Assembly (NCBI RefSeq): GCF_012911005.2
Contig: NZ_WTVS01000011.1
Coordinates: forward strand, 1-64,000
Length of the DNA: 64,000 bases
Source: Aromatoleum toluolicum
Lineage (GTDB): Bacteria; Pseudomonadota; Gammaproteobacteria; Burkholderiales; Rhodocyclaceae
Reading direction: 5' to 3'
The notes below the pieces were generated by a model, which saw nothing but the letters and a program-made list of their open reading frames with translations, had not been told where the DNA came from and ran no database searches. Shown in pieces: positions 1-64,000 of the stretch; within the stretch, counting starts at the first letter, position 1; every line of letters starts with the position of its first letter. Both the position numbers and the translations under genes were made by a program.

Positions 1-92
1 CTCCCACCCAGGGGAGCGGAGGGCTCCCACCCATGGGAGGGGAGGCCTCCCATGGGTGTCCCGAGACGCCTCCCACCAGTGGGAGCCAAACC
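1..92. repeat. Four 23-bp iteron-like direct repeats with internal palindromes
   Basis: Repeat units begin at 1, 24, 47 and 70, a strict 23-bp period. Each starts with CTCCCA, and three carry an inverted repeat of the form CTCCCACCCATGGGAG (positions 24-39; variants at 1-16 and 70-85). Unit three is shorter, CTCCCATGGG. The window begins on a repeat boundary, so the array may extend leftwards. Just after it are tandem 11-mers TGAACCACCAA/G (98-119) flanked by AACCGTCAG (89-97 and 122-130). Helically phased repeats immediately upstream of a replication-type gene resemble iterons of a replication origin or a stack of repressor sites. That role is inferred. Confidence 0.75.
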
Positions 93-107
93 GTCAGTGA
101 ACCACCA

Positions 108-572
108 ATGAACCACCAGTTAACCGTCAGGGGGACGGCGCCGTGTAGGGAGCCAGAACGCCTCCCTGCTGTCGCCAAGGCGCCAGCCCCCCCGCAGGAT
201 CCGGCCGGCGAGACGCGCCTGCAGGCCGCGTGCCGGGCGACCTGGGCGGCCTACCGGAACGCCTATGCAGACCGCTACGGCGCCGCCCCAGTTCGAAACC
301 AGAAGGTCAGTTCGCAGGTGAAGCAGTTCGTGCAGCGCATCGGCTACGACGAATCACCCTTGATTGCCGCGTGGTTCGTGCAGCACCCGAGGAGCTACTA
401 CGTTGGCCGCATGCACGACTTCGGCTGCCTGCTGAGCGACGCCGAGAAGTTGCGCACCGAGTGGGTGACGGGAAGGCTCATGACCGCCGGCAAGGCGCGC
501 CAGTCCGACAGAGCCGGCACCACCATGGCCGCCCTCGCCGAGGTGCTGGCCGAACGAGGAGAGTCACTGTGA
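108..572 (+). CDS. ICE/prophage replication-associated protein (helix-turn-helix type)
   Basis: This encodes a basic protein of about 154 aa that resembles small DNA-replication accessory proteins of beta- and gammaproteobacterial ICEs and prophages. The conserved-looking core runs from the RYGAAPVRN motif through a segment containing AWFVQHPRSYYVG to the end. That resemblance is recalled, not searched. The start is uncertain: ATG 108 lies inside the second TGAACCACCA repeat and has no clear ribosome-binding site, and an upstream in-frame ATG at 33 falls inside the iterons. The stop overlaps the next gene by four bases (GTGA), so the two are probably translationally coupled. Confidence 0.6.
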   Translation: MNHQLTVRGTAPCREPERLPAVAKAPAPPQDPAGETRLQAACRATWAAYRNAYADRYGAAPVRNQKVSSQVKQFVQRIGYDESPLIAAWFVQHPRSYYVGRMHDFGCLLSDAEKLRTEWVTGRLMTAGKARQSDRAGTTMAALAEVLAERGESL

Positions 573-1471
573 GCGCGAACACGCTGAAGGCCATTGCCAT
601 GACGGCCGAACTGACCGGGACCGAGCTGTCCGCGGCGGCACTGAAGGTCATGGATGCGGACCTGTCGGCCTACCCCGACGCCGACGTACTGCGCGCCCTG
701 GAGCGTTGCCGCAAGGAACTGAAGGGCCGCCTGACCGTGGCCGCCGTGCTCGAGCGGGTCGCGGAGCTCGATAGTCGCCCTGGCGCGGAGGAGGCGTGGG
801 CGACCGCCCTTTCCGCGGACGACGACGCCGCGACCGTGGTATGGACCGACGAGATCACGCAGGCGCTGGCGGTGGCTAGGCCGCTCCTTGATGCGCGCGA
901 CAAGGTGGCGGCGCGCATGGCGTTCTGCCAGGCGTACCAGCGTCTGGTGCGCGAGGCGCGCGAGGCGAGGGTGCCATGCCGGTGGTGGGCGTCGCTCGGC
1001 CATGACCCGCGACGGCGCGCGGCGACGCTCTCTGCGGCCGTCGTGGCGGGGCGGATCACGCCGGAGGCCGTCCAGCCCCTGCTGCCCGCGCCGGCGGACG
1101 GCGACGCGGTGGTGGCGTCGCTCATCGGCGGCGACGACGCGAAGCTGATCGCCCACGTTCCGGAGGATGCCCGCGAGACCGCGACGCGCGGCCTCAAGCG
1201 CCTCCGCGCCCACCTCGCCGAACTGGGGGCCCAGGCGGCGAAACTCGAGGCGCAGCGCGCGGCCGATGAGCGAGGGCGGCAGGCCGCGTTGGCGGCACGC
1301 AAGGCCAGCATGTTCCGCGCCGCGCAAGAGCGCATGAACGGCATGGGTTCGACGCGGCTCTCCCCTTGTGCCGAAGAGCCGGCCGACACAGAGGGCGGCG
1401 TGCATGCCGACTGCTCGAATCACGCGTGCCCGTCCAACGCTCGCATCCGGTCAGACCCTGGTACGCGGTAA
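569..1471 (+). CDS. Conserved ICE protein of unknown function, coupled to the replication-type gene
   Basis: This encodes 300 aa from a GTG start, preceded by a GAGGAGAG ribosome-binding site. The GTGA overlap with the upstream gene decides the start and implies coupled translation. The N-terminal 120 residues are helical and charged. The middle (about residues 85-165) has a WTDEI...ARMAFCQAYQRLV pattern that I associate with uncharacterised ICE/prophage proteins found beside replication genes. The last 40 residues are low in hydrophobics and may be disordered. No enzymatic motif is visible. A role in replication or maintenance of the element is inferred from context only. Confidence 0.7.
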   Translation: MSANTLKAIAMTAELTGTELSAAALKVMDADLSAYPDADVLRALERCRKELKGRLTVAAVLERVAELDSRPGAEEAWATALSADDDAATVVWTDEITQALAVARPLLDARDKVAARMAFCQAYQRLVREAREARVPCRWWASLGHDPRRRAATLSAAVVAGRITPEAVQPLLPAPADGDAVVASLIGGDDAKLIAHVPEDARETATRGLKRLRAHLAELGAQAAKLEAQRAADERGRQAALAARKASMFRAAQERMNGMGSTRLSPCAEEPADTEGGVHADCSNHACPSNARIRSDPGTR

Positions 1472-1554
1472 CTGACCGGCGCAGCGAGGTCCACGAATCA
1501 CCGGTCGTTTCCGAGGAAGGCCGCCCTCGCCCCCCGACCATCCTTAATCCTTGA

Positions 1555-1569
1555 ATGCCAGCCTGGCAT
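1555..1569. repeat. 15-bp near-perfect palindrome
   Basis: ATGCCAG, one base, CTGGCAT forms a 7+7 bp inverted repeat between the preceding gene and the structured leader at 1624. It could be an operator or a weak transcript 3' end. No T-tract follows. Confidence 0.4.
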
Positions 1570-1623
1570 GAACCACAATTGGATGACATTCTCCAGCACC
1601 GGCTCCTCGTAGCCGCGCGACCT

Positions 1624-1710
1624 GTCAGCCCCTGAAACAGGTACGGCATCAGCCCGGGGTCTTCGTCCCAGTTGCATCCAACTTCCCCTCCGGGATGATC
1701 CACGTCCCGG
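1624..1710 (+). promoter_or_regulatory. Structured leader, copy 1 of the dispersed family (upstream of the 77-aa gene)
   Basis: The first module is GTCAGCCCCTG (1624-1634), apical stem GGC/GCC around loop ATCA (1645-1654), then CGGGG (1655-1659) that can pair with CCCC at 1629-1632. A local CCTG-AAA-CAGG mini-hairpin is also possible. The second module is a CCGGGA/TCCCGG hairpin at 1690-1710. The gene at 1763 follows. Five relatives of this sequence occur elsewhere in the element, mostly ahead of other genes. The base pairing is visible; function as a leader RNA is inferred. Confidence 0.6.
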
Positions 1711-1762
1711 TCGCGGCTCGTGCGTTCTCCCGTCCAGCACCTACCCTCCGGGAGATCGCCAA

Positions 1763-1996
1763 ATGTGGCACGACGAACCCGCAAACAGGCCGGGGCAGGA
1801 TCCCCAAGCCTACCTTCCATTTACCCACTGGGAGGACCGTTTTCGCGAACGCATCGCACATTACCAGGAGCTGCTACTCCTGTTTCCCGGCTCCGCTTAC
1901 TTCGCAAACGAGCTCGCAAAGTACCAGCGCTGGTTCCATGAGCATCTCTTGCTGCGCCCCACCGGCTCTATCGCCGACGAAGAGCTACCGTTCTAA
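1763..1996 (+). CDS. Small hypothetical protein (77 aa)
   Basis: This is a 77-aa acidic/aromatic-rich protein with many W, F, Y, H and E residues and no signal peptide, membrane helix or recognisable motif. ATG 1763 is preceded by a CGGGAG ribosome-binding site. It lies behind a copy of the dispersed structured leader, as several other element genes do, which supports it as a real gene under shared control. A longer reading frame overlaps it in another phase but has poor composition. The function is unknown. Confidence 0.6.
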   Translation: MWHDEPANRPGQDPQAYLPFTHWEDRFRERIAHYQELLLLFPGSAYFANELAKYQRWFHEHLLLRPTGSIADEELPF

Positions 1997-2005
1997 CCAG
2001 AAACG

Positions 2006-2033
2006 GCGTTCCGGGCAGATTGGCCCGGAACGC
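2006..2033. terminator. 11-bp perfect inverted repeat after the 77-aa gene
   Basis: GCGTTCCGGGC, a 6-nt loop, then GCCCGGAACGC starts nine bases after the stop codon at 1996. The hairpin is strong but has no U-tract, so it may act as an RNA 3'-end stabiliser rather than an intrinsic terminator. Confidence 0.45.
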
Positions 2034-2424
2034 TCAACACCGCCCGCGCAGCCAGCATGCCGCAATAATGCCTTGCCGATATTCGACTGACGCACTATCG
2101 TAAAGCCGTCCAGTCGACATTTCCTGCTCTCGCTCCCCTCGCTAAGCGACGCCTCTTCGACCCTTCGAAGCAGCTTCGCGCCTTGCTTTCCCTTCGCTAC
2201 TGTCTGAGCGACTCGCCTAGGCGGGTTGCCTCGTCTCGTTGGATCCCTCGCGGCCGGCGCATGCCGGCACAGTGTCCAGGCGTCCCGCGCCTGGCGTCGC
2301 TCCGCTTTCGCGATCGGTGTCCGCCCGCCTCCACGCCCCGTGCCTGGCTGCGACACGTCGAAAAGCCAAGAACCACGGCCGAGACATTTTTCGACCACCG
2401 GCAACCGAGACACGGAGAGGAACA
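2034..2424 (+). other. Gene-free leader region of the EAL gene
   Basis: No supportable gene was seen. The stretch is pyrimidine-rich (runs such as TCGCTCCCCTCGC) with several short GC inverted repeats, for example GCCGGCGCATGCCGGC near 2253. The approximately 250-nt region ahead of the HD-like gene (20969-21232) has a similar C/T-rich style and shares short words such as GTCTCGT, so both may be long 5' leaders. Confidence 0.35.
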
Positions 2425-3330
2425 ATGCACACGACACGCAATCCCCCGGAACACCCGCATGGGTGGAATTGGAATCAACGGCGCAGCGTCCGGCCCGGGC
2501 GCCGGCTCCATCAAGCCACGGACGCGACGGCTCCCTCGCGCCTTCGGATCGGGCGAGACCTCCGACACGCCGTCGAGCATGACGAGTTCGTCCTTCACTA
2601 CCAACCCGAGATCGACGCAAGTACTGGCCACATGGTGGCGGCCGAGGCGCTGATCCGCTGGCAGCACCCCCAACTCGGCATGATCCGCCCCAACACCTTC
2701 ATCCCGGTCGCGGAGGACCAAGGACTGATCGGCAAGATCGGACAATGGGTGCTCGAGACCGCGTGTGCCCAGCTTCACGCGTGGCACGCCGCCGGCCATG
2801 ACCTGCGGGTCGCGGTCAACTTCTCGGTCGAGCAATTGCGCCGGCGCGACATCGCCGACACAGTCGCCAACGCACTCGAACGATTCGACCTGCAGCCCGA
2901 TGACCTGGTCGTCGAAATAACCGAGAGCATTTGCATGCGCGCCAACGATCGCGCGCGGGAGAACGTCGCTCGCCTCGCGCATCTGGGCATACGGCTGGCC
3001 ATCGACGACTTCGGCACCGGCTACTCCTCGCTGAGCTACCTCAAGCGCATGCCGGTCCGCATCCTGAAGATCGACCGAAGCTTTGTCGTCGATCTCGCCG
3101 ACGGCCCGGATTCGACAATCGTGCGAAACATCATATCGCTCGCCCATGAACTGGATCTGATCGTCATTGTGGAAGGCGTCGAGACGCCGGCTCAACACGA
3201 ACTCCTGCGCGTCATGGGCTGCGACATGGTCCAGGGCTACCTGGTTGGTGAAAGCCTTCCACCGGCCCTGTTCCACGATGCGTTTCTCGCCCCCCGACAG
3301 CACACGATCGTCGAGCCGGAGCGGATCTGA
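2425..3330 (+). CDS. Stand-alone EAL-domain cyclic-di-GMP phosphodiesterase
   Basis: This protein of 301 aa probably hydrolyses c-di-GMP to pGpG in the cytoplasm. The first 45 residues are basic and disordered, and the rest is one EAL domain. The signature EALIRW is at about residue 74. The metal/lid motif DDFGTGYSS is at about 193, followed by LKIDRSF, VEGVET and QGY, so the catalytic set looks complete. There is no GGDEF, PAS or membrane segment. ATG 2425 follows a GGAGAGG ribosome-binding site; an upstream in-frame start would only add low-complexity sequence. An EAL enzyme on a mobile element could lower host c-di-GMP (motility/biofilm), which is inference. Confidence 0.88.
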   Translation: MHTTRNPPEHPHGWNWNQRRSVRPGRRLHQATDATAPSRLRIGRDLRHAVEHDEFVLHYQPEIDASTGHMVAAEALIRWQHPQLGMIRPNTFIPVAEDQGLIGKIGQWVLETACAQLHAWHAAGHDLRVAVNFSVEQLRRRDIADTVANALERFDLQPDDLVVEITESICMRANDRARENVARLAHLGIRLAIDDFGTGYSSLSYLKRMPVRILKIDRSFVVDLADGPDSTIVRNIISLAHELDLIVIVEGVETPAQHELLRVMGCDMVQGYLVGESLPPALFHDAFLAPRQHTIVEPERI

Positions 3331-3456
3331 ATGGACACGCCGACCGACATGCTGGCACTGCGCGCCGGCCCTTCCGGTGCAGCCTAAATTATCACCGACG
3401 GGGTAAGACGCGCCGTCATCGACGGCCGCCACCCTGCGGCGTCAAGTATCGATCGC

Positions 3457-3825
3457 TCAACACGCAGGATGGTTGTGCGAATAGACAACCGCTGCCGCAT
3501 TGAGCCAGAGTGCTTCCTTCACGACCTCGCGCGGATACACACATGCCTGGTCGATGGTGCCGTGGAACAGTTTCATGTACTCGATCAGCCGGTTCTGGCT
3601 GTCTAGGTACGGCGCCCCGAAGATCTCGTGCTCGAAGCTGGCCAGCGTGGCGCGCAGGTAGTCCTTGAACAGCGCCGGCGAAGTGAACAGCGTCCCGCGT
3701 GGGCTCTTCTGGGCGATGGCTTGGCGGGACGCCGCCAGAATCTGGTCCGCCGACGCCACCAAGTAGCGCCCCTGCGCGTCACGCACCAGCAGCGAGGAAT
3801 CGAGAGAGAGGGAGAGTTGCGACAT
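3457..3825 (-). pseudogene. radC: Truncated RadC (JAB/MPN domain) protein
   Basis: These 122 codons match the N-terminal part of ICE-borne RadC proteins, including the segment from FGAPYLDSQNRLIEY to a metal-binding SHNHP. The frame stops right after HNHPAC. The following S-G and the conserved Asp of the JAMM metal site (HxH...SxxD), and about 40 further residues, are missing. The DNA beyond the break encodes no recognisable RadC remainder in any phase, so this looks like a deletion or recombination junction rather than a point frameshift. The product should lack a complete zinc site. ATG 3825 gives the usual MSQLSLSLDSS start. Confidence 0.8.
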
Positions 3826-4182
3826 GAGCGTGCACCGGTTGCTCAGGCGGCATTGCCTGGAACCGGCTCCAGCGCAGCGCAAGCAGTCACAGGGGCGAAG
3901 ACGGCCACGGCCGCAAGCGCCCAAGGCACGCGGCCCTTGACGGAGAAAGCGCCGTGGTACGGTGAAGGGAACAGCAAGTCCGCCCACAGCCCACCATCCG
4001 CAGAGACGATGGATGGGCAAGCGCAGCGCGGAGGCCCTCAAGGGCCGGAGGCGTCAGGGATCAAAGCCGGATGGCCGCGACTCGGCACGAGGTGCGGGGC
4101 GCAGCCGGCAAGCCCGACGCCGGAACGCCGAGACGCTGCTGCGTTCTGAAGTTTACTCCCCATAGGAATGCAACATGGTTAG
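3826..4182. other. Gene-free region upstream of radC and the ATPase gene
   Basis: No convincing gene was seen on either strand. On the minus strand this is the long radC leader, GC-rich with short repeated words (CGCGCTGCGC, GGCCCTTGAGGGCC). The final 60 bp become markedly AT-richer and form the promoter side of the ATPase gene. This base-composition step is consistent with a cargo junction near 4150. Confidence 0.4.
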
Positions 4183-4198
4183 ACGTATAGTCATACGT
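4183..4198. promoter_or_regulatory. Inverted repeat upstream of the ATPase gene
   Basis: ACGTAT-AGTC-ATACGT is a 6+6 bp palindrome 28 bp before the ATG at 4226. It sits in an AT-rich stretch where the promoter should be, so it is a likely operator. An ACGTAA/TACG-type vocabulary also appears in the KfrA-proximal repeats at 19638, but the two sites are not the same sequence. Confidence 0.45.
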
Positions 4199-4225
4199 AG
4201 TAACCTATAGAGACAGGGAGGGCTC

Positions 4226-6874
4226 ATGGCGATATTGCAGGAAATCTTGGTTTGGACGCAGGGGCTTCCGGCATGGCAAAGCGATGCAGTTTCTCGGCTG
4301 CTGGCGAAACAAGCGCTGACGCCGCAGGATCATGAGGATTTGTATGCCTTGCTTAAGCTGCCCCACGGAATTCCAGATCCCAAGAATCGCCAGCCCCAGC
4401 CACTAACTGCTGAGCAGATTCCAGCACAAGTCAAGGCGACCACGCACATCGAGCTGCGGGCCATAAAGAATCTGCACAACGTCAACGCAATTGCTGAAAA
4501 TCAGCAGTTGGCGGTTGGTCCGGTCGGGATGACCGTCATATACGGCGATAACGGTTCTGGCAAATCAGGATACTCGCGGGTTCTCAAGCGTGCCTGTCGG
4601 GCGCGCGATCAATCGGAACCCATCCACCCCAATGCAAATTTGCCGGGAGCCAAGGCCGGCAATGCCCAGGCTTCCTTCGATATAGTCATTGATGGCGTTC
4701 TCAAAGAGGTGGTCTGGCAACAAGGGAAAGAGGCGCCTCCAGAACTTTCGTCATTCGCCATATTCGACGCACATTGCGCGCGCGCCTATTTGGATAATGA
4801 GGATGACTTCTCCTACGTGCCGTATGGCCTAGACGTATTCGAAGGACTCGCCAAGGTTTGCCAACAGCTCAAAACGGCCATTGAGACCGAGCAAAAGCAG
4901 TCGGCGGTGGATCTCACTGCATTTGCGCACCTACAGGGGGAAACTGCCGTCGGCAAGCTGATCGCGGCGCTCTCTGCGAAAACAAGCACTGCACAGATTG
5001 AAGCTCTCGCCGCTCTCAAGCCAGAAGAACTTGAGCAGCGGGAAACGCTAGAGAAAAGCCTCAAAGAGAACAACCCGAAGGAAAAGGCGGGTCGCTTGCG
5101 CTTGCGCGCGCGCCGTGTCACGTCAATCGCCAAAAATTCTGTCGAGAAAGGACTCGTGGTCGCCCCTGAAGCCATCGCCAAGTTGAAGGCACTGGCCGAT
5201 GATTTTCGTACGGCACAGGCCGCCGCCGCACTCGCTGCGAAGACTTTCAAGGAAGGGGAAAACCTTCTGGCGGGAACTGGCGGAGAAGCGTGGCGGGAAC
5301 TGTTCGACGCAGCCCGGAAGTTCGCGCTAGAAGCGCATCCAGACAAACAGTTCCCAGATTTGGGAGCAGACGCCGCGTGCCCGCTGTGTCAGCAGCCGCT
5401 GGCCGCAGGCGCGGAACGGCTGCTGCGATTCGAGGCGTTCATACAAGCAGAGGCGGAAAAGACGGCCCAGGCGCGGCGCCAGGCGCTCGCTGCCGAGTAC
5501 CGTCCGTTTGCCGCCTCAGTCATGGCGTTGAACCTCGATGAGGCGACGCAGGTAGAGATAGAAGAAATCGACTCACCGTTGGTAGCCGACACCAAGGCTT
5601 TCGAGGCCGCACTAACGGTTCGGCATGAAGCAATCAAGGCAGCGGTCGTCTCCCATGACTGGACGGGGCTGGATCAGGCACTGGTCAGTCCGGCCGAGCG
5701 GCTGCAGGCGCTCGCTGACAAGCTGAACGCCGAAGCGGAGGCTCTGGAGAAAGCCTCGAATGAAGAAGCTCGCGCTGCGTTGCAGAAGCAACTTGGCGAG
5801 TTGGATGCCCGCGTAAAGCTCAGCCAAGTCAAGGAGGCTGTGGTTACGGCGGTGGAAAAGCTGGGACACCAAGGGAAGCTGAAGAACTGCCTGGCCGCCG
5901 TCAGGACAAATGCCATATCCCTCAAGGCGTCGGAACTGGCGGAGAAAGTCGTCTCCAAGGAGCTAGCCGATGCGTTGAACCGCGAATTCAAAGCCCTGGG
6001 CGTGGGAAGCCTGAGCGTTTCTCTGCAAAGCCGTGCCGACCGAGGGAAAGCGCTGCATAAGCTAAAGCTACAGCTACCGCAAGTCCGTAGTCCGGGTGAA
6101 ATCCTGAGCGAAGGCGAGCAACGCGCCATCGCGATCGGCTCGTTCCTTGCCGAGGTGGGGTTGAGCGGCGGCAAGGGAGGGATCGTTTTCGACGATCCAG
6201 TATCCTCCCTCGACCACCGTCGGCGCGAGCGCGTTGCCCGGCGCCTCGCTGCTGAAGCGGTGCAGCGGCAGGTCATCATCTTCACGCACGACATCTATTT
6301 CCTCTGCTTGTTGGCCGAGGAGGCGAAGCAGGTCGGCGCCGCAGTGGTTACGCAAAGCCTGACACGGCGCGCCGAAGGCTTCGGCATAGCGGACCCGGAA
6401 TTGCCATTCGAGGGGAAGAACGCCAGCAAGCGCATCGGCGCGCTGAAAGCGCAGCAACAGGCCATTGCCAAGCTACACAAAGATGGCGACCAGCAGGAGC
6501 ACCACAGGCAGACGGTTGATGCCTACTTCCGCCTGCGTATGACATGGGAACGAGCTGTGGAAGAAGTCCTCCTGCGCGAAGTCATTCTCCGCTTCCGCAA
6601 GGGCGTGGAGACACAGCGGCTCGTCGGTGTGAGTGTGGACGATGATGACTATGCGCAGGTCAACGCGGGGATGAGCAAGTGCTCCAACTACGCCCATGAC
6701 AAAGCGATGATGGGTGGCGTTGCTGTTCCTGACCCAGACGAACTGCTTGCAGACATCCTCGCACTGGAGAACTGGCGTGCACAGGTGCACAAGCGTTCCG
6801 AAGAGACCGCCAAGAAGCGCAAGGCCGGGCCGCCGATTGCCGCAGGAGCTGGCATGCAAGGCGCGCCAGCCTGA
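4226..6874 (+). CDS. SMC/RloC-like AAA ATPase with zinc hook (candidate defence protein)
   Basis: This encodes 882 aa. Walker A GDNGSGKS is at residues 107-114, an ABC-type signature LSEGEQRA near 627, Walker B IVFDDPVSSLD near 651 and an H-loop IIFTHD near 683. Long coiled-coil arms between them carry a CPLC zinc hook near 385. This is the layout of the AAA_13 group that includes anticodon nucleases PrrC/RloC. The C-terminal extension has RMTWE (an R-x3-E spacing) and a later NYAHD histidine, compatible with an anticodon-nuclease-like R/E/H set, but that assignment is speculative. ATG follows GGGAGGGC. AT content exceeds that of neighbouring genes, suggesting acquired cargo. No partner gene follows on the same strand. 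Confidence 0.75.
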   Translation: MAILQEILVWTQGLPAWQSDAVSRLLAKQALTPQDHEDLYALLKLPHGIPDPKNRQPQPLTAEQIPAQVKATTHIELRAIKNLHNVNAIAENQQLAVGPVGMTVIYGDNGSGKSGYSRVLKRACRARDQSEPIHPNANLPGAKAGNAQASFDIVIDGVLKEVVWQQGKEAPPELSSFAIFDAHCARAYLDNEDDFSYVPYGLDVFEGLAKVCQQLKTAIETEQKQSAVDLTAFAHLQGETAVGKLIAALSAKTSTAQIEALAALKPEELEQRETLEKSLKENNPKEKAGRLRLRARRVTSIAKNSVEKGLVVAPEAIAKLKALADDFRTAQAAAALAAKTFKEGENLLAGTGGEAWRELFDAARKFALEAHPDKQFPDLGADAACPLCQQPLAAGAERLLRFEAFIQAEAEKTAQARRQALAAEYRPFAASVMALNLDEATQVEIEEIDSPLVADTKAFEAALTVRHEAIKAAVVSHDWTGLDQALVSPAERLQALADKLNAEAEALEKASNEEARAALQKQLGELDARVKLSQVKEAVVTAVEKLGHQGKLKNCLAAVRTNAISLKASELAEKVVSKELADALNREFKALGVGSLSVSLQSRADRGKALHKLKLQLPQVRSPGEILSEGEQRAIAIGSFLAEVGLSGGKGGIVFDDPVSSLDHRRRERVARRLAAEAVQRQVIIFTHDIYFLCLLAEEAKQVGAAVVTQSLTRRAEGFGIADPELPFEGKNASKRIGALKAQQQAIAKLHKDGDQQEHHRQTVDAYFRLRMTWERAVEEVLLREVILRFRKGVETQRLVGVSVDDDDYAQVNAGMSKCSNYAHDKAMMGGVAVPDPDELLADILALENWRAQVHKRSEETAKKRKAGPPIAAGAGMQGAPA

Positions 6875-6989
6875 GCCAACCGGATCGTGCATTTGCCAGA
6901 CGAGTGGTCGCACTGCTGGGCCTCTAAGTGCGCTCGCCTTATCGTCTGCTGTGACCGCCCCACTATGACTGCACGAGGCGTCAAGGCGG

Positions 6990-8273
6990 TCAGGCCTCTT
7001 GGCTGGTTGCCGCATGATTGCGATTCAGGTCCGAAACCACCGCGATCAACCTGTTGATCGGTTCGGCCAGCCGCTTTGGCAATACGCGGTGCTGCGTATG
7101 GGTTTTCAGGTCAGCGATCCAGCGATGCGCAACCCACACGTCTTCTTCGGGGTGGTCGTTGTCCACGCCGTTGCAATACTTGTATCCCACGAGCGCATCA
7201 GTGTGCGACAGCAGGATGCGCGCCATCGTCATGTGGAAGCGATGGGCCTGGAGATCCGCCGGGCCTTTGGGACGCGGCAGGGTCAGCCGTAGGCATCGGT
7301 GGCCGTTGAACTCACTCCAGTCGGGGCCAACGACCTGTCCCGCGCGTTCCAGCATCTTGCGCGACTGCTCGTTCTTGCCGTTGACCAGGGCAACGGCGAC
7401 CGTACTCTTCGGGTACTCCAGCTTTTCGGCGAGCAGGTTCATCCAGCGCACCAGCTTGTTCAGGGTCTCATCGTCAGCAAACACTAGAAACTGATGCCGC
7501 TGTTCGTCGTCAAGAAACGCCGGCAATTGCACATGGAGGGGGTACAGAAGGTCGTGGAGATAGATGTAGGTCTGCCGGCGTCCTTGCTCGTGGCTCCGCG
7601 TGGTCGCGGTCAATACCTGCCGTGCCCACTCGGGCGTGAGTTCGTCCAGCGTCATCTCGGTGATGTCGATGGAGATCAGAGGAAATCCAAGCGACTTCCC
7701 GATCAGCGCCTTGCGCCCGTCGAAGGCGTGGCCGAGTTCGATTTCAACGCCGCCCAGCACCATCGGCTCAGCCTGGACCGGCGGGCCGAGCACAGCAACG
7801 TCGAGCCGGAATTTGCTGCCAAATGGCGTCTCCAGGGGGTGTTCGGTTGCAACCTGGTCGGCGCCGAGCAACAAGTTGCCTTCCAACGGATAGTCCGACG
7901 CATCCGCATCCTTGAACGCCCACGGCATCGCAAGCCCGGCATTCAAACGTCGGGAGAGTTCGGCTGCGACAAGTTCTTTCGCCCGCCTGTGTTCGGGACT
8001 TTCCTGCACGGCGCGCCACCGGCTGGCTTCTTCATCATCGAAGTGCGCTTTAGGGTTGAAGGTGTGCTGGGCAGGAAGCACCCGGAAATGGGATCGCCGA
8101 CGCAGCTTCCCGCTTTCAAAGGAGGGGCTGACCCATGTCACCATCTGCCGTGATGCCCCGGGAGACACCAGGGGCCACAGCTTTCGCGCATGTTCCCGGC
8201 TGCGAACATCGCGCGCGGCGATCGTGGTCTGAAAAATCCCTTTCCGAGAGAAGACAACGATCGCCTCGTCCAT
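6990..8273 (-). CDS. CoiA-like / PD-(D/E)XK nuclease-like protein
   Basis: This encodes 427 aa. The central part contains KFRLDVAVLG followed by GVEIELGHAF, then K and a FPLISIDI strand, matching the D...(E)xE...K spacing of PD-(D/E)XK folds as in CoiA-type nucleases. Flanking regions are alpha/beta with many charged residues; no membrane segment or helicase motif is seen. It is the third gene of a minus-strand operon, 13 bp behind the TIGR02391-like gene, and converges on the ATPase gene. A nuclease effector in a defence-type operon is the best guess. The fold call rests on motif spacing alone. Confidence 0.5.
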   Translation of the reverse strand: MDEAIVVFSRKGIFQTTIAARDVRSREHARKLWPLVSPGASRQMVTWVSPSFESGKLRRRSHFRVLPAQHTFNPKAHFDDEEASRWRAVQESPEHRRAKELVAAELSRRLNAGLAMPWAFKDADASDYPLEGNLLLGADQVATEHPLETPFGSKFRLDVAVLGPPVQAEPMVLGGVEIELGHAFDGRKALIGKSLGFPLISIDITEMTLDELTPEWARQVLTATTRSHEQGRRQTYIYLHDLLYPLHVQLPAFLDDEQRHQFLVFADDETLNKLVRWMNLLAEKLEYPKSTVAVALVNGKNEQSRKMLERAGQVVGPDWSEFNGHRCLRLTLPRPKGPADLQAHRFHMTMARILLSHTDALVGYKYCNGVDNDHPEEDVWVAHRWIADLKTHTQHRVLPKRLAEPINRLIAVVSDLNRNHAATSQEA

Positions 8274-8286
8274 TCTTGTCTTTCCC

Positions 8287-9105
8287 TTATGGCGATACGG
8301 CCGCTAATTTCGTGGTGCCATCCAGCTTGCGATGAATCAGCGATACCAGCGTCAGGATGTCCAGTGCGTCCTGTTCGGACATAGGCCAGTTCGTCTTGGG
8401 TGCATGGGCCAGCGGATTGCGCACGGCGCCAAACAGGCCGATCAGCAGGTTGGCAAAGCCTTTCTGCGCGCTCTTTTCCGACTCGGTGGTGAGTGATCCC
8501 AAGGCGAGAACAGGCTGTTGGCCCGCAAATGCCTTGTTCACCAGGTCCGCGCCATCACCGTTCAGGCCCGACAGCAGGCGAATCCGTTCCGCAACGCCTT
8601 TCGTTGCCTCGAACACGGCATGGAAGTAATTTTCGTCCAGCGGCTCGGCACGGCAGTAGTTCAGCACTTCCGCGTGGACGACGCGGCTTTCCAGCGCGGC
8701 CTTGAGTCGACCCGCGCGGGCGCGCGCGGCATCGAGCGTCGTGGCCTTGTCGGCGTGCCCGACCTTGCCGTCCTCGCGTACGTAGAAACCGGAGAAGGCA
8801 AGGACGACATTGAGTTCGCCGCGCCGCCAAGAGAACGTCGCGGGATCGCGGGCGTAGTTCACCGGGTTCATCGCGCGATTGATGAACATGATGAGATGGT
8901 TGCCGACCTGGTGCCGGTCTTGTGCGCCGGCCAGCGCATTGAATAACCGCTTCCACTTGATCATGCCGGGCGACGTGTCGGCAATCTCGATTTCTTGCAG
9001 CAACCGCTCGATCTGTGTGCCACTCAGACCGCGCTCGGTATCGGCGAGCACGCGGCACGCGGCTTCAAGATGCTGTGAGCTGAAAGGGTTAATTCGGGCC
9101 GCCAA
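8287..9105 (-). CDS. TIGR02391/Ymh-like protein with HEPN-type RNxxxH motif
   Basis: This 272-aa protein has a C-terminal half ending in the pattern LIGLFGAVRNPLAHAPK, followed by W and DILTLVSLIHRKLD. This is the hallmark of the TIGR02391 (Hypoth_Ymh) family, often found beside restriction or defence genes. R-N-P-L-A-H fits the R-x4-H motif of HEPN ribonucleases, so RNase activity is possible. The N-terminal half may mediate regulation or target recognition. It sits 22 bp behind the HTH gene and 13 bp ahead of the nuclease-like gene, in one apparent operon. Confidence 0.7.
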   Translation of the reverse strand: MAARINPFSSQHLEAACRVLADTERGLSGTQIERLLQEIEIADTSPGMIKWKRLFNALAGAQDRHQVGNHLIMFINRAMNPVNYARDPATFSWRRGELNVVLAFSGFYVREDGKVGHADKATTLDAARARAGRLKAALESRVVHAEVLNYCRAEPLDENYFHAVFEATKGVAERIRLLSGLNGDGADLVNKAFAGQQPVLALGSLTTESEKSAQKGFANLLIGLFGAVRNPLAHAPKTNWPMSEQDALDILTLVSLIHRKLDGTTKLAAVSP

Positions 9106-9127
9106 TGCTTGTCTCCCTGGTCAGGCG

Positions 9128-9430
9128 TCAGATGATGGCCTGCAGGCCCTTGTCGGCGATAACGTTGAGCAGCTTGAGGGCTGGCCCCGTGGGATGGGTG
9201 TCGCCTTGCTCCCACTTGCGCACGGTTGAGGCCGACGTGTGCAAATGAAGAGCGAACACCGGCTGGCTGAACTTCAAGGCTTCGCGCAGGCGTTTGATGT
9301 CGGCAGCGCTGAACTCCCGCACCGGCGGCGGGCAGATCGCGTCGAACTCGCGCATCGTCACCTTGCTGATTGCTCCCGCTTCCTGAAGCGCAGCCAGATC
9401 GCCACGCAGGGATTCAATGATCTTGCTCAC
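9128..9430 (-). CDS. HigA/NadS-type helix-turn-helix antitoxin or regulator
   Basis: This is a 100-aa protein with a Cro/C1-type HTH in the C-terminal 60 residues (IKRLREALKFSQPVFALHLH, then VRKWEQGDTHPTGPALKLL). Such proteins are the antitoxin partners of RelE/HigB-like toxins. A GTG start at 9430 directly after GGAGGTGC is preferred over the internal ATG. The toxin gene just upstream is broken, so this HTH is now free. Its position as first gene before the TIGR02391-like and nuclease-like genes suggests it may regulate that operon, probably binding its own promoter region. Confidence 0.8.
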   Translation of the reverse strand: MSKIIESLRGDLAALQEAGAISKVTMREFDAICPPPVREFSAADIKRLREALKFSQPVFALHLHTSASTVRKWEQGDTHPTGPALKLLNVIADKGLQAII

Positions 9431-9789
9431 AGTGCACCTCCAATAACACGCCCGACTGCAACGCCTTCGACAAAGTCTCCGCGGACAGTTACAGGAACAC
9501 TTGCCAGCAAATAGCAGAGCCATGTTCTCGTCCTGTGATGTTCGCCTTGTCGCTCTTGGGAACCCATGCAGGAACACGTAACGGCTACCGGGCCGACAGC
9601 AGCGTGCGGTAGCCACCGCTCTTGCCGCCGCCGGAGCGGGCAACCCGCTTCTTGTAGAAGAACCCGCCCAAGTCAGCGTCACAGACCGCTTTCCATCTCC
9701 TGAAAAGCCTTGCACAAGGCGGCATCAGATAGCTTTTCGCCCGCCTACCACCGCGTAAAGACCTTTCGCTTGAGGACGCGGATCATCAT
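9414..9789 (-). pseudogene. Degraded RelE/HigB (NadT-like) toxin gene
   Basis: Reading the minus strand from ATG 9789, recognisable toxin segments appear in order but in different phases and broken by stops. These are TRW, SDAALCKAFQEMESGL, then DADLGGFFYKKRVARSGGGK and SGGYRTL, then YVFLHGFP, KSDKANI and finally LSKALQSGVLLEVHC. This is the usual block order of HigB/NadT-type RelE toxins, whose 3' end overlaps the antitoxin start as here. At least two frameshifts and three stops are needed to explain it, so the toxin should be inactive. The antitoxin gene is intact. Confidence 0.78.
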
Positions 9790-10512
9790 CTTGATCTTTT
9801 AAACTATACCCGTAACGGGCATACTTCTCCAAGCCCCGCACGATGCATGGTCGGGGAGGGCCCCCGAGCCGATCGTCGTGACGTCGAGGCGACAATCGGG
9901 GCTGATATGGCGGATCGCTGGCCACTGATCATGTGATCATCTCTCTCGGTTCTTAGCGCGTGCCGACACTCGATTGCGCGCAATTGACCATCGAGCTAGC
10001 CGAGCGATAGACCGCATGGACACCCGGGGTCTTCTGGCGCGTCACGCGAGTTGACCGTCATGTGGTCGAAACCGTGAGCACAAGGCGTTGCCGTCACCGA
10101 GGTCGCTACAAAGCAGCAACTTGAGATATCAAACTATTGGTTGGGAATTTGCGTTAGCTGGATTGGATAGCTGCCGCCTATTGGAATCCGCAGTTGAGCG
10201 GCAGGTCATCGACGCAATGGAGACCGATAGGCTTTGGCCGGCGCATGCCCGGACAGGCCGAATTGCACGCATCGGCTGTCCAGCAGGTTTCCGAGCGAAG
10301 CAACCTCTCCAACGGCGGCGCTGCCGAAACATCTGCAGCAGCAGTTGGTCGGCGGCGGCCTCTGCACAGCCGCCCACTGACGTCCGCGGCAGTTCCTGGT
10401 CAGCGCCTCATGCTAAAGGTAGAGAAGCCGTCCCGGCGAGAGTGCCAACGGTTGCAAGATGCGAGAGCGAGGTGAAACCAGGACGAGGGCTGGCGCCCAC
10501 GCCCTGGCTTCG
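9790..10512. other. Gene-free region between cargo and ICE helicase
   Basis: No convincing gene was found. The open frames on both strands (for example 10088-10564 plus and 10129-10377 minus) lack ribosome-binding sites and protein-like composition. Two TGATCA palindromes occur at 9926-9931 and 9934-9939. The region separates the AT-richer cargo block from the GC-rich maintenance genes and may hold a decayed junction. Confidence 0.4.
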
Positions 10513-12798
10513 TCAGGCCGCCAGCCTCTTGGCCAGCGCCACCTCGATGCTGTCACCGGTCTGATTGAGGACGTCGAGGCCCGTTTCCGGCATGTCGCCC
10601 GACGTCGATTGCGCCACCGCGATCTTCTGCGCCATCAATGTGAGGCAGTCCATTTGCGCCGATTCCGCGTATCCGAAGAAGTGCACGGCCACGTCGTTTC
10701 GCTGCCCGATGCGCCATGAACGGCGCGAGGCCTGCTGCAGGGTATAGCAGTTGTAGCCCGATTGCATGTAGGCGATGTTAGGGAAATCGAGCAGATCCAG
10801 CCCGGTTTTCACGAGTTCCGGGTTCGAGATGAGCACGTCGATGCCGCGTTCGACCTGGTCGGCCACCCAGTCCTCGCGGCGGGCCGCTTCAACGCTCGCG
10901 CGCAGCACGGCCACCTTGAAGCCCGCGCGTTCCAGCTGGGCCCGCAGGCGACTCGTGGTGTCTCGGGTCCCCGTGTAGATGGAGTACGCGAGCACCTTGC
11001 GGCCCCTGCCCTTCTCATGGCGGCAAAGTTCAATCAGCGCCGCTTCCTTCGGGCTCACGTCCCCGTCGCCGAAGACTGCTGTCTGATACGCAAGCTGGGC
11101 GCCAGTTCGAGGATGCCTGACGAGTTCGTCGCGGAAGCAGCAGTCGGGCCACGCCAGCAGCACCTGGAGCACCACGCCGAGCAGCGTCGCGTCGCCGCAG
11201 CGCAGCGCCAGGCGCAACTCGGCCGTGAGGACCCTCGCGAGCTTCGTGTAGCCCTCGCGCTGTGCCTCTGTCATCACCACCGATTCGAACACCTCGCGGT
11301 AGGGCGGCAGGACGTCCCCGCCGATGTCCTTGAGCTTCAGGAAGACCGTGCAGGGCAGCAAATACCGCATGATGCCCTTCGGGCCGAAGCCGGGGGCTTT
11401 GGCCGTTCGATGGCTGATCGTCTTGCCCTTCGCAGTCCGATGGGAGCGGCTTTCCGCCTCACGGTAGATGTCCTTCACGACCCCGTGGTCGCGCATGAAG
11501 ACCATTGCTGCCGGGCCCAGGCTGCGACGCACGTTCGGGCGGTAGCCGTCGTCAATCATCACCCTCGGATTGAGGCGCCAGAGGAGGTAGAACAGGTCCT
11601 CGGCGTAGCCGCCCATCAGCGTGCCGGTGAGCAGCAGCGTCTTGCTGCACTTGGCGGCCAGGACGCCCATGGCTTGTCCCTGGGCGCTGCCGGCATTCTT
11701 GTATTCATGCCCCTCGTCGATCACCAGCAGCCCGAAGTAGCCTTGGGGCAAGTACCGTTTGACGAATTCCGTCGCCTGGTAGTCGCCCTGGCCGAAGCCG
11801 ATCTCCATGGTGGCCATTGCGCGCTCCATGCGTGCGGCCTGGCGGTCGGAGAAGACGAGTTCCCCCTTCTCGTCCATCAGGTTGATGAACTCGTGCACGT
11901 TGTCCGCCAGCATGGCGCCGAGCATCTCCTCGCCAAATCGTCGGATCAGGTTCTCGGCGGTCTTCACGCCGATGGTCGGCAACTGCTGCAACGCGTCCAT
12001 GACGAGTTCGCGGTGCGAGCGCTGCGGCTTGCCCTTGCGGGTTAAGGTCCACAGGCGCCCGCTGCAATGAGGGCAAGCGCTTCGATTCTCGTCGAGCACG
12101 ACCTTCGCCCGCGCCGCCGACATTGGCAGCTCGGAGTCGTTGGCCCTGTCCGTCAGCCATTGCCCGCAGTCCGGACAAGTGGCGTAGGCGGCGACGTGGC
12201 GCGCCCCGAGCTCGTCCCGATAAACCGTCCTGCGTACGGTGAACGCGGGCCGCCAATGAAAGCCCATGCGCATCCGCACGCGCCCGAGCACGAAGAACTC
12301 CGGCACTGCGGGCACCGTGCGCATCGCGCGCAGTGTGAGCAGCTTCTGCAAGGTATCCGGCCCGTTGAGTATCCAGACTCGAGCATCCGGCACGGTCAGC
12401 ATGATTTCCCTGCGCCACTTGTACACCAGGTGAGGCGGTGACAGTACCAGGGTGCGGCGGAAGCCCGCCTCGTGCATCACGACGGCTGCGGCGATCGCCA
12501 TCATGGTCTTGCCAGTTCCCATCTCGGCGTTGAGGATCGCCGCCGGGTCGCCGGCGTCGAGCAGCAGGCGAGTCAGGGCCTGGACGGCATCGCGCTGCGC
12601 CGGAAAGGGCTTCCGGCGCAGCCGATCCATCAACTCATCGCGCTGCGGATCGGCTGCGCCGTCATAGACGGGAGGATTCTGGCGTCGAACGGCGTCCAGC
12701 AGGCTGGCGCCGAAGTCGTCGACGAACTCCGCCAGCGACAGCTGGGCAGGTTCCGGAAGGACGAGAGCCGACGCGAAGTCGGCACGTGCGAGTTGCAT
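10513..12798 (-). CDS. Snf2/DEAD-like helicase with zinc-ribbon insertion
   Basis: This encodes 761 aa. Walker A AEMGTGKTMMAI is at about residue 94, motif II VIDEGHEY at about 358 and motif III LLLTGTLMGG shortly after. The second RecA lobe ends in SRRSWRIGQRNDVAV at about 690, typical of Swi2/Snf2 proteins. An insertion between motifs I and II carries CPDC and CPHC pairs (about 206-242), a probable zinc ribbon. ATG 12798 follows GAGGAGACC; the frame is open upstream but without support. Such helicases are standard in ICE maintenance modules. A strong hairpin lies just before the ribosome-binding site. Confidence 0.85.
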   Translation of the reverse strand: MQLARADFASALVLPEPAQLSLAEFVDDFGASLLDAVRRQNPPVYDGAADPQRDELMDRLRRKPFPAQRDAVQALTRLLLDAGDPAAILNAEMGTGKTMMAIAAAVVMHEAGFRRTLVLSPPHLVYKWRREIMLTVPDARVWILNGPDTLQKLLTLRAMRTVPAVPEFFVLGRVRMRMGFHWRPAFTVRRTVYRDELGARHVAAYATCPDCGQWLTDRANDSELPMSAARAKVVLDENRSACPHCSGRLWTLTRKGKPQRSHRELVMDALQQLPTIGVKTAENLIRRFGEEMLGAMLADNVHEFINLMDEKGELVFSDRQAARMERAMATMEIGFGQGDYQATEFVKRYLPQGYFGLLVIDEGHEYKNAGSAQGQAMGVLAAKCSKTLLLTGTLMGGYAEDLFYLLWRLNPRVMIDDGYRPNVRRSLGPAAMVFMRDHGVVKDIYREAESRSHRTAKGKTISHRTAKAPGFGPKGIMRYLLPCTVFLKLKDIGGDVLPPYREVFESVVMTEAQREGYTKLARVLTAELRLALRCGDATLLGVVLQVLLAWPDCCFRDELVRHPRTGAQLAYQTAVFGDGDVSPKEAALIELCRHEKGRGRKVLAYSIYTGTRDTTSRLRAQLERAGFKVAVLRASVEAARREDWVADQVERGIDVLISNPELVKTGLDLLDFPNIAYMQSGYNCYTLQQASRRSWRIGQRNDVAVHFFGYAESAQMDCLTLMAQKIAVAQSTSGDMPETGLDVLNQTGDSIEVALAKRLAA

Positions 12799-12828
12799 GA
12801 AGGTCTCCTCGAGAAGGCGGAGACCGAA

Positions 12829-12856
12829 CCCATGCGGGTACGAGTCCCCGCATGGG
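12829..12856 (-). promoter_or_regulatory. Hairpin in the leader of the Snf2 helicase gene
   Basis: CCCATGCGGG pairs perfectly with CCCGCATGGG around an 8-nt loop, about 30 nt before the helicase start codon. A second stem (GGGGCGA/TCGCCCC with an inner GCC-TTC-GGC) lies farther upstream. GC hairpins in this position recur before other genes of the element, suggesting control at the level of translation or mRNA stability. Confidence 0.55.
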
Positions 12857-12923
12857 TTTGACGTGGAAGAACAGGGTGGGGCGATAGCCGAAGGCGGACG
12901 TATTCGCCCCGAACGCTTTTGCC

Positions 12924-13889
12924 TCAGTACTCTTCGGGCAGCAGCAATGTCGTGACGCTGCGGTCCGCTTCGGTGATGAGCCACAACGTATTGGCGCCGT
13001 AGCCCGCGCTCGGCCGAGCCGGGTCGATCGGATACGCGGCGAATATGCGGCTGTCGCCCGAACGAACAGCCTCGTCGTTCTGCTCGGGCTCGGAGCTCAC
13101 CCCCCAATCGCCTCGTAGGTAGGCGCCGAGACAGCGGTCGACGAGATCCGGATGGCGCTCGAGGAACAGCTCGACCCCTGCTGTCATCACCACGCGACCG
13201 AGCTCGAACAAGGGCTTGGACTGAGCCCGCACGGGCGGCAATGCTTCGGCGATCCCCTGGATTCGTCCCGCCGCGTCAGCGGGCAGGTCGTCCGCCTCAA
13301 GCGTCAACACACCCTGCTTGACGGCCATCGAAACGAGATCCTGGAACCGCTCCTCCAGCGTGACGCGAACGCCGCCGACCTTGCCGAGCGGCGGGAACTT
13401 GAAGCGGCTCAGCGGCATGTAGAGCCGATCGCCCAGACCGTCGAGCAGCGGATCGCGCCAGTGATCGAGGAGCGGCAGCGGGCTGAGGTCCCGGATCAGG
13501 GCCCACAGTTGGGAGCGCGGCACCTCGCATTCATCACTCACCAGCCAGGCGGTTCCCCCCGGCCGGTTGAGCTGCACCAGAACCGGGTCGTAGAGCCACG
13601 TGTGCGTCAGTGATCCGAACAGGTTCCGGTCAGGGAAACGACCAGTGAACTTCTGGAGCCGCTCCGGCTCCGGGACGAAGACCGTGTGTCGCGCTCCATC
13701 ATCGGCCAGGGTGAAGGTGACCTCCCCCGCCTGGAGCAGGCCGCCCTGATCGCGAGGCACGGAGAAGGCGGACATGAACTGCAGCACGGAGGTGTCGCGT
13801 CCGTACAAGGACAGCAGCAACAGTTCGCCATTTTCGCCGCGGACGCAGGCATCCGCGTACAGATCGGAGAAACCCTCGATCGACAACAT
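12924..13889 (-). CDS. ICE protein of unknown function (321 aa)
   Basis: The product is acidic and soluble, with an alternating beta-rich N-terminal half and a more helical C-terminal half; no catalytic motif, signal peptide or membrane segment is visible. ATG 13889 follows a good GGGAGG ribosome-binding site. It lies between the 41-aa gene (15 bp upstream) and the Snf2 helicase (125 bp downstream), all on the minus strand, so it is probably part of the element's maintenance operon. I do not recognise the family. Confidence 0.7.
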   Translation of the reverse strand: MLSIEGFSDLYADACVRGENGELLLLSLYGRDTSVLQFMSAFSVPRDQGGLLQAGEVTFTLADDGARHTVFVPEPERLQKFTGRFPDRNLFGSLTHTWLYDPVLVQLNRPGGTAWLVSDECEVPRSQLWALIRDLSPLPLLDHWRDPLLDGLGDRLYMPLSRFKFPPLGKVGGVRVTLEERFQDLVSMAVKQGVLTLEADDLPADAAGRIQGIAEALPPVRAQSKPLFELGRVVMTAGVELFLERHPDLVDRCLGAYLRGDWGVSSEPEQNDEAVRSGDSRIFAAYPIDPARPSAGYGANTLWLITEADRSVTTLLLPEEY

Positions 13890-13904
13890 GATGAGTGCCT
13901 CCCT

Positions 13905-14030
13905 TCATTGGACGCCAATCGCCAATGACGATTGGTTTTCGGGTACGGAGGCGGACCGGACGCGAGACAAGCGCCTGGCGTCCGCGCCCAAGAGCGTGGC
14001 TTCGAGGTCGGTGAAATCGACGTTTTTCAT
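13905..14030 (-). CDS. Very small ICE protein (41 aa)
   Basis: The frame starts MKNVDFTDLEATLLGADARR and ends 15 bp before the next gene. ATG 14030 is preceded by GAGGAGC at the right distance, and the region upstream is a copy of the dispersed structured leader. A ribosome-binding site, a family leader and tight spacing to the downstream gene all favour a real coding unit, either a small protein or a leader peptide of the operon. The function is unknown. Confidence 0.5.
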   Translation of the reverse strand: MKNVDFTDLEATLLGADARRLSRVRSASVPENQSSLAIGVQ

Positions 14031-14062
14031 GGCAAAGCTCCTCAAGAAATGGGGAGATGCCG

Positions 14063-14154
14063 CCACCCCATCGGGGAAGCGGATCTTCCCGGTGGGGTGG
14101 ATGAAGGACGAATGCCCCGGGCCCCGAAGGGCCGTCGCTGTTTCAGGGGCTGAC
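14063..14154 (-). promoter_or_regulatory. Structured leader, copy 2 (upstream of the 41-aa gene)
   Basis: Read on the minus strand it has GTCAGCCCCTG, apical stem GGCCC/GGGCC with a TTCG tetraloop (14120-14133) and a basal CCCC/GGGG pairing. A large second hairpin (14063-14100) follows, with CCACCCCA/TGGGGTGG outside and GGGAAG/CTTCCC inside. The same order is seen in the DUF3577 leader with different bases in the stems. Confidence 0.65.
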
Positions 14155-14190
14155 AGCGCTCGGTGTCGACGCGATGGCGTCGCCGCAAAA

Positions 14191-14532
14191 CTACGTCTGG
14201 GCAATTGGTTGAGGCACTGCCCCGCGAGCAGGTAGCCACACCCGTCCGTTGTAACTCACCCGTGCGACCTGCTGGCCGCAACCGTCAAGGACTTGCCCCC
14301 CCACCCAGTTGCCGCCGCCGACTTGGTGCTCAACGATGAAGCGGCAGACAACACGGCTCGCGTCCCCAAGGGACGCCACCGGCGCCAGGCGATTCTGGAC
14401 GCCGAGTAGTGTTTGCGCGGGGTCCTGACCGAGGCCCGGGTTACCCGCCGTCATCAAGGCGACGCGAAGTGGCTGACGCTGCGCAAGCTCGTATTCGTCC
14501 GCCACACGGTTGAAGTTTCGCAATGTGTGCAT
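14191..14532 (-). CDS. ICE hypothetical protein (113 aa)
   Basis: This is a 113-aa soluble protein with an N-terminal helix (MHTLRNFNRVADEYELAQRQ) and a likely beta-rich C-terminal half; no known motif was recognised. ATG 14532 follows AGGAG. It is preceded by an 11-bp hairpin and sits in the minus-strand maintenance cluster between the 207-aa gene and the 41-aa gene. Confidence 0.6.
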   Translation of the reverse strand: MHTLRNFNRVADEYELAQRQPLRVALMTAGNPGLGQDPAQTLLGVQNRLAPVASLGDASRVVCRFIVEHQVGGGNWVGGQVLDGCGQQVARVSYNGRVWLPARGAVPQPIAQT

Positions 14533-14563
14533 GATGCGCTCCTGAATGTCCCGTCGGTCGCCG

Positions 14564-14592
14564 CACCCGCCGGGCGTGCAACCCGACGGGTG
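14564..14592 (-). promoter_or_regulatory. Hairpin before the 113-aa gene
   Basis: CACCCGTCGGG and CCCGGCGGGTG (minus strand) form an 11-bp stem including one G-T pair around a 7-nt loop, ending about 30 nt before ATG 14532. Its CACCC...GGGTG flavour matches the second hairpins of the structured leaders. Confidence 0.5.
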
Positions 14593-14640
14593 ATGAGGGA
14601 GGACAATGGAATCGCGGCGGCACGGCCGCCCGAGGAGAAA

Positions 14641-15264
14641 CTACGAATCGCTGATGCGCCGGACCGGAAGCAAGAGCAACTCGCCCTGCGCCAGCGCCGA
14701 CATCAGCACCTTGTCGCTCGGCACACGCACCGACCGCGCGATCGCATCGAAGAACGGCGACTGATCGGTGAGATGGTCGGACAGAAGGCGCGCCAGGTCG
14801 GTCAACACGTGGAGGACAGCCTCGCCGGAAGTGTCGAAGTCATGCGTGTCCTGCAGTCGCTCCGCAACGTGCGTGAGGAGCGCGGCGCCCATCGGAAACA
14901 GGGCCTCCGGCCAATCGATTCCGCCGTCGGCTCCGAGCGGGATCTCCATCTGGTCGGCACCCGCTTCGGGAAGCAGTACGCACAGGCGATCCAGGGTACT
15001 CGCCAGTGCGTGGTTGAAGTTGGCTCGAACCACGCGGATGGTCGACCAGAACGTCTCGGCTTCGTCGGGCGCCCGGCACGCCAGCCGCCAGACGACCTCC
15101 GACCGCGCGAGCGTGCCCGGGTGGCACAGCAGCGTGGTCTGAAGATACTCGAGGCAGCCCGCCCGCCACTCGCGATCCGTCGTCGAGCGGTTGCGGCCCG
15201 CGCTCGAGAGTGCGGACACGTCACGGTGTCGCGCGAGCACCCACATATCGATTTCCTGCTGCAT
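14641..15264 (-). CDS. ICE hypothetical protein (207 aa)
   Basis: The sequence is largely helical and soluble with no motif I can name. ATG 15264 is chosen because GGGAGAACGAG precedes it; the frame stays open upstream without protein-like composition. A GCTCGC/GCGAGC hairpin lies in its leader. It is 175 bp downstream of the methylase gene and 108 bp upstream of the 113-aa gene on the same strand. Confidence 0.65.
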   Translation of the reverse strand: MQQEIDMWVLARHRDVSALSSAGRNRSTTDREWRAGCLEYLQTTLLCHPGTLARSEVVWRLACRAPDEAETFWSTIRVVRANFNHALASTLDRLCVLLPEAGADQMEIPLGADGGIDWPEALFPMGAALLTHVAERLQDTHDFDTSGEAVLHVLTDLARLLSDHLTDQSPFFDAIARSVRVPSDKVLMSALAQGELLLLPVRRISDS

Positions 15265-15439
15265 CTCGTTCTCCCAAAGAATGATAGATGGCTGGAAGAC
15301 AACACAAAGGCGAGCTCGCCCCCGAAGAGCGAGCCCGTTCGGGTTGCAGTGGTGGTGGTCAAAGCGCTGGCGCTGAGGGCCAGCAAATCGAGGCGGAGCG
15401 GTGCTCCGCAAGACCAATGTGCAGTGCGTTTGCCCTGCC

Positions 15440-16537
15440 CTATTGGATCGTGACGATGGACCCGAACCCGGGCCCTGGAGTGAAATCGATCCCGCGTATC
15501 ACGGGCACGAACCGATCGGTAAGAATGACAGTTTCACTGACGGTCCCATCCGGGCTTTCCGAAAGCTCGACGGAGCGGACCTTGTCCTTGTACGTGTCGC
15601 CCTTGATCAACAGGGTGCGACCGCTACCGGCGGTCACGATTCCGTGAGCGTGACCGGCCGCCAGCGCCAAAGCCAGGTGCCACCGCCCCATTGCAGTCAA
15701 GGGCGGACGGTGGGCGCCTTTCGTAACACCGAAGTGAGTCCGGAACTGCGGCCAGAGACTATGCGCATGCAGTCGCGCCACCTCGGCCGCGAGTTGGGCG
15801 GCGTCGATGCGGACCGCGTGAAAGCGGCCCTCCCCACCTGCAATCTCCGGAACGGCGTACGGCTCGTCGGTCCAGCACTCGGGCAATACCTGATTGCATG
15901 CTTCGCCCTTACCGGCAGCAATGAGCGCCGACACGGTGCGGGATTCCGGCCGATCCGAACGGCGTCGAACGCCGAACACCACGCACTGCTTGAACTGTTG
16001 CTCCGGAGCCATATGGAAGCGAATGCGATCGAAGTTGCGGGCAAGGAGACCTGCGAACTCCGCGTCGAGCACGTAGTAAGGCACGATGAGAACGAGGACG
16101 CCTCCGAACGCAAGGGTTTGAAAGGTCCGCCGGAAGAAGATCTTCTCGAGTCGATCTGGCCCTTTGTCGCCGGTCTGCGCCCGGTCCGCCACCACGTCGC
16201 CATAGGGCGGATTCAGGAACAAGAGACCCATGGACCCCGGTGTTAGGACGACGTCCTGGATGTCGGCGTGAATCGCAAGGTCCAGGACGGATTTCGCATG
16301 CCAGGCGCGCTCGGCATCGAACTCGACGCCGAATGCCTGAACAGCGGCACCGCATCCAGTCAGCGCTTCCCTGACCTGGTGGAGCGCAGCGCCTTCGCCG
16401 CAGCACGGATCAAGGATCCGTAGCTCATTGCCTGCCACATCGAGGGCGGCGACAATCCGCTCGAGCGTCGCTTGGTCGGTCGGGTAGTAGCCGTTCTTCA
16501 CGAAATTGCGCGCCAGGCGCGGGAATATCAGGGCCAT
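15440..16537 (-). CDS. DUF6094-type N6-adenine DNA methyltransferase
   Basis: This 365-aa protein belongs to the class-I SAM-dependent methyltransferases. Motif I ILDPCCGEGAAL is at about residue 44 and the catalytic motif IV LFLNPPYG at about 107, characteristic of adenine-N6 methylation. The C-terminal 150 residues are probably target recognition. ATG 16537 follows a strong GAGGAGG site. No restriction partner is adjacent, so it is likely an orphan methylase of the element that modifies host DNA or evades restriction after transfer (inference). It is preceded by copy 3 of the structured leader. Confidence 0.85.
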   Translation of the reverse strand: MALIFPRLARNFVKNGYYPTDQATLERIVAALDVAGNELRILDPCCGEGAALHQVREALTGCGAAVQAFGVEFDAERAWHAKSVLDLAIHADIQDVVLTPGSMGLLFLNPPYGDVVADRAQTGDKGPDRLEKIFFRRTFQTLAFGGVLVLIVPYYVLDAEFAGLLARNFDRIRFHMAPEQQFKQCVVFGVRRRSDRPESRTVSALIAAGKGEACNQVLPECWTDEPYAVPEIAGGEGRFHAVRIDAAQLAAEVARLHAHSLWPQFRTHFGVTKGAHRPPLTAMGRWHLALALAAGHAHGIVTAGSGRTLLIKGDTYKDKVRSVELSESPDGTVSETVILTDRFVPVIRGIDFTPGPGFGSIVTIQ

Positions 16538-16608
16538 GGAACCTCCTCGGAGTCGGCGGGACGCATTGACCCTCGACGGGCCGATCGCGACCCGCAGGTT
16601 GTGGATGA

Positions 16609-16649
16609 TGTCCCGGAGCGAGATGCTCGGTCCTGTTGCAGGGACTGAC
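16609..16649 (-). promoter_or_regulatory. Structured leader, copy 3 (upstream of the methylase)
   Basis: Minus strand: GTCAGTCCCTG, CCTG-CAA-CAGG mini-hairpin, apical stem GAGC/GCTC (16616-16628), closed by GTCCC/GGGAC. Relative to the other copies the basal stem has changed on both sides (CCCC/GGGG to TCCC/GGGA), a compensatory pair that supports the structure. It ends about 70 nt before ATG 16537. Confidence 0.62.
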
Positions 16650-16957
16650 AGGCTGATGAATCTGGCAACACGCGCCACCGGCCGATAGCCGGACGGCCGC
16701 AAACGGATTTCCATCGTCGGTCTGCCTGCTGTGGGCCGACCATGGGAACCCGCTGGTTCCGCTTGGATGGGATTTGAACGATACCTTCGTCACACCCGCG
16801 GGCCTCAGGCGCGTTGCCCTGAGACCCCGTGGCTCGGATGCGAGGCACCCCAGTGGAAGGCGTGGGCGCCGATGAAAGGGCGCGCGGGGAAACCGCCGAC
16901 GCAAATGCCGCAACACATCGGGCGTGTTGCTGCCCAGTTGTCGATGGAGCCCTCGCA

Positions 16958-17010
16958 GGCTTTCCGAATCACGCGCGTCCCCTGACGTACTGAACCCGAT
17001 TCGGAAAGCC
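16958..17010. repeat. 13-bp perfect inverted repeat
   Basis: GGCTTTCCGAATC (16958-16970) and GATTCGGAAAGCC (16998-17010) are exact reverse complements separated by 27 bp. They lie in the 514-bp stretch between the methylase and DUF3275 genes, which otherwise shows no supportable gene. There is no U-tract. It may be a protein-binding site, an origin-type structure or a transcript 3' end. Confidence 0.5.
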
Positions 17011-17051
17011 CGCGCGCGGGCTGGCGGCCGGAGTCGGCCGCGGGGATTGTT

Positions 17052-17699
17052 CTACGATGCGTCCGCCTTCGCGGCCAGGTAGGCCCGATACCGATCGGAT
17101 TCCTCCGGATACCAGACCTGCTCTTCCGGCACAAAGCCGTATTGGAGTCCGGACTTCAGCCTATTGCGCTGCTCCCGGAAGCGCCGGCGGTCATCGATCG
17201 TCGGATCGAGCTTCACCGGTTGGCGCGCCGCGACCAGCCCGTGGAGCTCGTCGCCGAAGAGTGCGAGATCGGGCGATTCGTCCGAACCTGTGGTGGGAGA
17301 TACCGGCGGCGCCCCGCCCTCCTGCCCTCGTTCGGGCGCACCGCTTCCCTCCAAATCGCCATTCCCGGCACCAGGACGCGCAGTCTGCGCTACCGCCTCG
17401 TCAGCGGGATCGGGTTCCATCGGGGCCTCGGGCAAACTCCTTTCCGTGCCGCTTTGAACGTGCAGATCGGCGAGTCGGGCGCGGATCTCCAACACGAGCC
17501 GACCGTTGCTGGCATAGGACCAGGGGAAGATGCGCTGAATGAAATAGCGCCCCGTGTAGCTCCCTTCCTCGAACTGATCGAGGATCGGGTCCTTGACACG
17601 AAACTCGCCGATATCGGTCAGCAGATCGCCGACACAGAACGGACCATTGGCCCCCTTGATGCGCTTGATGTTCAGCGTGCCTTCGACAGTGATGCTCAC
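17052..17699 (-). CDS. DUF3275 family ICE protein
   Basis: This encodes 215 aa. The N-terminal 90 residues (SITVEGTLNIKRIKGANG, FCVGDLLTDIGEFRVKD, IFPWSYASNGRLVLEIRA) match the DUF3275 family found in ICEs of the PAPI/clc type, from memory. The middle is a Pro/Gly/Glu-rich linker and the C-terminus is basic and aromatic (RNRLKSGLQYGFV). A GTG start at 17699 with GGAGATCGAGATC before it fits the family start better than the upstream open frame. The function is unknown; the context is element maintenance. It is preceded by copy 4 of the structured leader. Confidence 0.8.
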   Translation of the reverse strand: MSITVEGTLNIKRIKGANGPFCVGDLLTDIGEFRVKDPILDQFEEGSYTGRYFIQRIFPWSYASNGRLVLEIRARLADLHVQSGTERSLPEAPMEPDPADEAVAQTARPGAGNGDLEGSGAPERGQEGGAPPVSPTTGSDESPDLALFGDELHGLVAARQPVKLDPTIDDRRRFREQRNRLKSGLQYGFVPEEQVWYPEESDRYRAYLAAKADAS

Positions 17700-17913
17700 G
17701 ATCTCGATCTCCGAATGCGGTATCGGAGGCCCGCCCACCGAGGGGGACGAACGCCCCCGATGGGTGGTTGAAAATCGGACACCGAACGGGTCGAACCATC
17801 GGTGCCTGCGGTACAGGAGGGCCACCAACATGGTTGGTGGCCCCGGCTTTGAAAGAGGCACCGGTATTCCGGACCGGTACGGGATCGAAGCGGACAGGCC
17901 AGGCCCGACCGAG

Positions 17914-17953
17914 GACCCCAGGCCTGACGGCCGTCCCAGTTACAGGGGCTGAC
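17914..17953 (-). promoter_or_regulatory. Structured leader, copy 4 (upstream of DUF3275)
   Basis: Minus strand: GTCAGCCCCTGTAACTGG, apical stem GGCC/GGCC around loop GTCA (17921-17932), basal CCCC/GGGG. A long leader of about 215 nt with further inverted repeats follows to the GTG at 17699, including GCCACCAACCATGTTGGTGGC. A GCACGTTT/AAACGTGC hairpin at 17966-17988 may end the upstream DUF3577 transcript. Confidence 0.6.
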
Positions 17954-18042
17954 TGGGCGCACCACGCACGTTTTTTGCCGAAACGTGCAAAACGGGTGGA
18001 AACCCACGAAAGGCTCCGAGCTTGGATCGGCTGATCGGGTGA

Positions 18043-18549
18043 TCACCCGCTGGTGCCGGTGCGCTCCAGGTGAGCGCTTTCGGCCGCTGGCTGAACATCC
18101 GTGGTCTTCGGGCGTTCGTAGACCGTTTGGCCGTCCACCTTGACGTGCGTCAGCAGTAGCAGCCGGCCCTTGATGATGACTCGCGGTTCCTTGCCGGGCG
18201 CACCGGTTTCGGAATCCTTGACGTCGGCATAGTAGAGATGTGGGTAGATGTCACCCACGCGGAATGACACAAAGACCTTGCGGTCGTTCTGGACATCCTG
18301 CTTGAAGCGTTCAACGAGCTCGGCACACTCGGCACCGACCACTCTGAGGTCAAAGTACGTGTACGCCGGTTCCGTGACGGACCCGTGAACAGCGTTGATT
18401 GCGCATGCGAGAAAGGGCTCGGCTCGACGGCCGCCACCGCGCGGCTTCACCCACCGGACCCGGCCCAAATAGCCGCATCCCTTGGTATGCAGGTCGAAAT
18501 GCTCCTTCTCGGGAGCGGTCTTGGAAGCAACTTGCATGGATTCGGACAT
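18043..18549 (-). CDS. DUF3577 (STY4534-like) ICE replication-associated protein
   Basis: This 168-aa protein has a core including HFDLHTKGCGYLGRVR, PFLACAINA, TYFDLRVVG and KVFVSFRVGDIYPHLYYAD. It matches the DUF3577 family, annotated in several ICEs as a replication protein of the STY4534 type (recalled, not searched). The beta-rich pattern could be an OB-like fold. ATG 18549 lies about 160 nt behind a good promoter, and the intervening leader carries copy 5 of the structured element. Confidence 0.82.
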   Translation of the reverse strand: MSESMQVASKTAPEKEHFDLHTKGCGYLGRVRWVKPRGGGRRAEPFLACAINAVHGSVTEPAYTYFDLRVVGAECAELVERFKQDVQNDRKVFVSFRVGDIYPHLYYADVKDSETGAPGKEPRVIIKGRLLLLTHVKVDGQTVYERPKTTDVQPAAESAHLERTGTSG

Positions 18550-18592
18550 GACAGTCTCCAGACGAAAAAAATCGGGAGACCACACATCCCAT

Positions 18593-18676
18593 GATCGGGA
18601 AGTGAATCTTCCCGATCGGGTGGGTGATACAAACGAAACCCCGGACCTGACGGTCGTTCCGGTTACAGGGGCTGAC
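18593..18676 (-). promoter_or_regulatory. Structured leader, copy 5 (upstream of DUF3577)
   Basis: Minus strand: GTCAGCCCCTGTAACCGG, apical stem GACC/GGTC around loop GTCA (18644-18655), basal CCCC/GGGG. The second module is a perfect 10-bp hairpin GATCGGGAAG/CTTCCCGATC with a 5-nt loop (18593-18617). It lies wholly inside the transcript predicted from the promoter at 18718-18745, so it would be part of the mRNA leader. Confidence 0.68.
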
Positions 18677-18717
18677 CGGACACAGTACAACGGCCACATG
18701 GCCGAATACTCGCGCCG

Positions 18718-18745
18718 ATTTTACGCCAAGTGCCCGCGCCGTCAA
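18718..18745 (-). promoter_or_regulatory. Sigma-70-type promoter for the DUF3577 leader
   Basis: On the minus strand TTGACG (18740-18745), 16 bp, TAAAAT (18718-18723) predicts a start near 18711. The structured leader begins about 35 nt downstream. Apart from these elements, 18746-19212 holds no gene I can support. Confidence 0.6.
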
Positions 18746-19212
18746 CAGGGCAACGCCATCGAGCCAATGGCAGCATGCCACCACCGTAGAAACGGGGACC
18801 AGCGGTGTTGCGCCCCAGACAGTGGCACGACGACTCGAGCGCACCTTCAGTCTGATCAAGCCGCCTTGCATTTCTTCGCTTGATCAGCGACATTCCCGCG
18901 AGGGGACGGACCTCATCCGCCCGACAGAAACCCTTCGCACACGATCGCGACCAGCCTGCTCGGCTGCACGACCTCTCGCATCTGCAACAGCACGCTAATG
19001 CGCCGGATTTGATGCCGCCCGCGCGCGTTTGACGCCCCAGACAGGGAACTGGTGCCCACGGCGGGCCCATCGTGTGGTGCTCCCATCGTCTGGACGGCCC
19101 GCCGCGCCAGTTGTTCTCCCCGATGGGGCTCCTCCGCTCGGGGGCTGCACCCGACTTGGCGCCATCCACACTGCAATCACATGACATTCCCCTGGGCATG
19201 GAGGTAAGGGTT

Positions 19213-19533
19213 ATGAACGTCGTGCACATCAACACCCATCCGGCCCGTCTGCGACCGGGCGAGATGGCGATCCACCGCGAGCACGGATGGGTCGAGATCC
19301 TCGAACGCGCCGGAACACTGCTACGAATACGATGGATCGACCGCGCATTGGTAGCCCCCGACGCCCTCGAACCCGACGAGATCGACGGCGAAGTCCTGAC
19401 GGTCTGGGAGGACTGGGTCGGGTGCGACAGCTTGAAGCCGATGCCAAGACCGTCAATGCGCGGCGAATCGGTAGCTCAAACGCCCCTTGACCTTGCGGCC
19501 CGACGAGCTCTACGGAGGGTGCCAACGACATGA
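19213..19533 (+). CDS. Small ICE hypothetical protein (106 aa)
   Basis: ATG 19213 follows GGAGGTAAGG, an excellent ribosome-binding site, and decides the start. Residues 18-75 (EMAIHREHGWVEILERAG, LLRIRWIDR) look like a small beta-barrel of the kind used for nucleic-acid or protein binding. The C-terminus is basic. The stop overlaps the next small frame by ATGA. A CCCC-GAT-GGGG hairpin and an AT-poor leader precede it. The function is unknown. Confidence 0.6.
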   Translation: MNVVHINTHPARLRPGEMAIHREHGWVEILERAGTLLRIRWIDRALVAPDALEPDEIDGEVLTVWEDWVGCDSLKPMPRPSMRGESVAQTPLDLAARRALRRVPTT

Positions 19534-19625
19534 GACGTCTGCGAAACCGGACTCGCCAGGGCCACAAGCAGCGCCCCACCCCACCGCTGACCGGGCTCAC
19601 CTCGATCGAGGTCATGGGCGCTTGA
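19530..19625 (+). CDS. Possible 31-aa basic peptide coupled to the 106-aa gene
   Basis: The frame begins MRRLRNRTRQGHKQ, strongly basic, and ends just before the KfrA-proximal repeats. It shares ATGA with the stop of the preceding gene, a common arrangement for coupled genes. The very short length leaves the call uncertain. Confidence 0.3.
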   Translation: MRRLRNRTRQGHKQRPTPPLTGLTSIEVMGA

Positions 19626-19637
19626 TTCATACCGTAC

Positions 19638-19665
19638 CGTAACCTATCGTACGTAACGTATCGTA
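19638..19665. promoter_or_regulatory. Tandem 14-bp repeats, likely KfrA operator
   Basis: CGTAACCTATCGTA is followed immediately by CGTAACGTATCGTA (one mismatch), ending 13 bp before the kfrA-like start codon. A further CCGTAC half-site lies upstream. KfrA proteins of plasmids bind repeats in their own promoter, so autoregulation is the natural reading. Confidence 0.65.
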
Positions 19666-19678
19666 CTGGAGACGTGAG

Positions 19679-20560
19679 ATGCCTCGGGAAGCCAGCATCA
19701 CGTACGAGCAGGTGGCGGCCATCGCCGATGGCATCAAAGCCGCCGGCGGGAAACCCACCCCACGCCAGATCCGCGAGCGTCACGGCAGCGGCAGCCTGGG
19801 CACCATCCATAAGCTGTTCCAACGATGGGAAGGCAACCAGCCGCCATCCATCGAAGCAGGTTCAGCCCTCCCCCCTGCGCTGCAACGGACGATTCTCGAC
19901 TTCGTGACGCAGGAACGGGCAACGGCTCGGGCCGACCTCGACGCCAAACTGTCTGACATGCAAGCGGCCGCCGGCGAGCTCGCCGCCGAGAACGAGCGCC
20001 AGAGCGGCCACATCGAGACGCTGGAAAGCACCCTGCAGACGTCTCAGGAAGAGAAGGCAGCGCTCGCCGGAAAGATCGAGCAAATGGCGGCCGACCTCTC
20101 CGCAGCCCGGGACGAAGCCGCCCGTGAGCGTCACGCAGCCGAGGCCACCCGCACCGAGTTGGCCAAGGCACATGTTCGACTCGACGCCCTGCCCATCCTC
20201 GAAAACGAGAACGAGCGGCTACGAAGTGCGGTAGACGCCGAGCGCGACGCTCGCACCAATGCCGAACGTCTGGCCGCGATCGCAGAGGCGAAGGCCGCAG
20301 GCCTCAGCGAGCGCCTGGCGGATAGCCAGGCGCGCCACACGCGTGAAGTGGCGAACCTCGACAGCCAGCTACAGGACCAAAAGCAGCGAAACGCGAACCT
20401 CGAGGCTGATCTGTCGGAGATACGCAAGGAGTCCCGCGACCTGGCCGCTCGCCTCGCTCAGGCGACTGGCGAGCTGGAAGCACTGCGCACTCAGAATGCC
20501 GGTCATCTGGATGTCATCAAGGGCTTCACCGCGCAAGGCACCGTAACGGGCACGTCGTAA
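19679..20560 (+). CDS. kfrA: KfrA-like DNA-binding coiled-coil protein
   Basis: This 293-aa protein has an N-terminal DNA-binding domain (residues 1-60: YEQVAAIADGIKAAGGKPT, IRERHGSGSLGTIHKL) of the KfrA_N type. From about residue 80 to 280 it is a nearly uninterrupted Ala/Glu/Arg-rich heptad coiled coil. KfrA proteins on plasmids repress their own gene and aid stable inheritance by forming filament- or nucleoid-like structures; here it would serve the element. ATG 19679 follows GGAGACGTG. Tandem repeats directly upstream are its probable operator. Confidence 0.85.
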   Translation: MPREASITYEQVAAIADGIKAAGGKPTPRQIRERHGSGSLGTIHKLFQRWEGNQPPSIEAGSALPPALQRTILDFVTQERATARADLDAKLSDMQAAAGELAAENERQSGHIETLESTLQTSQEEKAALAGKIEQMAADLSAARDEAARERHAAEATRTELAKAHVRLDALPILENENERLRSAVDAERDARTNAERLAAIAEAKAAGLSERLADSQARHTREVANLDSQLQDQKQRNANLEADLSEIRKESRDLAARLAQATGELEALRTQNAGHLDVIKGFTAQGTVTGTS

Positions 20561-20670
20561 AGGTCCAAGCGGCCGACGCTGACGTTGTCGTGCGCACGGG
20601 GGCCACTCCTTTGCCGGCAACCGTCGACGGAGAACCTGACCTGGCAATCGACACATTGTGAAGCGGCCCC

Positions 20671-20699
20671 TTGACGAGCCGGCGTATGGCGCCTACGAA
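20671..20699 (+). promoter_or_regulatory. Promoter upstream of structured leader copy 6
   Basis: TTGACG (20671-20676), 17 bp, TACGAA (20694-20699) predicts a start near 20706, a few bases before the structured leader. The same TTGACG -35 element is used for the DUF3577 leader. Confidence 0.5.
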
Positions 20700-20714
20700 T
20701 ATATTCAACGTCCG

Positions 20715-20754
20715 GTCAGCCCCTGTAACCGGAACGACCTTCGGGTCCGGGGTC
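20715..20754 (+). promoter_or_regulatory. Structured leader, copy 6 (upstream of the 49-aa gene)
   Basis: GTCAGCCCCTGTAACCGG, apical stem GACC/GGTC with a TTCG tetraloop (20736-20747), basal CCCC/GGGG (20720-20723 with 20749-20752). It is nearly identical to copy 5 except that the loop GTCA is replaced by TTCG. It starts close to the predicted transcription start. Confidence 0.65.
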
Positions 20755-20818
20755 AGCCTCAAGATTCATGTCCATCTCGGTGGGATACGCCTCTCCGTAA
20801 TTTTTCAAAGAGAGGCCG

Positions 20819-20968
20819 ATGTTCTCCTACTACCCCCCGCCTTCCGGCTCCCTCCCCGAGCGCCTCTCCTGCGGCCATCCCTATCCTGAGGCCCTTCAGG
20901 TACCCACTTACATCAAGGATCGCGCCACGAAGGTGGGCGACACCGCGGCAGCATCCCGTCTTGGGTAA
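20819..20968 (+). CDS. Small ICE protein (49 aa)
   Basis: The frame begins MFSYYPPPSGSLPERLSCGH and ends in TAAASRLG. The ATG is preceded by AAAGAGAGG, and the whole gene sits behind a promoter and a copy of the structured leader. The aromatic/proline-rich start and the absence of a membrane helix suggest a small soluble protein. The leader association is the main argument that it is real. The function is unknown. Confidence 0.45.
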   Translation: MFSYYPPPSGSLPERLSCGHPYPEALQVPTYIKDRATKVGDTAAASRLG

Positions 20969-21232
20969 TTCCGGGACTTGCCAAACGACGATCGTGCCGG
21001 TATTTTTCTCTCGTCTCAAAAGCGCTGCGCACCCCTTGAGACGCGGTGGGAACGCCTCGCTCTCTCGCTTCGCGCGACTCAATCGCTCATTTCCTTGCTC
21101 GTCAATCGGCGCTTTTCGCCGCTCTGACTTCGTCTCGTCCTGATTCCCCGCCTTGCGACCGCTGCAATCGCCGTCGGCCGGCCTTGGCATGCATCGACCA
21201 TTCGGACAACGAACGCCAGCAAGGAGAAACAG
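20969..21232 (+). other. Gene-free C/T-rich leader of the HD-like gene
   Basis: No gene was seen. It has a pyrimidine-rich composition with repeated CTCGC/TTCGC words and a short GGCGCTTTTCGCC stem near 21107. The style is similar to the 2034-2424 leader of the EAL gene. It ends in AAGGAGAAACAG, the ribosome-binding site of the next gene. Confidence 0.35.
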
Positions 21233-21802
21233 ATGAAACATGAATCCCAGGCGGCGCACGCCATGCGCCGAACCGGCGGCCCGATCGGTGCCGATCAGAA
21301 CCTTGGAGGAGACACAGTACCGGGCCAAGTAAACATCGAGGACATCGCCCACGTCCTCGCGAGCACGTGCTGCTTCGCGGGCCGTGCGCACACCTTCTAT
21401 TCGGTCGCGCAGCACGACTATCTAGCGAGCACCATCGTGCCGCCCGATGACGCCCTGGCGGCGCTTCTCCTCCACGCCGGAGATGCGCTCAGGAAACTGC
21501 TCGCCGCCTGCATCAATGCAGAGAGCCAGACGACCGCGGACATTCTGGCCGACCTCGGCGCCCCGCCCTACCTGCCGCCATCGGTCAAGTACGCGGACCT
21601 AGTACTCCGCGCCACCGAACGACGCGATCTCGATCCGCCCTATGAAGACGCATGGACCGGTACGACACAGTCCTCACCGCTGGCCCGGCCGATTCAGGCG
21701 CTAGCACCTATCGTGGCGAAGCACCTATTCATCGATCGCTACTACGAGCTCCGACCACAGGAGGACCGAAGAGCGTTCCCTACTGCGGACGGTGCCTCAT
21801 GA
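21233..21802 (+). CDS. Degenerate HD-family phosphohydrolase-like protein
   Basis: This 189-aa protein has the layout of a YfbR-like HD hydrolase: IEDIAHVLASTCCF, FYSVAQHDYLAS, LAALLLHAGDAL, then VKYADLVLRATERRDL. In active relatives the third block reads LLHDAxE, giving the HD doublet that binds metal. Here it is LLLHAGD, and the segment after it (RKLLAACINAE) differs, so the metal site is probably lost. ATG 21233 follows an ideal AAGGAGA site. The family resemblance is recalled. A non-catalytic nucleotide-binding role is one possibility. The stop overlaps the next gene by four bases. Confidence 0.6.
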   Translation: MKHESQAAHAMRRTGGPIGADQNLGGDTVPGQVNIEDIAHVLASTCCFAGRAHTFYSVAQHDYLASTIVPPDDALAALLLHAGDALRKLLAACINAESQTTADILADLGAPPYLPPSVKYADLVLRATERRDLDPPYEDAWTGTTQSSPLARPIQALAPIVAKHLFIDRYYELRPQEDRRAFPTADGAS

Positions 21803-22059
21803 AACAGCATGCCTTCGGTGTCGTTCCGGACACTGTGAGTGAGACTTGCCCCTTCCTGACGCCAGGCGGTCTTACGGGCGCAGCCGACGGCTTCGCCATG
21901 ACCGCTCTGTGTATCACCGGCCTGCTCGGGAAGATTGCCTATGTCGGCCGAGTCGATGCCTGCCGGTCTTCTCGTCAAGGCTTCCAGCGCGACAACAACA
22001 CCGGAGGTAGCCGGATTAAGGACGACCCATACTCCGTCGCAGACGCCGCCAAGCGGTAA
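21799..22059 (+). CDS. Hypothetical protein (86 aa) coupled to the HD-like gene
   Basis: ATG 21799 shares ATGA with the stop of the HD-like gene, which selects this start. The product has a short hydrophobic middle (FAMTALCITGLLGKIAYV) that could be one membrane or amphipathic helix, and a polar C-terminus. No family was recognised. Confidence 0.45.
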   Translation: MKQHAFGVVPDTVSETCPFLTPGGLTGAADGFAMTALCITGLLGKIAYVGRVDACRSSRQGFQRDNNTGGSRIKDDPYSVADAAKR

Positions 22060-22118
22060 GACTGCGCTGGAGGACGCGACCGAGGCGAAGCTACTGCCTG
22101 CGTCAAAAGAGGCATGAC

Positions 22119-22328
22119 ATGTTCCTGACTAAGGACGAACTCCGCAACCTCACCGGCTACCAGAAGCCGTCACTGCAAAAGCGTTGGCTCACGGATCGTG
22201 GCTGGCCATACGAGGAGAACGCAGCTGGCGATCCAAAAGTCCTGCGCTCAATCGTCGAGAAGCGCATGGGCGGTTCAACTGCATCTGCCCATCGCAGACA
22301 AGGCCCCGATCTCGGAGCTATTCTGTAA
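22119..22328 (+). CDS. DUF4224 protein preceding the integrase
   Basis: This 69-aa protein begins MFLTKDELRNLTGYQKPSLQ, then RWLTDRGWPY and VLRSIVEKRMGG, the typical DUF4224 sequence found directly upstream of phage and ICE integrases. It is probably a small DNA-binding protein acting as excisionase or integrase regulator. The stop and the integrase ATG overlap (TAATG), so the two are co-translated. Confidence 0.85.
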   Translation: MFLTKDELRNLTGYQKPSLQKRWLTDRGWPYEENAAGDPKVLRSIVEKRMGGSTASAHRRQGPDLGAIL

Positions 22329-23341
22329 TGATGGGACGCCCGCGCAAAATTGATCTCAACCTGCCGCCCCGCATGTATCTCAAAGGGCGGTCGTATTGGT
22401 ACGCCGCTAAGGGCGGCTGGATCAATCTCGGCCGCGACCTGTCGATCGCGCGCACGAAGTGGGCCGAGCTGGAGAACACGAACGCCCCCAAGGAAACTAT
22501 GTCGGGCGTCATCGGTCGATACCTGCGCGAAGTCGTCCCGCAGAAGGCCGCGAGCACGCAGGCGGGGAATAAACTGGAAGCCTCCACTCTGACGAAGGTG
22601 TTCGGACAGATGAAGCCCGCCGACATCACCCCAGCCGACGTGTGGGACTTCATGCAGGTGCGCGGCCAGAAGTCGAAGGTGCGAGCCAATCGCGAACGCT
22701 CCCTTCTGCAGGACGTCATGCGGCACGCCATCATGTGGGGCCATTGCCGCGACAATCCAGTACGCGAGGTGAAGCCGTTCAAGGAAATGCCGCGCACGCG
22801 CTACGTCACCGACGTGGAATTCGACGCCGTGAAGAAGGTTGCGCCTCCCCTCGTCGCGGCAATGATGGATCTCGCGCGCCTCACCGGACAGCGCCGCGGC
22901 GATCTCCTTGCGCTACGCCGCGATGCGATTACCGCAGAGGGCCTGCTGATCACGCAAGGCAAGACCGCACGGAGTCGCCCGGTGCAAATCTGCATCGGCT
23001 GGACGCCTGCACTACGTGCTGCGGTCGATGCGCTAAAGGACCTCGAACGCCCCATTGCGAGCACGCGGCTCGTGACGAGCCGCGACGGATCGCCGATGAC
23101 GGTCGAAGGCTGGAAGACGGCGTGGCAGCGAACGATGGACAAGGCCACCGCGCCTGGACCGAATGGCGAGCCGCCGATCCTTGCCGAGCGGTTCCACTTC
23201 CACGACCTGCGCGCGAAGACGGTAACAGAATTGAAGGAAGCGGGCCGGGATGCGCGCACCCTTTCCGGCCATGCGTCCGATGCAATGATCGAAAAGGTCT
23301 ATGACCGGCGCAGGGTAAAGAAAGCGACTCCGCTGGAATAA
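22328..23341 (+). CDS. int: Tyrosine recombinase (ICE integrase)
   Basis: This 337-aa protein has an N-terminal arm-binding region (MMGRPRKIDLNLPPRMYLKG), a central SAM-like core-binding domain and a C-terminal catalytic domain. The catalytic Arg is in LTGQRRGD (about residue 188), HDLR at about 292, the His in LSGHAS at about 314 and the nucleophile Tyr in KVYDRR at about 325. The set is complete, so it should be active. ATG 22328 overlaps the DUF4224 stop. The gene ends 75 bp from the 3' end of tRNA-His, placing the element boundary there. Confidence 0.92.
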   Translation: MMGRPRKIDLNLPPRMYLKGRSYWYAAKGGWINLGRDLSIARTKWAELENTNAPKETMSGVIGRYLREVVPQKAASTQAGNKLEASTLTKVFGQMKPADITPADVWDFMQVRGQKSKVRANRERSLLQDVMRHAIMWGHCRDNPVREVKPFKEMPRTRYVTDVEFDAVKKVAPPLVAAMMDLARLTGQRRGDLLALRRDAITAEGLLITQGKTARSRPVQICIGWTPALRAAVDALKDLERPIASTRLVTSRDGSPMTVEGWKTAWQRTMDKATAPGPNGEPPILAERFHFHDLRAKTVTELKEAGRDARTLSGHASDAMIEKVYDRRRVKKATPLE

Positions 23342-23370
23342 ATCAGCGGGGAGTTTTGAAAAAACGCGGG

Positions 23371-23402
23371 AGTATTGAAAACGGCACCCCGAAGGGTGCC
23401 GT
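23371..23402 (-). terminator. Terminator downstream of the tRNA cluster
   Basis: Perfect 9-bp stem ACGGCACCC/GGGTGCCGT with a tetraloop (TTCG on the minus strand), followed on the minus strand by TTTTCAAT. It lies 14 bp beyond the tRNA-His 3' end and would end the Pro-Arg-His transcript. It could also stop integrase readthrough in the other direction. Confidence 0.7.
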
Positions 23403-23415
23403 ATCTCTTTGATTT

Positions 23416-23492
23416 TGGGGCGACATACCGGGATCGAACCGGTGACAACTGGAGCCACAATCCAGTGCTCTACCAACTGAGCTAATGCCGCC
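23416..23492 (-). tRNA. tRNA-His (GTG)
   Basis: A 77-nt cloverleaf with the extra G-1 paired to C73 that is diagnostic of tRNA-His, anticodon GTG in loop TTGTGGC, T-loop TTCGATC and an encoded CCA. Its 3' end faces the integrase, making it the likely attachment target. No second copy of its 3' end was seen inside the window, so the other element end is outside. Confidence 0.95.
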
Positions 23493-23532
23493 ACTTTCAG
23501 ACTGCAGAAATTCTACAGTCAAAAACCTTTAC

Positions 23533-23609
23533 TGGCCTGCCCGACAGGAATCGAACCTGTAACCCCCGGCTTAGAAGGCCGGTGCTCTATCCAGTTGAGC
23601 TACGGGCAG
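23533..23609 (-). tRNA. tRNA-Arg (TCT)
   Basis: 77 nt; acceptor CTGCCCG/CGGGCAG, anticodon TCT in loop CTTCTAA, discriminator G, CCA encoded. It lies between tRNA-Pro and tRNA-His in one minus-strand cluster. Confidence 0.95.
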
Positions 23610-23632
23610 ATCCCGCGGGCATCGGGGTTAGC

Positions 23633-23709
23633 TGGTCGGGGTGGAGGGATTCGAACCCCCGACATCTTGCTCCCAAAGCAAGCGCGCTACCGGACTGCGC
23701 TACACCCCG
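23633..23709 (-). tRNA. tRNA-Pro (TGG)
   Basis: 77 nt; acceptor CGGGGTG/CACCCCG, anticodon TGG in loop TTTGGGA, discriminator A, CCA encoded. It is the first gene of the tRNA cluster and divergent from dksA. Confidence 0.95.
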
Positions 23710-23880
23710 AGAGCCGCGAATAATACACACTCATTCCCGATGCGTCAAACGTAAGATCGAAAAATTTGAATCCCCGTCAAAAACCATCGAATACGGCGGA
23801 GAGGCACGTCTTTTCTTGCCCACCCGATCGGTTTCTGATATTAGTTCGATTCTTTCAATTACCAACCGGAAGTCGAAGTC

Positions 23881-24306
23881 ATGCCGGACGATACACTGCA
23901 GAAACAGTTCCCGCCGTACGTCCCCGAAAAGGGCGAGGAATACATGAGCGAGAAGCAGCTGGCCCACTTCCGCAACATGCTGGAATCGGTAAAACGGGAG
24001 CTGGCTGGCGATATCGAGCGCACCGTTCATACCATGCAGGACGAGGCCACCGCATTCGCCGACCCCAACGATCGCGCCAGCCAGGAGTCGGACATTGCGC
24101 TCGAACTGCGCAACCGCGACCGCGAGCGCAAGTTGATCAAAAAGATCGACGAGGCCATTGGCCGCATCAATGCTGGCGAGTACGGCTATTGCGACAGCTG
24201 TGGCGTCGAAATCGGGCTCAAGCGGCTGGAAGCGCGCCCCACGGCGACCCTGTGCATCGACTGCAAGACCCTGGAGGAAATGCGCGAGCGCCAGGTCGCA
24301 AAATAA
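23881..24306 (+). CDS. dksA: RNA polymerase-binding transcription factor DksA
   Basis: This 141-aa protein has a coiled-coil tip carrying the DPNDRASQE acidic motif (about residues 61-69) that enters the RNAP secondary channel. A C4 zinc finger follows (CDSCG near 104, CIDC near 125). With ppGpp it tunes rRNA and amino-acid promoters in the stringent response. The length and both motifs fit the full-length family. It is divergent from the tRNAs and convergent with pnp across a shared terminator. Confidence 0.95.
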   Translation: MPDDTLQKQFPPYVPEKGEEYMSEKQLAHFRNMLESVKRELAGDIERTVHTMQDEATAFADPNDRASQESDIALELRNRDRERKLIKKIDEAIGRINAGEYGYCDSCGVEIGLKRLEARPTATLCIDCKTLEEMRERQVAK

Positions 24307-24354
24307 TCCCGCCGCCTCCGCCACCGCGCCTACCGCACCGCGACGGACGCAGGA

Positions 24355-24390
24355 TAAAAAAAGGGACGCCGCGGCGTCCCTTTTCATTTT
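24355..24390. terminator. Bidirectional terminator between dksA and pnp
   Basis: AAAAAGGGACGCC and GGCGTCCCTTTT form a perfect stem flanked by A- and T-tracts on both sides, suited to ending dksA (plus) and pnp (minus). Confidence 0.85.
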
Positions 24391-24401
24391 GTCCGGCCGG
24401 A

Positions 24402-26501
24402 TTACTCCGCCGCTTGGTCTAGCAGCGCCTTCATGCTGAGACGGATCTTGCCACGCTCGTCGGTCTCGAGGACCTTGACGCGCACCGCCTGACCTTCCTT
24501 AACGTAGTCGGCGACGTTGTTCACGCGTTCGTTCGCGATCTGCGACACGTGCAGCAGTCCGTCGCGACCCGGCATGATGTTCACGATCGCGCCGAAATCG
24601 AGCAGGCGGATGACGGTACCGTTGTACACCTTGCCGACCTCGACCTCGGCCGTGATGGCGTCGATCTTTTCCTTCGCGAGCTGAGCGCCTTCGGCGCTGA
24701 CCGACGAGATGGTCAAACTGCCGTCGTCCTCGATCTCGATCACGGTGCCGGTCTCTTCCTGCAGCGCACGAATTACCGCACCGCCCTTGCCGATCACGTC
24801 GCGGATCTTCTCCGGGTTGATCTTCATCGTGATCATGCGCGGAGCGAACTCCGACACTTCACCGCGATGCGAGGCGAGCGACTGCTTCATGATGCCGAGG
24901 ATGTGCATGCGGCCCTCGCCCGCCTGCGCGAGCGCAACCTGCATGATTTCCTTCGTGATGCCCTGGATCTTGATATCCATCTGCAGCGCCGTGACGCCCC
25001 GCTCGGTCCCGGCAACCTTGAAGTCCATGTCGCCGAGATGGTCCTCGTCGCCGAGGATGTCGGTCAGGACGGCAAAACGATTGCCTTCCTTGATCAGACC
25101 CATCGCAATGCCGGCCACATGCTCCTTCATCGGCACGCCGGCGTCCATCAGCGCGAGCGAGCCGCCGCACACCGAAGCCATCGAGCTCGAGCCATTCGAC
25201 TCGGTGATTTCCGAAACGACGCGGACCGTGTAGCTGAAGTCTTCGGGCGCCGGCAGGGCGGCGATCAGCGCGCGCTTCGCCAGCCGGCCGTGGCCGACTT
25301 CGCGACGCTTGGTCACGCCCATGCGGCCGGTTTCGCCGGTCGAGAACGGCGGGAAGTTGTAGTGCAGCATGAAGCTCTCGCGGTATTCGCCCGCAATCGC
25401 GTCGATGATCTGTTCGTCACGCCCGGTACCCAGCGTCGCGACGACGAGAGCCTGGGTTTCGCCACGCGTGAACAGCGCCGAACCGTGCGTGCGGGGCAGC
25501 ACGCCAACGCGGATCTCGATCGGGCGAACGGTACGGGTGTCGCGTCCGTCGATTCGCGGTTCGCCGGCGAGGATGCGGCTACGCACGATGCCGGCCTCGA
25601 GCTCGTGGAAGATGTCCTTGAGCTCATTGCCGGTCGGCGCTGCTTCCAGCTCCGCGGTGATCGTCGCGATCGTATTCTTGCGGATCTCGTTCACACGCTC
25701 GGTACGGGCCTGCTTGCTGGTGATGCGGAACGCTTCCTCGAGCTGGGCGCCCGCGAGTTCCTTGACGCGGTTGATGAGCGCCTCGTTCTTGGCGGGGGGC
25801 TGCCAGTTCCACTCGGGCTTGCCAGCGATCTCGACGAGTTCGTTGATCGCGCGGATCGCCGCCTGCATCTGCTGGTGGCCGAAGACCACCGAGCCGAGCA
25901 TCACTTCTTCCGAGAGTTCCTGCGCCTCGGATTCGACCATCAGCACTGCCGCTTCTGTACCGGCAACAACGAGGTTCAGCTGGCTGGTCTTGAGCTGCTC
26001 GACGGTCGGGTTCAGGATGTACTCGCCGTTGGCATAACCAACACGGCAGGCACCGATCGGGCCGTTGAACGGCACGCCCGAAATGGCCAGCGCGGCGGAT
26101 GCGCCGATCATCGCCGGAATGTCCGAATCGATTTCCGGGTTGAGCGACAGCACCGTGACAATGACCTGGACTTCGTTGTAGAAGCCGTCCGGGAACAGCG
26201 GGCGGATCGGCCGATCGATCAGGCGGCTGGTCAGCGTTTCCTTCTCGGTCGGGCGCCCTTCACGCTTGAAGAAGCCGCCCGGAATGCGGCCGGCCGCGTA
26301 GAACTTCTCGACGTAGTCGACGGTGAGGGGGAAGAAGTCCTGCCCGGTCTTGGCTTCCTTGGCGGCAACGACGGTGGCGAGGACCACGGTGTCGTCCATA
26401 TTCACGATGACGGCACCACCTGCCTGACGGGCAATCTCTCCGGTCTCGATGGTGACGGTATGCGCGCCGTATGCGAATGTTTTTTTGATGGCGGTAGGCA
26501 A
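24402..26501 (-). CDS. pnp: Polyribonucleotide nucleotidyltransferase (PNPase)
   Basis: This 699-aa protein is the phosphorolytic 3'-5' exoribonuclease of the degradosome. It has two RNase PH domains joined by a helical linker, a KH domain ([15 protein letters not shown] at about 563-577) and an S1 domain ([21 protein letters not shown] at about 625-645). The length matches the family. It is the last gene of the rimP-to-pnp cluster; the rpsO terminator lies in the rpsO-pnp gap, where pnp usually has its own promoter and RNase III site. Confidence 0.96.
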
Positions 26502-26570
26502 GTTGAATATCCTTTAGGTGAGTATAAGCAGCAGACTACAACTGCGAAGCTGTCCCGGTCACGCAACCCT

Positions 26571-26618
26571 GACAGCAAAAACAAAGCCGGTGCGACCCCG
26601 CGGGATCCGCACCGGCTT
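26571..26618 (-). terminator. rpsO terminator
   Basis: Minus strand: AAGCCGGTGCG (26608-26618) pairs with CGCACCGGCTT (26584-26594), followed by TTTGTTTTTG. It sits about 50 nt after rpsO and partly insulates pnp. Confidence 0.85.
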
Positions 26619-26670
26619 GCTCGCTTACATTGTCTTTTGCGACGCTGTCAGACGCGACACGGTCAGCGAA

Positions 26671-26940
26671 TTACTTGCGCAGACCCAGACGCTCGATCAG
26701 GCTGCGATAGCTGTCGGCATTCGTGCCCTTCAGGTAGTCGAGCAGCTTGCGACGCTGACTGACCATCTTGAGCAGGCCGCGACGCGAGTGATGATCCTTC
26801 GCGTTGGCCTTGAAGTGACCGGTAAGCCCATTGATGCGGGCGGTGAGCAGAGCGACCTGCACTTCCGGCGAGCCGGTGTCGCCTTGTGCGCGCTGGAAGT
26901 CGGTGACGATCTGCGCCTTGGATGCGGTATCGAGAGCCAT
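26671..26940 (-). CDS. rpsO: 30S ribosomal protein S15
   Basis: These 89 aa match the full family length. Conserved S15 segments [33 protein letters not shown] and [10 protein letters not shown] are all present. It binds 16S rRNA helix 22 early in small-subunit assembly. It is located between truB and pnp, the standard proteobacterial order. Confidence 0.97.
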
Positions 26941-27020
26941 GTGGGTGTTTACTCTTTTCGTTTTCTGCCAATCAGAAGCGTGGGATTATACCCAACGCAC
27001 CATGAAAAACTCAATGATTA

Positions 27021-27950
27021 TCAAGACTGCGGTGCTGCCGTACCCGTTGCAACGAGGCGTTTGGGCAACAGGCGGCAGTCATCGCCCAGTTCCCCCAGGC
27101 CGAGAAAGCGCCCTTCGCCGTAAACTCTGACAAGACCCCGCTCGCGGCCCTCGTAAACCAACGCACGCCCCTGCAGCAAACCGGCCGCCTGCGAGGCGGA
27201 GAGCATGACCTCGGGAAGGTGCGACACCAGCGCATCGGCGGGTGCGAGCAAGCGTTCCCGGTCGTCGGCCGGCACGGCTTCGAGTTCTGCGAGCGTCACC
27301 GTGCCCGACCCGGCTGCGAACGGGCCGATGCGCGTACGCCGCAGCGCCGAGAGATGCGCCCCGCAACCGAGAATCCGCCCGAGATCGATCGCGAGCGTCC
27401 GGATGTAGGTGCCTTTGCTGCATGCAACCCGGATACGAAAGGTTTCCCCGGCGAATTCCAGCAACTCGAGCGCGTGAATCGTGACGCGGCGCGGTGTCAG
27501 TTCGACCTCGATACCGGCGCGCGCATATTCGTACAGGGGCTTGCCGTCGCGCTTGAGTGCCGAGTACATCGGCGGGATCTGCTCGATCTCGCCGGTGAGG
27601 CGCCCCAGCGCCGTGCGTACGGCATCCTCCGCGACCGACACCGGTGCTTCGGCAATCGGACGCCCTTCGGCATCGCCGGTATCCGTTTCGATACCCAGAC
27701 GAACCGTCGCCTCGTATTCCTTGTCGGCATCGAGGAGCATCTGCGAGAACTTCGTCGCCTCCCCGAAGGTCAGCGGCAAGAGCCCCGTCGCCATCGGATC
27801 GAGCGTACCGGTGTGCCCGGCCTTGGCCGCGTTGAGGAGCCGGCGCGCCGTCTGCAGCGCCGCGTTTGACGTTATGCCCTGCGGCTTGTCGAGCAGCAGG
27901 ACGCCGTCCAGCGCACGGCGCTGGTGCCTGAATTGCTTCTGCGCTTTCAA
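27021..27950 (-). CDS. truB: tRNA pseudouridine(55) synthase TruB
   Basis: This 309-aa protein makes pseudouridine 55 in the T-loop of tRNAs. The catalytic Asp is in GHTGTLDPMATGLLPL (about residue 48); the KGTYIRTLAIDLGR motif is also present, with a C-terminal PUA-like region. It starts 6 bp after rbfA stops. Confidence 0.95.
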   Translation of the reverse strand: MKAQKQFRHQRRALDGVLLLDKPQGITSNAALQTARRLLNAAKAGHTGTLDPMATGLLPLTFGEATKFSQMLLDADKEYEATVRLGIETDTGDAEGRPIAEAPVSVAEDAVRTALGRLTGEIEQIPPMYSALKRDGKPLYEYARAGIEVELTPRRVTIHALELLEFAGETFRIRVACSKGTYIRTLAIDLGRILGCGAHLSALRRTRIGPFAAGSGTVTLAELEAVPADDRERLLAPADALVSHLPEVMLSASQAAGLLQGRALVYEGRERGLVRVYGEGRFLGLGELGDDCRLLPKRLVATGTAAPQS

Positions 27951-27956
27951 GACCGC

Positions 27957-28340
27957 TCAGCTTTCCGGCTCGTCCTTGTGGCGCGCATCATCCTCGCGCA
28001 CCACTTGGTCGATCAGTTGCGACATGCGGCTGCCGCGCTCGACGGACGGGTCGTAATGGAAATGCAGTTCGGGCAGCGTGTGGATACGCACACGCTTTCC
28101 GAGCTCCCGGCGCAGGAAGCCGCTCGCGCGGCGCAGGCCGATGAGGATTTCGTCGAGCCCCTCCTCCCCGCGCATCGAGGTGAAGAACACCTTGGCGTGC
28201 GCGTAGTCGGGGGTGATTTCGACATCGGTCAGCGTGATGAACCCCACGCGGGGATCCTTCACTTCCAGCCGGATCAGTTCGGCCAGTTCGCGGCGGACCT
28301 GCTCCGCCACGCGCTGGCTGCGGGAATACTCCTTGGGCAT
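27957..28340 (-). CDS. rbfA: Ribosome-binding factor A
   Basis: This 127-aa protein is a KH-like 30S maturation factor. It contains R(V)AEQVRRELAELI, DPRVGFITLTDVEITPDY and LPELHFHYDPSVERG, all RbfA hallmarks. It lies 3 bp behind infB and 6 bp ahead of truB, so they are translated from one message. Confidence 0.95.
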   Translation of the reverse strand: MPKEYSRSQRVAEQVRRELAELIRLEVKDPRVGFITLTDVEITPDYAHAKVFFTSMRGEEGLDEILIGLRRASGFLRRELGKRVRIHTLPELHFHYDPSVERGSRMSQLIDQVVREDDARHKDEPES

Positions 28341-28343
28341 CTG

Positions 28344-31166
28344 TTAAAGCGTCCGGGCGATTTCCTGGATTTCGAACACTTCGAGCTGATCGCCTTCCTG
28401 GACATCGTTGTAATTCTTCACCGACAGGCCGCATTCGAAACCGAACTTGACCTCCTTGACGTCGTCCTTGAAGCGCTTGAGCGATTCCAGCTCGCCCGTA
28501 TGGACGACGACGTTGCCACGCAGCACGCGGATCTGCGCACCACGCTTGACGACACCCTCGAGGACGTAGCAGCCCGCGACCGTGCCGATCTTGGGAACGC
28601 GGAACACCTGGCGGACTTCGACGAGACCCAGCTGATTCTCGCGCTTTTCCGGCGAGAGCAGACCCGACAGCGCAGCCCTGACGTCATCCACGGCATCGTA
28701 GATGATGTTGTAGTAGCGGATATCCACGCCGAAAGTCTCGGCCAGCTTGCGCGCACCTGCATCGGCACGCGTATTGAAGCCGATGATGACCGCGCCCGAA
28801 GCCTGCGCAAGGTTGACGTCGGACTCGGAGATCGCGCCGACCGCGGAGTGGATCGCATTGACGCGGACCTCGTCCGTGGACAGCTTGTTGAGCGCCTGCA
28901 CGAGGGCTTCCTGCGAACCTTGCACGTCGGCCTTGATGATGAGCGGGAGGGACTTGACCTCGCCCTCGGCCATCTGCTCGAACATGCTCTCGAGCTTGGC
29001 GGCCTGCTGCTTGGCGAGCTTCACTTCACGGAACTTGCCTTGGCGGAACAAGGCGATTTCGCGCGCCTTCTTCTCGTCGGCGAGGACGATCGCCTCGTCG
29101 CCGGCAGACGGCACATCCGAAAGACCAAGGATCTCGACCGGAATGGACGGACCCGCCTCGTCGATCGCCTTGCCGTTCTCGTCCAGCATCGCGCGGATGC
29201 GGCCGAAGGTGGCGCCCACCAGCATGACGTCGCCCTTGCGCAGGGTGCCCGACTGGACCAGCAGCGACGCAACCGGGCCACGCCCCTTGTCGAGGCGCGC
29301 CTCGATGATGATGCCCTTGGCCGGCGTATCGACCGGCGCCGTCAGTTCGAGCACCTCGGCCTGCAGCAGGACGGATTCGAGCAGATTGTCGATACCCACG
29401 CCGGTCTTCGCCGAGACGTTGATGAACATGACCTCGCCGCCGTACTCCTCGGGCACTACCCCCTCGACGATAAGCTCCTGCTTGACGCGATCCGGATTGG
29501 CCTCGTGCTTGTCGATCTTGTTCACCGCGACGACGATCGGAACTTGCGCGGCCTTCGCGTGATGGATCGCCTCGCGCGTCTGCGGCATCACGCCGTCGTC
29601 GGCAGCAACCACCAGGATGACGATATCGGTAGCCTGCGCGCCTCGGGCACGCATGGCGGTGAATGCCTCGTGACCCGGGGTATCGAGGAAGGTGAGCATG
29701 CCGCGCGGCGTCTCGACGTGATATGCGCCGATGTGCTGGGTGATGCCGCCGGCTTCACCCGAGGCGACCTTCGCACGCCGGATGTAGTCGAGCAGCGAGG
29801 TCTTGCCGTGGTCGACGTGGCCCATGACGGTCACGACCGGCGCACGCGACTCCACTTTGGCATCGGCCTGGGTGGCAGTGTCCTCAAGGAAGGCATCGGG
29901 GTCGTCGAGCTTTGCGGCGAACGCCTTGTGGCCCATCTCCTCAACCAGGATCATCGCAGTTTCCTGATCCAGTACCTGGTTGATGGTGACCATCGAGCCC
30001 ATCTTCATCAGGGCCTTGATCACTTCGGCAGCCTTCACCGCCATCTTGTGGGCGAGATCGGCCACAGTGATGGTTTCGGGCACGTGAATCTCACGCACCA
30101 CCGGTTCGGTCGGCATCTGGAAGGCCTTGTGATCGTCCTGCTGCCCCCGACCCCGGCCGCCGCCGCGCGCGCCGCGCCAAGAACCGGTCGTGGCGCCGAC
30201 TTCACCGCGGGTCTTCAGACCGCGACGTTTTGCACTGTCGCCTGCACCGGCGTCCGCCGCGCCACCGCGCGCTCCACGCTTGGCGTCCTTGGCGCCCGAC
30301 TTGTCATCGGTTTTGGCCGGACGATGCAGCGTGCCGGAGGGCGCCTTGACGGCCTCACGGGATTCGGGCTTGGCTGCTTCCGCGCGCTTCTCGGCTTCCG
30401 CCCGGACGCGTGCTTCTTCTTCAACGCGGCGAGCCTCGGCGGCCGCACGTGCCGCGGCTTCGCGCTCCTGCTTGGCCTTCAGATCGGCCATCTGGCGCGC
30501 GCGCAATTCCTCGTGTCTGCGGGCTTCGCGTTCGCGGGCGGCACGCTCTTCGTCGCTGAGAATGGAGACACGCTGACGCTGCGTGGACGCTGGCGCGGAA
30601 GGTGCATCTTCGACCGCTTCCACTGCAGCGGGCTCTTCGACGACGGCTTCGATCATCGGTTCGGGCGCAGGCTCGGGTTCCGGTTCCGGTTCCGGTTCCG
30701 GGAGGGACTCGACGACCGGCTCCGGCTCTGCCTCGACGACGGGCGGAATCTCTACCGCGGCCGCCTCGGGCACGGCTTCGGCCACGGGTTCGAAGATCTC
30801 ATCGGCTGCGGCAGCCAGCGCTTCTTCGACTGCGGGCATCTCGCCGGCACCGGACTCCCCACCGAGTTCGTCGCGCTTGACGAACACACGCTTCTTGCGC
30901 ACTTCGACCTGAACGGTACGGGCGCGACCGGACGAGTCGGTTGCACGAATTTCGGACGTCTGCTTGCGGGTCAGCGTGATCTTGCCCTTGGGCTGGCTGT
31001 CGCCGTGCGAGCGACGCAGATACTCGAGCAACCGCGCCTTGTCCTGCTCGGTCAGCAACTGGTCGGGGCTGGTCTTCTCAACACCGGCTTTCTGCAACTG
31101 CTCGAGCAGTACCGCTGCCGGCATTCTTAGTTCGCCGGCGAACTGGTTTACGCTCATTTGTTCCAT
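28344..31166 (-). CDS. infB: Translation initiation factor IF-2
   Basis: This 940-aa protein delivers fMet-tRNA to the 30S subunit. It has an N-terminal IF2N domain and a long low-complexity linker rich in Ala/Glu with an alternating E-P tract. The GTPase domain has G1 GHVDHGKTS (about residue 447), DTPGHEAF and NKID; C-terminal beta-barrels follow. The first IF2N helix ([13 protein letters not shown]) selects the start at or just after 31166. Confidence 0.96.
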
Positions 31167-31182
31167 CAGTCAGTGCCCCCCC

Positions 31183-32658
31183 TCATTCTTCGAACCAATG
31201 CGCGCGCGCGACCGAAATCAGCGCGCTGGCACGTTCTTGCTCGATTCCGGCGATTTCGACGAGCTCATCGACTGCGAGATCGGCCAGATCGTCGCGGGTG
31301 CGTACGCCATGCTCGGCCAGCTTGGCAGCGAGCGACTTGTCCATCCCGTCGAGATTAATCAGATCGTCGGAAACATTTTCCAGCTGCTCCTCGGTCACGA
31401 TGGCCTCGGTCAGCAGGACGTTGCGCGCACGGTTACGCAGCTCATTGACCGTCTCTTCATCGAAGGCTTCGATTTCGAGCATCTCGGCGAGCGGCACGTA
31501 CGCAATTTCCTCGAGCGACGAAAAACCTTCGTCGATCAGGATGTCGGCGAGTTCCTCGTCGACATCGAGCTTGTCCATGAAGAGCTGGCGCAGGCTCTGG
31601 CGCTCCTGCCCCGATTTCTGCGCGGACTCTTCTTCGCTCATCAGGTTGATCGTCCAGCCGGTCAGCTCGGACGCGAGCTTGACGTTCTGGCCGTTGCGCC
31701 CAATCGCAATCGCGAGATTGTTGTCGTCGACGACGACGTCCATGCTGTGGCTTTCCTCATCCACAACGATGGACACGACCTCCGCCGGCTGCAGCGCGGA
31801 GATCACGAACTGGGCGGGATCCTGCGACCACACGATGATGTCGATCTGCTCACCGGCAATCTCGTTGCGCACCGCGGTCACGCGCGAGCCGCGCAGACCG
31901 ACGCAGGTGCCGATCGGATCGATGCGCGCGTCGTTCGACTGCACGGCGATCTTCGCACGCAGGCCGGGGTCACGGGCGCAAGCCTTGATTGCAAGGAGAC
32001 CATCCTCGATTTCCGGCACTTCGAGCTCGAACAGTTTGCCGAGAAATTCGGGAGCCGTGCGCGACAGGATCAACTGAGGACCACGGGCTCCGCGGTCGAT
32101 GCGCAACAGGAAAGCCTTGACGCGGTCGCCGACGCGCAGGTTCTCGCGCGGGATCATCTGATCACGCGGGATCATGGCTTCGAGTCGGCCGACTTCGATG
32201 ATTGCGTTGCCGCGCTCCATGCGCTTGATGGAACCCGAAACGAGATGTTCCTTGCGATCGAGGAAGTCGTTGAGCACCTGTTCGCGCTCGGCGTCGCGGA
32301 TGCGCTGCAGGATCACCTGCTTGGCCGCCTGGGCACCGATGCGGCCGAAATCGATCGGTTCGAGCGGCTCCTCGATGTATTCACCGACCTGGATGCCGGG
32401 TTCGACTTCGCGGGCGTCGATGATGCCCATCTCGGCTTCGTCATTGACGACCTCCTCGTCCGGCAGCACAACCCAGCGACGGAAGGATTCGTAAGCGCCG
32501 GTCTCGCGATCGATCGTCACGCGCACATCGGCTTCGTCATTGATGCGTTTCTTCGTCGCGGAGGCGAGCGCCGTTTCCAGGGCACCGAACACGATGTCCT
32601 TGGCTACATTCTTTTCGCGCGCCAGCGCATCGACAAGCAGCAAAATCTCGCGGCTCAT
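31183..32658 (-). CDS. nusA: Transcription termination/antitermination factor NusA
   Basis: This 491-aa protein has an N-terminal RNAP-binding domain ([18 protein letters not shown]), S1, and two KH domains ([29 protein letters not shown]). Two acidic C-terminal repeats follow, as in the longer proteobacterial form. It modulates pausing, intrinsic termination and antitermination, including that of its own operon leader. It lies 23 bp after rimP. Confidence 0.96.
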
Positions 32659-32681
32659 TAATCAAAATCTCCAACTCGAAT

Positions 32682-33110
32682 TCAAAATCTGGGCACGAGG
32701 CGCGCTTTCTCGACTTCGTCGAAGGGAAGAGCGACTTCGCCCTTCTCGGTGCTCAGATGCACCACGCCTTCGGCAAAGCCCGTGAGCACGCCGGCGAAAT
32801 TCCGTTGATTGCCGATCGGCATGCGCAGGCGAACCTGCACGTCGCTTCCGACGAAGCGCTCGAAGTCGGCTACCTTCTTGAGCGGCCGGTCGAGGCCGGG
32901 CGAGGAAACCTCGAGGCGGTCGTAATCCACGTTCTCGACCTCGAAAACGCGCGTCAGCTGATTGCTGACCGTCGCGCAGTCATCGACATCCACGCCACGC
33001 TCGATATCGATGAACACGCGCATCAACCGCCCCTTCGGGGAAGTCTCGAAATCCACCAGTTCGAAACCGAGGCCGGTGACCACCTGCTCGACCAGACGTT
33101 CGACGTCCAT
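32682..33110 (-). CDS. rimP: Ribosome maturation factor RimP
   Basis: This 142-aa protein is a 30S assembly factor. LVEQVVTGLGFELVDFE, DDCATVSNQLTRVFEVE and LEVSSPGLDRPLKK are characteristic. ATG 33110 gives the normal family length; a GTG nine bases earlier is also possible, and longer in-frame extensions run through the leader hairpin and are unlikely. Confidence 0.92.
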   Translation of the reverse strand: MDVERLVEQVVTGLGFELVDFETSPKGRLMRVFIDIERGVDVDDCATVSNQLTRVFEVENVDYDRLEVSSPGLDRPLKKVADFERFVGSDVQVRLRMPIGNQRNFAGVLTGFAEGVVHLSTEKGEVALPFDEVEKARLVPRF

Positions 33111-33124
33111 TTCCACGCCCACAA

Positions 33125-33191
33125 ATAAAAAATGGGCATAACGCCCATCTTTGTTGATCCCATCCACAAAACGATGCCGGCGCAAAGCCGG
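33125..33191 (-). promoter_or_regulatory. Attenuator-like rimP leader
   Basis: Minus strand: a CCGGC/GCCGG hairpin (33177-33191) is followed by ATGGGC/GCCCAT (33132-33148) and a TTTTTTATTT tract, a textbook intrinsic terminator ending about 15 nt before the rimP start. A terminator inside the leader implies attenuation of the rimP-nusA-infB operon, plausibly by NusA feedback. Comparable rimP-leader elements are known in enterics. Confidence 0.72.
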
Positions 33192-33206
33192 TATCAAAGC
33201 TTTGCA

Positions 33207-33235
33207 ATTATAACAGCCCCATTGAAAACAGGCAA
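33207..33235 (-). promoter_or_regulatory. Promoter of the rimP-nusA-infB operon
   Basis: TTGCCT (33230-33235), 17 bp, TATAAT (33207-33212) on the minus strand, with a predicted start near 33200, just upstream of the attenuator-like leader. Confidence 0.7.
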
Positions 33236-33263
33236 TTGCGAAGCGGGCCGCGCGACCCGCCTC

Positions 33264-34289
33264 TCAGGCCCGTCCGCGTGGCGTGGTGCGGTGCAACCGG
33301 ACCTGGCGCTCCTTCTCGGCGGTTCGTGCAGACACCTGGCGCTGCGGCCGCGGGACTCCGGAGAGCTTGCACACTTCTTCCTCCGGCATTTCCATCCACA
33401 TGCCGCGCTTGAGCCGGGGCGACAGCGTCACCGGGCCGTAGCGCACGCGCATCAGGCGGCTGACCGTCAGCCCCACAGCCTCGAACATGCGCCGCACCTC
33501 GCGATTGCGCCCTTCGGACAGCGTGACCTTGTACCAGTGGTTGGAGCCCTCGCCGCCCTGGTCGGTGAGGTCGGTGAAGCGGGCCAGCCCATCCTCGAGC
33601 TGTATGCCGGCCTTGAGCGACTCGATCTGCTCGTCGGTGAGTTCGCCGAGCAGGCGTACCGCATATTCGCGCTCCAGTTCGTAGCGCGGATGCATGAGAC
33701 GGTTGGCGAGTGTGCCGTCGTTGGTGAAAAGCAGCAGGCCGGAGGTGTTGAAATCGAGACGGCCGACGGCGATCCAGCGCCCCTTGCGCAGCAGCGGTAG
33801 GCGTTCGAAGACGGTCGGCCGCCCTTCCGGATCTTCGCGCGAAACGATTTCGCCTTCGGGCTTGTGGTAGATCAGAACGCGTGGCGCACGCGTGGAGAAC
33901 CTCACGGAAACGAGTCTGCCATTGACCTTGACACGGTCCCCGGGACCGATCTTCTGACCCAGTTCCGCCGGTTCGCCATTGACGGTGATGCGCCCGGCGA
34001 CGACCCATTCCTCGATTTCGCGCCGCGAGCCGACCCCCAGCCGGGCAAGGACTTTCTGCAGCCGTTCCGGTTCGTGCTCTTCCTGCGGCGCGCCACGTCC
34101 CGCGGCCTGTCCGCGCCGGGGCGGATGGTCGCGCTCCTGCGCCGCGGGCGTTCCGCCGGCGTCGGACGGACGCGCACCGCGCCCGCGCGCGGCCTGCGGC
34201 CCGTCGGCGGATTCAGCTTTCTTCTTCGTTGGCGGCCGGAGCGGCCGATTCGATTTCTTTGGTGTCGACAAGGTCCATGATCCTTTCAA
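33264..34289 (-). CDS. rluB: 23S rRNA pseudouridine(2605) synthase RluB
   Basis: This encodes 341 aa. A basic, disordered N-terminal tail of about 80 residues precedes an S4-like domain ([20 protein letters not shown]). The RsuA/RluB catalytic domain follows, with catalytic Asp in [18 protein letters not shown], then [15 protein letters not shown]. The start is uncertain: ATG 34289 overlaps scpB by 77 bp, but internal starts would remove only disordered sequence. The C-terminus is again basic. Confidence 0.9.
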
Positions 34290-34806
34290 TTTCGGTTAGC
34301 GCGGGCAACTCGGTAAGGCTTCGCAGGCCGAGGTCATCGAGAAACCGCCGCGTCGTGGCGAACAGTGCGGGACGCCCCGGGGTGTCGCGATGACCGACAA
34401 TGTCTATCCATCCCCGCGATTCGAGCGTCTTCAGCACGTTGGGGGATACGGCCACGCCGCGGATATCCTCGATGTCGCCGCGCGTGACGGGCTGACGATA
34501 GGCGATGATCGCGAGCGTTTCCAGTACGGCACGCGAATACTTCGGCGGCTTTTCTTCCTTGAGCCGATCGAGGAAGACCTGATACTCGGGTCGCGTCTGG
34601 AAACGCCACCCGGAGGCGATCTGCACCAGCTCGACGCCCCGCCCCGTCCAGTCGCCGCGCAGCTCGTCGAGCAGGCGCCTGACGAGATCGGCCCCGGGAT
34701 CGGGATCGAACAGGCGCCGGACATCCGCGACCTGCAACGGTGCGCATGCCGCCAGCAGCGCCGTCTCGATCACGCGCTTGAAGTCTTCAGGCGTCGTTGG
34801 CTGCAT
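34213..34806 (-). CDS. scpB: Segregation and condensation protein ScpB
   Basis: This 197-aa protein is the winged-helix kleisin partner of the SMC complex. [18 protein letters not shown] and [19 protein letters not shown], followed by [18 protein letters not shown], are typical. It overlaps scpA by 20 bp and rluB by 77 bp, indicating one operon. Confidence 0.93.
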
Positions 34807-35617
34807 CGGCGAGTTTCACGTATATCGGCGCGAAGGGCTCGTTCTGGGCGACCTGCACGAGTTTTTCCTTCACGAGTTCGAGCACCGCGAGAAAGCTCAC
34901 GACCAGGCTGGCCGGACCGCGCACGGGCTCGAAGAGGGAGTCGAAGACGACGAAGCTGCCGTCTGCCAGCTTACGCAAGATCGCCGTCATGTGCTCGCGC
35001 ACCGACAATTCGTCGCGCTTCACCTGGTGATGCTGCGTGAGGCGGGCCTTCTTCATGATCTTGAGCCACGCGAGCTGCAGATCGTGCAGGCTGACGTCCG
35101 GCAGGCGCTCGACGACCTTCTCGGCCACGAAGATGCTGACCCACTCGTGATCGCGTTCGATCCGCGGCAAGGCGTCGATCCGCGCGGCCGCCATCTTCAT
35201 CTGTTCGTACTCGAGCAGCCGGCGCACGAGTTCGGCGCGTGGATCGAGCGATTCGTCCTCGCGCTCGCGCGGCGGACGCGGCAGCAGCATGCGTGACTTG
35301 ATCTCCAGCAGCGTCGCAGCCATCAGCAGGTAGTCGGCCGCAAGCTCCAGATTGTGCCGGCGCATCGCCTCGACGTAGCCGAGGTACTGCCCCGTCAGCG
35401 GCGCCATTGGAATGTCGAGGATGTTGAGGTTGGCCTTGCGGATCAGGTAAAGCAGCAGATCGAGCGGCCCCTCGAAGGCTTCGAGGAAGACTTCGAGTGC
35501 GTCGGGCGGGATGTAGAGATCCTTGGGCAGCTCGAGGAGCGGTTCACCGTACAGGCGAGCGAAGACCTCGACCGGGACGGGCGTCTCGGCCGGAGCCAGT
35601 GCGAGCGGCAGGTTCAT
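34787..35617 (-). CDS. scpA: Segregation and condensation protein ScpA
   Basis: This 276-aa kleisin subunit has N-terminal [20 protein letters not shown] and [23 protein letters not shown] 35617 with AGGATGAG upstream is preferred; an in-frame TTG at 35635 would add six residues. It lies 37 bp behind trpS. Confidence 0.92.
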
Positions 35618-35654
35618 TTCGCACTCATCCTGCAAACCACCCCTTTCCTGCGCG

Positions 35655-36857
35655 TCAGCGATACGAAAGCCCCATCGCCTCGCGCACGTCGCGCATCGTC
35701 TCTTCGGCCAGCACGCTCGCCCGTTCGCAGCCGTCGGCGACGATGCGCCGCATCAATGCGGGATCTTCAATATAGCGCTGGGCGCGCTCGTGCATGACGA
35801 CTTGCTCCTTCAGCACGCCGTCGATGACCGGCTGCTTGCACTCGATGCAGCCGATGCCGGCGCTGCGACAGCCTTTCTGGACCCAGCCACGGGTGTCTTC
35901 GTCGGAATAGATGACGTGGAACTGCCACACCGGGCATTTGTCCGGATCGCCCGGATCGGTGCGGCGCACGCGTGCCGGGTCGGTCTGCATGGTGCGGATC
36001 TTCTTCGTGACCGTAGCGGGATCCTCGCGCAGGAAGATGGTATTGCCGTAGCTCTTCGACATCTTCTGGCCGTCCAGGCCGGGCATGCGGGCCGCCTCGG
36101 TGAGGAGCGCGCCCGGCTCGACGAGGATCATCTTGCCGCTGCCTTCGAGGTAGCCGTGCAGACGCTCGAGATCGACATGCCCCACGCTGCCGGCTTCGCG
36201 CAGGATGAGCCGGGCCTGCGCGAGGGCCTCGGCGTCGCCCTCCTGCTGGAAGCGCTTGCGCAGCTCCTCGAACTGCTTACCGGTCTTGCCGCCCAGCTTC
36301 TTCACGGCATCCTTCGCCTTGTCCTCGAAGCCGGGCTCGCGCCCGAAGAGGTGATTGAAGCGGCGGGCGATCTCGCGCGTGAACTCGATGTGCGGCACCT
36401 GATCCTCGCCGACCGGCACCTTGTCGGCGCGGTACAGGAGGATGTCCGCCGACATCAGCAACGGGTAACCGAGGAAGCCGTAGGTCGCCAGATCCTTGTG
36501 GGCGAGCTTTTCCTGCTGGTCCTTGTAGGTCGGGACGCGCTCGAGCCAGCCGACGGGCGAAATCATCGACAACAGCAGGTGCAGCTCGGCATGTTGCGGA
36601 ACCTTGGACTGGATGAAGATCGTCGCCTTCTCGGGATCGACGCCGGCCGCGAGCCAGTCGACGAGCATGTCCCACACGCTATCGGCGATGACCTCGGGGC
36701 TGTCATAAACCGTGGTCAGCGCGTGCCAGTCGGCGACGAAGAACAGGCAGGGATATTCTTCCTGCAGCTTGACCCAGTTCTTGAGCACACCATGGTAGTG
36801 GCCGAGATGAAGCCGCCCGGTCGGGCGCATGCCAGAGAGAACGCGTTCTGCGTACAT
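35655..36857 (-). CDS. trpS: Tryptophanyl-tRNA synthetase
   Basis: This 400-aa class-I synthetase has HIGH-type motif HLGHYHG (about residues 17-23) and KMSKS at about 270. It is longer than the 330-aa enteric enzyme because of an inserted charged helical segment (about 185-225) and a cysteine-containing region near the C-terminus (GCRSAGIGCIECKQP), as in other betaproteobacteria. It begins 3 bp after the M50 protease gene. Confidence 0.95.
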   Translation of the reverse strand: MYAERVLSGMRPTGRLHLGHYHGVLKNWVKLQEEYPCLFFVADWHALTTVYDSPEVIADSVWDMLVDWLAAGVDPEKATIFIQSKVPQHAELHLLLSMISPVGWLERVPTYKDQQEKLAHKDLATYGFLGYPLLMSADILLYRADKVPVGEDQVPHIEFTREIARRFNHLFGREPGFEDKAKDAVKKLGGKTGKQFEELRKRFQQEGDAEALAQARLILREAGSVGHVDLERLHGYLEGSGKMILVEPGALLTEAARMPGLDGQKMSKSYGNTIFLREDPATVTKKIRTMQTDPARVRRTDPGDPDKCPVWQFHVIYSDEDTRGWVQKGCRSAGIGCIECKQPVIDGVLKEQVVMHERAQRYIEDPALMRRIVADGCERASVLAEETMRDVREAMGLSYR

Positions 36858-36860
36858 GAT

Positions 36861-37520
36861 TTAGAACCCGAAAAGCGTCGCGAGAAGTGTCTGGAAGATT
36901 GCGATCAGCGGCCACAGGATGTGACCGAGGATGCCGGTAAAAAGGAGCACGAGAAGAATCGGAAAACCGTAGGGTTCGATGCGCGAGAACTTCCATGCCA
37001 GCCCGTGCGGCAGCAGGCTGACGGCGATGCGACCGCCGTCGAGCGGCGGGATCGGCAGGAGATTGAGCAGCATCAGCACCGAATTGATCTGGATGCCGGC
37101 CATGCCCATCTCGCGCATCGGCTCCGCGTAGGTGCCGTGCGGATCGGACAGGCCGAACTTCAGCAGCAGGGCCCAGCCGAGGGCCATCAGGAAATTCATG
37201 AACGGCCCCGCCGCCGCGACCCACAGCATGTCCGCCTTCGGCCGGCGCAGGCGGTTGAAGTTGACGGGCACGGGCTTCGCCCAGCCGAACAGCATTCCGC
37301 CGCCACCCAGCAACGAACTGAGCGCGAGGATGGCGCCCGGCACGAGCACCGTCCCGACCGGGTCGATGTGCTTGAACGGATTGAGGGTGATGCGCCCCTC
37401 CTGCTCCGCGGTGGGATCGCCGAAATGCCGCGCCACATAGCCGTGCGCCGCCTCGTGCAGCGTGATGGCAAGCAGCACCGGCAAGGCCCAGATGGCAAGG
37501 GTGGAGATCAGCGAATCCAT
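36861..37520 (-). CDS. Site-2 protease family (M50) membrane metalloprotease
   Basis: This 219-aa protein has about five membrane helices. Zinc motif LHEAAHGYV lies in the first helix region (about residue 22) and the second motif LLNLLPIPPLDGGRI at about 158. This is the short rhomboid-like S2P form common next to trpS/scpA; its substrates are unknown. ATG 37520 is chosen over an upstream TTG. Confidence 0.88.
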   Translation of the reverse strand: MDSLISTLAIWALPVLLAITLHEAAHGYVARHFGDPTAEQEGRITLNPFKHIDPVGTVLVPGAILALSSLLGGGGMLFGWAKPVPVNFNRLRRPKADMLWVAAAGPFMNFLMALGWALLLKFGLSDPHGTYAEPMREMGMAGIQINSVLMLLNLLPIPPLDGGRIAVSLLPHGLAWKFSRIEPYGFPILLVLLFTGILGHILWPLIAIFQTLLATLFGF

Positions 37521-37598
37521 GAAGTCAGGGGGCAAAACGTAGCATTCTAGCAGAGCGGGCCGCTCCCCTCCGCCCCCGCGCGCGGTCCGCCCGTTCGC

Positions 37599-38231
37599 TC
37601 AGTCGGCTTCGAATCCGAACGGCGCCAGGTCGCCGCGGCCCGCGCGGATCAGCACCGGAACTCCCGACGTGAGGTCGATCACGGTCGTCGCCTCGGGGCC
37701 GCAATAACCGGCCTCGATGACCAGTTCGATCTGCTTCTCGAGGCGGTCGCGGATCTCCTCGGGGTCGGTCAGCGGGAAGTCGTCGTCCGGCAGCAGGAGC
37801 GTCGAGGTGAGGATGGGTTCGTCCAGCTCCTGCAACAGGGCGGCCACCACGGGATGCTCGGGAACGCGCAGGCCGATGGTCTTGCGCTTCGGATGCAGCA
37901 CGCGCCTGGGCAATTCCTTGGTGCCCTCGAGGATGAAGGTATACGGGCCGGGCGTGACGGCCTTCAGCAGACGGTACTGGGTGTTGTCGACCTTCGCGTA
38001 CTTCGCGATCTCCGAGAGATCGCGACACATCATCGTGAAGTTGTGACGTTCATCCACGCCGCGCAGCCGCCGGATCCGCTGCAGCAGATCGGCGTCACCG
38101 GTGATGCCGCCGAGCGCATAGGCCGAATCGGTCGGAAATGCCACGAGCCCGCCGGCGCGCATGATCTCGGCAGCCTGGCGGATCAGCCGTGGCTGGGGTA
38201 ATTCGGGGTGGAGCGAAAAGAACTGGGCCAT
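37599..38231 (-). CDS. yciO: YciO-type L-threonylcarbamoyladenylate synthase-like protein
   Basis: This 210-aa protein has a Sua5/YciO/YrdC fold: GGLVAFPTDSAYALGG, KRKTIGLRVPEHPV and IEAGYCGPEATTVIDL. In the family the fold binds ATP, threonine and RNA. YciO is a weaker paralogue of TsaC, so its role in t6A synthesis is uncertain. It starts 13 bp behind rnm. Confidence 0.9.
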   Translation of the reverse strand: MAQFFSLHPELPQPRLIRQAAEIMRAGGLVAFPTDSAYALGGITGDADLLQRIRRLRGVDERHNFTMMCRDLSEIAKYAKVDNTQYRLLKAVTPGPYTFILEGTKELPRRVLHPKRKTIGLRVPEHPVVAALLQELDEPILTSTLLLPDDDFPLTDPEEIRDRLEKQIELVIEAGYCGPEATTVIDLTSGVPVLIRAGRGDLAPFGFEAD

Positions 38232-38244
38232 TAATGCTTCCGGG

Positions 38245-39111
38245 TCAGGAGTGCAGGTCGGCGGCCGGCGCAGCAGCGCGGAGTCGCGACCAGACGGGAA
38301 CGAGGTCGGGCGGCAGTGGATCGCAGCGGCCGAGATCGACAGGGCTCTCGCTGCTGCCGTGGAAATCGGAGGCGCGCGAGGCGAGCAGCCCGCGGCGGCG
38401 CGCGACGCTTGCGAAGCGCAGCACGTCGGACTCCGCATGGGCGCCGGAAACGACCTCCAGCGCTTCGCCGCCGCAGGCGACGAAGCCGTCGAAGAGCGCC
38501 TCCATGTCGCTTGCGGAGAGCCGATAGCGCCCCGGGTGGGCGATCACCGCCACTCCACCCGCCGCGCGGATCCAGCCCACCGCGTCCTCGAGCCGCGCCC
38601 AGACATGCGGAACAAACCCGGGCTTGCCGCGGGCGAGGTAATAGCGGAACACCGTCGCGACATCGGGCATCAGTCCGGTCGCGACGATGTGGCGCGCGAA
38701 ATGTGCGCGGCCGACCAGCGCCGGATTGCGCGCAAACCGGCGCGCGCCTTCGAGCACGCCATGCAGTCCGACGGCATCGAGCGCGTCGCTCATCGCCTGC
38801 GCACGCTGCTCGCGCCCGCTGCGCACCTGCGCCAGGCCCGCGAGCAGCCGCGCATTGCGGCGGTCTATGCCGAGACCGACGACATGGATCGTCTCGTCGC
38901 GGAAAGTCACCGAGATCTCGACCCCCGGCACCAAGGCGATGCCGCACTCGCGGGCGGTCGCCTCCGCCTCGTCGATCCCGCCGACCTCGTCGTGATCGGT
39001 GAGCGCAAGCAGTTCGACGCCATTGGCCGCCGCGCGCCGCACCACCTCGGCAGGCGTCAGCCAGCCGTCGGAAACGGTCGAGTGGCAGTGAAGGTCGGCA
39101 TTCAGGAGCAT
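38245..39111 (-). CDS. rnm: PHP-domain 5'-3' exoribonuclease (RNase AM / YciV)
   Basis: This 288-aa protein has PHP metal motifs DLHCHSTVSDG at the N-terminus, LTDHDEV, GVEIS, VIAHPGRY and ASDFHG at the C-terminus. The enteric homologue trims rRNA 5' ends and degrades pAp. The linkage rnm-yciO-M50-trpS-scpAB-rluB is conserved in proteobacteria, supporting the assignment. Confidence 0.9.
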   Translation of the reverse strand: MLLNADLHCHSTVSDGWLTPAEVVRRAAANGVELLALTDHDEVGGIDEAEATARECGIALVPGVEISVTFRDETIHVVGLGIDRRNARLLAGLAQVRSGREQRAQAMSDALDAVGLHGVLEGARRFARNPALVGRAHFARHIVATGLMPDVATVFRYYLARGKPGFVPHVWARLEDAVGWIRAAGGVAVIAHPGRYRLSASDMEALFDGFVACGGEALEVVSGAHAESDVLRFASVARRRGLLASRASDFHGSSESPVDLGRCDPLPPDLVPVWSRLRAAAPAADLHS

Positions 39112-39724
39112 TGTCGGGGGGGCCTGCGGCGCTATCCCGACGGGAAGCCGGGACTGATATTTTTTTCATGATAGCAAACCGCAGGGCCGCTCCGGCCGTT
39201 GCCAGCCCCTGCCCTTGGTGCTATCGTCCGCCCGTCGCGCGGGGGAGCTTCCCGGCGAGGGAATCGCCAATGGCAAGGCCCCGGAGACCGCGCAGACAAT
39301 TGGACCGACGACCGACTGCCGGCCCGGGGAACGATGCGAGCATGCGGAACGCATGCAGCAGCCGGCGCATCCGGATCGGCTGCAGCTCGACGGAATTTCC
39401 CGGAAACCGGAGTCGGGCGCGCACGGCTCTGCAACGCGGGCCCATGGGCATTGCGTTTGCAGTCTCGACAACCGATTCCGCGTTTCGGCAGGAGCGCTCA
39501 GTTCCCATGCAGACGCCTTTTCGCCCGGCACGAGCCATCGCCCGTTTTTCCCCGCCCCGCCTTGCGTTCGAACTCGTACCACCCAACGGTCGTCGCGCTC
39601 AGATGAGCCGGGCGAGCAGCGCCGACGGCCCGCCAGCCTGAGGGCGACCTTCCGATTTTCCCCGACGCAACACTGCATCCGGACCGAGAGCCGGCACACG
39701 AACCTTCCATCACTGGAGCCCGCC
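39112..39724. other. 613-bp gene-free region upstream of gcvH
   Basis: No protein gene is convincing. A TCCCG/CGGGA hairpin followed by ATATTTTTTTC lies at 39136-39168 on the plus strand. I looked for the glycine riboswitch consensus expected ahead of glycine cleavage genes and could not identify it. The length leaves room for a long leader or a small RNA. Confidence 0.4.
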
Positions 39725-40108
39725 ATGAGCAACATTCCCGCAAATCTGAAGTACACCGCATCGCACGAGTGGATCCGCGTCGAAGCCGACGGCACGCTGA
39801 CCGTGGGCGTGACCGATCACGCCCAGGAGGCGCTGGGCGACGTGGTCTACCTCGAGTTGCCCGAAGCGGGCCGCAACCTTGCTGCGGGTGAAGCGTGCGC
39901 GGTGATCGAGTCGGTCAAGGCGGCATCGGACATCTATGCTCCGGTATCTGGCGAGGTTGTCGAATCCAACCAGGCGGCGGTCGATGCGCCCGAGTCGGTG
40001 AATGCCGACGCCTACGCGACCTGGCTGTTCAAGATCAGGCCCGACGCTGGTGCCGATCTCGGCAAGCTGCTCGACGCGGCCGGCTACGAAGCCGTCGCCA
40101 ACGCCTGA
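39725..40108 (+). CDS. gcvH: Glycine cleavage system H protein
   Basis: This 127-aa lipoyl carrier shuttles the aminomethyl group between GcvP, GcvT and Lpd. The lipoylation Lys is in [17 protein letters not shown] (about residue 65). It is followed by gcvP after 67 bp on the same strand; gcvT is not adjacent, so it should be elsewhere. Confidence 0.97.
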
Positions 40109-40175
40109 TCCCGCCGCACGCACTTCCCTTCCGGGCCGACGATGCGCGGCCCGGTACACCAGTCGAGTCTTCTTC

Positions 40176-43082
<2,907 letters not shown>

Positions 43083-43107
43083 AATCGCGCCGCTTCTAGC
43101 CAACGGA

Positions 43108-43136
43108 AGCCACGCCACACCGGCGTGGCTTTTTTT
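43108..43136 (+). terminator. gcvP terminator
   Basis: AGCCACGCC-ACAC-CGGCGTGGCT stem followed by seven T residues, 26 bp after the gcvP stop. Confidence 0.9.
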
Positions 43137-43169
43137 CGACCATCACGATCCGACCCAGAACGCATTTCC

Positions 43170-44786
43170 ATGCCCAAGCACATCGCGTCGCCGCCGAATG
43201 ACCGCAACTGGCTCGGCCTGCTCGTCGCAAGCCTCGTCGTCCTGCTGGTTCTGGGCATCGTGCTCGTGCAGCAGACCCGCCCGGTGCCGATGCATGACCT
43301 CAAGCTCGCCGACGGCGAGCGGCTCAAGTGTGTCTCCTACGCCCCTTACCGGCTTCCAGGCCAGACGCCCTTCGACGAAAAGCTCATGATCTCGCGCGAG
43401 CAGATCGCCGCCGACCTCGCCGCGCTGGCGAACATCACCGAATGCGTGCGCATCTATTCGGTCGACCAGGGGCTTGACCAGGTGCCCGCGGTGGCGCGCG
43501 AGGTGGGGCTCAAGGTGCTGCTCGGCGCCTGGGTCAATGCCGATTCCCAGCGCAACATGAAGCAGCTCGACCACGCGATCGCGATCGCCAACGATTACGC
43601 CGATGTCGTCCGCGTGCTGATCGTCGGCAACGAGGTGCTGCTGCGCCGCGAGCGGACCGAGTCCGAGATGCGCGAGCTGATCGAGTATGCGCGCGCCCGC
43701 GCGAAGGTGGCGGTGACGTATGCGGACGTCTGGGAATTCTGGCTCCAGCATCCGAAGCTCGCGGAGACGGTCGATTGGGTCACGGTTCACATCCTCCCAT
43801 TCTGGGAAGACCACCCGGTCGCGATCGACCGCGCCGTCGCCCACGTCGCGGAGGTGTTCGACGAGGTCCGCGGACACTTCGACAAGCCGCTGATGATCGG
43901 CGAAACCGGCTGGCCCAGCGCCGGACGGCAGCGCCAGGGCTCGGAGCCCTCCCAGGTCAATCAGGCGCGCTACATCCGCGAGTTCGTGCATGTCGCGCAC
44001 GAGAAGGGCTGGAACTACAACCTCATCGAGGCCATCGACCAACCGTGGAAGCGACGGCTCGAAGGCACGGTCGGCGGCTACTGGGGCATGCTCGGCACCG
44101 ACCTGGCCCCCAAGTTCCCCCTCGCCGGCCCCGTCACCGAACGTTCGGGAGTCGCTGCCCCGCTGGCCGGCGCTGCGCTGGGTGCTGCCCTGTGTCTGCT
44201 ATTGACGCTCGGCACGCACGGGAGCGCGCTGCGCCGCGCCGCACTGGGCGCAACCGGCGCCGTCGCCGGGCTCGCTGCGGTCCTCGGGTGGGAACATGCG
44301 CAGCTCGCCTGGCGCGATCCGTTCGAATGGTGGCTGCTAGGTGGCATCGGCGCCCTGAGCCTGATGACGGCCCTGACCGCTTCGCGCTGGTCGGGCGCAG
44401 CGCCCATCGCCCCGGCGAGCGAGGCCTGGGCGGCCGTTCGCGCGGGCTGCGTGACCGGCCACGCGACCGGACAGTGGTTCGGACTGTTGCGAGGATTCCT
44501 GCTGTTCGCCGCCGCGGTCGCGGCCCTGCTGCTTTTCGCCGACCCGCGCTACCGCGACTTCCCGGTGTTCCTGTACCTCGTCCCGGCCCTCGTATTCGGC
44601 GTCACCGGATGGTGGGCGCCAACCCGTTTCGGCATCGAGGAAAGGGTGTGCAGCCTCGTGATCGCCACGTGCGTCGTCGGCCGCTGGTTACCGGAGCCCC
44701 TCAACCCGCAGGCCATCGCGTGGCTCGCGACCGGCCTGATCCTCGCCGCGCCGTGCCTGCGCACCATCGTGCGCAAGGACCAGTAG
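43170..44786 (+). CDS. GH17-family membrane-anchored beta-1,3-glucan-modifying protein
   Basis: This encodes 538 aa. One N-terminal transmembrane helix (about 16-36) precedes a periplasmic GH17-like glycoside hydrolase domain (40-320). The proton donor is in LIVGNEVLLRRE and the nucleophile in IGETGWPSAG. The C-terminal 200 residues form about six membrane helices. It is related in its first half to the NdvB-like protein 600 bp downstream but lacks the GT2 domain. It may process or transglycosylate the glucan made by that synthase. Confidence 0.82.
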   Translation: MPKHIASPPNDRNWLGLLVASLVVLLVLGIVLVQQTRPVPMHDLKLADGERLKCVSYAPYRLPGQTPFDEKLMISREQIAADLAALANITECVRIYSVDQGLDQVPAVAREVGLKVLLGAWVNADSQRNMKQLDHAIAIANDYADVVRVLIVGNEVLLRRERTESEMRELIEYARARAKVAVTYADVWEFWLQHPKLAETVDWVTVHILPFWEDHPVAIDRAVAHVAEVFDEVRGHFDKPLMIGETGWPSAGRQRQGSEPSQVNQARYIREFVHVAHEKGWNYNLIEAIDQPWKRRLEGTVGGYWGMLGTDLAPKFPLAGPVTERSGVAAPLAGAALGAALCLLLTLGTHGSALRRAALGATGAVAGLAAVLGWEHAQLAWRDPFEWWLLGGIGALSLMTALTASRWSGAAPIAPASEAWAAVRAGCVTGHATGQWFGLLRGFLLFAAAVAALLLFADPRYRDFPVFLYLVPALVFGVTGWWAPTRFGIEERVCSLVIATCVVGRWLPEPLNPQAIAWLATGLILAAPCLRTIVRKDQ

Positions 44787-45134
44787 CGACAACAAGGCAC
44801 CGACGGCCGCGTAATCGAAACTGTAGAGCACGAGCCCCGCGATCCCGGTGAGCCACCCCCCCCAAGCGACGGACCGCCGGCGCGACACGAAGGCAAGCAC
44901 GCCCAGCATCAGGCTCGCCCACCCGAGTCGCTGCTGCATGAACATCTGGACGAGCGCCCATTTGGCGACACACAGCCCCTCCGGGCCGTCGGCGAATTGC
45001 GGCTTGCAGTCGGCCGGGAACACGCCCGCTTCGAGCACGGCGTAGCGCAACAGCAGGACTGCGGCCAGCACGATCGAACTCACCCAGACCAGTCGCGCCA
45101 CGGCACCGGACCACCGCTTTTCGTTTCCTGACAA
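44688..45134 (-). CDS. Hypothetical small integral membrane protein
   Basis: This 148-aa protein has four predicted membrane helices (about residues 12-33, 58-80, 87-104, 105-125) and a charged C-terminal tail. Its last 99 bp overlap the 3' end of the GH17 gene on the opposite strand, so the true end of one of them might be questioned, though both frames look coding in the non-overlapping parts. The function is unknown; its location suggests a glucan or envelope context. Confidence 0.6.
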   Translation of the reverse strand: MSGNEKRWSGAVARLVWVSSIVLAAVLLLRYAVLEAGVFPADCKPQFADGPEGLCVAKWALVQMFMQQRLGWASLMLGVLAFVSRRRSVAWGGWLTGIAGLVLYSFDYAAVGALLSLLVLAHDGAQARRGEDQAGREPRDGLRVEGLR

Positions 45135-45376
45135 CGCCGTTATTCCTTATTAATCAATACCCCCGAAACGGGGCGGTAATGTGTTGCAAATTAACCCACA
45201 TTCTCTTTGCTAAGCGGAAGAGAAACCGCATAAACTCCGCGGCCAACGGCTGTACGGGCCCGTATGTGCGAATTCTGGCATAGCCTGAAGTATTCTATTG
45301 CACCGCAAGGCCCGGTTCGCCCGCCGGGCGCCGGTGCCGTGGTGTTTGATGCAGTCCTCGAGGGACATTGATCCTG

Positions 45377-48031
45377 ATGAAAAATGCGGCTTCGCTGATT
45401 TACCGAGTTGTCGTAGCTCTGATACTTGCCGGAATCGTCGCCGGCGCGCAGTACCTGATCGCAGAACGCTGGAACCGCGGCACCGAATTCGTCGGCGCCG
45501 CCAACAGCATCCACGGATACGCCTACAGTCCCTTCCAGCGCGACCAGAATCCGCTGCAAGGCACGTATCCGAGCGAAGTCGAGATCGGGGCCGACCTCGA
45601 TCTGCTCTCCCAGACCGCCGAACACATCCGCACCTACGGCAGCCTGGAAAACCCCTCCATGGTTCCGCTCGCGCTCAATCGCAAACTGACCGTGATGGCC
45701 GGTGCGTGGATCGGTCCCGACGAGGACAACAACGCGAAGGAAGTCGACGCGGTCATCGACTCGGCGCGCAAGTATACGCACGTCAACCGGGTCATCATCG
45801 GCAACGAAGTCCTGCTGCGCGGCGACCTCACCGTCAAGGAACTCGCCGTTCACCTCGACAAGGCGCGCAAGGCGCTGCGGCGAGCCAAGAAGCCGGTGTC
45901 GACGGCCGAGCCATGGCACGTCTGGCTGAAGAATCCCGAGCTTGCCGAAAGCGTCGATTTCCTCACCGTGCACCTCCTGCCCTACCACGAGGGCGTGCCG
46001 GTCGAGAACGCCGTCGATTACGCCCTCATGCGCTATGACGAGCTCGTGAAGCGCTTCCCCAAGAAGAAGATCGTCATCGGCGAAATCGGCTGGCCCAGCC
46101 GCGGGCCGGTCATGGACAGCCTCGGCGGCGGCGACACCAAGGGGATCGCCTCGGCCGAGAACCAAGCGCGCTTCATCCGCGAGTTCCTAGCGCATCCGCG
46201 TTCGGCCACGCTCGACTACTACATCATGGAAGCGATCGACCAGCCTTGGAAGATCGAGATCGAAGGCTGGGCCGGCGCATATTGGGGCATGTTCAATGCC
46301 GACCGTCACCCGAAATTCGCGCTCGACGGCCTCGTCGTGAAGGATGTGCGCTGGCACGAGAAGGCGCGCACCGCGGGGCTGATCGCTTTCCTGCCGATGT
46401 TCCTGATCGCGTTCTTCCTGCGCGACTGGAGCGTGCTGGGCCGTCTGTGGCTGGCCGCCCTGGTGCAGGCGTGCGCGACGACGCTCGTCATCGGTATCAA
46501 TGTGCCGGCCGACTACTACCTCACTCAGCGCGACCTCATTGGCCTTGCGATGCTGATCGGCGCAACGATGCTGACGATCGCGGTGCTGCTGTCGCACGGT
46601 TTCGAGTTCGGCGAGGTGCTGTTCAAGCGCAAGTGGCACCGCCGCTTCCTGCCCCTGCCCCCCCACGATACGGACAGGGAGCCCTTCGTCTCGATCCACC
46701 TCGCCTGCTGCAACGAACCGCCGGAGATGGTCATCGCGACCATCGACAGCCTCGCGGCGATGAAGTACCAGAACTTCGAGGTCCTCGTCCTCGACAACAA
46801 CACCAAGGACGAGGCGCTGTGGAAGCCGCTGGAGAAGCGCTGTGCCGAACTGGGACCGCGCTTCCGCTTCTACCATCTGGACAACTGGCCCGGCTTCAAG
46901 GCCGGCGCGCTGAACTTCGGCCTGCGCCAGACCGACCCGCGCGCCGAAGTCGTCGGCGTCGTCGATGCGGACTACGTTGTGTCGCCCGACTGGCTGTCGT
47001 GCCTGATCCCCCACTTCGACGTCCCGGACGTGGCCGTCGTGCAGGCGCCGCAAGCACACCGCGACTGGGAGACCCATCCCTTCCGGCGCATGTGCAACTG
47101 GGAATTCGACGGTTTCTTCCGCATCGGCATGCACCACCGCAACGAGCGCAATGCGCTGATCCAGCACGGCACAATGACGCTCGTGCGCCGCCTTGCGCTC
47201 GACGACGTCGGCGGCTGGTCGGAATGGTGCATCTGCGAGGATACCGAGCTGGGTCTGCGCCTGATCGAAAAGGGGTACGACACCCGCTACGTGGACCACA
47301 TTCTCGGCCGCGGCCTCACGCCAGCGGACTTCCCGGCGATCAAGAGCCAGCGCTTCCGCTGGGCCTTCGGCGCGATGCAGATCCTCAAGCACCACCTGCC
47401 GGCGATGATCGGCCCGAGCCGGCTCAACCTCGCCCAGCGCTACCACTTCCTCACCGGCTGGTTCGCGTGGCTCGGCGACGCGCTGCAGCTCGTATTCGCG
47501 TTCGCCAGCCTGGCATGGACGGTCGGCATCCTGTTCTACCCCAAGGCCTTCGGTCTGCCCGTGACCTCGCTGGCGCTGCCCATCCTCGCCTTCATGGCGT
47601 TCAAGGCCGGCCTGGGCCCGATCCTTTACCGGCGCACGATGGATGCGCCGTGGAAGGACATCCTCGGCGCCTCGGTGCTGTCGGTCGGACTCGCCCATGC
47701 GATCGCGCGCGGCGTGTTCGCGGGCCTCGTCAAGCGGCGTGGCGAATTCGTGCGCACGCCCAAGGGGTGGAAGGACAAGGGCACCCTCGCCTTCTTCTCG
47801 CCGCTGCGCGAGGAGATCGGCCTGCTGCTCGCGCTGGTTCTGGGCGCCGTCGTGCTGGTGCTGCAGCGTGGCTACGACGACCTCGAGGTGCAGTTGTGGG
47901 TCGGCATCCTCGCGCTGCAATGCGTGCCCTACCTCGCCTCCATCGCCTGCCAGGTGGCCTCCTACATGCCCGAGGCGGAGCCGGGGACGTCGTTGGCGGC
48001 CGGCCACGGCGCAGCCGGACAGGTCAGCTGA
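45377..48031 (+). CDS. ndvB: NdvB-type bifunctional GH17-GT2 glucan synthase
   Basis: This encodes 884 aa. It has an N-terminal helix, a periplasmic GH17 domain (50-325; acid in VIIGNEVLLRGD, nucleophile in VIGEIGWPSRG) and two membrane helices. A cytoplasmic GT2 domain follows (about 430-660; DAD in VVGVVDADYV, CEDTELG, QRFRW), then at least five C-terminal helices. This is the architecture of Pseudomonas NdvB, which makes beta-1,3-glucans linked to biofilm antibiotic tolerance. ATG 45377 is preferred over a TTG nine bases upstream. Confidence 0.9.
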   Translation: MKNAASLIYRVVVALILAGIVAGAQYLIAERWNRGTEFVGAANSIHGYAYSPFQRDQNPLQGTYPSEVEIGADLDLLSQTAEHIRTYGSLENPSMVPLALNRKLTVMAGAWIGPDEDNNAKEVDAVIDSARKYTHVNRVIIGNEVLLRGDLTVKELAVHLDKARKALRRAKKPVSTAEPWHVWLKNPELAESVDFLTVHLLPYHEGVPVENAVDYALMRYDELVKRFPKKKIVIGEIGWPSRGPVMDSLGGGDTKGIASAENQARFIREFLAHPRSATLDYYIMEAIDQPWKIEIEGWAGAYWGMFNADRHPKFALDGLVVKDVRWHEKARTAGLIAFLPMFLIAFFLRDWSVLGRLWLAALVQACATTLVIGINVPADYYLTQRDLIGLAMLIGATMLTIAVLLSHGFEFGEVLFKRKWHRRFLPLPPHDTDREPFVSIHLACCNEPPEMVIATIDSLAAMKYQNFEVLVLDNNTKDEALWKPLEKRCAELGPRFRFYHLDNWPGFKAGALNFGLRQTDPRAEVVGVVDADYVVSPDWLSCLIPHFDVPDVAVVQAPQAHRDWETHPFRRMCNWEFDGFFRIGMHHRNERNALIQHGTMTLVRRLALDDVGGWSEWCICEDTELGLRLIEKGYDTRYVDHILGRGLTPADFPAIKSQRFRWAFGAMQILKHHLPAMIGPSRLNLAQRYHFLTGWFAWLGDALQLVFAFASLAWTVGILFYPKAFGLPVTSLALPILAFMAFKAGLGPILYRRTMDAPWKDILGASVLSVGLAHAIARGVFAGLVKRRGEFVRTPKGWKDKGTLAFFSPLREEIGLLLALVLGAVVLVLQRGYDDLEVQLWVGILALQCVPYLASIACQVASYMPEAEPGTSLAAGHGAAGQVS

Positions 48032-48056
48032 GCCGGTCGGTAGCGGAGATTGCACA

Positions 48057-48078
48057 GGGCGCCGCAAGGCGCCCTTTT
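48057..48078 (+). terminator. ndvB terminator
   Basis: GGGCGCC-GCAA-GGCGCCC followed by TTTT, 26 bp after the stop codon. Confidence 0.85.
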
Positions 48079-48118
48079 CACGTCCGCGGGCGCCCTTGCG
48101 CGGATCAGCGTGGGAAGA

Positions 48119-49045
48119 TCAGGGGATGTAGGCGAGCGGAATCTCGTCGCTGGTGCGTGCACCGGCGGTCATCTCGCGACACAGGGCAATGAAGGCGCGC
48201 ATGCCCGGCGTCGTGAACTTCTGCCGGTGCCAGAGGAAATGGAAGGAGCGCTGCAGATCCAGTTCGGGCGTGTCGACGGGCACCAGACTGCCGCGCCGGA
48301 ACGCCTCCCGCAGCGCAAGGCGCGAAATGCAGCCTATCCCCAGCCCGGACTCCACCGCCCGCTTGATCGCTTCCGTATGCTCCAGTTCCAGGCGCACGTC
48401 GATGCGCGCCGCGATGTGGCGCGTGGCCTGATCAAAGGTCTCGCGCGTGCCGGAACCGATTTCGCGCAGGATCCACGGCTGACGGGTGAGTTCGTCGAGG
48501 CTCGCCCGGCGCCCGCTCGCCAGAGGGTGCGAGGGTGAGCAGAACACCACCAGCTCGTCTTCCAGCCAGGGTACGGCCTCGAGGTCGGGATGGTGGCAAC
48601 TGCCCTCGATCATGCCCATGTCGAGTTCGAAGCCCGCGATCTGCTGGACGATGGTCGCCGTGTTGTGCACGCTCAGGTGGATGCGGCTCTCGGGATGGCG
48701 TTGCAGGAAGGTTGCCACGATGAGCGTGCCGAGATAGTTGCCGATCGTGAGCGTCGCGCCGATCTTCAGGCTGCCGAAGCCCATGCCGCCTTGCAGCAGG
48801 TCCTCGATATCCTCTGCGCGCGCGAGCAGTTCGACCGCGCGCGGCAACAGGCGCTGACCGAGCTCGTTCAGGCGCAGCGACTTGCCGACACGATCGAAAA
48901 GGCGCACGTCGAACTGGCGTTCGAATTCGGCGAGACTGCTGCTCGCGGCAGACTGCGACATCGAAAGATGCTCGGCTGCCTTCGATACCGTGCCCGCGCG
49001 AGCCGTTGCAACGAAAATTTCCAGTTGCCTGAGGGTGTGCCTCAT
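48119..49045 (-). CDS. LysR-type regulator, probably of the divergent fpr gene (FinR-like)
   Basis: This 308-aa protein has an N-terminal winged HTH (LRQLEIFVATARAGTVSKAA, then SQSAASSSLAEFE) and a periplasmic-binding-like effector domain. It is divergent from ferredoxin-NADP reductase, the same arrangement as FinR and fpr in Pseudomonas. By analogy it would activate fpr under redox stress. An inverted repeat of the LysR type overlaps its start codon. Confidence 0.87.
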   Translation of the reverse strand: MRHTLRQLEIFVATARAGTVSKAAEHLSMSQSAASSSLAEFERQFDVRLFDRVGKSLRLNELGQRLLPRAVELLARAEDIEDLLQGGMGFGSLKIGATLTIGNYLGTLIVATFLQRHPESRIHLSVHNTATIVQQIAGFELDMGMIEGSCHHPDLEAVPWLEDELVVFCSPSHPLASGRRASLDELTRQPWILREIGSGTRETFDQATRHIAARIDVRLELEHTEAIKRAVESGLGIGCISRLALREAFRRGSLVPVDTPELDLQRSFHFLWHRQKFTTPGMRAFIALCREMTAGARTSDEIPLAYIP

Positions 49046-49062
49046 ATCGATTTCTCAGATAT
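49044..49062. promoter_or_regulatory. LysR-box-like inverted repeat between lysR and fpr
   Basis: ATATC-N9-GATAT overlapping the regulator's start codon, followed by an AT-rich 60-bp promoter region. The T-N11-A type spacing is typical of LysR operators. Confidence 0.5.
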
Positions 49063-49146
49063 TCATTATTTAAATTATCCACTCATCAGATTAAAAGGAG
49101 TAACTAGAATCGCACCATCTGAAACCGGAGCGGAGCAAGACCCGAG

Positions 49147-49923
49147 ATGAGCAACCTGGCGACCGAGCGCGTCCTGAGCGTGCACCACTGGAACGATTCC
49201 CTCTTCAGCTTCCGTACCACCCGCGACCGCGCGCTGCGGTTCACGAACGGCCAGTTCGTGATGATCGGGCTCGAAGTCGAAGGCCGTCCGCTGACCCGTG
49301 CATACAGCATCGCGAGTCCGAACCACGAGGAGCACCTCGAGTTCTTCAGCATCAAGGTGCCCAACGGTCCGCTGACCTCGCGTCTCCAGCACCTGAGGGA
49401 AGGCGACCCGATCGTCGTCAGCAAGAAGCCCACCGGCACCCTGGTTCTGCACGACCTCAAGCCGGGCAAGCACCTCTACCTGCTCTCAACCGGTACCGGG
49501 CTGGCTCCCTTCATGAGCGTGATCCAGGACCCCGAAACCTACGAGCGCTTCGAGCGCGTCGTACTCATCCATGGCGTGCGCACCGTTTCCGAGCTGGCGT
49601 ATCGGGACTTCATCACCAACGAATTGCCGCAACACGAGTTCTTTGGGGAATTCGTGCGCGACAAACTCATTTACTACCCGACGGTCACGCGCGAACCCTT
49701 CGAGAACCAGGGACGCCTCACCGACCTCATCAACAGCGGCAAGCTGTTTCGCGACATCGGACTGCCCGAACTGGATCCCGCCGTCGACCGCGCCATGATC
49801 TGCGGCAGCCCCGCGATGCTCAAGGATTGCTGCACTTTGCTCGATTCGCGCGGCTTCCACATTTCGAAGCACATCGGCGAGCCCGGCGACTACGTGATCG
49901 AACGCGCATTCGTCGAGAAGTGA
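49147..49923 (+). CDS. fpr: Ferredoxin--NADP(+) reductase
   Basis: This 258-aa protein is the bacterial subclass-I FPR. FAD motif RAYSIASPN (about residue 51), NADP motif STGTGLAPFMSVI (about 119), CGSPAMLKD and a C-terminal VIERAFVEK are characteristic. It exchanges electrons between NADPH and ferredoxin or flavodoxin. The start has CCGAGATG-type weak spacing, but the MSNLATERV beginning fits the family. Confidence 0.95.
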   Translation: MSNLATERVLSVHHWNDSLFSFRTTRDRALRFTNGQFVMIGLEVEGRPLTRAYSIASPNHEEHLEFFSIKVPNGPLTSRLQHLREGDPIVVSKKPTGTLVLHDLKPGKHLYLLSTGTGLAPFMSVIQDPETYERFERVVLIHGVRTVSELAYRDFITNELPQHEFFGEFVRDKLIYYPTVTREPFENQGRLTDLINSGKLFRDIGLPELDPAVDRAMICGSPAMLKDCCTLLDSRGFHISKHIGEPGDYVIERAFVEK

Positions 49924-50055
49924 GGTCTGGCGGGTAGCGGGCGTCCCGCGCAGGGCGCCGGATGACTGCCGGTTACGAGAAGGTACAAGGACGGCATGCA
50001 CAAGCGGCCATGCAGGAGTACACTTCCGCGTACTCGCAGCAAGCCGGATCGAAGC

Positions 50056-50478
50056 ATGGAATTCCCTCGCCGGACGGTCGTGTCCCCTGCGCACGCCGCC
50101 GCACGCTTGTCCCTCCCCCTGTTGGCGGTGCTATTGGCAATGGCGCCCCAGGCGGCCCATCCCGCACCACCCCCGGGGCACCCCTCACCAGGCGCTGCGC
50201 TGCAGCTGATCCGGCCAGGCGCGGAACAGTCTGCGGCCTTGCGCCGCACGGGTGTTGCACTCGATTCGATCGACGCCAACGAGTACACCTACATCGAGGT
50301 CGATGAGGCCGGAAAGAGCTACTGGATCGCGACCGCGAGGATGAAGATCATGCGCGGCGACATGGTCCAGTTCGACGAGGGCGTGACCATGGAGCAGTTC
50401 TACAGCAAGCTGCTCAAGCGCACGTTCCAGTCGGTGATGTTCGTCGACGCCGTTTCGACCACCTCCGGCAAACGATGA
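50056..50478 (+). CDS. Exported NrfJ-like small protein
   Basis: This 140-aa protein has an N-terminal signal peptide (PLLAVLLAMAPQAAHPAP). The mature part reads LDSIDANEYTYIEVDEAG, YWIATARM, GDMVQFDEG, MEQFYSKLLKRTF and VMFVDAVS. This is the small beta-domain (YTYVxVDxG...SKTLNRxF) seen in NrfJ-type periplasmic proteins of cytochrome c systems. The usual exact function is unknown. It overlaps the next gene by ATGA. Confidence 0.6.
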   Translation: MEFPRRTVVSPAHAAARLSLPLLAVLLAMAPQAAHPAPPPGHPSPGAALQLIRPGAEQSAALRRTGVALDSIDANEYTYIEVDEAGKSYWIATARMKIMRGDMVQFDEGVTMEQFYSKLLKRTFQSVMFVDAVSTTSGKR

Positions 50479-50750
50479 CCGCTGCTCAGGTCGTCGAAAT
50501 CCGCATGCCGAAATTTCCGGAATGCTGGGAGAGCTGCGGAAACTGCCGCACCGAGGATGTCTTCGTGCAAAGCGTGTTGGTGCGGGCCGGCGAATCCATC
50601 GGCTACGACGAACCGCTGATCGTCCTCGAAACCGGCAAGACCGCAATGGACATCCCCTCGCCCCGAGCCGGCACCATAGTCGAGGTCAAGGTCGATGAAG
50701 GCGACCTGATCGACGAGGGCGACCTGATCGCGCTGGTCGCCATCGGCTGA
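50475..50750 (+). CDS. Stand-alone biotin/lipoyl-like domain protein with Cys motif
   Basis: This 91-aa protein has a lipoyl fold with attachment Lys in VLETGKTAMDIPSPRAG (about residue 56) and the symmetric partner hairpin EVKVDEGDLIDEGD. Residues 17-24 carry CWESCGNC (CxxxCxxC), unusual for lipoyl domains and possibly metal- or redox-active. Coupled to the NrfJ-like gene by ATGA overlap. It is not next to a 2-oxoacid dehydrogenase, so its partner is unclear. Confidence 0.75.
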   Translation: MTAAQVVEIRMPKFPECWESCGNCRTEDVFVQSVLVRAGESIGYDEPLIVLETGKTAMDIPSPRAGTIVEVKVDEGDLIDEGDLIALVAIG

Positions 50751-50774
50751 CGCGCGTACGGTCCTAACCCGGCG

Positions 50775-52730
50775 CTAGCGCACGCGGCACGCGCGATTGC
50801 GCCCGCCGAGCTTCGCCCGGTACATCGCCTCGTCGGCACGACACATCAGCTCGTGATCGTCGTTGCCGTCCTCGGGATAGATCGCAATGCCGATGCTCGA
50901 CGAGATGCGCACTTCACGCCCCTCGAGCACAAAAGGTTTTTCGAGCGCACCGCGGATCTTCTCCGCGACGATCTCGGCGTCCGTAGCGGCACCGACTTCG
51001 GGCAGCAGCACGACGAATTCGTCCCCGCCCCGCCGCCCCAGCGCATCCGACGACCTGATCGAGCCCTGCATGCGCCGGACCGCCTCGCACAGCAGCAAAT
51101 CGCCGACGTAATGTCCCATTTCGTCGTTGACCCGCTTGAAATGGTCGAGATCGATGAACAGCAGCGCAAACCGGTGCCCGGAGCGACGCGCCTGGACGAA
51201 CGCATATCCGAGCAGTTCGCCGAACATCAGCCGATTCACGGCACCGGTCAGGATGTCGTGCGTGGCCATGTGCGCAATACGCCGCTCGGCCTCCTTGCGT
51301 TCGGTGATGTCCGACAGGAGTGCGATGGCCCCCTTCATATGGCCCCATCCGTCGTTGAGCGGCGCCAGCGAGACGAGGACGGTCAGCTGTCTGCCGTCTC
51401 CGCGCGTCAATCGCACCTCGTAGCGCTTGCTTTCCCCTTCACCAAGGCGGGCGAGTATGACGTCGCGACTTTCGCCTCCGCCATCGGCCCACAGCTCGTC
51501 CAACGATCGTCCGAGCAATCGCGACTCGTCCCGCCCGACGAGCGCGACGAATCCGGGATTGACGAAGGTCAGCCTGAAATCTGCATCGGTCGCCGCTATG
51601 CCGTCGTGGGCAAGATTCACGAGCGCGCTGTATTTCGCCTCGCTCCGGCGCAATGATTCCGTGGTCCGTGCCAGTCGCGCCGCGCGCTCGCGGGTAATCA
51701 CGAAGAACAGGGCCGTCACGACGAGCAGGACGCCAACCAGCACCACCGACACGAATTCCGCTTGGCGGATATCGTGTTCGGCATCGAACGACGGCAGGGC
51801 CTCGAGGCGGATGATCCACTCGACCCCGCCGAGCATCGCGCGCTCGGTACTGACCCGCCCCGACCCGGATTCCGGCATTCCGGGATGACTGTCGTAAAGC
51901 AGGGCTTCCGGTGCGTGGATCCGGTCGAACACCTGCACGCGGATCTGCCCGGCATGCTGGTCCAGCATCTGGCGCATCAGGCTGGCCATCCGGAACGGCA
52001 GATAAACCCATCCCCTGAGCGCAGCCCAGCGCTCGGCCTCCGTCGCGACCGGCATCCCGTCTCCAAACACCGGCATGTAGAGCAGAACGCCTGCCTGCAC
52101 GTCCGTTTCCGTTTCCTGGACGAGAACGGTCTTTCCGCTCAGGGCCGGTTCGCCGGACCGCACGGCCCGATCCATCGCCTCGCGCCTGACCGGCTCGGAA
52201 TACATGTCGTAGCCGATCGCGCGTGCATTGCGCCAGTCGGCCGGTTCCAGCACGACGATGCTGCTCAGGAACTCCCGCTGCCCCTCGGGCCATACCCTGT
52301 AATCGCTACCGGCGAATTCGCGCATGGCCCGCGTATGCGCCTCCAGCTGGCCCGGCCATATCCATTGCGCAAATCCGATTCCCTGCACACCCGGAAAGTC
52401 TTCCTGGAACGACAGCCGCTGCAGGTAGGTCCGCCACACGTCAAGATCGAGGTCCTCGCGCGAGCGCAGAAACGCCTGCCCGCCGCGCAGTAGCATGCGA
52501 TAGGTGTGGAATCGCTCGCTGACCTTCAGGACCAATTCGGCGGAATGGCTCGCCAGATGGGCGTGCATCTGCTCTTCGTGACGTTGGCCGAGGTGGCGCC
52601 AGACGACGAGAGCCGCCGCGATCGCACAGGAGAGCGCAATTGCGAGGAATGCCACCCCTGCGGGCGACCAACTGCGCGGCAGCGCGGGACGGGTACCCTG
52701 CTCCTGGGCATCATGCATTTCGCGATCCAT
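50775..52730 (-). CDS. CHASE-PAS-GGDEF diguanylate cyclase
   Basis: This encodes 651 aa. Transmembrane helix (about 25-45), periplasmic CHASE domain (about 75-290), second helix (about 325-345), PAS domain (about 370-480) and GGDEF domain (490-651) with RRGGDEFVVLL near 585. The active-site motif is intact, so it should make c-di-GMP in response to an extracytoplasmic signal. An RxxD I-site cannot be confirmed by eye. ATG 52730 is preferred over upstream TTG/GTG codons. Confidence 0.9.
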   Translation of the reverse strand: MDREMHDAQEQGTRPALPRSWSPAGVAFLAIALSCAIAAALVVWRHLGQRHEEQMHAHLASHSAELVLKVSERFHTYRMLLRGGQAFLRSREDLDLDVWRTYLQRLSFQEDFPGVQGIGFAQWIWPGQLEAHTRAMREFAGSDYRVWPEGQREFLSSIVVLEPADWRNARAIGYDMYSEPVRREAMDRAVRSGEPALSGKTVLVQETETDVQAGVLLYMPVFGDGMPVATEAERWAALRGWVYLPFRMASLMRQMLDQHAGQIRVQVFDRIHAPEALLYDSHPGMPESGSGRVSTERAMLGGVEWIIRLEALPSFDAEHDIRQAEFVSVVLVGVLLVVTALFFVITRERAARLARTTESLRRSEAKYSALVNLAHDGIAATDADFRLTFVNPGFVALVGRDESRLLGRSLDELWADGGGESRDVILARLGEGESKRYEVRLTRGDGRQLTVLVSLAPLNDGWGHMKGAIALLSDITERKEAERRIAHMATHDILTGAVNRLMFGELLGYAFVQARRSGHRFALLFIDLDHFKRVNDEMGHYVGDLLLCEAVRRMQGSIRSSDALGRRGGDEFVVLLPEVGAATDAEIVAEKIRGALEKPFVLEGREVRISSSIGIAIYPEDGNDDHELMCRADEAMYRAKLGGRNRACRVR

Positions 52731-52915
52731 CGGGACTGAGGCGCGCCTCACCAACGCGCCCCAATGTGGTCATCATGTAACAAAATGATAAAGACCAGCT
52801 CCGCCGGCGACGCGGGATTCCTTCTCACTTCCGCGACAGCGCAAGCACCGGCGGGCTTGAGGTATCCTTTGCGCACTTCATCATATCGGTTCGACCGAAA
52901 CAAAAAAGCGACCCA

Positions 52916-54580
52916 ATGGCCCAATACGTAATGTCGATGCTCAGAGTGAGCAAAGTCGTGCCGCCCAAGCGGCAGATCATCAAGGATATTTCCCTGTCGT
53001 TCTTCCCCGGCGCAAAGATCGGCCTGCTCGGCCTGAACGGGTCGGGCAAGTCCACGGTGCTGCGCATCATGGCCGGTGCCGACAAGGAATACGAAGGCGA
53101 AGTGCAGCACCTTGCGGGCATCCGCATCGGCTACCTGCCACAGGAACCGCAGCTCGACGCCACCAAGACCGTCAAGGAAGAGGTCGAGTCCGGCCTGGGC
53201 GAGATCGTCGAGGCGCGCGTGAGGCTCGAAGAGATCTACGCCGCCTATGCTGAACCCGATGCGGACTTCGACAAGCTCGCCGAGGAGCAGGCTAAATACG
53301 AGAACATCCTCGCCGCAGCCGGCTCCGACATCGAGAACCAGATGGAGATCGCCGCCGATGCGCTGCGCCTGCCGGCGTGGGACGCCCTCGTCGGCAATCT
53401 CTCCGGTGGCGAGAAGCGCCGCGTGGCGCTGTGCAAGCTGCTCCTTTCCAAACCCGACATGCTGCTGCTGGATGAACCGACGAACCACCTCGACGCCGAA
53501 TCGGTCGAGTGGCTGGAGCAGTTCCTGACGCGCTTCCCCGGCACCGTCGTCGCGGTCACGCACGATCGCTACTTCCTCGACAACGCCGCCGAGTGGATTC
53601 TCGAGCTCGACCGCGGCCACGGCATCCCTTGGAAGGGCAACTACTCTTCCTGGCTGGAGCAGAAGGAAGCGCGCCTCGAGCAGGAGCAGAAGCAGATCGA
53701 CGCCCACATGAAGGCGATGAAGACCGAGCTGGAATGGGCACGCTCGAACCCGAAGGCCCGCCAGGCGAAGTCCAAGGCCCGCCTCGCGCGCTACGAGGAG
53801 ATGGCCACCGTCGAGTACCAGAAGCGCAACGAGACCCAGGAAATCTTCATCCCGCCCGGCGAGCGTCTTGGCGACAAGGTGATCGAGTTCAACGGGGTGA
53901 CCAAGGCCTTCGGCGACAAGCTGCTGATGGACAAGGTCAGCTTCAGCATTCCGCCCGGCGCGATCGTCGGCGTGATCGGCCCCAACGGCGCCGGCAAATC
54001 GACGCTGTTCAAGATGATCGAGGGCCGCGACCAGCCCGATGCCGGCGAAATCACGATCGGCTCGACGGTGAAGCTCGCTGCGGTCGACCAGTCGCGCGAG
54101 GGGCTTGCGAACGACAAGACGGTGTTCGAGGCGATCTCGGACGGCGCCGACGTGCTGACCGTGGGCCGCTTCGAGATGCCCAGCCGCGCCTACATCGGCC
54201 GCTTCAACTTCAAGGGCGGCGATCAGCAGAAGCTCGTCGGCAACCTGTCCGGGGGCGAGCGCGGCCGCCTGCACCTGGCCAAGACGCTGATTTCCGGCGG
54301 CAACGTGCTGCTGCTCGACGAACCGTCGAACGACCTCGACGTCGAGACGCTGCGGGCGCTGGAAGACGCGCTGCTCGAATTCGCCGGTTGTGCGCTGATC
54401 ATCAGCCACGACCGTTGGTTCCTCGACCGCATCTGCACGCACATCCTCGCGGCGGAAGGCGACTCGCAGTGGACCTTCTTCGCCGGCAACTATCAGGAAT
54501 ACGAGGAAGACAAGAGGAAGCGGCTGGGTGAGGAAGGCGCGAAACCGAAGCGCATCCGCTACAAGCCGATCACCCGCTGA
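52916..54580 (+). CDS. ettA: Energy-dependent translational throttle protein EttA
   Basis: This 554-aa ABC-F protein has two ATP-binding cassettes (GLNGSGKST at about 42 and GPNGAGKST at about 356; signatures NLSGGEKRR and NLSGGERGR). The arm domain and P-site tRNA-interaction linker lie between them (about 240-300, highly charged). It binds the ribosomal E site and gates the first elongation step according to the ADP/ATP ratio. The length is exactly that of the family. Confidence 0.96.
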   Translation: MAQYVMSMLRVSKVVPPKRQIIKDISLSFFPGAKIGLLGLNGSGKSTVLRIMAGADKEYEGEVQHLAGIRIGYLPQEPQLDATKTVKEEVESGLGEIVEARVRLEEIYAAYAEPDADFDKLAEEQAKYENILAAAGSDIENQMEIAADALRLPAWDALVGNLSGGEKRRVALCKLLLSKPDMLLLDEPTNHLDAESVEWLEQFLTRFPGTVVAVTHDRYFLDNAAEWILELDRGHGIPWKGNYSSWLEQKEARLEQEQKQIDAHMKAMKTELEWARSNPKARQAKSKARLARYEEMATVEYQKRNETQEIFIPPGERLGDKVIEFNGVTKAFGDKLLMDKVSFSIPPGAIVGVIGPNGAGKSTLFKMIEGRDQPDAGEITIGSTVKLAAVDQSREGLANDKTVFEAISDGADVLTVGRFEMPSRAYIGRFNFKGGDQQKLVGNLSGGERGRLHLAKTLISGGNVLLLDEPSNDLDVETLRALEDALLEFAGCALIISHDRWFLDRICTHILAAEGDSQWTFFAGNYQEYEEDKRKRLGEEGAKPKRIRYKPITR

Positions 54581-54687
54581 CAGACACGACCGGGCGGCCG
54601 GCGCGTGCCGCCGCCCGCCTCGCGACGGGCGCGTTTTCCGCTATCCTCGATGCCACACTCATCGCCAGAAACGACAGGAGAATATCC

Positions 54688-55668
54688 ATGTACAAGAGCC
54701 TCCAGCGAATCCTCGCCGTGAGCGCTGCCCTGTTCGCCCTCGCGCCGGCAGCCCCGGCACAGGCGGAAGCCCCCATGGTGAAGACCCAGGTTCCGGGCTA
54801 CTACCGGACCATGGTCGGACAGTTCGAGGTCACCGCGCTGTATGACGGCGCAATCGAGCTCGACACCAAGCTGCTCAAGAACGCCGAACCGGAAGACCTC
54901 AACCGGATGCTGGCGCGCAATTTCGTCGGCAACCCGAAGATGCAGACCGCGGTGAATGCCTACCTGATCAACACCGGCGGCAACCTGATCCTGGTTGACG
55001 CCGGCGCGGCCAAGCTCTTCGGGCCGACCCTCGGCTTCGTCCTCGACAATCTCAAGGCCGCCGGCTACGACCCCGCACAGGTCGACACCGTCATCCTGAC
55101 CCACATGCACCCCGACCACATCGGCGGGCTCGGCGACCCGGCGGCTCCGCCGGCCTTCCCGAACGCGAACGTGTACGTGTCGGTGCTCGACAACGACTTC
55201 TGGCTCTCGCAGCAGGCCGCCGCTGCGGCCAAGCCCGAGATGCAGGACTTCTTCAGGATGGCACGCGAGGTCGCCGCACCCTACCAGGCACGCGGCAAAT
55301 GGCGCACCTTCGCCGACGGCACGGAGATTGCGGCCGGCGTACGCGCGGTCAAGGCCTACGGCCACACGCCGGGGCACAGCGCGATCTCGGTCGAGTCGTC
55401 CGGCCAGAAGCTGCTGATCTGGGGCGATATCGTGCACTCGCATGCGGTCCAGTTCGCGCTGCCGGGCGTCTCGATCGAGTTCGACTTCGATCAGAACCAG
55501 GCGATCGCAACCCGCCGCAGCCTCATGTACTCGCTGGCGGCAAGCAAGACCCTGGTCGCCGGCATGCATCTGCCCTTCCCCGGCATCGGCCGCGTGCGCG
55601 CAGACGGCAAGGGCGTCTATGCGTGGGTGCCGATCGAGTATTCGCCGCTCCCCAAGCCGGCGCAGTGA
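54688..55668 (+). CDS. Exported metallo-beta-lactamase-fold hydrolase
   Basis: This 326-aa protein has a signal peptide (about residues 1-28, ending AQAEA). The metal motif THMHPDHIGG (about 140) and downstream His/Asp ligands (YGHTPGHSAI, IWGDIVHSHA, MHLPFPGIG) give a complete MBL site. The substrate is unknown; similar periplasmic proteins are quorum-quenching or stress-related esterases. Its stop is immediately adjacent to the stop of the convergent antiporter gene. Confidence 0.87.
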   Translation: MYKSLQRILAVSAALFALAPAAPAQAEAPMVKTQVPGYYRTMVGQFEVTALYDGAIELDTKLLKNAEPEDLNRMLARNFVGNPKMQTAVNAYLINTGGNLILVDAGAAKLFGPTLGFVLDNLKAAGYDPAQVDTVILTHMHPDHIGGLGDPAAPPAFPNANVYVSVLDNDFWLSQQAAAAAKPEMQDFFRMAREVAAPYQARGKWRTFADGTEIAAGVRAVKAYGHTPGHSAISVESSGQKLLIWGDIVHSHAVQFALPGVSIEFDFDQNQAIATRRSLMYSLAASKTLVAGMHLPFPGIGRVRADGKGVYAWVPIEYSPLPKPAQ

Positions 55669-56952
55669 TCAGCGTTCCGGCCAGAAACGCTCCATCAGCG
55701 GCTTGACGCTGATCCCGTGACACAGGATCGAAAGGGTGACGACGATCAGTGTCATGTGGATCAGCTCGAGCGCGAGCTTTTCCGGCAGCCCGTGCTGGAT
55801 CGCGTACATCAGGTAGTACAGGGAACCGATCCCGCGCACGCCGAACCAGCCGGCGAGCGCTTTTGCATTCCAGGGCGTGCGCGTGCCGGCGAGCCCGACG
55901 AACACGCTCAGCGGACGTGCGACGAGGAACAGGAATAGCGCCAGCGACACCGCGCGCCAACTCCACGAGTCGACGAACAGGGTGCCGCCGATCAGCAGGA
56001 TGAGCACCACTTCCGACACGCGCTCGAGGTGCTCCTTGAACACCAGCGAACCCTCGCTCACCGTCGCCGCCGGTACGCCCTCGCCCCCCTCGCCGCTGTC
56101 GTTCGCCAGCAGCCGGTCGGGGACATCCGGCCCGGCACCGGCCAGCTTCCGCTCGGTCTGACGCAGCGCAACCGCGGCGAAGAACACCGCCAGGAAACCC
56201 CAGGCGCTGATCAGCAGGCTGACGCCATACACCAGCGCGATCAGACCCAGGCCGAGGAAGTCGTCGAGCAAGCCGTGCCCGGGCCGATTGCTGCGCAGGC
56301 GATGCGCCACGTGGGCGAGCCCCGCGCCGGAAGCCGCACCCAGCGCGATGCCGGCGAACGTGGCCCACACGACGTCCACCAGCAGCCAGCGCGTGCCCAG
56401 TTCGCCCAGCTCGTGCAGACCGAGCAGACCGAGCCCGAGCATGACAAAGGGAAATGCGCTGCCATCGTTCATGCCGGCCTCGCAGGTCAGCGTGAAACGC
56501 AGGCGGTCGCGGTCGCCCGGATGGCGGATCTGGACCTCGGTTGCGAGCACCGGATCGGTCGGCGCGACGATCGCCCCGAGCAGGATCGCGGCCCCCAGCG
56601 GCAGCCCCAGCGCGTAGTGGGAAAACGCGGTCACCAGGAGCACCGTGACCGCCATCGACACGAACGCGAGGAGAATGGGCGTGCGCCACCGCGCCAGGCT
56701 GACCGGAACAGGCATCTTGACGCCCGCCGCATACAGCGAGATCAGCGCGGCCGCCTCGGTGAGGATCTCGAGGAGCGCAGACTCCTTGAGCGGATTGAAG
56801 TGGAAGAGGTTCAACACCGTCGGCCCGACCAGCATGCCGACCGCCAGGTAAATGATCGCGCTCGTGACCGGCAAGCGCTTGAGGACCGACGAAGTCAGGC
56901 CCATCGCGAGCAAAAGGCCGCCCACCAGCAGGAACCACTGCGCGTTAGTCAT
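55669..56952 (-). CDS. CPA1-type cation:proton antiporter
   Basis: This 427-aa protein has about twelve membrane helices. GAIVAPTDPVLATEVQIR and EAGMNDGSAFPFVMLG are the paired transport motifs of Na+/H+ (NhaP-like) exchangers, with the ion-binding Asp in the second. There is no regulatory TrkA domain. It likely exports Na+ or K+ in pH and salt homeostasis. Confidence 0.88.
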   Translation of the reverse strand: MTNAQWFLLVGGLLLAMGLTSSVLKRLPVTSAIIYLAVGMLVGPTVLNLFHFNPLKESALLEILTEAAALISLYAAGVKMPVPVSLARWRTPILLAFVSMAVTVLLVTAFSHYALGLPLGAAILLGAIVAPTDPVLATEVQIRHPGDRDRLRFTLTCEAGMNDGSAFPFVMLGLGLLGLHELGELGTRWLLVDVVWATFAGIALGAASGAGLAHVAHRLRSNRPGHGLLDDFLGLGLIALVYGVSLLISAWGFLAVFFAAVALRQTERKLAGAGPDVPDRLLANDSGEGGEGVPAATVSEGSLVFKEHLERVSEVVLILLIGGTLFVDSWSWRAVSLALFLFLVARPLSVFVGLAGTRTPWNAKALAGWFGVRGIGSLYYLMYAIQHGLPEKLALELIHMTLIVVTLSILCHGISVKPLMERFWPER

Positions 56953-56955
56953 TGC

Positions 56956-57099
56956 TTAATCCGTGAATGCGGAAAGGCGCCACTGGCGATCGCTTCCCTC
57001 GATAACGAACGCGTCCCGCCCCGAAGCAGGCAGGACGATGCCTGTCGATGACAGACTGGTGCGGCTGAAACCCGGCGTCGCACGGACCGCCTGCACCAT
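56956..57099 (-). CDS. Possible 47-aa peptide or gene remnant downstream of tRNA-Leu
   Basis: The frame from ATG 57099 reads MVQAVRATPGFSRTSLSSTG and ends RQWRLSAFTD. Composition is protein-like, but there is no ribosome-binding site because it begins two bases after the tRNA. It could be the tail of a gene disrupted by the tRNA-side rearrangement. Confidence 0.25.
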   Translation of the reverse strand: MVQAVRATPGFSRTSLSSTGIVLPASGRDAFVIEGSDRQWRLSAFTD

Positions 57100-57100
57100 A

Positions 57101-57185
57101 TGGTGCCCAAGAAGGGACTCGAACCCCCACGCCTCGCGGCGCCAGAACCTAAATCTGGTGCGTCTACCAATTCCGCCACTTGGGC
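57101..57185 (-). tRNA. tRNA-Leu (TAG)
   Basis: 85 nt with the long variable arm of class II tRNAs, anticodon TAG in loop TTTAGGT, acceptor GCCCAAG/CTTGGGC, discriminator A and an encoded CCA. Confidence 0.95.
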
Positions 57186-57245
57186 CCCGCCGTGCCCGCA
57201 AAGCGGGCTGCCGCCATTGCAGCGGCGCGCGCATTATACACGGCC

Positions 57246-58328
57246 TCACATCCGCAGGCGTTCCGCGTAGCCGGTCATCTCGAGGTAGCCGCGACCGATC
57301 TCGCGGCCCGATTCGAACAGCCGCACCGCACCCTCCCAATACACGGCGCCGGTCGAGCGGCGGCTGTCGAGTTCCTGATCGTCCATCAGCGGACGCAGCT
57401 CCAGACGGCGGCCGTCGATGTCGATGAGCCATTCGACGGCGTACTCGGCGCCGGTGCGGGGGGAGCGCCAGCGCCGCTGGGGCGTGAAGGCCACCTGCCC
57501 GGGGCGCAGGGCACGGGGTTCGCCTCCGGCGGCGCGCAGCGTGCCGGCGGACCACAGGGCCGCGCCGCGCTCGTCGCGCATGCGGAAGGCCATCAGCGAG
57601 CCGCCGTCGTGGAGGTTGATGCCGATCCAGTCCCAGCCGCGCGCGCCCTCGGGCAGCAGTTCGCTGGACCACTCGTGGTCCAGCCAGGCGCGGCCCGTCA
57701 CCGGGACGGTGGCGCCATCCACGCGCAGCGCGCCGCTGACCGCGAGCTGCGGGCGGCTGTAGTAATGGCTCGCATGTTTCGGATCGGTGGCCTTCTGGCT
57801 GAAGCCGTTGTCGCCGTTGAGCACGGGCAGCCCGGACGGATCGAATCGCAGGTCGAAGGCGAAGGATCCGGCGTCGATGCGGCTGCGGTAGTGATCCTGC
57901 GTCCATGCAAGCTGCCAGTCGCGGATCCATACGCGCGTCGCCCCGGGATCGGCGCCCGCAAGCGGGTCGAGCGCGCGTTCGCTGCGTTCGGCATGAAGGA
58001 GGCGCCCGGCGGCGGGATCGGCGATCGCCGCATGGGCGAGCACGAGCTGGCGCGGTGCGAAGCGGCTCGGGTTGTCTTCCCCGATCCCCGTGCGGACGCG
58101 GAAAAAGGTGACCTGGAAGCCGCGCTCTACGCCCCGTTCGTCGGTGATCCACCCGGTGACGTACCACCACTCGGTACGGAAGTCCGGATGGGCACCGCCA
58201 TCTTCGGGAAAGCGCAGCACGGTCCCGGGCAGCACGGGCGGATAGTCGGGCTCCGCCTTCACTGCCGGCATGGCCAGCACGCCGCACACGGCGAGCGCAA
58301 GAGCGCGCCAGATCCGCCTCCAGCCCAT
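57246..58328 (-). CDS. AttH-like (lipocalin-type) exported protein of an ABC system
   Basis: This 360-aa protein has a signal peptide (ALALAVCGVLAMPAVKA). Two lipocalin-like halves are typical of the AttH/CrtC-like family: EWWYVTGWITDERG, GRAWLDHEWSSELLP, DWIGINLHDGGSLMAF. It is encoded in a coupled set with the permease (TGATG overlap) and ATPase, the AttEFGH arrangement. It probably handles a lipophilic substrate at the outer side of the inner membrane. Confidence 0.82.
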   Translation of the reverse strand: MGWRRIWRALALAVCGVLAMPAVKAEPDYPPVLPGTVLRFPEDGGAHPDFRTEWWYVTGWITDERGVERGFQVTFFRVRTGIGEDNPSRFAPRQLVLAHAAIADPAAGRLLHAERSERALDPLAGADPGATRVWIRDWQLAWTQDHYRSRIDAGSFAFDLRFDPSGLPVLNGDNGFSQKATDPKHASHYYSRPQLAVSGALRVDGATVPVTGRAWLDHEWSSELLPEGARGWDWIGINLHDGGSLMAFRMRDERGAALWSAGTLRAAGGEPRALRPGQVAFTPQRRWRSPRTGAEYAVEWLIDIDGRRLELRPLMDDQELDSRRSTGAVYWEGAVRLFESGREIGRGYLEMTGYAERLRM

Positions 58329-60838
58329 CACCAATCCTCCCGCACGGCCAGCAGGGCCGAACCGCGCATCGCCTGATAGCCCGACACGCGCGCCGCAAGC
58401 CCCGCAAGCGCGATCACGATGGCGGCGAATGCCAGCAACCCGCCGAACGGAACGTGCAGATCCATGCTCCAGTGGAAACTCTGGCGATTGACGACTTCGA
58501 TCAGGACGAAGGCCACCGCGGTTCCCGCGAGCAGGCCGAGCACGGTGCCTGCCGCCGCAGTGAGCACGCCTTCGAGCGTGATCAGCCGGCCGACCTCGCG
58601 GCGCGTCATCCCGAGATGGCGCAGCATGCCGAATTCCTTGCGCCGGGCGATCGCCAGCACCGCAAAGCTGGTGCTGACGCCGAACAGGCCGATGAGCACG
58701 GCGACCGCTTCCATCGCGTAGGTGACCAGGAAGGTGCGGTCGAAGATCGCCAGACTCCGGGCGCGAATCTCCCCGGGGCTCGCGATCCGCACGGTGTTCT
58801 CGCCGAGGATGTCGCGCACTGCCGCGGCGACCGTGTCGAAGGAAGTGCCCGCGGCGAGGAAGACGCCGACGTCGTTCGCGACCAGGTCCCCGGTCGCTGC
58901 ACGGTAGTCCGCGAGTTCGATCGCGACCGCGCCCTGCTGTCGCGCGTAGTCGCGCCACACGCCGGCGACGCGGAAGGCTACCGGATTTCCGCCCAGAGGC
59001 AGGACGATGCGGTCGCCGGCGCCGAGCGCGAAGAGGTCGGCCATCGCCTCCGACACCCACGCAGGTTTCTCGCCCGCGGAGGGAGGCACGGACAGGCCGA
59101 CCAGCGGGAGCAGTTTGCCGCCATCCAGCGGCCGCGCGATCAGGGACACCGGCAGATGCCGGTCGTCGAGGCGCAGGGTGTCGAAGCGCACCGGCATGGT
59201 TCGCGACACGCCCGGCAGGGCCGCGATCCGCGCCAGCGCCGCCGGATCGAGAAAGCCGCTGGTCCCCTGCGGGGAGGCGCTGACGTAAAGATCGGCGGGC
59301 AGCACGGCGGTGAGCCAGCGATCGACCGAGTCGCGGAAGGAGGCGACCATGATCGCCATCGCGACGGCGAGCGCGACGCTCGCAACGACCCCGGCGCCGG
59401 CGACGACGCCCTGCCCGGGTGCAGCCGCGAGCCGGGCGTTCGCCAGCCTCCACAAGGCCCGGCGCGGACGCGACGCGACGCGCGTAACGCCCCGCACGAG
59501 CATCGGCAGCACCAGCACGGCGCCGACGAGGATCAGGGCGACCGCGAGGTAGCCGAACACGGGCACGCCGGCTAGCGGCGGCAGCAGGCACAGCACTGCG
59601 GCGCCCGCCAGGCAGGCTGCGGCGCGGCGCGGGCGCGGATGGAAGCGGAACATGCTGGCCTCGTCGCCGGACTTGAGCGCACGCGCGGGCAGCATGTGCC
59701 GCGCCTCGCGCGCCGGCAGCCATGCCCCCGCGAGCCCGGCGAGAACGCCCAGCAGGAGATAGGTGCCGCTCGCGGCCAGGTCGAAACGCAGCGCGGGGCT
59801 CACGCCGCTGAAGTAACCCGCGCCGAGATCGCCACCGGCGACATCGAAGGCGACCGCCGCAATGCCGTGCCCGAAGGCGATCCCGAGCAACCCGCCCGCA
59901 ATCCCGACCACAGCGCCTTCGATCAGCAGTCCGCGCATCAGCGCCCCGCGTCCCAGCCCCAGCGCGCGCAGGAAGGCGAATTCCTGCCGACGGCGCGCAA
60001 CGGCAAGGAACTGGGTCGAAAAGACGAGGAACCCGCCGGTGACGAGGGCGATCGCGGCCAGCATCGTGAGATTCACGCGGTAGGCGCGCGAGAGGCCGGC
60101 CGCCAGTTCCTCGGCCGCGTGCGGGGTGAGCACCGCGACGCCCGCGGGCAGGTCGGCCGCGAGTGCATCGCGTGCGGCCCCGACGTCGATGCCCGGCTTC
60201 AGCCGCAGGTCGATGCGCGTGATGCGGCCCGGGCGGCCGAAGAGCTGTTGTGCGGCGGCGATATCCATGACCGCCAGCGCTCGCCCCTGACCCGCCCCGG
60301 GCACCGCGCCCGCGACGCGCAGCGACACGACCCGCGCGCCGGCCAGGACGTCCAGCCGCTCGCCGGCCGAGACGCCGAGTTCGGCCTGCGCCGCCGGGCT
60401 CAGGAACAGCGCATCGGGCTGCAGCGCGGCGAGCGCCACGTCGTCACGCCGGGCGTCGTCGACCTGCTGCGGCATCAGGGCCGGATGGACGTAAGCGACC
60501 CGCAGGGCGTCGAGACCGAATAGGGAGAGCGACCGGTCGTGCGCCGGCAGGCGGACCTCGAGTTCCACGACAGGGCTGGCATCGGCCACCTCGTCGCGCA
60601 TCGCCAGCCGGCCATATAACGCATCGTCGAAGCCGTCGCGCGATCCCGCCACCTGCAGGTCCGCCTCGCCGGAAAGAAGCCGCATGCCGCGGCCGAACTC
60701 GTCGAGTGCCGCACCGTGGATGATCTGCACGGCGAGGCCGAGGGCTACGCCAAGGGCGATTGCGAACAGCGACAGTGCCGTCGCGAGACGGCGACGGGCG
60801 AGGCTCGCGACGAAGATCCGGCCGAGTACCCGGCTCAC
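58328..60838 (-). CDS. FtsX-like ABC transporter permease (fused, two FtsX domains)
   Basis: This 836-aa protein has N-terminal helix SLFAIALGVALGLAVQII, a large MacB-PCD-like periplasmic domain, and two FtsX four-helix units (about 265-400 and 690-836). It matches mechanotransmission-type permeases that extract lipids or lipoproteins. A GTG start at 60838 overlaps the ATPase stop (GTGA). This start also gives the natural VSRVLGRIFVASLARRR beginning. Confidence 0.88.
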   Translation of the reverse strand: MSRVLGRIFVASLARRRLATALSLFAIALGVALGLAVQIIHGAALDEFGRGMRLLSGEADLQVAGSRDGFDDALYGRLAMRDEVADASPVVELEVRLPAHDRSLSLFGLDALRVAYVHPALMPQQVDDARRDDVALAALQPDALFLSPAAQAELGVSAGERLDVLAGARVVSLRVAGAVPGAGQGRALAVMDIAAAQQLFGRPGRITRIDLRLKPGIDVGAARDALAADLPAGVAVLTPHAAEELAAGLSRAYRVNLTMLAAIALVTGGFLVFSTQFLAVARRRQEFAFLRALGLGRGALMRGLLIEGAVVGIAGGLLGIAFGHGIAAVAFDVAGGDLGAGYFSGVSPALRFDLAASGTYLLLGVLAGLAGAWLPAREARHMLPARALKSGDEASMFRFHPRPRRAAACLAGAAVLCLLPPLAGVPVFGYLAVALILVGAVLVLPMLVRGVTRVASRPRRALWRLANARLAAAPGQGVVAGAGVVASVALAVAMAIMVASFRDSVDRWLTAVLPADLYVSASPQGTSGFLDPAALARIAALPGVSRTMPVRFDTLRLDDRHLPVSLIARPLDGGKLLPLVGLSVPPSAGEKPAWVSEAMADLFALGAGDRIVLPLGGNPVAFRVAGVWRDYARQQGAVAIELADYRAATGDLVANDVGVFLAAGTSFDTVAAAVRDILGENTVRIASPGEIRARSLAIFDRTFLVTYAMEAVAVLIGLFGVSTSFAVLAIARRKEFGMLRHLGMTRREVGRLITLEGVLTAAAGTVLGLLAGTAVAFVLIEVVNRQSFHWSMDLHVPFGGLLAFAAIVIALAGLAARVSGYQAMRGSALLAVREDW

Positions 60839-61512
60839 GTGCCTTCGGCCTCCGGCAGCAGACCGACGGCGGACAGGCGCAGGATGCGGTCGGCGCGCAA
60901 GGCCGCGGCACGCGAGTGGGTCACGAGGATACCCATCGCTCCCGCGTCGCGAACGCACTCGAGGAGCAGGTCGAGCACGCCCGCGGCGCGGGCGGGATCG
61001 AGGTTGCCGGTCGGTTCGTCGGCGAGCACCAGCGACGGCCGATGTACGAGGGCGCGGGCAATCGCGACGCGCTGCAGTTCGCCGCCGGAAAGCTCGCGCG
61101 GCCAGTCGCCGGCGCGATCGAGGAGCCCGACCCGGTCCAGCATTCCCCGGGCGCGCCTGTCCGCCTCGGCGTCATCGGCGTCGAGCAGCCACAGCGGCAG
61201 GGCGACGTTCTGCACCACGTCGAGGTGCGGAAGGATATGGAAGGCCTGGAACACGAAGCCGAAGCTGCGCCTGCGCAATCCTGCCAGCGCGTCGTCGTCG
61301 AGTCCGACGAGTTCGGTCCCGTCGAGACGGATGCTGCCGCCATCCACCGGCTCCAGACCCGCCATGCAGTTGAGCAGGGTCGACTTGCCGACCCCGGACT
61401 CGCCCATGATCGCGACAAACTCGCCGCGTTGCACGCGCAGAGACAGCCCCTCGAAGAGCACGCGCGCTCCGGCCGTCCCGAATCCCTTTTTCAAGTCGCA
61501 GATCTCGAACAT
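60835..61512 (-). CDS. LolD/MacB-type ABC transporter ATPase
   Basis: This 225-aa protein has Walker A GESGVGKST (about 37-45), Q-loop FVFQAFHIL, signature LSGGELQRVAIARAL, Walker B LVLADEPTGNLD and H-loop VTHS. It powers the FtsX permease encoded next. ATG 61512 follows GGGAGGCGG; the frame is open upstream without support. Confidence 0.92.
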   Translation of the reverse strand: MFEICDLKKGFGTAGARVLFEGLSLRVQRGEFVAIMGESGVGKSTLLNCMAGLEPVDGGSIRLDGTELVGLDDDALAGLRRRSFGFVFQAFHILPHLDVVQNVALPLWLLDADDAEADRRARGMLDRVGLLDRAGDWPRELSGGELQRVAIARALVHRPSLVLADEPTGNLDPARAAGVLDLLLECVRDAGAMGILVTHSRAAALRADRILRLSAVGLLPEAEGT

Positions 61513-61844
61513 TCCGGCCGCCTCCCCCCCCCCGGCGCGTGGTTCCCCGAACCATGACCGCAAGACATCCGCGGCTGCGGACATGCCGCAGGGCCGCGAT
61601 GCAAATCCATGCTGCTTATGATGGGCAAATCCGGGATTGACTCGACCCGGCATAAATGGAAAGCTGCACCATTTGACTCGCACAGTGTATACGGCGCGCA
61701 TGACGCGGATGGAAATCACCCGGGCCATAAGCCCCTCGCGCGCAGCCTCCGCAACGGGAACGAGCACACCGCTCCGACGCGAATCCCGCTGCAAGCATAC
61801 GCTGCCTGGCTCCCCCGCGACGCGTGTCGCAGGCCACGGATGAC
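61513..61844. other. Divergent intergenic region (332 bp) between the ABC ATPase and the substrate-binding gene
   Basis: No gene was recognised. It should contain both divergent promoters. Short GC inverted repeats occur, for example around 61632-61652 (CCGGGATT...ACCCGGC), but nothing decisive. Confidence 0.35.
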
Positions 61845-62768
61845 ATGCTGAAGCGCTTGGTGCGACTCGTCCTTACCCTGTCGGTGCTGGCGCTGCTGGC
61901 TCCGTCGGCGTTCGCGCTCGAGGCGGCGATCGTCCTGTCGAAGCGAAGCGACGCGCAGGCTGCTTTCGCGGCCACCCTGAGCAACAAAGTGTCGTCCTCG
62001 GCTTCTGTCCGCCTGAACGATGCCGGCAGCACCGGCGAATCGATCAACGAGGCGGCCCTGAAACGCGCCGACGTCGTGATCGCAGTGGGCGCGGAAGCAG
62101 CCGACGCGGTCGCCGAACGCAGCACGACCCCCATCCTGGTGGCGCTGATTTCGTCGCCCAACCTCCGGGCGCTGCAGCAACGCCATCCGCGCGCGAAGCT
62201 CGGCGGTTTCGTGCTCGACCAACCGCTCGCCCGGCACATCCGCCTGATCCGCGCAACCAACCCGAAGACGGCGCGCGTGGGCGTGCTGCTCGGACCGCAA
62301 TCCGCGCCGATGCGCAGCGCACTCGCCGAGGCCGGCGCCCGCCAGGGGCTGACGATGAGCTTCGAGACCATCGAGGATATCGACGGCCTGCTGCCCGCGC
62401 TCGAACGCCTGCTCGAAGCGTCGGACGCGATTCTCGCGGTGCCCGACCCGGTCGCCTACAGCCCCAGCACCGCGCGCCCGATCCTGCTCACCACCTACCG
62501 CTACCGCAAGCCGCTGTTCGGTTATTCGCAGGCCTACGTGACGGCCGGTGCGATCGCCTCCGTCTACACCGCTCCCGAGGATGCCGCGCATCAGGTGGGC
62601 GACTGGCTCATCTCGCAGCAGGGCGCGGGTCACGTCGACCTTCCGGTGGCGGAAGCACCCCGGTATTTCAGCGTCGCGGTCAATCGCCACGTCGCCCGTT
62701 CGCTGATGTACCCGGTTCCGGACGAATCGACGCTCGTCGAGGCGATCGAGAAGAGGAGGCCGCAATGA
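61845..62768 (+). CDS. ABC-type periplasmic substrate-binding protein (PF04392-like)
   Basis: This 307-aa protein has a signal peptide (LVLTLSVLALLAPSAFA) and a two-lobed Rossmann-type binding fold. ADVVIAVGAEAADAVAER and ARVGVLLGPQSAPMRS are typical of this family. No transporter genes are adjacent. Instead its stop overlaps the start of a membrane GGDEF protein by ATGA, so it probably acts as the periplasmic ligand sensor for that enzyme. Confidence 0.8.
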   Translation: MLKRLVRLVLTLSVLALLAPSAFALEAAIVLSKRSDAQAAFAATLSNKVSSSASVRLNDAGSTGESINEAALKRADVVIAVGAEAADAVAERSTTPILVALISSPNLRALQQRHPRAKLGGFVLDQPLARHIRLIRATNPKTARVGVLLGPQSAPMRSALAEAGARQGLTMSFETIEDIDGLLPALERLLEASDAILAVPDPVAYSPSTARPILLTTYRYRKPLFGYSQAYVTAGAIASVYTAPEDAAHQVGDWLISQQGAGHVDLPVAEAPRYFSVAVNRHVARSLMYPVPDESTLVEAIEKRRPQ

Positions 62769-64000
62769 AACCGAGCCGCCTTTCCCTGCACAACCGGCTG
62801 CTGCTGGTGGCGCTGCTGCCGGCGGCGCTGCTCGCCACGCTGGTGACGGCGCTGGTGCTGTATCGCGGCGCGCAGACCCTGGACCGGACGCTGCACGAGC
62901 ACGGCAACGCGATCGTCAGCTTCCTCGCCCCCGCGGCGGAATACGGTGTCATTTCCGGCAATCGCACCACGCTGCAATCCCTGCTGCAGGCGGCGACGGC
63001 GCAGCGGGAAGTGAGCGCCGCCGCCGTCTATGACGACCGCGGCACCCTGCTCGCCAGCAGGGGGCGCATCAGCGTTCTGGAACCGGAGATGCTGCACCGC
63101 GTTCAGGATGGCGCGATTTCGCACGCAGCCCCGGAACTGCTCGCCGTGGTCGCGCCGATCAAGTCGGGCGGCATCGACATCGACGACGAACTTGTCGACG
63201 GCTGGCAGACGGGCGCCGCCCACCAGGGGATGCGGACGATCGGCTGGGTTCACGTCGAGCTCGACACCCGTCCGTCTTCTCGGGAGAAATCGCTGATCAT
63301 CTGGACCTCGTTCGGAATCCTCGCCGCGGGCCTGCTGCTAACCGCGGTGATCGCCGTCAGGCTGGCTCGATCGGTGTCGCACCCCGTGGCACGCCTGGTC
63401 CGCGGGGTCGGGCAGATGGCGGCCGGCGCGCTCGACGTGGAGATTCCGGAGCACGCCACCAGCCACGAACTGTCCGCACTGGAACACGGCTTCAACACAA
63501 TGGCGCGGGCGATCTCCGAGAACCATCGCACCCTGCAGTCGCGCATCGACGACGCCACGGCGCTCCTCGCATACCAGGCACAGCACGATCCACTGACCGG
63601 CCTGCCGAACCGCCGCGTGTTCGAACAGAAGCTCGACGAATGCGTCGTGGCGTCCCGGCGGGCGGGCGATCACGGGGCGCTGTGCTTTATCGACCTCGAC
63701 CGCTTCAAGATCGTGAACGACACCTGCGGCCATGCTGCCGGCGACGACCTGCTGATGCGCATTGCGCTCCTGATCCAGCAGCGCGTGCGCGAACAGGACA
63801 TCATCTGCCGCATCGGCGGCGACGAGTTCGCGCTGATCCTGCGCGGCTGCAGCCCGTCCGATGCGCTCAACATCGCCGAGGAATTGCGCGAGAGCATCTC
63901 CTCGTTCAACTTCGAGTGGCAGGGACGCAGTTTCTCGATCGGCGCCAGCATCGGGATGGCCCATATCGACGGAAGCTGCGTCGATCCGTCGGAAATCCTC
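62765..64000 (+). CDS. HAMP-GGDEF diguanylate cyclase/sensor (3' end outside window)
   Basis: At least 412 aa; the frame is still open at the window edge. Transmembrane helix (about 12-33), periplasmic region with sensor fold (about 35-175), second helix (about 178-198), HAMP (about 200-250) and GGDEF (about 270 onwards; RIGGDEFALIL near 352). In this family an EAL domain usually follows, which would lie beyond the window. Coupled to the substrate-binding protein by ATGA overlap, suggesting a ligand-responsive c-di-GMP module. Confidence 0.85.
   Translation, partial: MKPSRLSLHNRLLLVALLPAALLATLVTALVLYRGAQTLDRTLHEHGNAIVSFLAPAAEYGVISGNRTTLQSLLQAATAQREVSAAAVYDDRGTLLASRGRISVLEPEMLHRVQDGAISHAAPELLAVVAPIKSGGIDIDDELVDGWQTGAAHQGMRTIGWVHVELDTRPSSREKSLIIWTSFGILAAGLLLTAVIAVRLARSVSHPVARLVRGVGQMAAGALDVEIPEHATSHELSALEHGFNTMARAISENHRTLQSRIDDATALLAYQAQHDPLTGLPNRRVFEQKLDECVVASRRAGDHGALCFIDLDRFKIVNDTCGHAAGDDLLMRIALLIQQRVREQDIICRIGGDEFALILRGCSPSDALNIAEELRESISSFNFEWQGRSFSIGASIGMAHIDGSCVDPSEIL

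Follow-up and report, generated by a model that had tools for sequence, protein, structure and literature searches.

The window, i.e., the whole 64,000-nucleotide stretch analyzed here, raises the question of whether a similar segment found ahead of several genes of one mobile element represents a shared regulatory RNA and, if so, by which mechanism it might act. The initial annotation had described six segments sharing GTCAGYCCCTG, each 5′ of a different element gene on either strand. All six were located where it placed them, and each could be assigned a different gene on its own strand. When both strands of the window were scanned, the exact 11-mer occurred seven times; at the seventh occurrence (62343 to 62353, minus strand), the rest of the motif is absent. 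The look-alikes at 62353 (minus), 1450 (plus), 8132 (minus), and 47015 (minus) were rejected, the motif being absent from them as well. A covariance model built from 16 sequences, including the six window copies, recovered all six in the own genome together with one further copy on contig C285, with scores of 53 to 72 bits, the next best place in the genome scoring 25 bits.

Pseudoknot copies and the genes they precede

Copy 1 (1620 to 1659, plus strand) comprises the helix P1 ACCTG/CAGGT, the loop UCAG, the pseudoknot helix (PK) CCCC/GGGG, the loop UGAAA, and the hairpin GGC[AUCA]GCC, and lies 103 nt from the ATG of a 77-aa gene (1763 to 1996, plus strand). Copy 2 (14115 to 14158, minus strand; P1 CGCTG/CAGCG, hairpin GGCCC[UUCG]GGGCC) precedes by 84 nt a 41-aa gene (13905 to 14030, minus strand), while copy 3 (16611 to 16653, minus strand; P1 CCTG/CAGG, PK UCCC/GGGA, hairpin GAGC[AUCUC]GCUC) is 73 nt upstream of a DUF6094 methyltransferase gene (Pfam PF19587; 15440 to 16537, minus strand). 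Copy 4 (17916 to 17957, minus strand; P1 CCCAG/CTGGG) is about 216 nt from a DUF3275 gene (PF11679; 17052 to 17699, minus strand), whose product has a predicted OB-like N-terminal domain; its GTG start at 17699 was chosen by judgment, the automatic start rule having placed the start elsewhere. In what follows, SD stands for the Shine-Dalgarno site. The gene under copy 5 (18639 to 18680, minus strand; P1 TCCGG/CCGGA, hairpin GACC[GUCA]GGUC) begins 89 nt downstream and encodes a DUF3577, or STY4534-type ICE replication, protein (PF12101; 18043 to 18549, minus strand) with an OB-fold-like model. Copy 6 (20711 to 20752, plus strand; P1 TCCGG/CCGGA, hairpin GACC[UUCG]GGUC) is followed after 66 nt by a 49-aa gene (20819 to 20968, plus strand), the SD of which is paired in the predicted fold.

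The 5′ start of every copy lies 4 to 5 nt further upstream than previously annotated, where the 5′ strand of P1 is found, and the motif is laid out as P1 (5 bp), UCAG (L1), PK (4 bp here, perhaps 5 to 6), UGNRA (L2), P1′, AC, the hairpin (P2), C, and PK′. The pairing CCCC/GGGG, formerly taken for the basal stem of a hairpin, is the pseudoknot, because its 5′ strand sits inside the P1 loop. The simple stem-loop is therefore superseded by a pseudoknot with an additional helix, P1, whereas the covariation claimed for it stood. Judging from the alignments, the motif is almost certainly a compact pseudoknot of the H type into which a hairpin is inserted.

For the 16 sequences, which go back to a first set of 19 contexts with L031, L084, and L089 excluded by eye for wrong geometry, the observed covariation score was reached by 0 of 500 shuffles. 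Homologues are present in related elements, and when 52 rows, including the false match at 47015 and irregular copies, were aligned to a model lacking the PK pairs, 98.5% of the cells were paired; all 13 pairs (4/4 in the PK) had changed on both sides, and sliding the columns by 1 to 3 lowered the pairing to 17 to 53%. A parser-based collection yielded 58 copies, of which 5 were removed (L202, L251, and L254 as misparsed, L241 14358 and L239 15926 as irregular), leaving 53. Within the alignment of 52 of these, one copy with a 4-nt L2 being omitted, the top 12 of 1,081 column pairs by APC-corrected mutual information were all structural, the parser behind this alignment itself demanding pairing. 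In viral contigs, 49 stretches fit the primary pattern and none had the fold (L031 got through the loose filter but had the wrong geometry). The comparison with Rfam returned no match to the copies above chance, one chance-level match overlapping copy 5.

The loops are more uniform than the helices. UCAG occurs in L1 of 49/53 copies and UGNRA in L2 of 49/53, and 33 of the 43 four-nucleotide P2 loops are GNRA or UNCG. The GCAA and UUCG tetraloops, as read from the sequences, mark the motif as RNA. They count, together with G-U pairs, the presence of copies on both strands of one element, and the tight spacing and direction with respect to start codons, against a single-stranded DNA structure used for transfer or replication, which the initial annotation had also proposed. 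Reference PMC2864571 raises such a role for STAXI (RF01728), an RNA compared with the motif below, and we nevertheless regard it as highly improbable here.

In the plasmid locus L203, the six copies read have six different PK sequences; what is conserved is therefore the shape and the loops and not the PK sequence, which would be as expected for structure-dependent binding. The same diversity bears on the possibility that a trans-acting small RNA opens or closes the pseudoknot, as IstR1 and TimR act on tisB and timP: PK sequences that differ within one element would be difficult targets for one and the same antisense RNA. For an antisense gene, the analysis covered the 11-mer scan of both strands of the window. 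Leaders under such control are described for tisB and timP in PMC7708055 and PMC11228461, and EFASI RNAs, thought to be trans-acting, are placed near STAXI in PMC12370729; even so, we give this explanation a slim chance.

A predicted platform between the pseudoknot and the start codon

An SD-preceded ATG lies within 125 nt on the same strand for 41 of the 53 copies and on the opposite strand for 2. The median distance from the pseudoknot to the downstream start codon is 85 nt, and the genes nearby include those for DUF3577, DUF3275, DUF6094, and a helicase. An assigned start 55 to 125 nt downstream is available for 40/53 copies, to which the following tests were applied; the 13 others, without an assigned start in that range, include the DUF3275 leaders.

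The structured leader extends as far as the start codon. According to folding predictions with shuffle controls, three features follow the pseudoknot: an open linker rich in U and C, then a second hairpin, and finally one that sequesters the SD by pairing. In the predicted fold of the copy 5 leader (minus strand), these are the linker at 18618 to 18638, the second hairpin (GATCGGGAAG/CTTCCCGATC) at 18593 to 18617, and the SD-hiding hairpin, GGTCTCC with GGAGAC, at 18554 to 18581. Over the 40 leaders, the mean MFE z score against shuffles is −3.3; in the predicted folds, the linker is unpaired with a value of 0.70 versus 0.52 in shuffles (higher in 34/40 leaders), and the SD with a median of 0.004 and a mean of 0.06 versus 0.20 (lower in 35/40). 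An arm complementary to the SD was found in 39/40 leaders, the exception being window copy 3, ahead of the methyltransferase gene, where the search found none. The leader's own arm outscores the median of foreign arms in 33/40 cases, with scores of 16.9 (own), 13.6 (foreign), and 13.1 (shuffled), a modest difference at equal search freedom. A paired SD is common elsewhere, too: of 36 element genes with no recognized RNA, 19 have an SD unpaired value below 0.2 in predicted folds; the platform is therefore not specific to the pseudoknot.

In some leaders, the second hairpin is complementary to the anti-SD arm (12 bp by eye in L125), which would allow a switch between them; a switch is not claimed, since no complementarity was seen by eye in L238 7589 and L240 9267. 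Several leaders (e.g., L246 3506 and L239 14402) carry an attenuator-like GGGG...CCCC-U-run overlapping the anti-SD arm, with stems of only 4 to 5 bp.

Taking sequence and predicted folds together, we consider each copy to be probably a cis-acting mRNA leader engaged in translational control. A rival reading assigns the motif to mRNA stability or processing, as 5′-end protection or a nuclease site, with translation affected at most indirectly. It agrees with the location upstream of start codons and with the intergenic copies in element gene blocks, but it leaves the SD-hiding hairpin after the pseudoknot unexplained, and we deem it improbable.

Within translational control, the reading we favor, tentatively, is that the pseudoknot and linker might quite possibly act as a ribosome standby site, by analogy with tisB and timP. 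Both mRNAs depend for their translation on a distal pseudoknot, well ahead of a ribosome-binding site that is itself closed, according to PMC7708055 and PMC11228461; in tisB, an open standby region adjoins this pseudoknot, at about 100 nt upstream. The predicted closure of the ribosome-binding site and the predicted open region far upstream beside a pseudoknot are likewise features of the present leaders, a likeness in arrangement only, with no sequence kinship claimed. The tisB and timP mRNAs differ in being enterobacterial toxin mRNAs with antisense RNAs, and tisB needs 5′ processing. Furthermore, a −10 box at a fixed distance was looked for upstream of the copies and not found, and additional hairpins precede the pseudoknot in some loci (L148, L239, L241); the pseudoknot may therefore not be near the mRNA 5′ end, unlike in tisB.

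In the proposed mechanism, the closed SD would silence the element genes while translation is coupled to transcription, and initiation would be possible only via distal ribosome binding. The pseudoknot and the open linker would serve as standby site for the 30S subunit and protein S1, so that the ribosome would first bind at a site about 100 nt before the closed SD and then work through the SD structure. The pseudoknot would thus be a single point at which all the element genes can be adjusted together. UCAG and UGNRA are stricter than a generic S1 site needs, which counts against the standby reading; this strict conservation indicates a specific partner.

Relation to STAXI and radC RNAs

STAXI and radC (RF01754) are two RNAs listed in 2010 with no proven function (PMC2864571). 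STAXI units share with the present copies the three-helix unit P1-PK-loop-P1′-hairpin-PK′, a UG..A loop of 5 nt connecting PK to P1′ (UGaGA, UGaGA, and UGAaA in the printed Rfam consensus), a UUCG-capped P2, an SD-hiding platform (after STAXI before DUF3577), and proximity to genes for DNA-handling or element proteins, here DUF3577, DUF3275, DUF6094, and the helicase. STAXI differs in forming tandem units, whereas a descriptor search found a second unit within 160 nt in 0/53 of the present copies; its PK reaches 6 to 7 bp instead of 4 bp, and its L1 is mostly 0 to 1 nt (up to 3) instead of UCAG. The radC RNA, too, forms 5′ leaders in front of element genes, where a platform of the same kind follows it. 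The printed Rfam radC model marks no pseudoknot, yet in our own parse the same pseudoknot topology was present in 14/14 matches read, of 15 distinct ones, the match outside the parse being G1184 (73.8 bits); since this parse searched for pairing, a permutation control was run, giving 12.6 versus 8.9 (standard deviation, 0.74; 0/5,000). Unlike the present motif, radC is 149 nt long and has additional hairpins on its 5′ and 3′ sides, its L1 is mostly A or AC, its L2 mostly UUCAA rather than UGNRA, and its PK often GAUC.

The covariance models of the classes do not detect one another. The Rfam STAXI model gave no match on the copies at an E value of 10 or at the gathering cutoff, and neither this model nor the models R1 and R2 recognized the other class; the R2 STAXI-unit model matched no copy in 17 loci, its best scores of 15.7 and 13.7 bits falling beside the L239 copies on the other strand. 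In a cmscan covering the copies outside L144, L244, L245, L249, L253, and L257, the radC model found no match. The likeness of the classes may thus reflect either homology or convergence. In its predicted fold and position, each copy is a solitary STAXI/radC-like leader.

The three RNAs all stand in front of genes of one family. DUF3577, found here by a motif (L250 and L253 being one gene, and L240, earlier clustered with DUF3577, giving none), is the commonest gene under the copies, with 9/53 leaders. Among 20 DUF3577 genes in related loci, 9 follow the present motif, 4 follow radC (L205, which is pKLC102; L247, on contig C213 of the own genome; L184; and L185), 3 follow STAXI (L183, L274, and L280, with DUF3577 confirmed by Pfam), and 4 have none of the three directly before them (L182, L202, L204, and L206). 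Thus, radC or STAXI directly precedes DUF3577 in 7/20 loci; the STAXI match in L280 (36.1 bits) is below the Rfam cutoff of 40.5. Neighboring element genes in L204 and L205 are also preceded by radC, which in L204 fronts the gene before DUF3577 and not DUF3577 itself. In all 16 DUF3577 leaders with one of the three RNAs, the SD is paired in the predicted fold (unpaired, 0.000 to 0.25).

The SD-hiding platform, predicted as it is, could also serve a riboswitch whose aptamer, a compact pseudoknot, binds a small molecule, and small pseudoknot aptamers are similar to the motif in size and H-type shape. However, in the loci read, the genes behind the copies are mobile-element genes for replication or DNA handling, or small ones of unknown kind, and no metabolic gene was noticed downstream; moreover, there are several copies per element, and the sister classes differ in loop sequences; a riboswitch is accordingly a quite improbable reading.

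The prominence of DUF3577 speaks for a translational operator, in which an element-encoded nucleic-acid-binding protein, with OB-fold-like DUF3577 or DUF3275 as best candidates, would bind the pseudoknot and coordinately repress several element genes, autogenously its own. The near-invariant UCAG and UGNRA loops on freely changing helices look like a recognized shape, and 16/20 DUF3577 genes lie after one of the three RNAs. OB topology is seen in the DUF3577 and DUF3275 models, for which the best, albeit weak, structural matches are mostly SSBs and other nucleic-acid-binding proteins; none reaches an E value of 0.001, and the models were made from 3 sequences each, with mean pLDDT of 70 and 72. 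A sequence search found no solved structure for DUF3577, and none of 36 pattern matches to DUF3577 relatives in viral contigs was confirmed. The T4 gene 32 operator contains a pseudoknot, and gp32 has an OB fold. As a precedent, PMC535899 describes a structured mRNA target before this gene for a single-stranded-DNA-binding protein, under translational control; here, too, structured mRNA stands ahead of the gene, the OB likeness of DUF3577 and DUF3275 being by prediction only, but in T4 a single gene is repressed, autogenously, whereas many genes per element carry the present leaders. Since the radC sister elements share DUF3577 but not the loop sequences, a single protein family would need to recognize loops of different sequence, and the SD is predicted to be closed without any repressor. 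We therefore hold the operator, already proposed in the initial annotation as a binding site for an element-encoded protein, to be rather unlikely, but still a serious rival.

The orphan Rfam families radC and STAXI and the present, unrecorded third class may possibly belong to a single, ancient family of pseudoknot switches that control translation of the replication and processing genes in DUF3577-carrying conjugative elements. Lineages would retain both gene and SD-hiding platform while exchanging the pseudoknot module with its own loop code, perhaps as insulation from co-resident elements. The addition of a third class, together with the topology and the SD-hiding platform that all three have in common, brings these orphan motifs under a single testable hypothesis, in which they would let conjugative elements restrain and later permit the translation of replication genes. 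Their loop codes, UCAG/UGNRA versus GAUC/UUCAA, offer clean mutants, and the own genome, which holds one element with the present motif and another with radC, provides a natural test of cross talk.

Anatomy and distribution of the pseudoknot

The six segments singled out by the initial annotation were found at their positions and on their strands, and together with their homologues they constitute a real class of pseudoknot leader RNAs that is absent from Rfam 15. When the copies are compared side by side, their parts follow the order helix P1, UCAG, the 5′ strand of helix PK, UGNRA, the 3′ strand of P1 (P1′), AC, the P2 hairpin, C or U, and the 3′ strand of PK (PK′). UCAG is found in 49 of the 53 parsed copies, as is UGNRA (49/53; UGAAA in 22, UGUAA in 15, UGCAA in 7, UGAGA in 4, and UGCGA in 1), and AC follows P1′ in 35/53. 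P1 spans 5 bp, and its closing G-C pair also varies, to U-A or A-U. PK occurs as CCCC/GGGG, UCCC/GGGA, UUCC/GGAA, CCUC/GAGG, CCCU/AGGG, UCCU/AGGA, CCCA/UGGG, and UCGC/GCGA. The basal stem described initially does pair and covary, but its placement in a stem-loop did not hold, since it is the PK helix. On an alignment built by a model without the PK pairs, 100% of PK cells are paired and both sides vary in 4/4 PK pairs; with all 13 pairs counted, pairing is seen in 98.5% of cells and 0/500 shuffles reach the score, in line with the covariation originally claimed. GNRA or UNCG accounts for 33 of the 43 four-nucleotide loops, which makes RNA the most likely functional molecule.

The Rfam scan that had been suggested returned no family matching the copies above chance. 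With Rfam's gathering cutoffs, no overlap with any copy was detected in the scanned loci (L144, L244, L245, L249, L253, and L257 lay outside the scan), and there was none down to an E value of 10 in window positions 1 to 24000 and in the related loci L238, L239, and L241. A 211-base scan with laxer filters gave one chance match touching copy 5, to human SMAD5-AS1_2 (11.4 bits against a cutoff of 50; E value, 0.85). No paper recognized as describing the motif emerged from a literature search, whose reach excluded most subscription journals.

The motif is rare and clustered, with 1 to 8 copies per locus. R1, a covariance model trained on 16 homologues, among them the window's six, detected seven strong copies in the whole genome (53 to 72 bits): those six plus another on contig C285. 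The next-best match scored 25 bits. R1 matches were present in 9/9 genomes or records from which nine chosen loci came, among them Comamonas record W01, with a single weak and divergent match. Under a stricter filter, which loses weak matches, R1 was found in 5/399 genomes of the window's own order, in 1/369 class genomes, namely the window's own, and in 0/394 genomes of another order; the order with 399 genomes is probably GTDB Burkholderiales, since the same Hydrogenophilales genome recurs in it at identical places. The primary pattern matched 2/274 class genomes, one of the two without the fold, and at least 117 stretches of GTDB contigs, and the fold filter was survived by Dechloromonas, Rhodocyclaceae, Hydrogenophilales, Gallionellaceae, betaproteobacterial, and gammaproteobacterial loci. 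Of 49 viral-contig stretches carrying the pattern, none was retained after the fold was checked.

Upstream of copy 1, at 1445-1482 of the window, lies a hairpin, CCGGTCAG...CTGACCGG, whose 3′ arm complements the P1-UCAG segment found in copies 5 and 6; R1 scores 11.7 bits there. Between copies 1 and 2, the genes assigned by Pfam to an AAA ATPase (AAA_13; 4226-6874, +) and to Hypoth_Ymh (8287-9105, −) look like cargo, and three consecutive tRNA genes (23419-23709, −) adjoining the element's gene block are a possible attachment region.

Leader architecture and candidate mechanisms

An assigned start lies 55 to 125 nt downstream of 40/53 copies, the median over all 53 being 85 nt. One rule applied in both directions (ATG with a Shine-Dalgarno [SD]-like site, opening a frame of 45 aa or more, no farther than 125 nt away) finds a start on the same strand in 41/53 and on the opposite strand in 2/53, supporting the proposed tie to gene starts. 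The DUF3275 leaders are longer, about 200 to 340 nt, except for L239 (88 nt). Upstream of the pseudoknot in DUF3275 leaders (window approximately 17958-18010, −; L238, L203, and L253), a common stretch with inverted symmetry, CGTTTTG...GTTTCGG..AAAAAC, is seen by eye. Hairpins (GGCTGTCGGTTACAGCC, GATCCCCGTCAAGGATC) recur upstream of the copies in L148, L239, and L241, which suggests that transcripts start above the pseudoknot in these elements.

In the predicted folds of the 40 leaders, the pseudoknot is followed by an open linker rich in U and C (39% T, 29% C), then in most by a second hairpin, and finally by a hairpin pairing the SD. The predicted unpaired probability of the SD has a median of 0.004 and a mean of 0.06 versus 0.20 in shuffles (lower in 35/40), that of the linker is 0.70 versus 0.52 (higher in 34/40), and the mean MFE z is −3.3. 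Given equal search freedom, own SD arms beat the median of foreign arms in 33/40 leaders, with a modest gap in mean scores (own, 16.9; foreign, 13.6; shuffled, 13.1). Predicted SD pairing also occurs outside the pseudoknot genes; across five plasmid loci, unpaired values below 0.2 were obtained for 6/6 pseudoknot genes, 4/5 radC genes, two doubtful ones, and 19/36 other genes. In several leaders (e.g., L246 3506 and L239 14402), the anti-SD arm shares bases with a terminator-like GGGG...CCCC followed by a run of U, and a transcriptional branch of control through the latter is possible.

Since these leaders share parts and scale with tisB and timP, our first choice would be distal ribosome standby at the pseudoknot, as in those systems. 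In tisB, a closed ribosome-binding site is preceded, about 100 nt upstream, by a pseudoknot and an open region, and S1 binding, 30S binding, and translation all require the pseudoknot (PMC7708055); timP likewise requires a pseudoknot situated well upstream of its sequestered site (PMC11228461). The rival to standby is a protein operator, in which the pseudoknot would be bound by a protein, with the DUF3577 and DUF3275 products as candidates. A specific partner is favored by the fixed UCAG and UGNRA loops. Both products are predicted to be OB-like (mean pLDDT of 70 and 72, respectively, from three-sequence alignments), and the best structural matches of their models are largely SSBs, together with, for DUF3577, trypanosome editosome proteins, which have an OB fold; none of the matches falls below an E value of 0.001. 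An operator precedent is T4 gp32 (PMC535899). Action of an antisense RNA on the pseudoknot is disfavored because PK sequences vary within one plasmid locus, L203, where the six copies read, of seven matches on that plasmid, have six different PK sequences.

Relationship to STAXI and radC RNAs

By kind, the motif is a solitary variant of the STAXI (RF01728) and radC (RF01754) leaders of conjugative elements. STAXI units have the same topology, P1(5-6)-L1(mostly 0-1)-PK-UG..A-P1′-P2-PK′, L1 being a loop, and in 11 of them 96.8% of cells are paired and both sides vary in 5/6 PK pairs. A descriptor requiring UGNRA, which the printed Rfam STAXI consensus shows independently, gave 44 matches in 323,695 bases (20 chosen loci), where shuffled sequence would yield 2.4; the majority coincide with previously identified copies or STAXI units, one or two could have arisen by chance, and one (L205:9821) falls within the radC RNA of pKLC102. 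Of 15 distinct radC matches, 14 were read, and P1-L1-PK-L2-P1′-P2-PK′ was recognized in all 14, with PK helices such as GGAUC/GAUCC, GGGUU/AACCC, AAACC/GGUUU, and CGAUC/GAUCG, and their own loop-tail pairing exceeded the permuted one in 5000/5000 permutations. This covarying pseudoknot, absent from the printed RF01754 model, is found in L205, L204, L247, L184, L185, L264, L266, L267, and L268. In radC, the loops are UUCAA for the most part rather than UGNRA. By the families' own tests, the motif belongs to neither of them. The models of one class miss the other, and thus common descent is plausible from fold, place, and platform (the linker and hairpins before the start) rather than established by sequence. 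Two divergent copies on a Comamonas plasmid (L202:13550, +; L202:15768, +), with L1 being UGA or UGAG, may link the different classes' loop codes.

RNAs preceding DUF3577

Among 20 distinct DUF3577 loci, confirmed by Pfam PF12101 or record annotation, the gene is directly preceded by the motif in 9 (window, L125, L203, L238, L239, L241, L245, L246, and L250), by radC in 4 (L184, L185, pKLC102 L205, and L247), by STAXI in 3 (L183 and L274 above the cutoff; L280 below it, at 36.1 bits), and by no recognized RNA in 4 (L182, L202, L204, and L206), a split that does not represent frequencies since the pseudoknot loci were chosen for carrying the motif. Further unrecognized leader kinds are possible in the last four. 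L247, whose radC scores 122 bits, is another element of the genome from which the window comes (G000); this genome thus holds two elements with different DUF3577 leader RNAs, motif and radC, on contigs C23 and C213; both G000 and another genome, G1184, have matches to the motif model and to radC. Overall, radC was detected in 4 of 15 genomes or records searched, the 11 radC-free ones (eight genomes and three plasmids) all having the pseudoknot motif, and STAXI was detected in 3/177 genomes of one order. The predicted fold pairs the SD (unpaired, 0.000 to 0.25) in 16/16 DUF3577 leaders bearing the motif, radC, or STAXI, and by eye a second hairpin stands above the SD.
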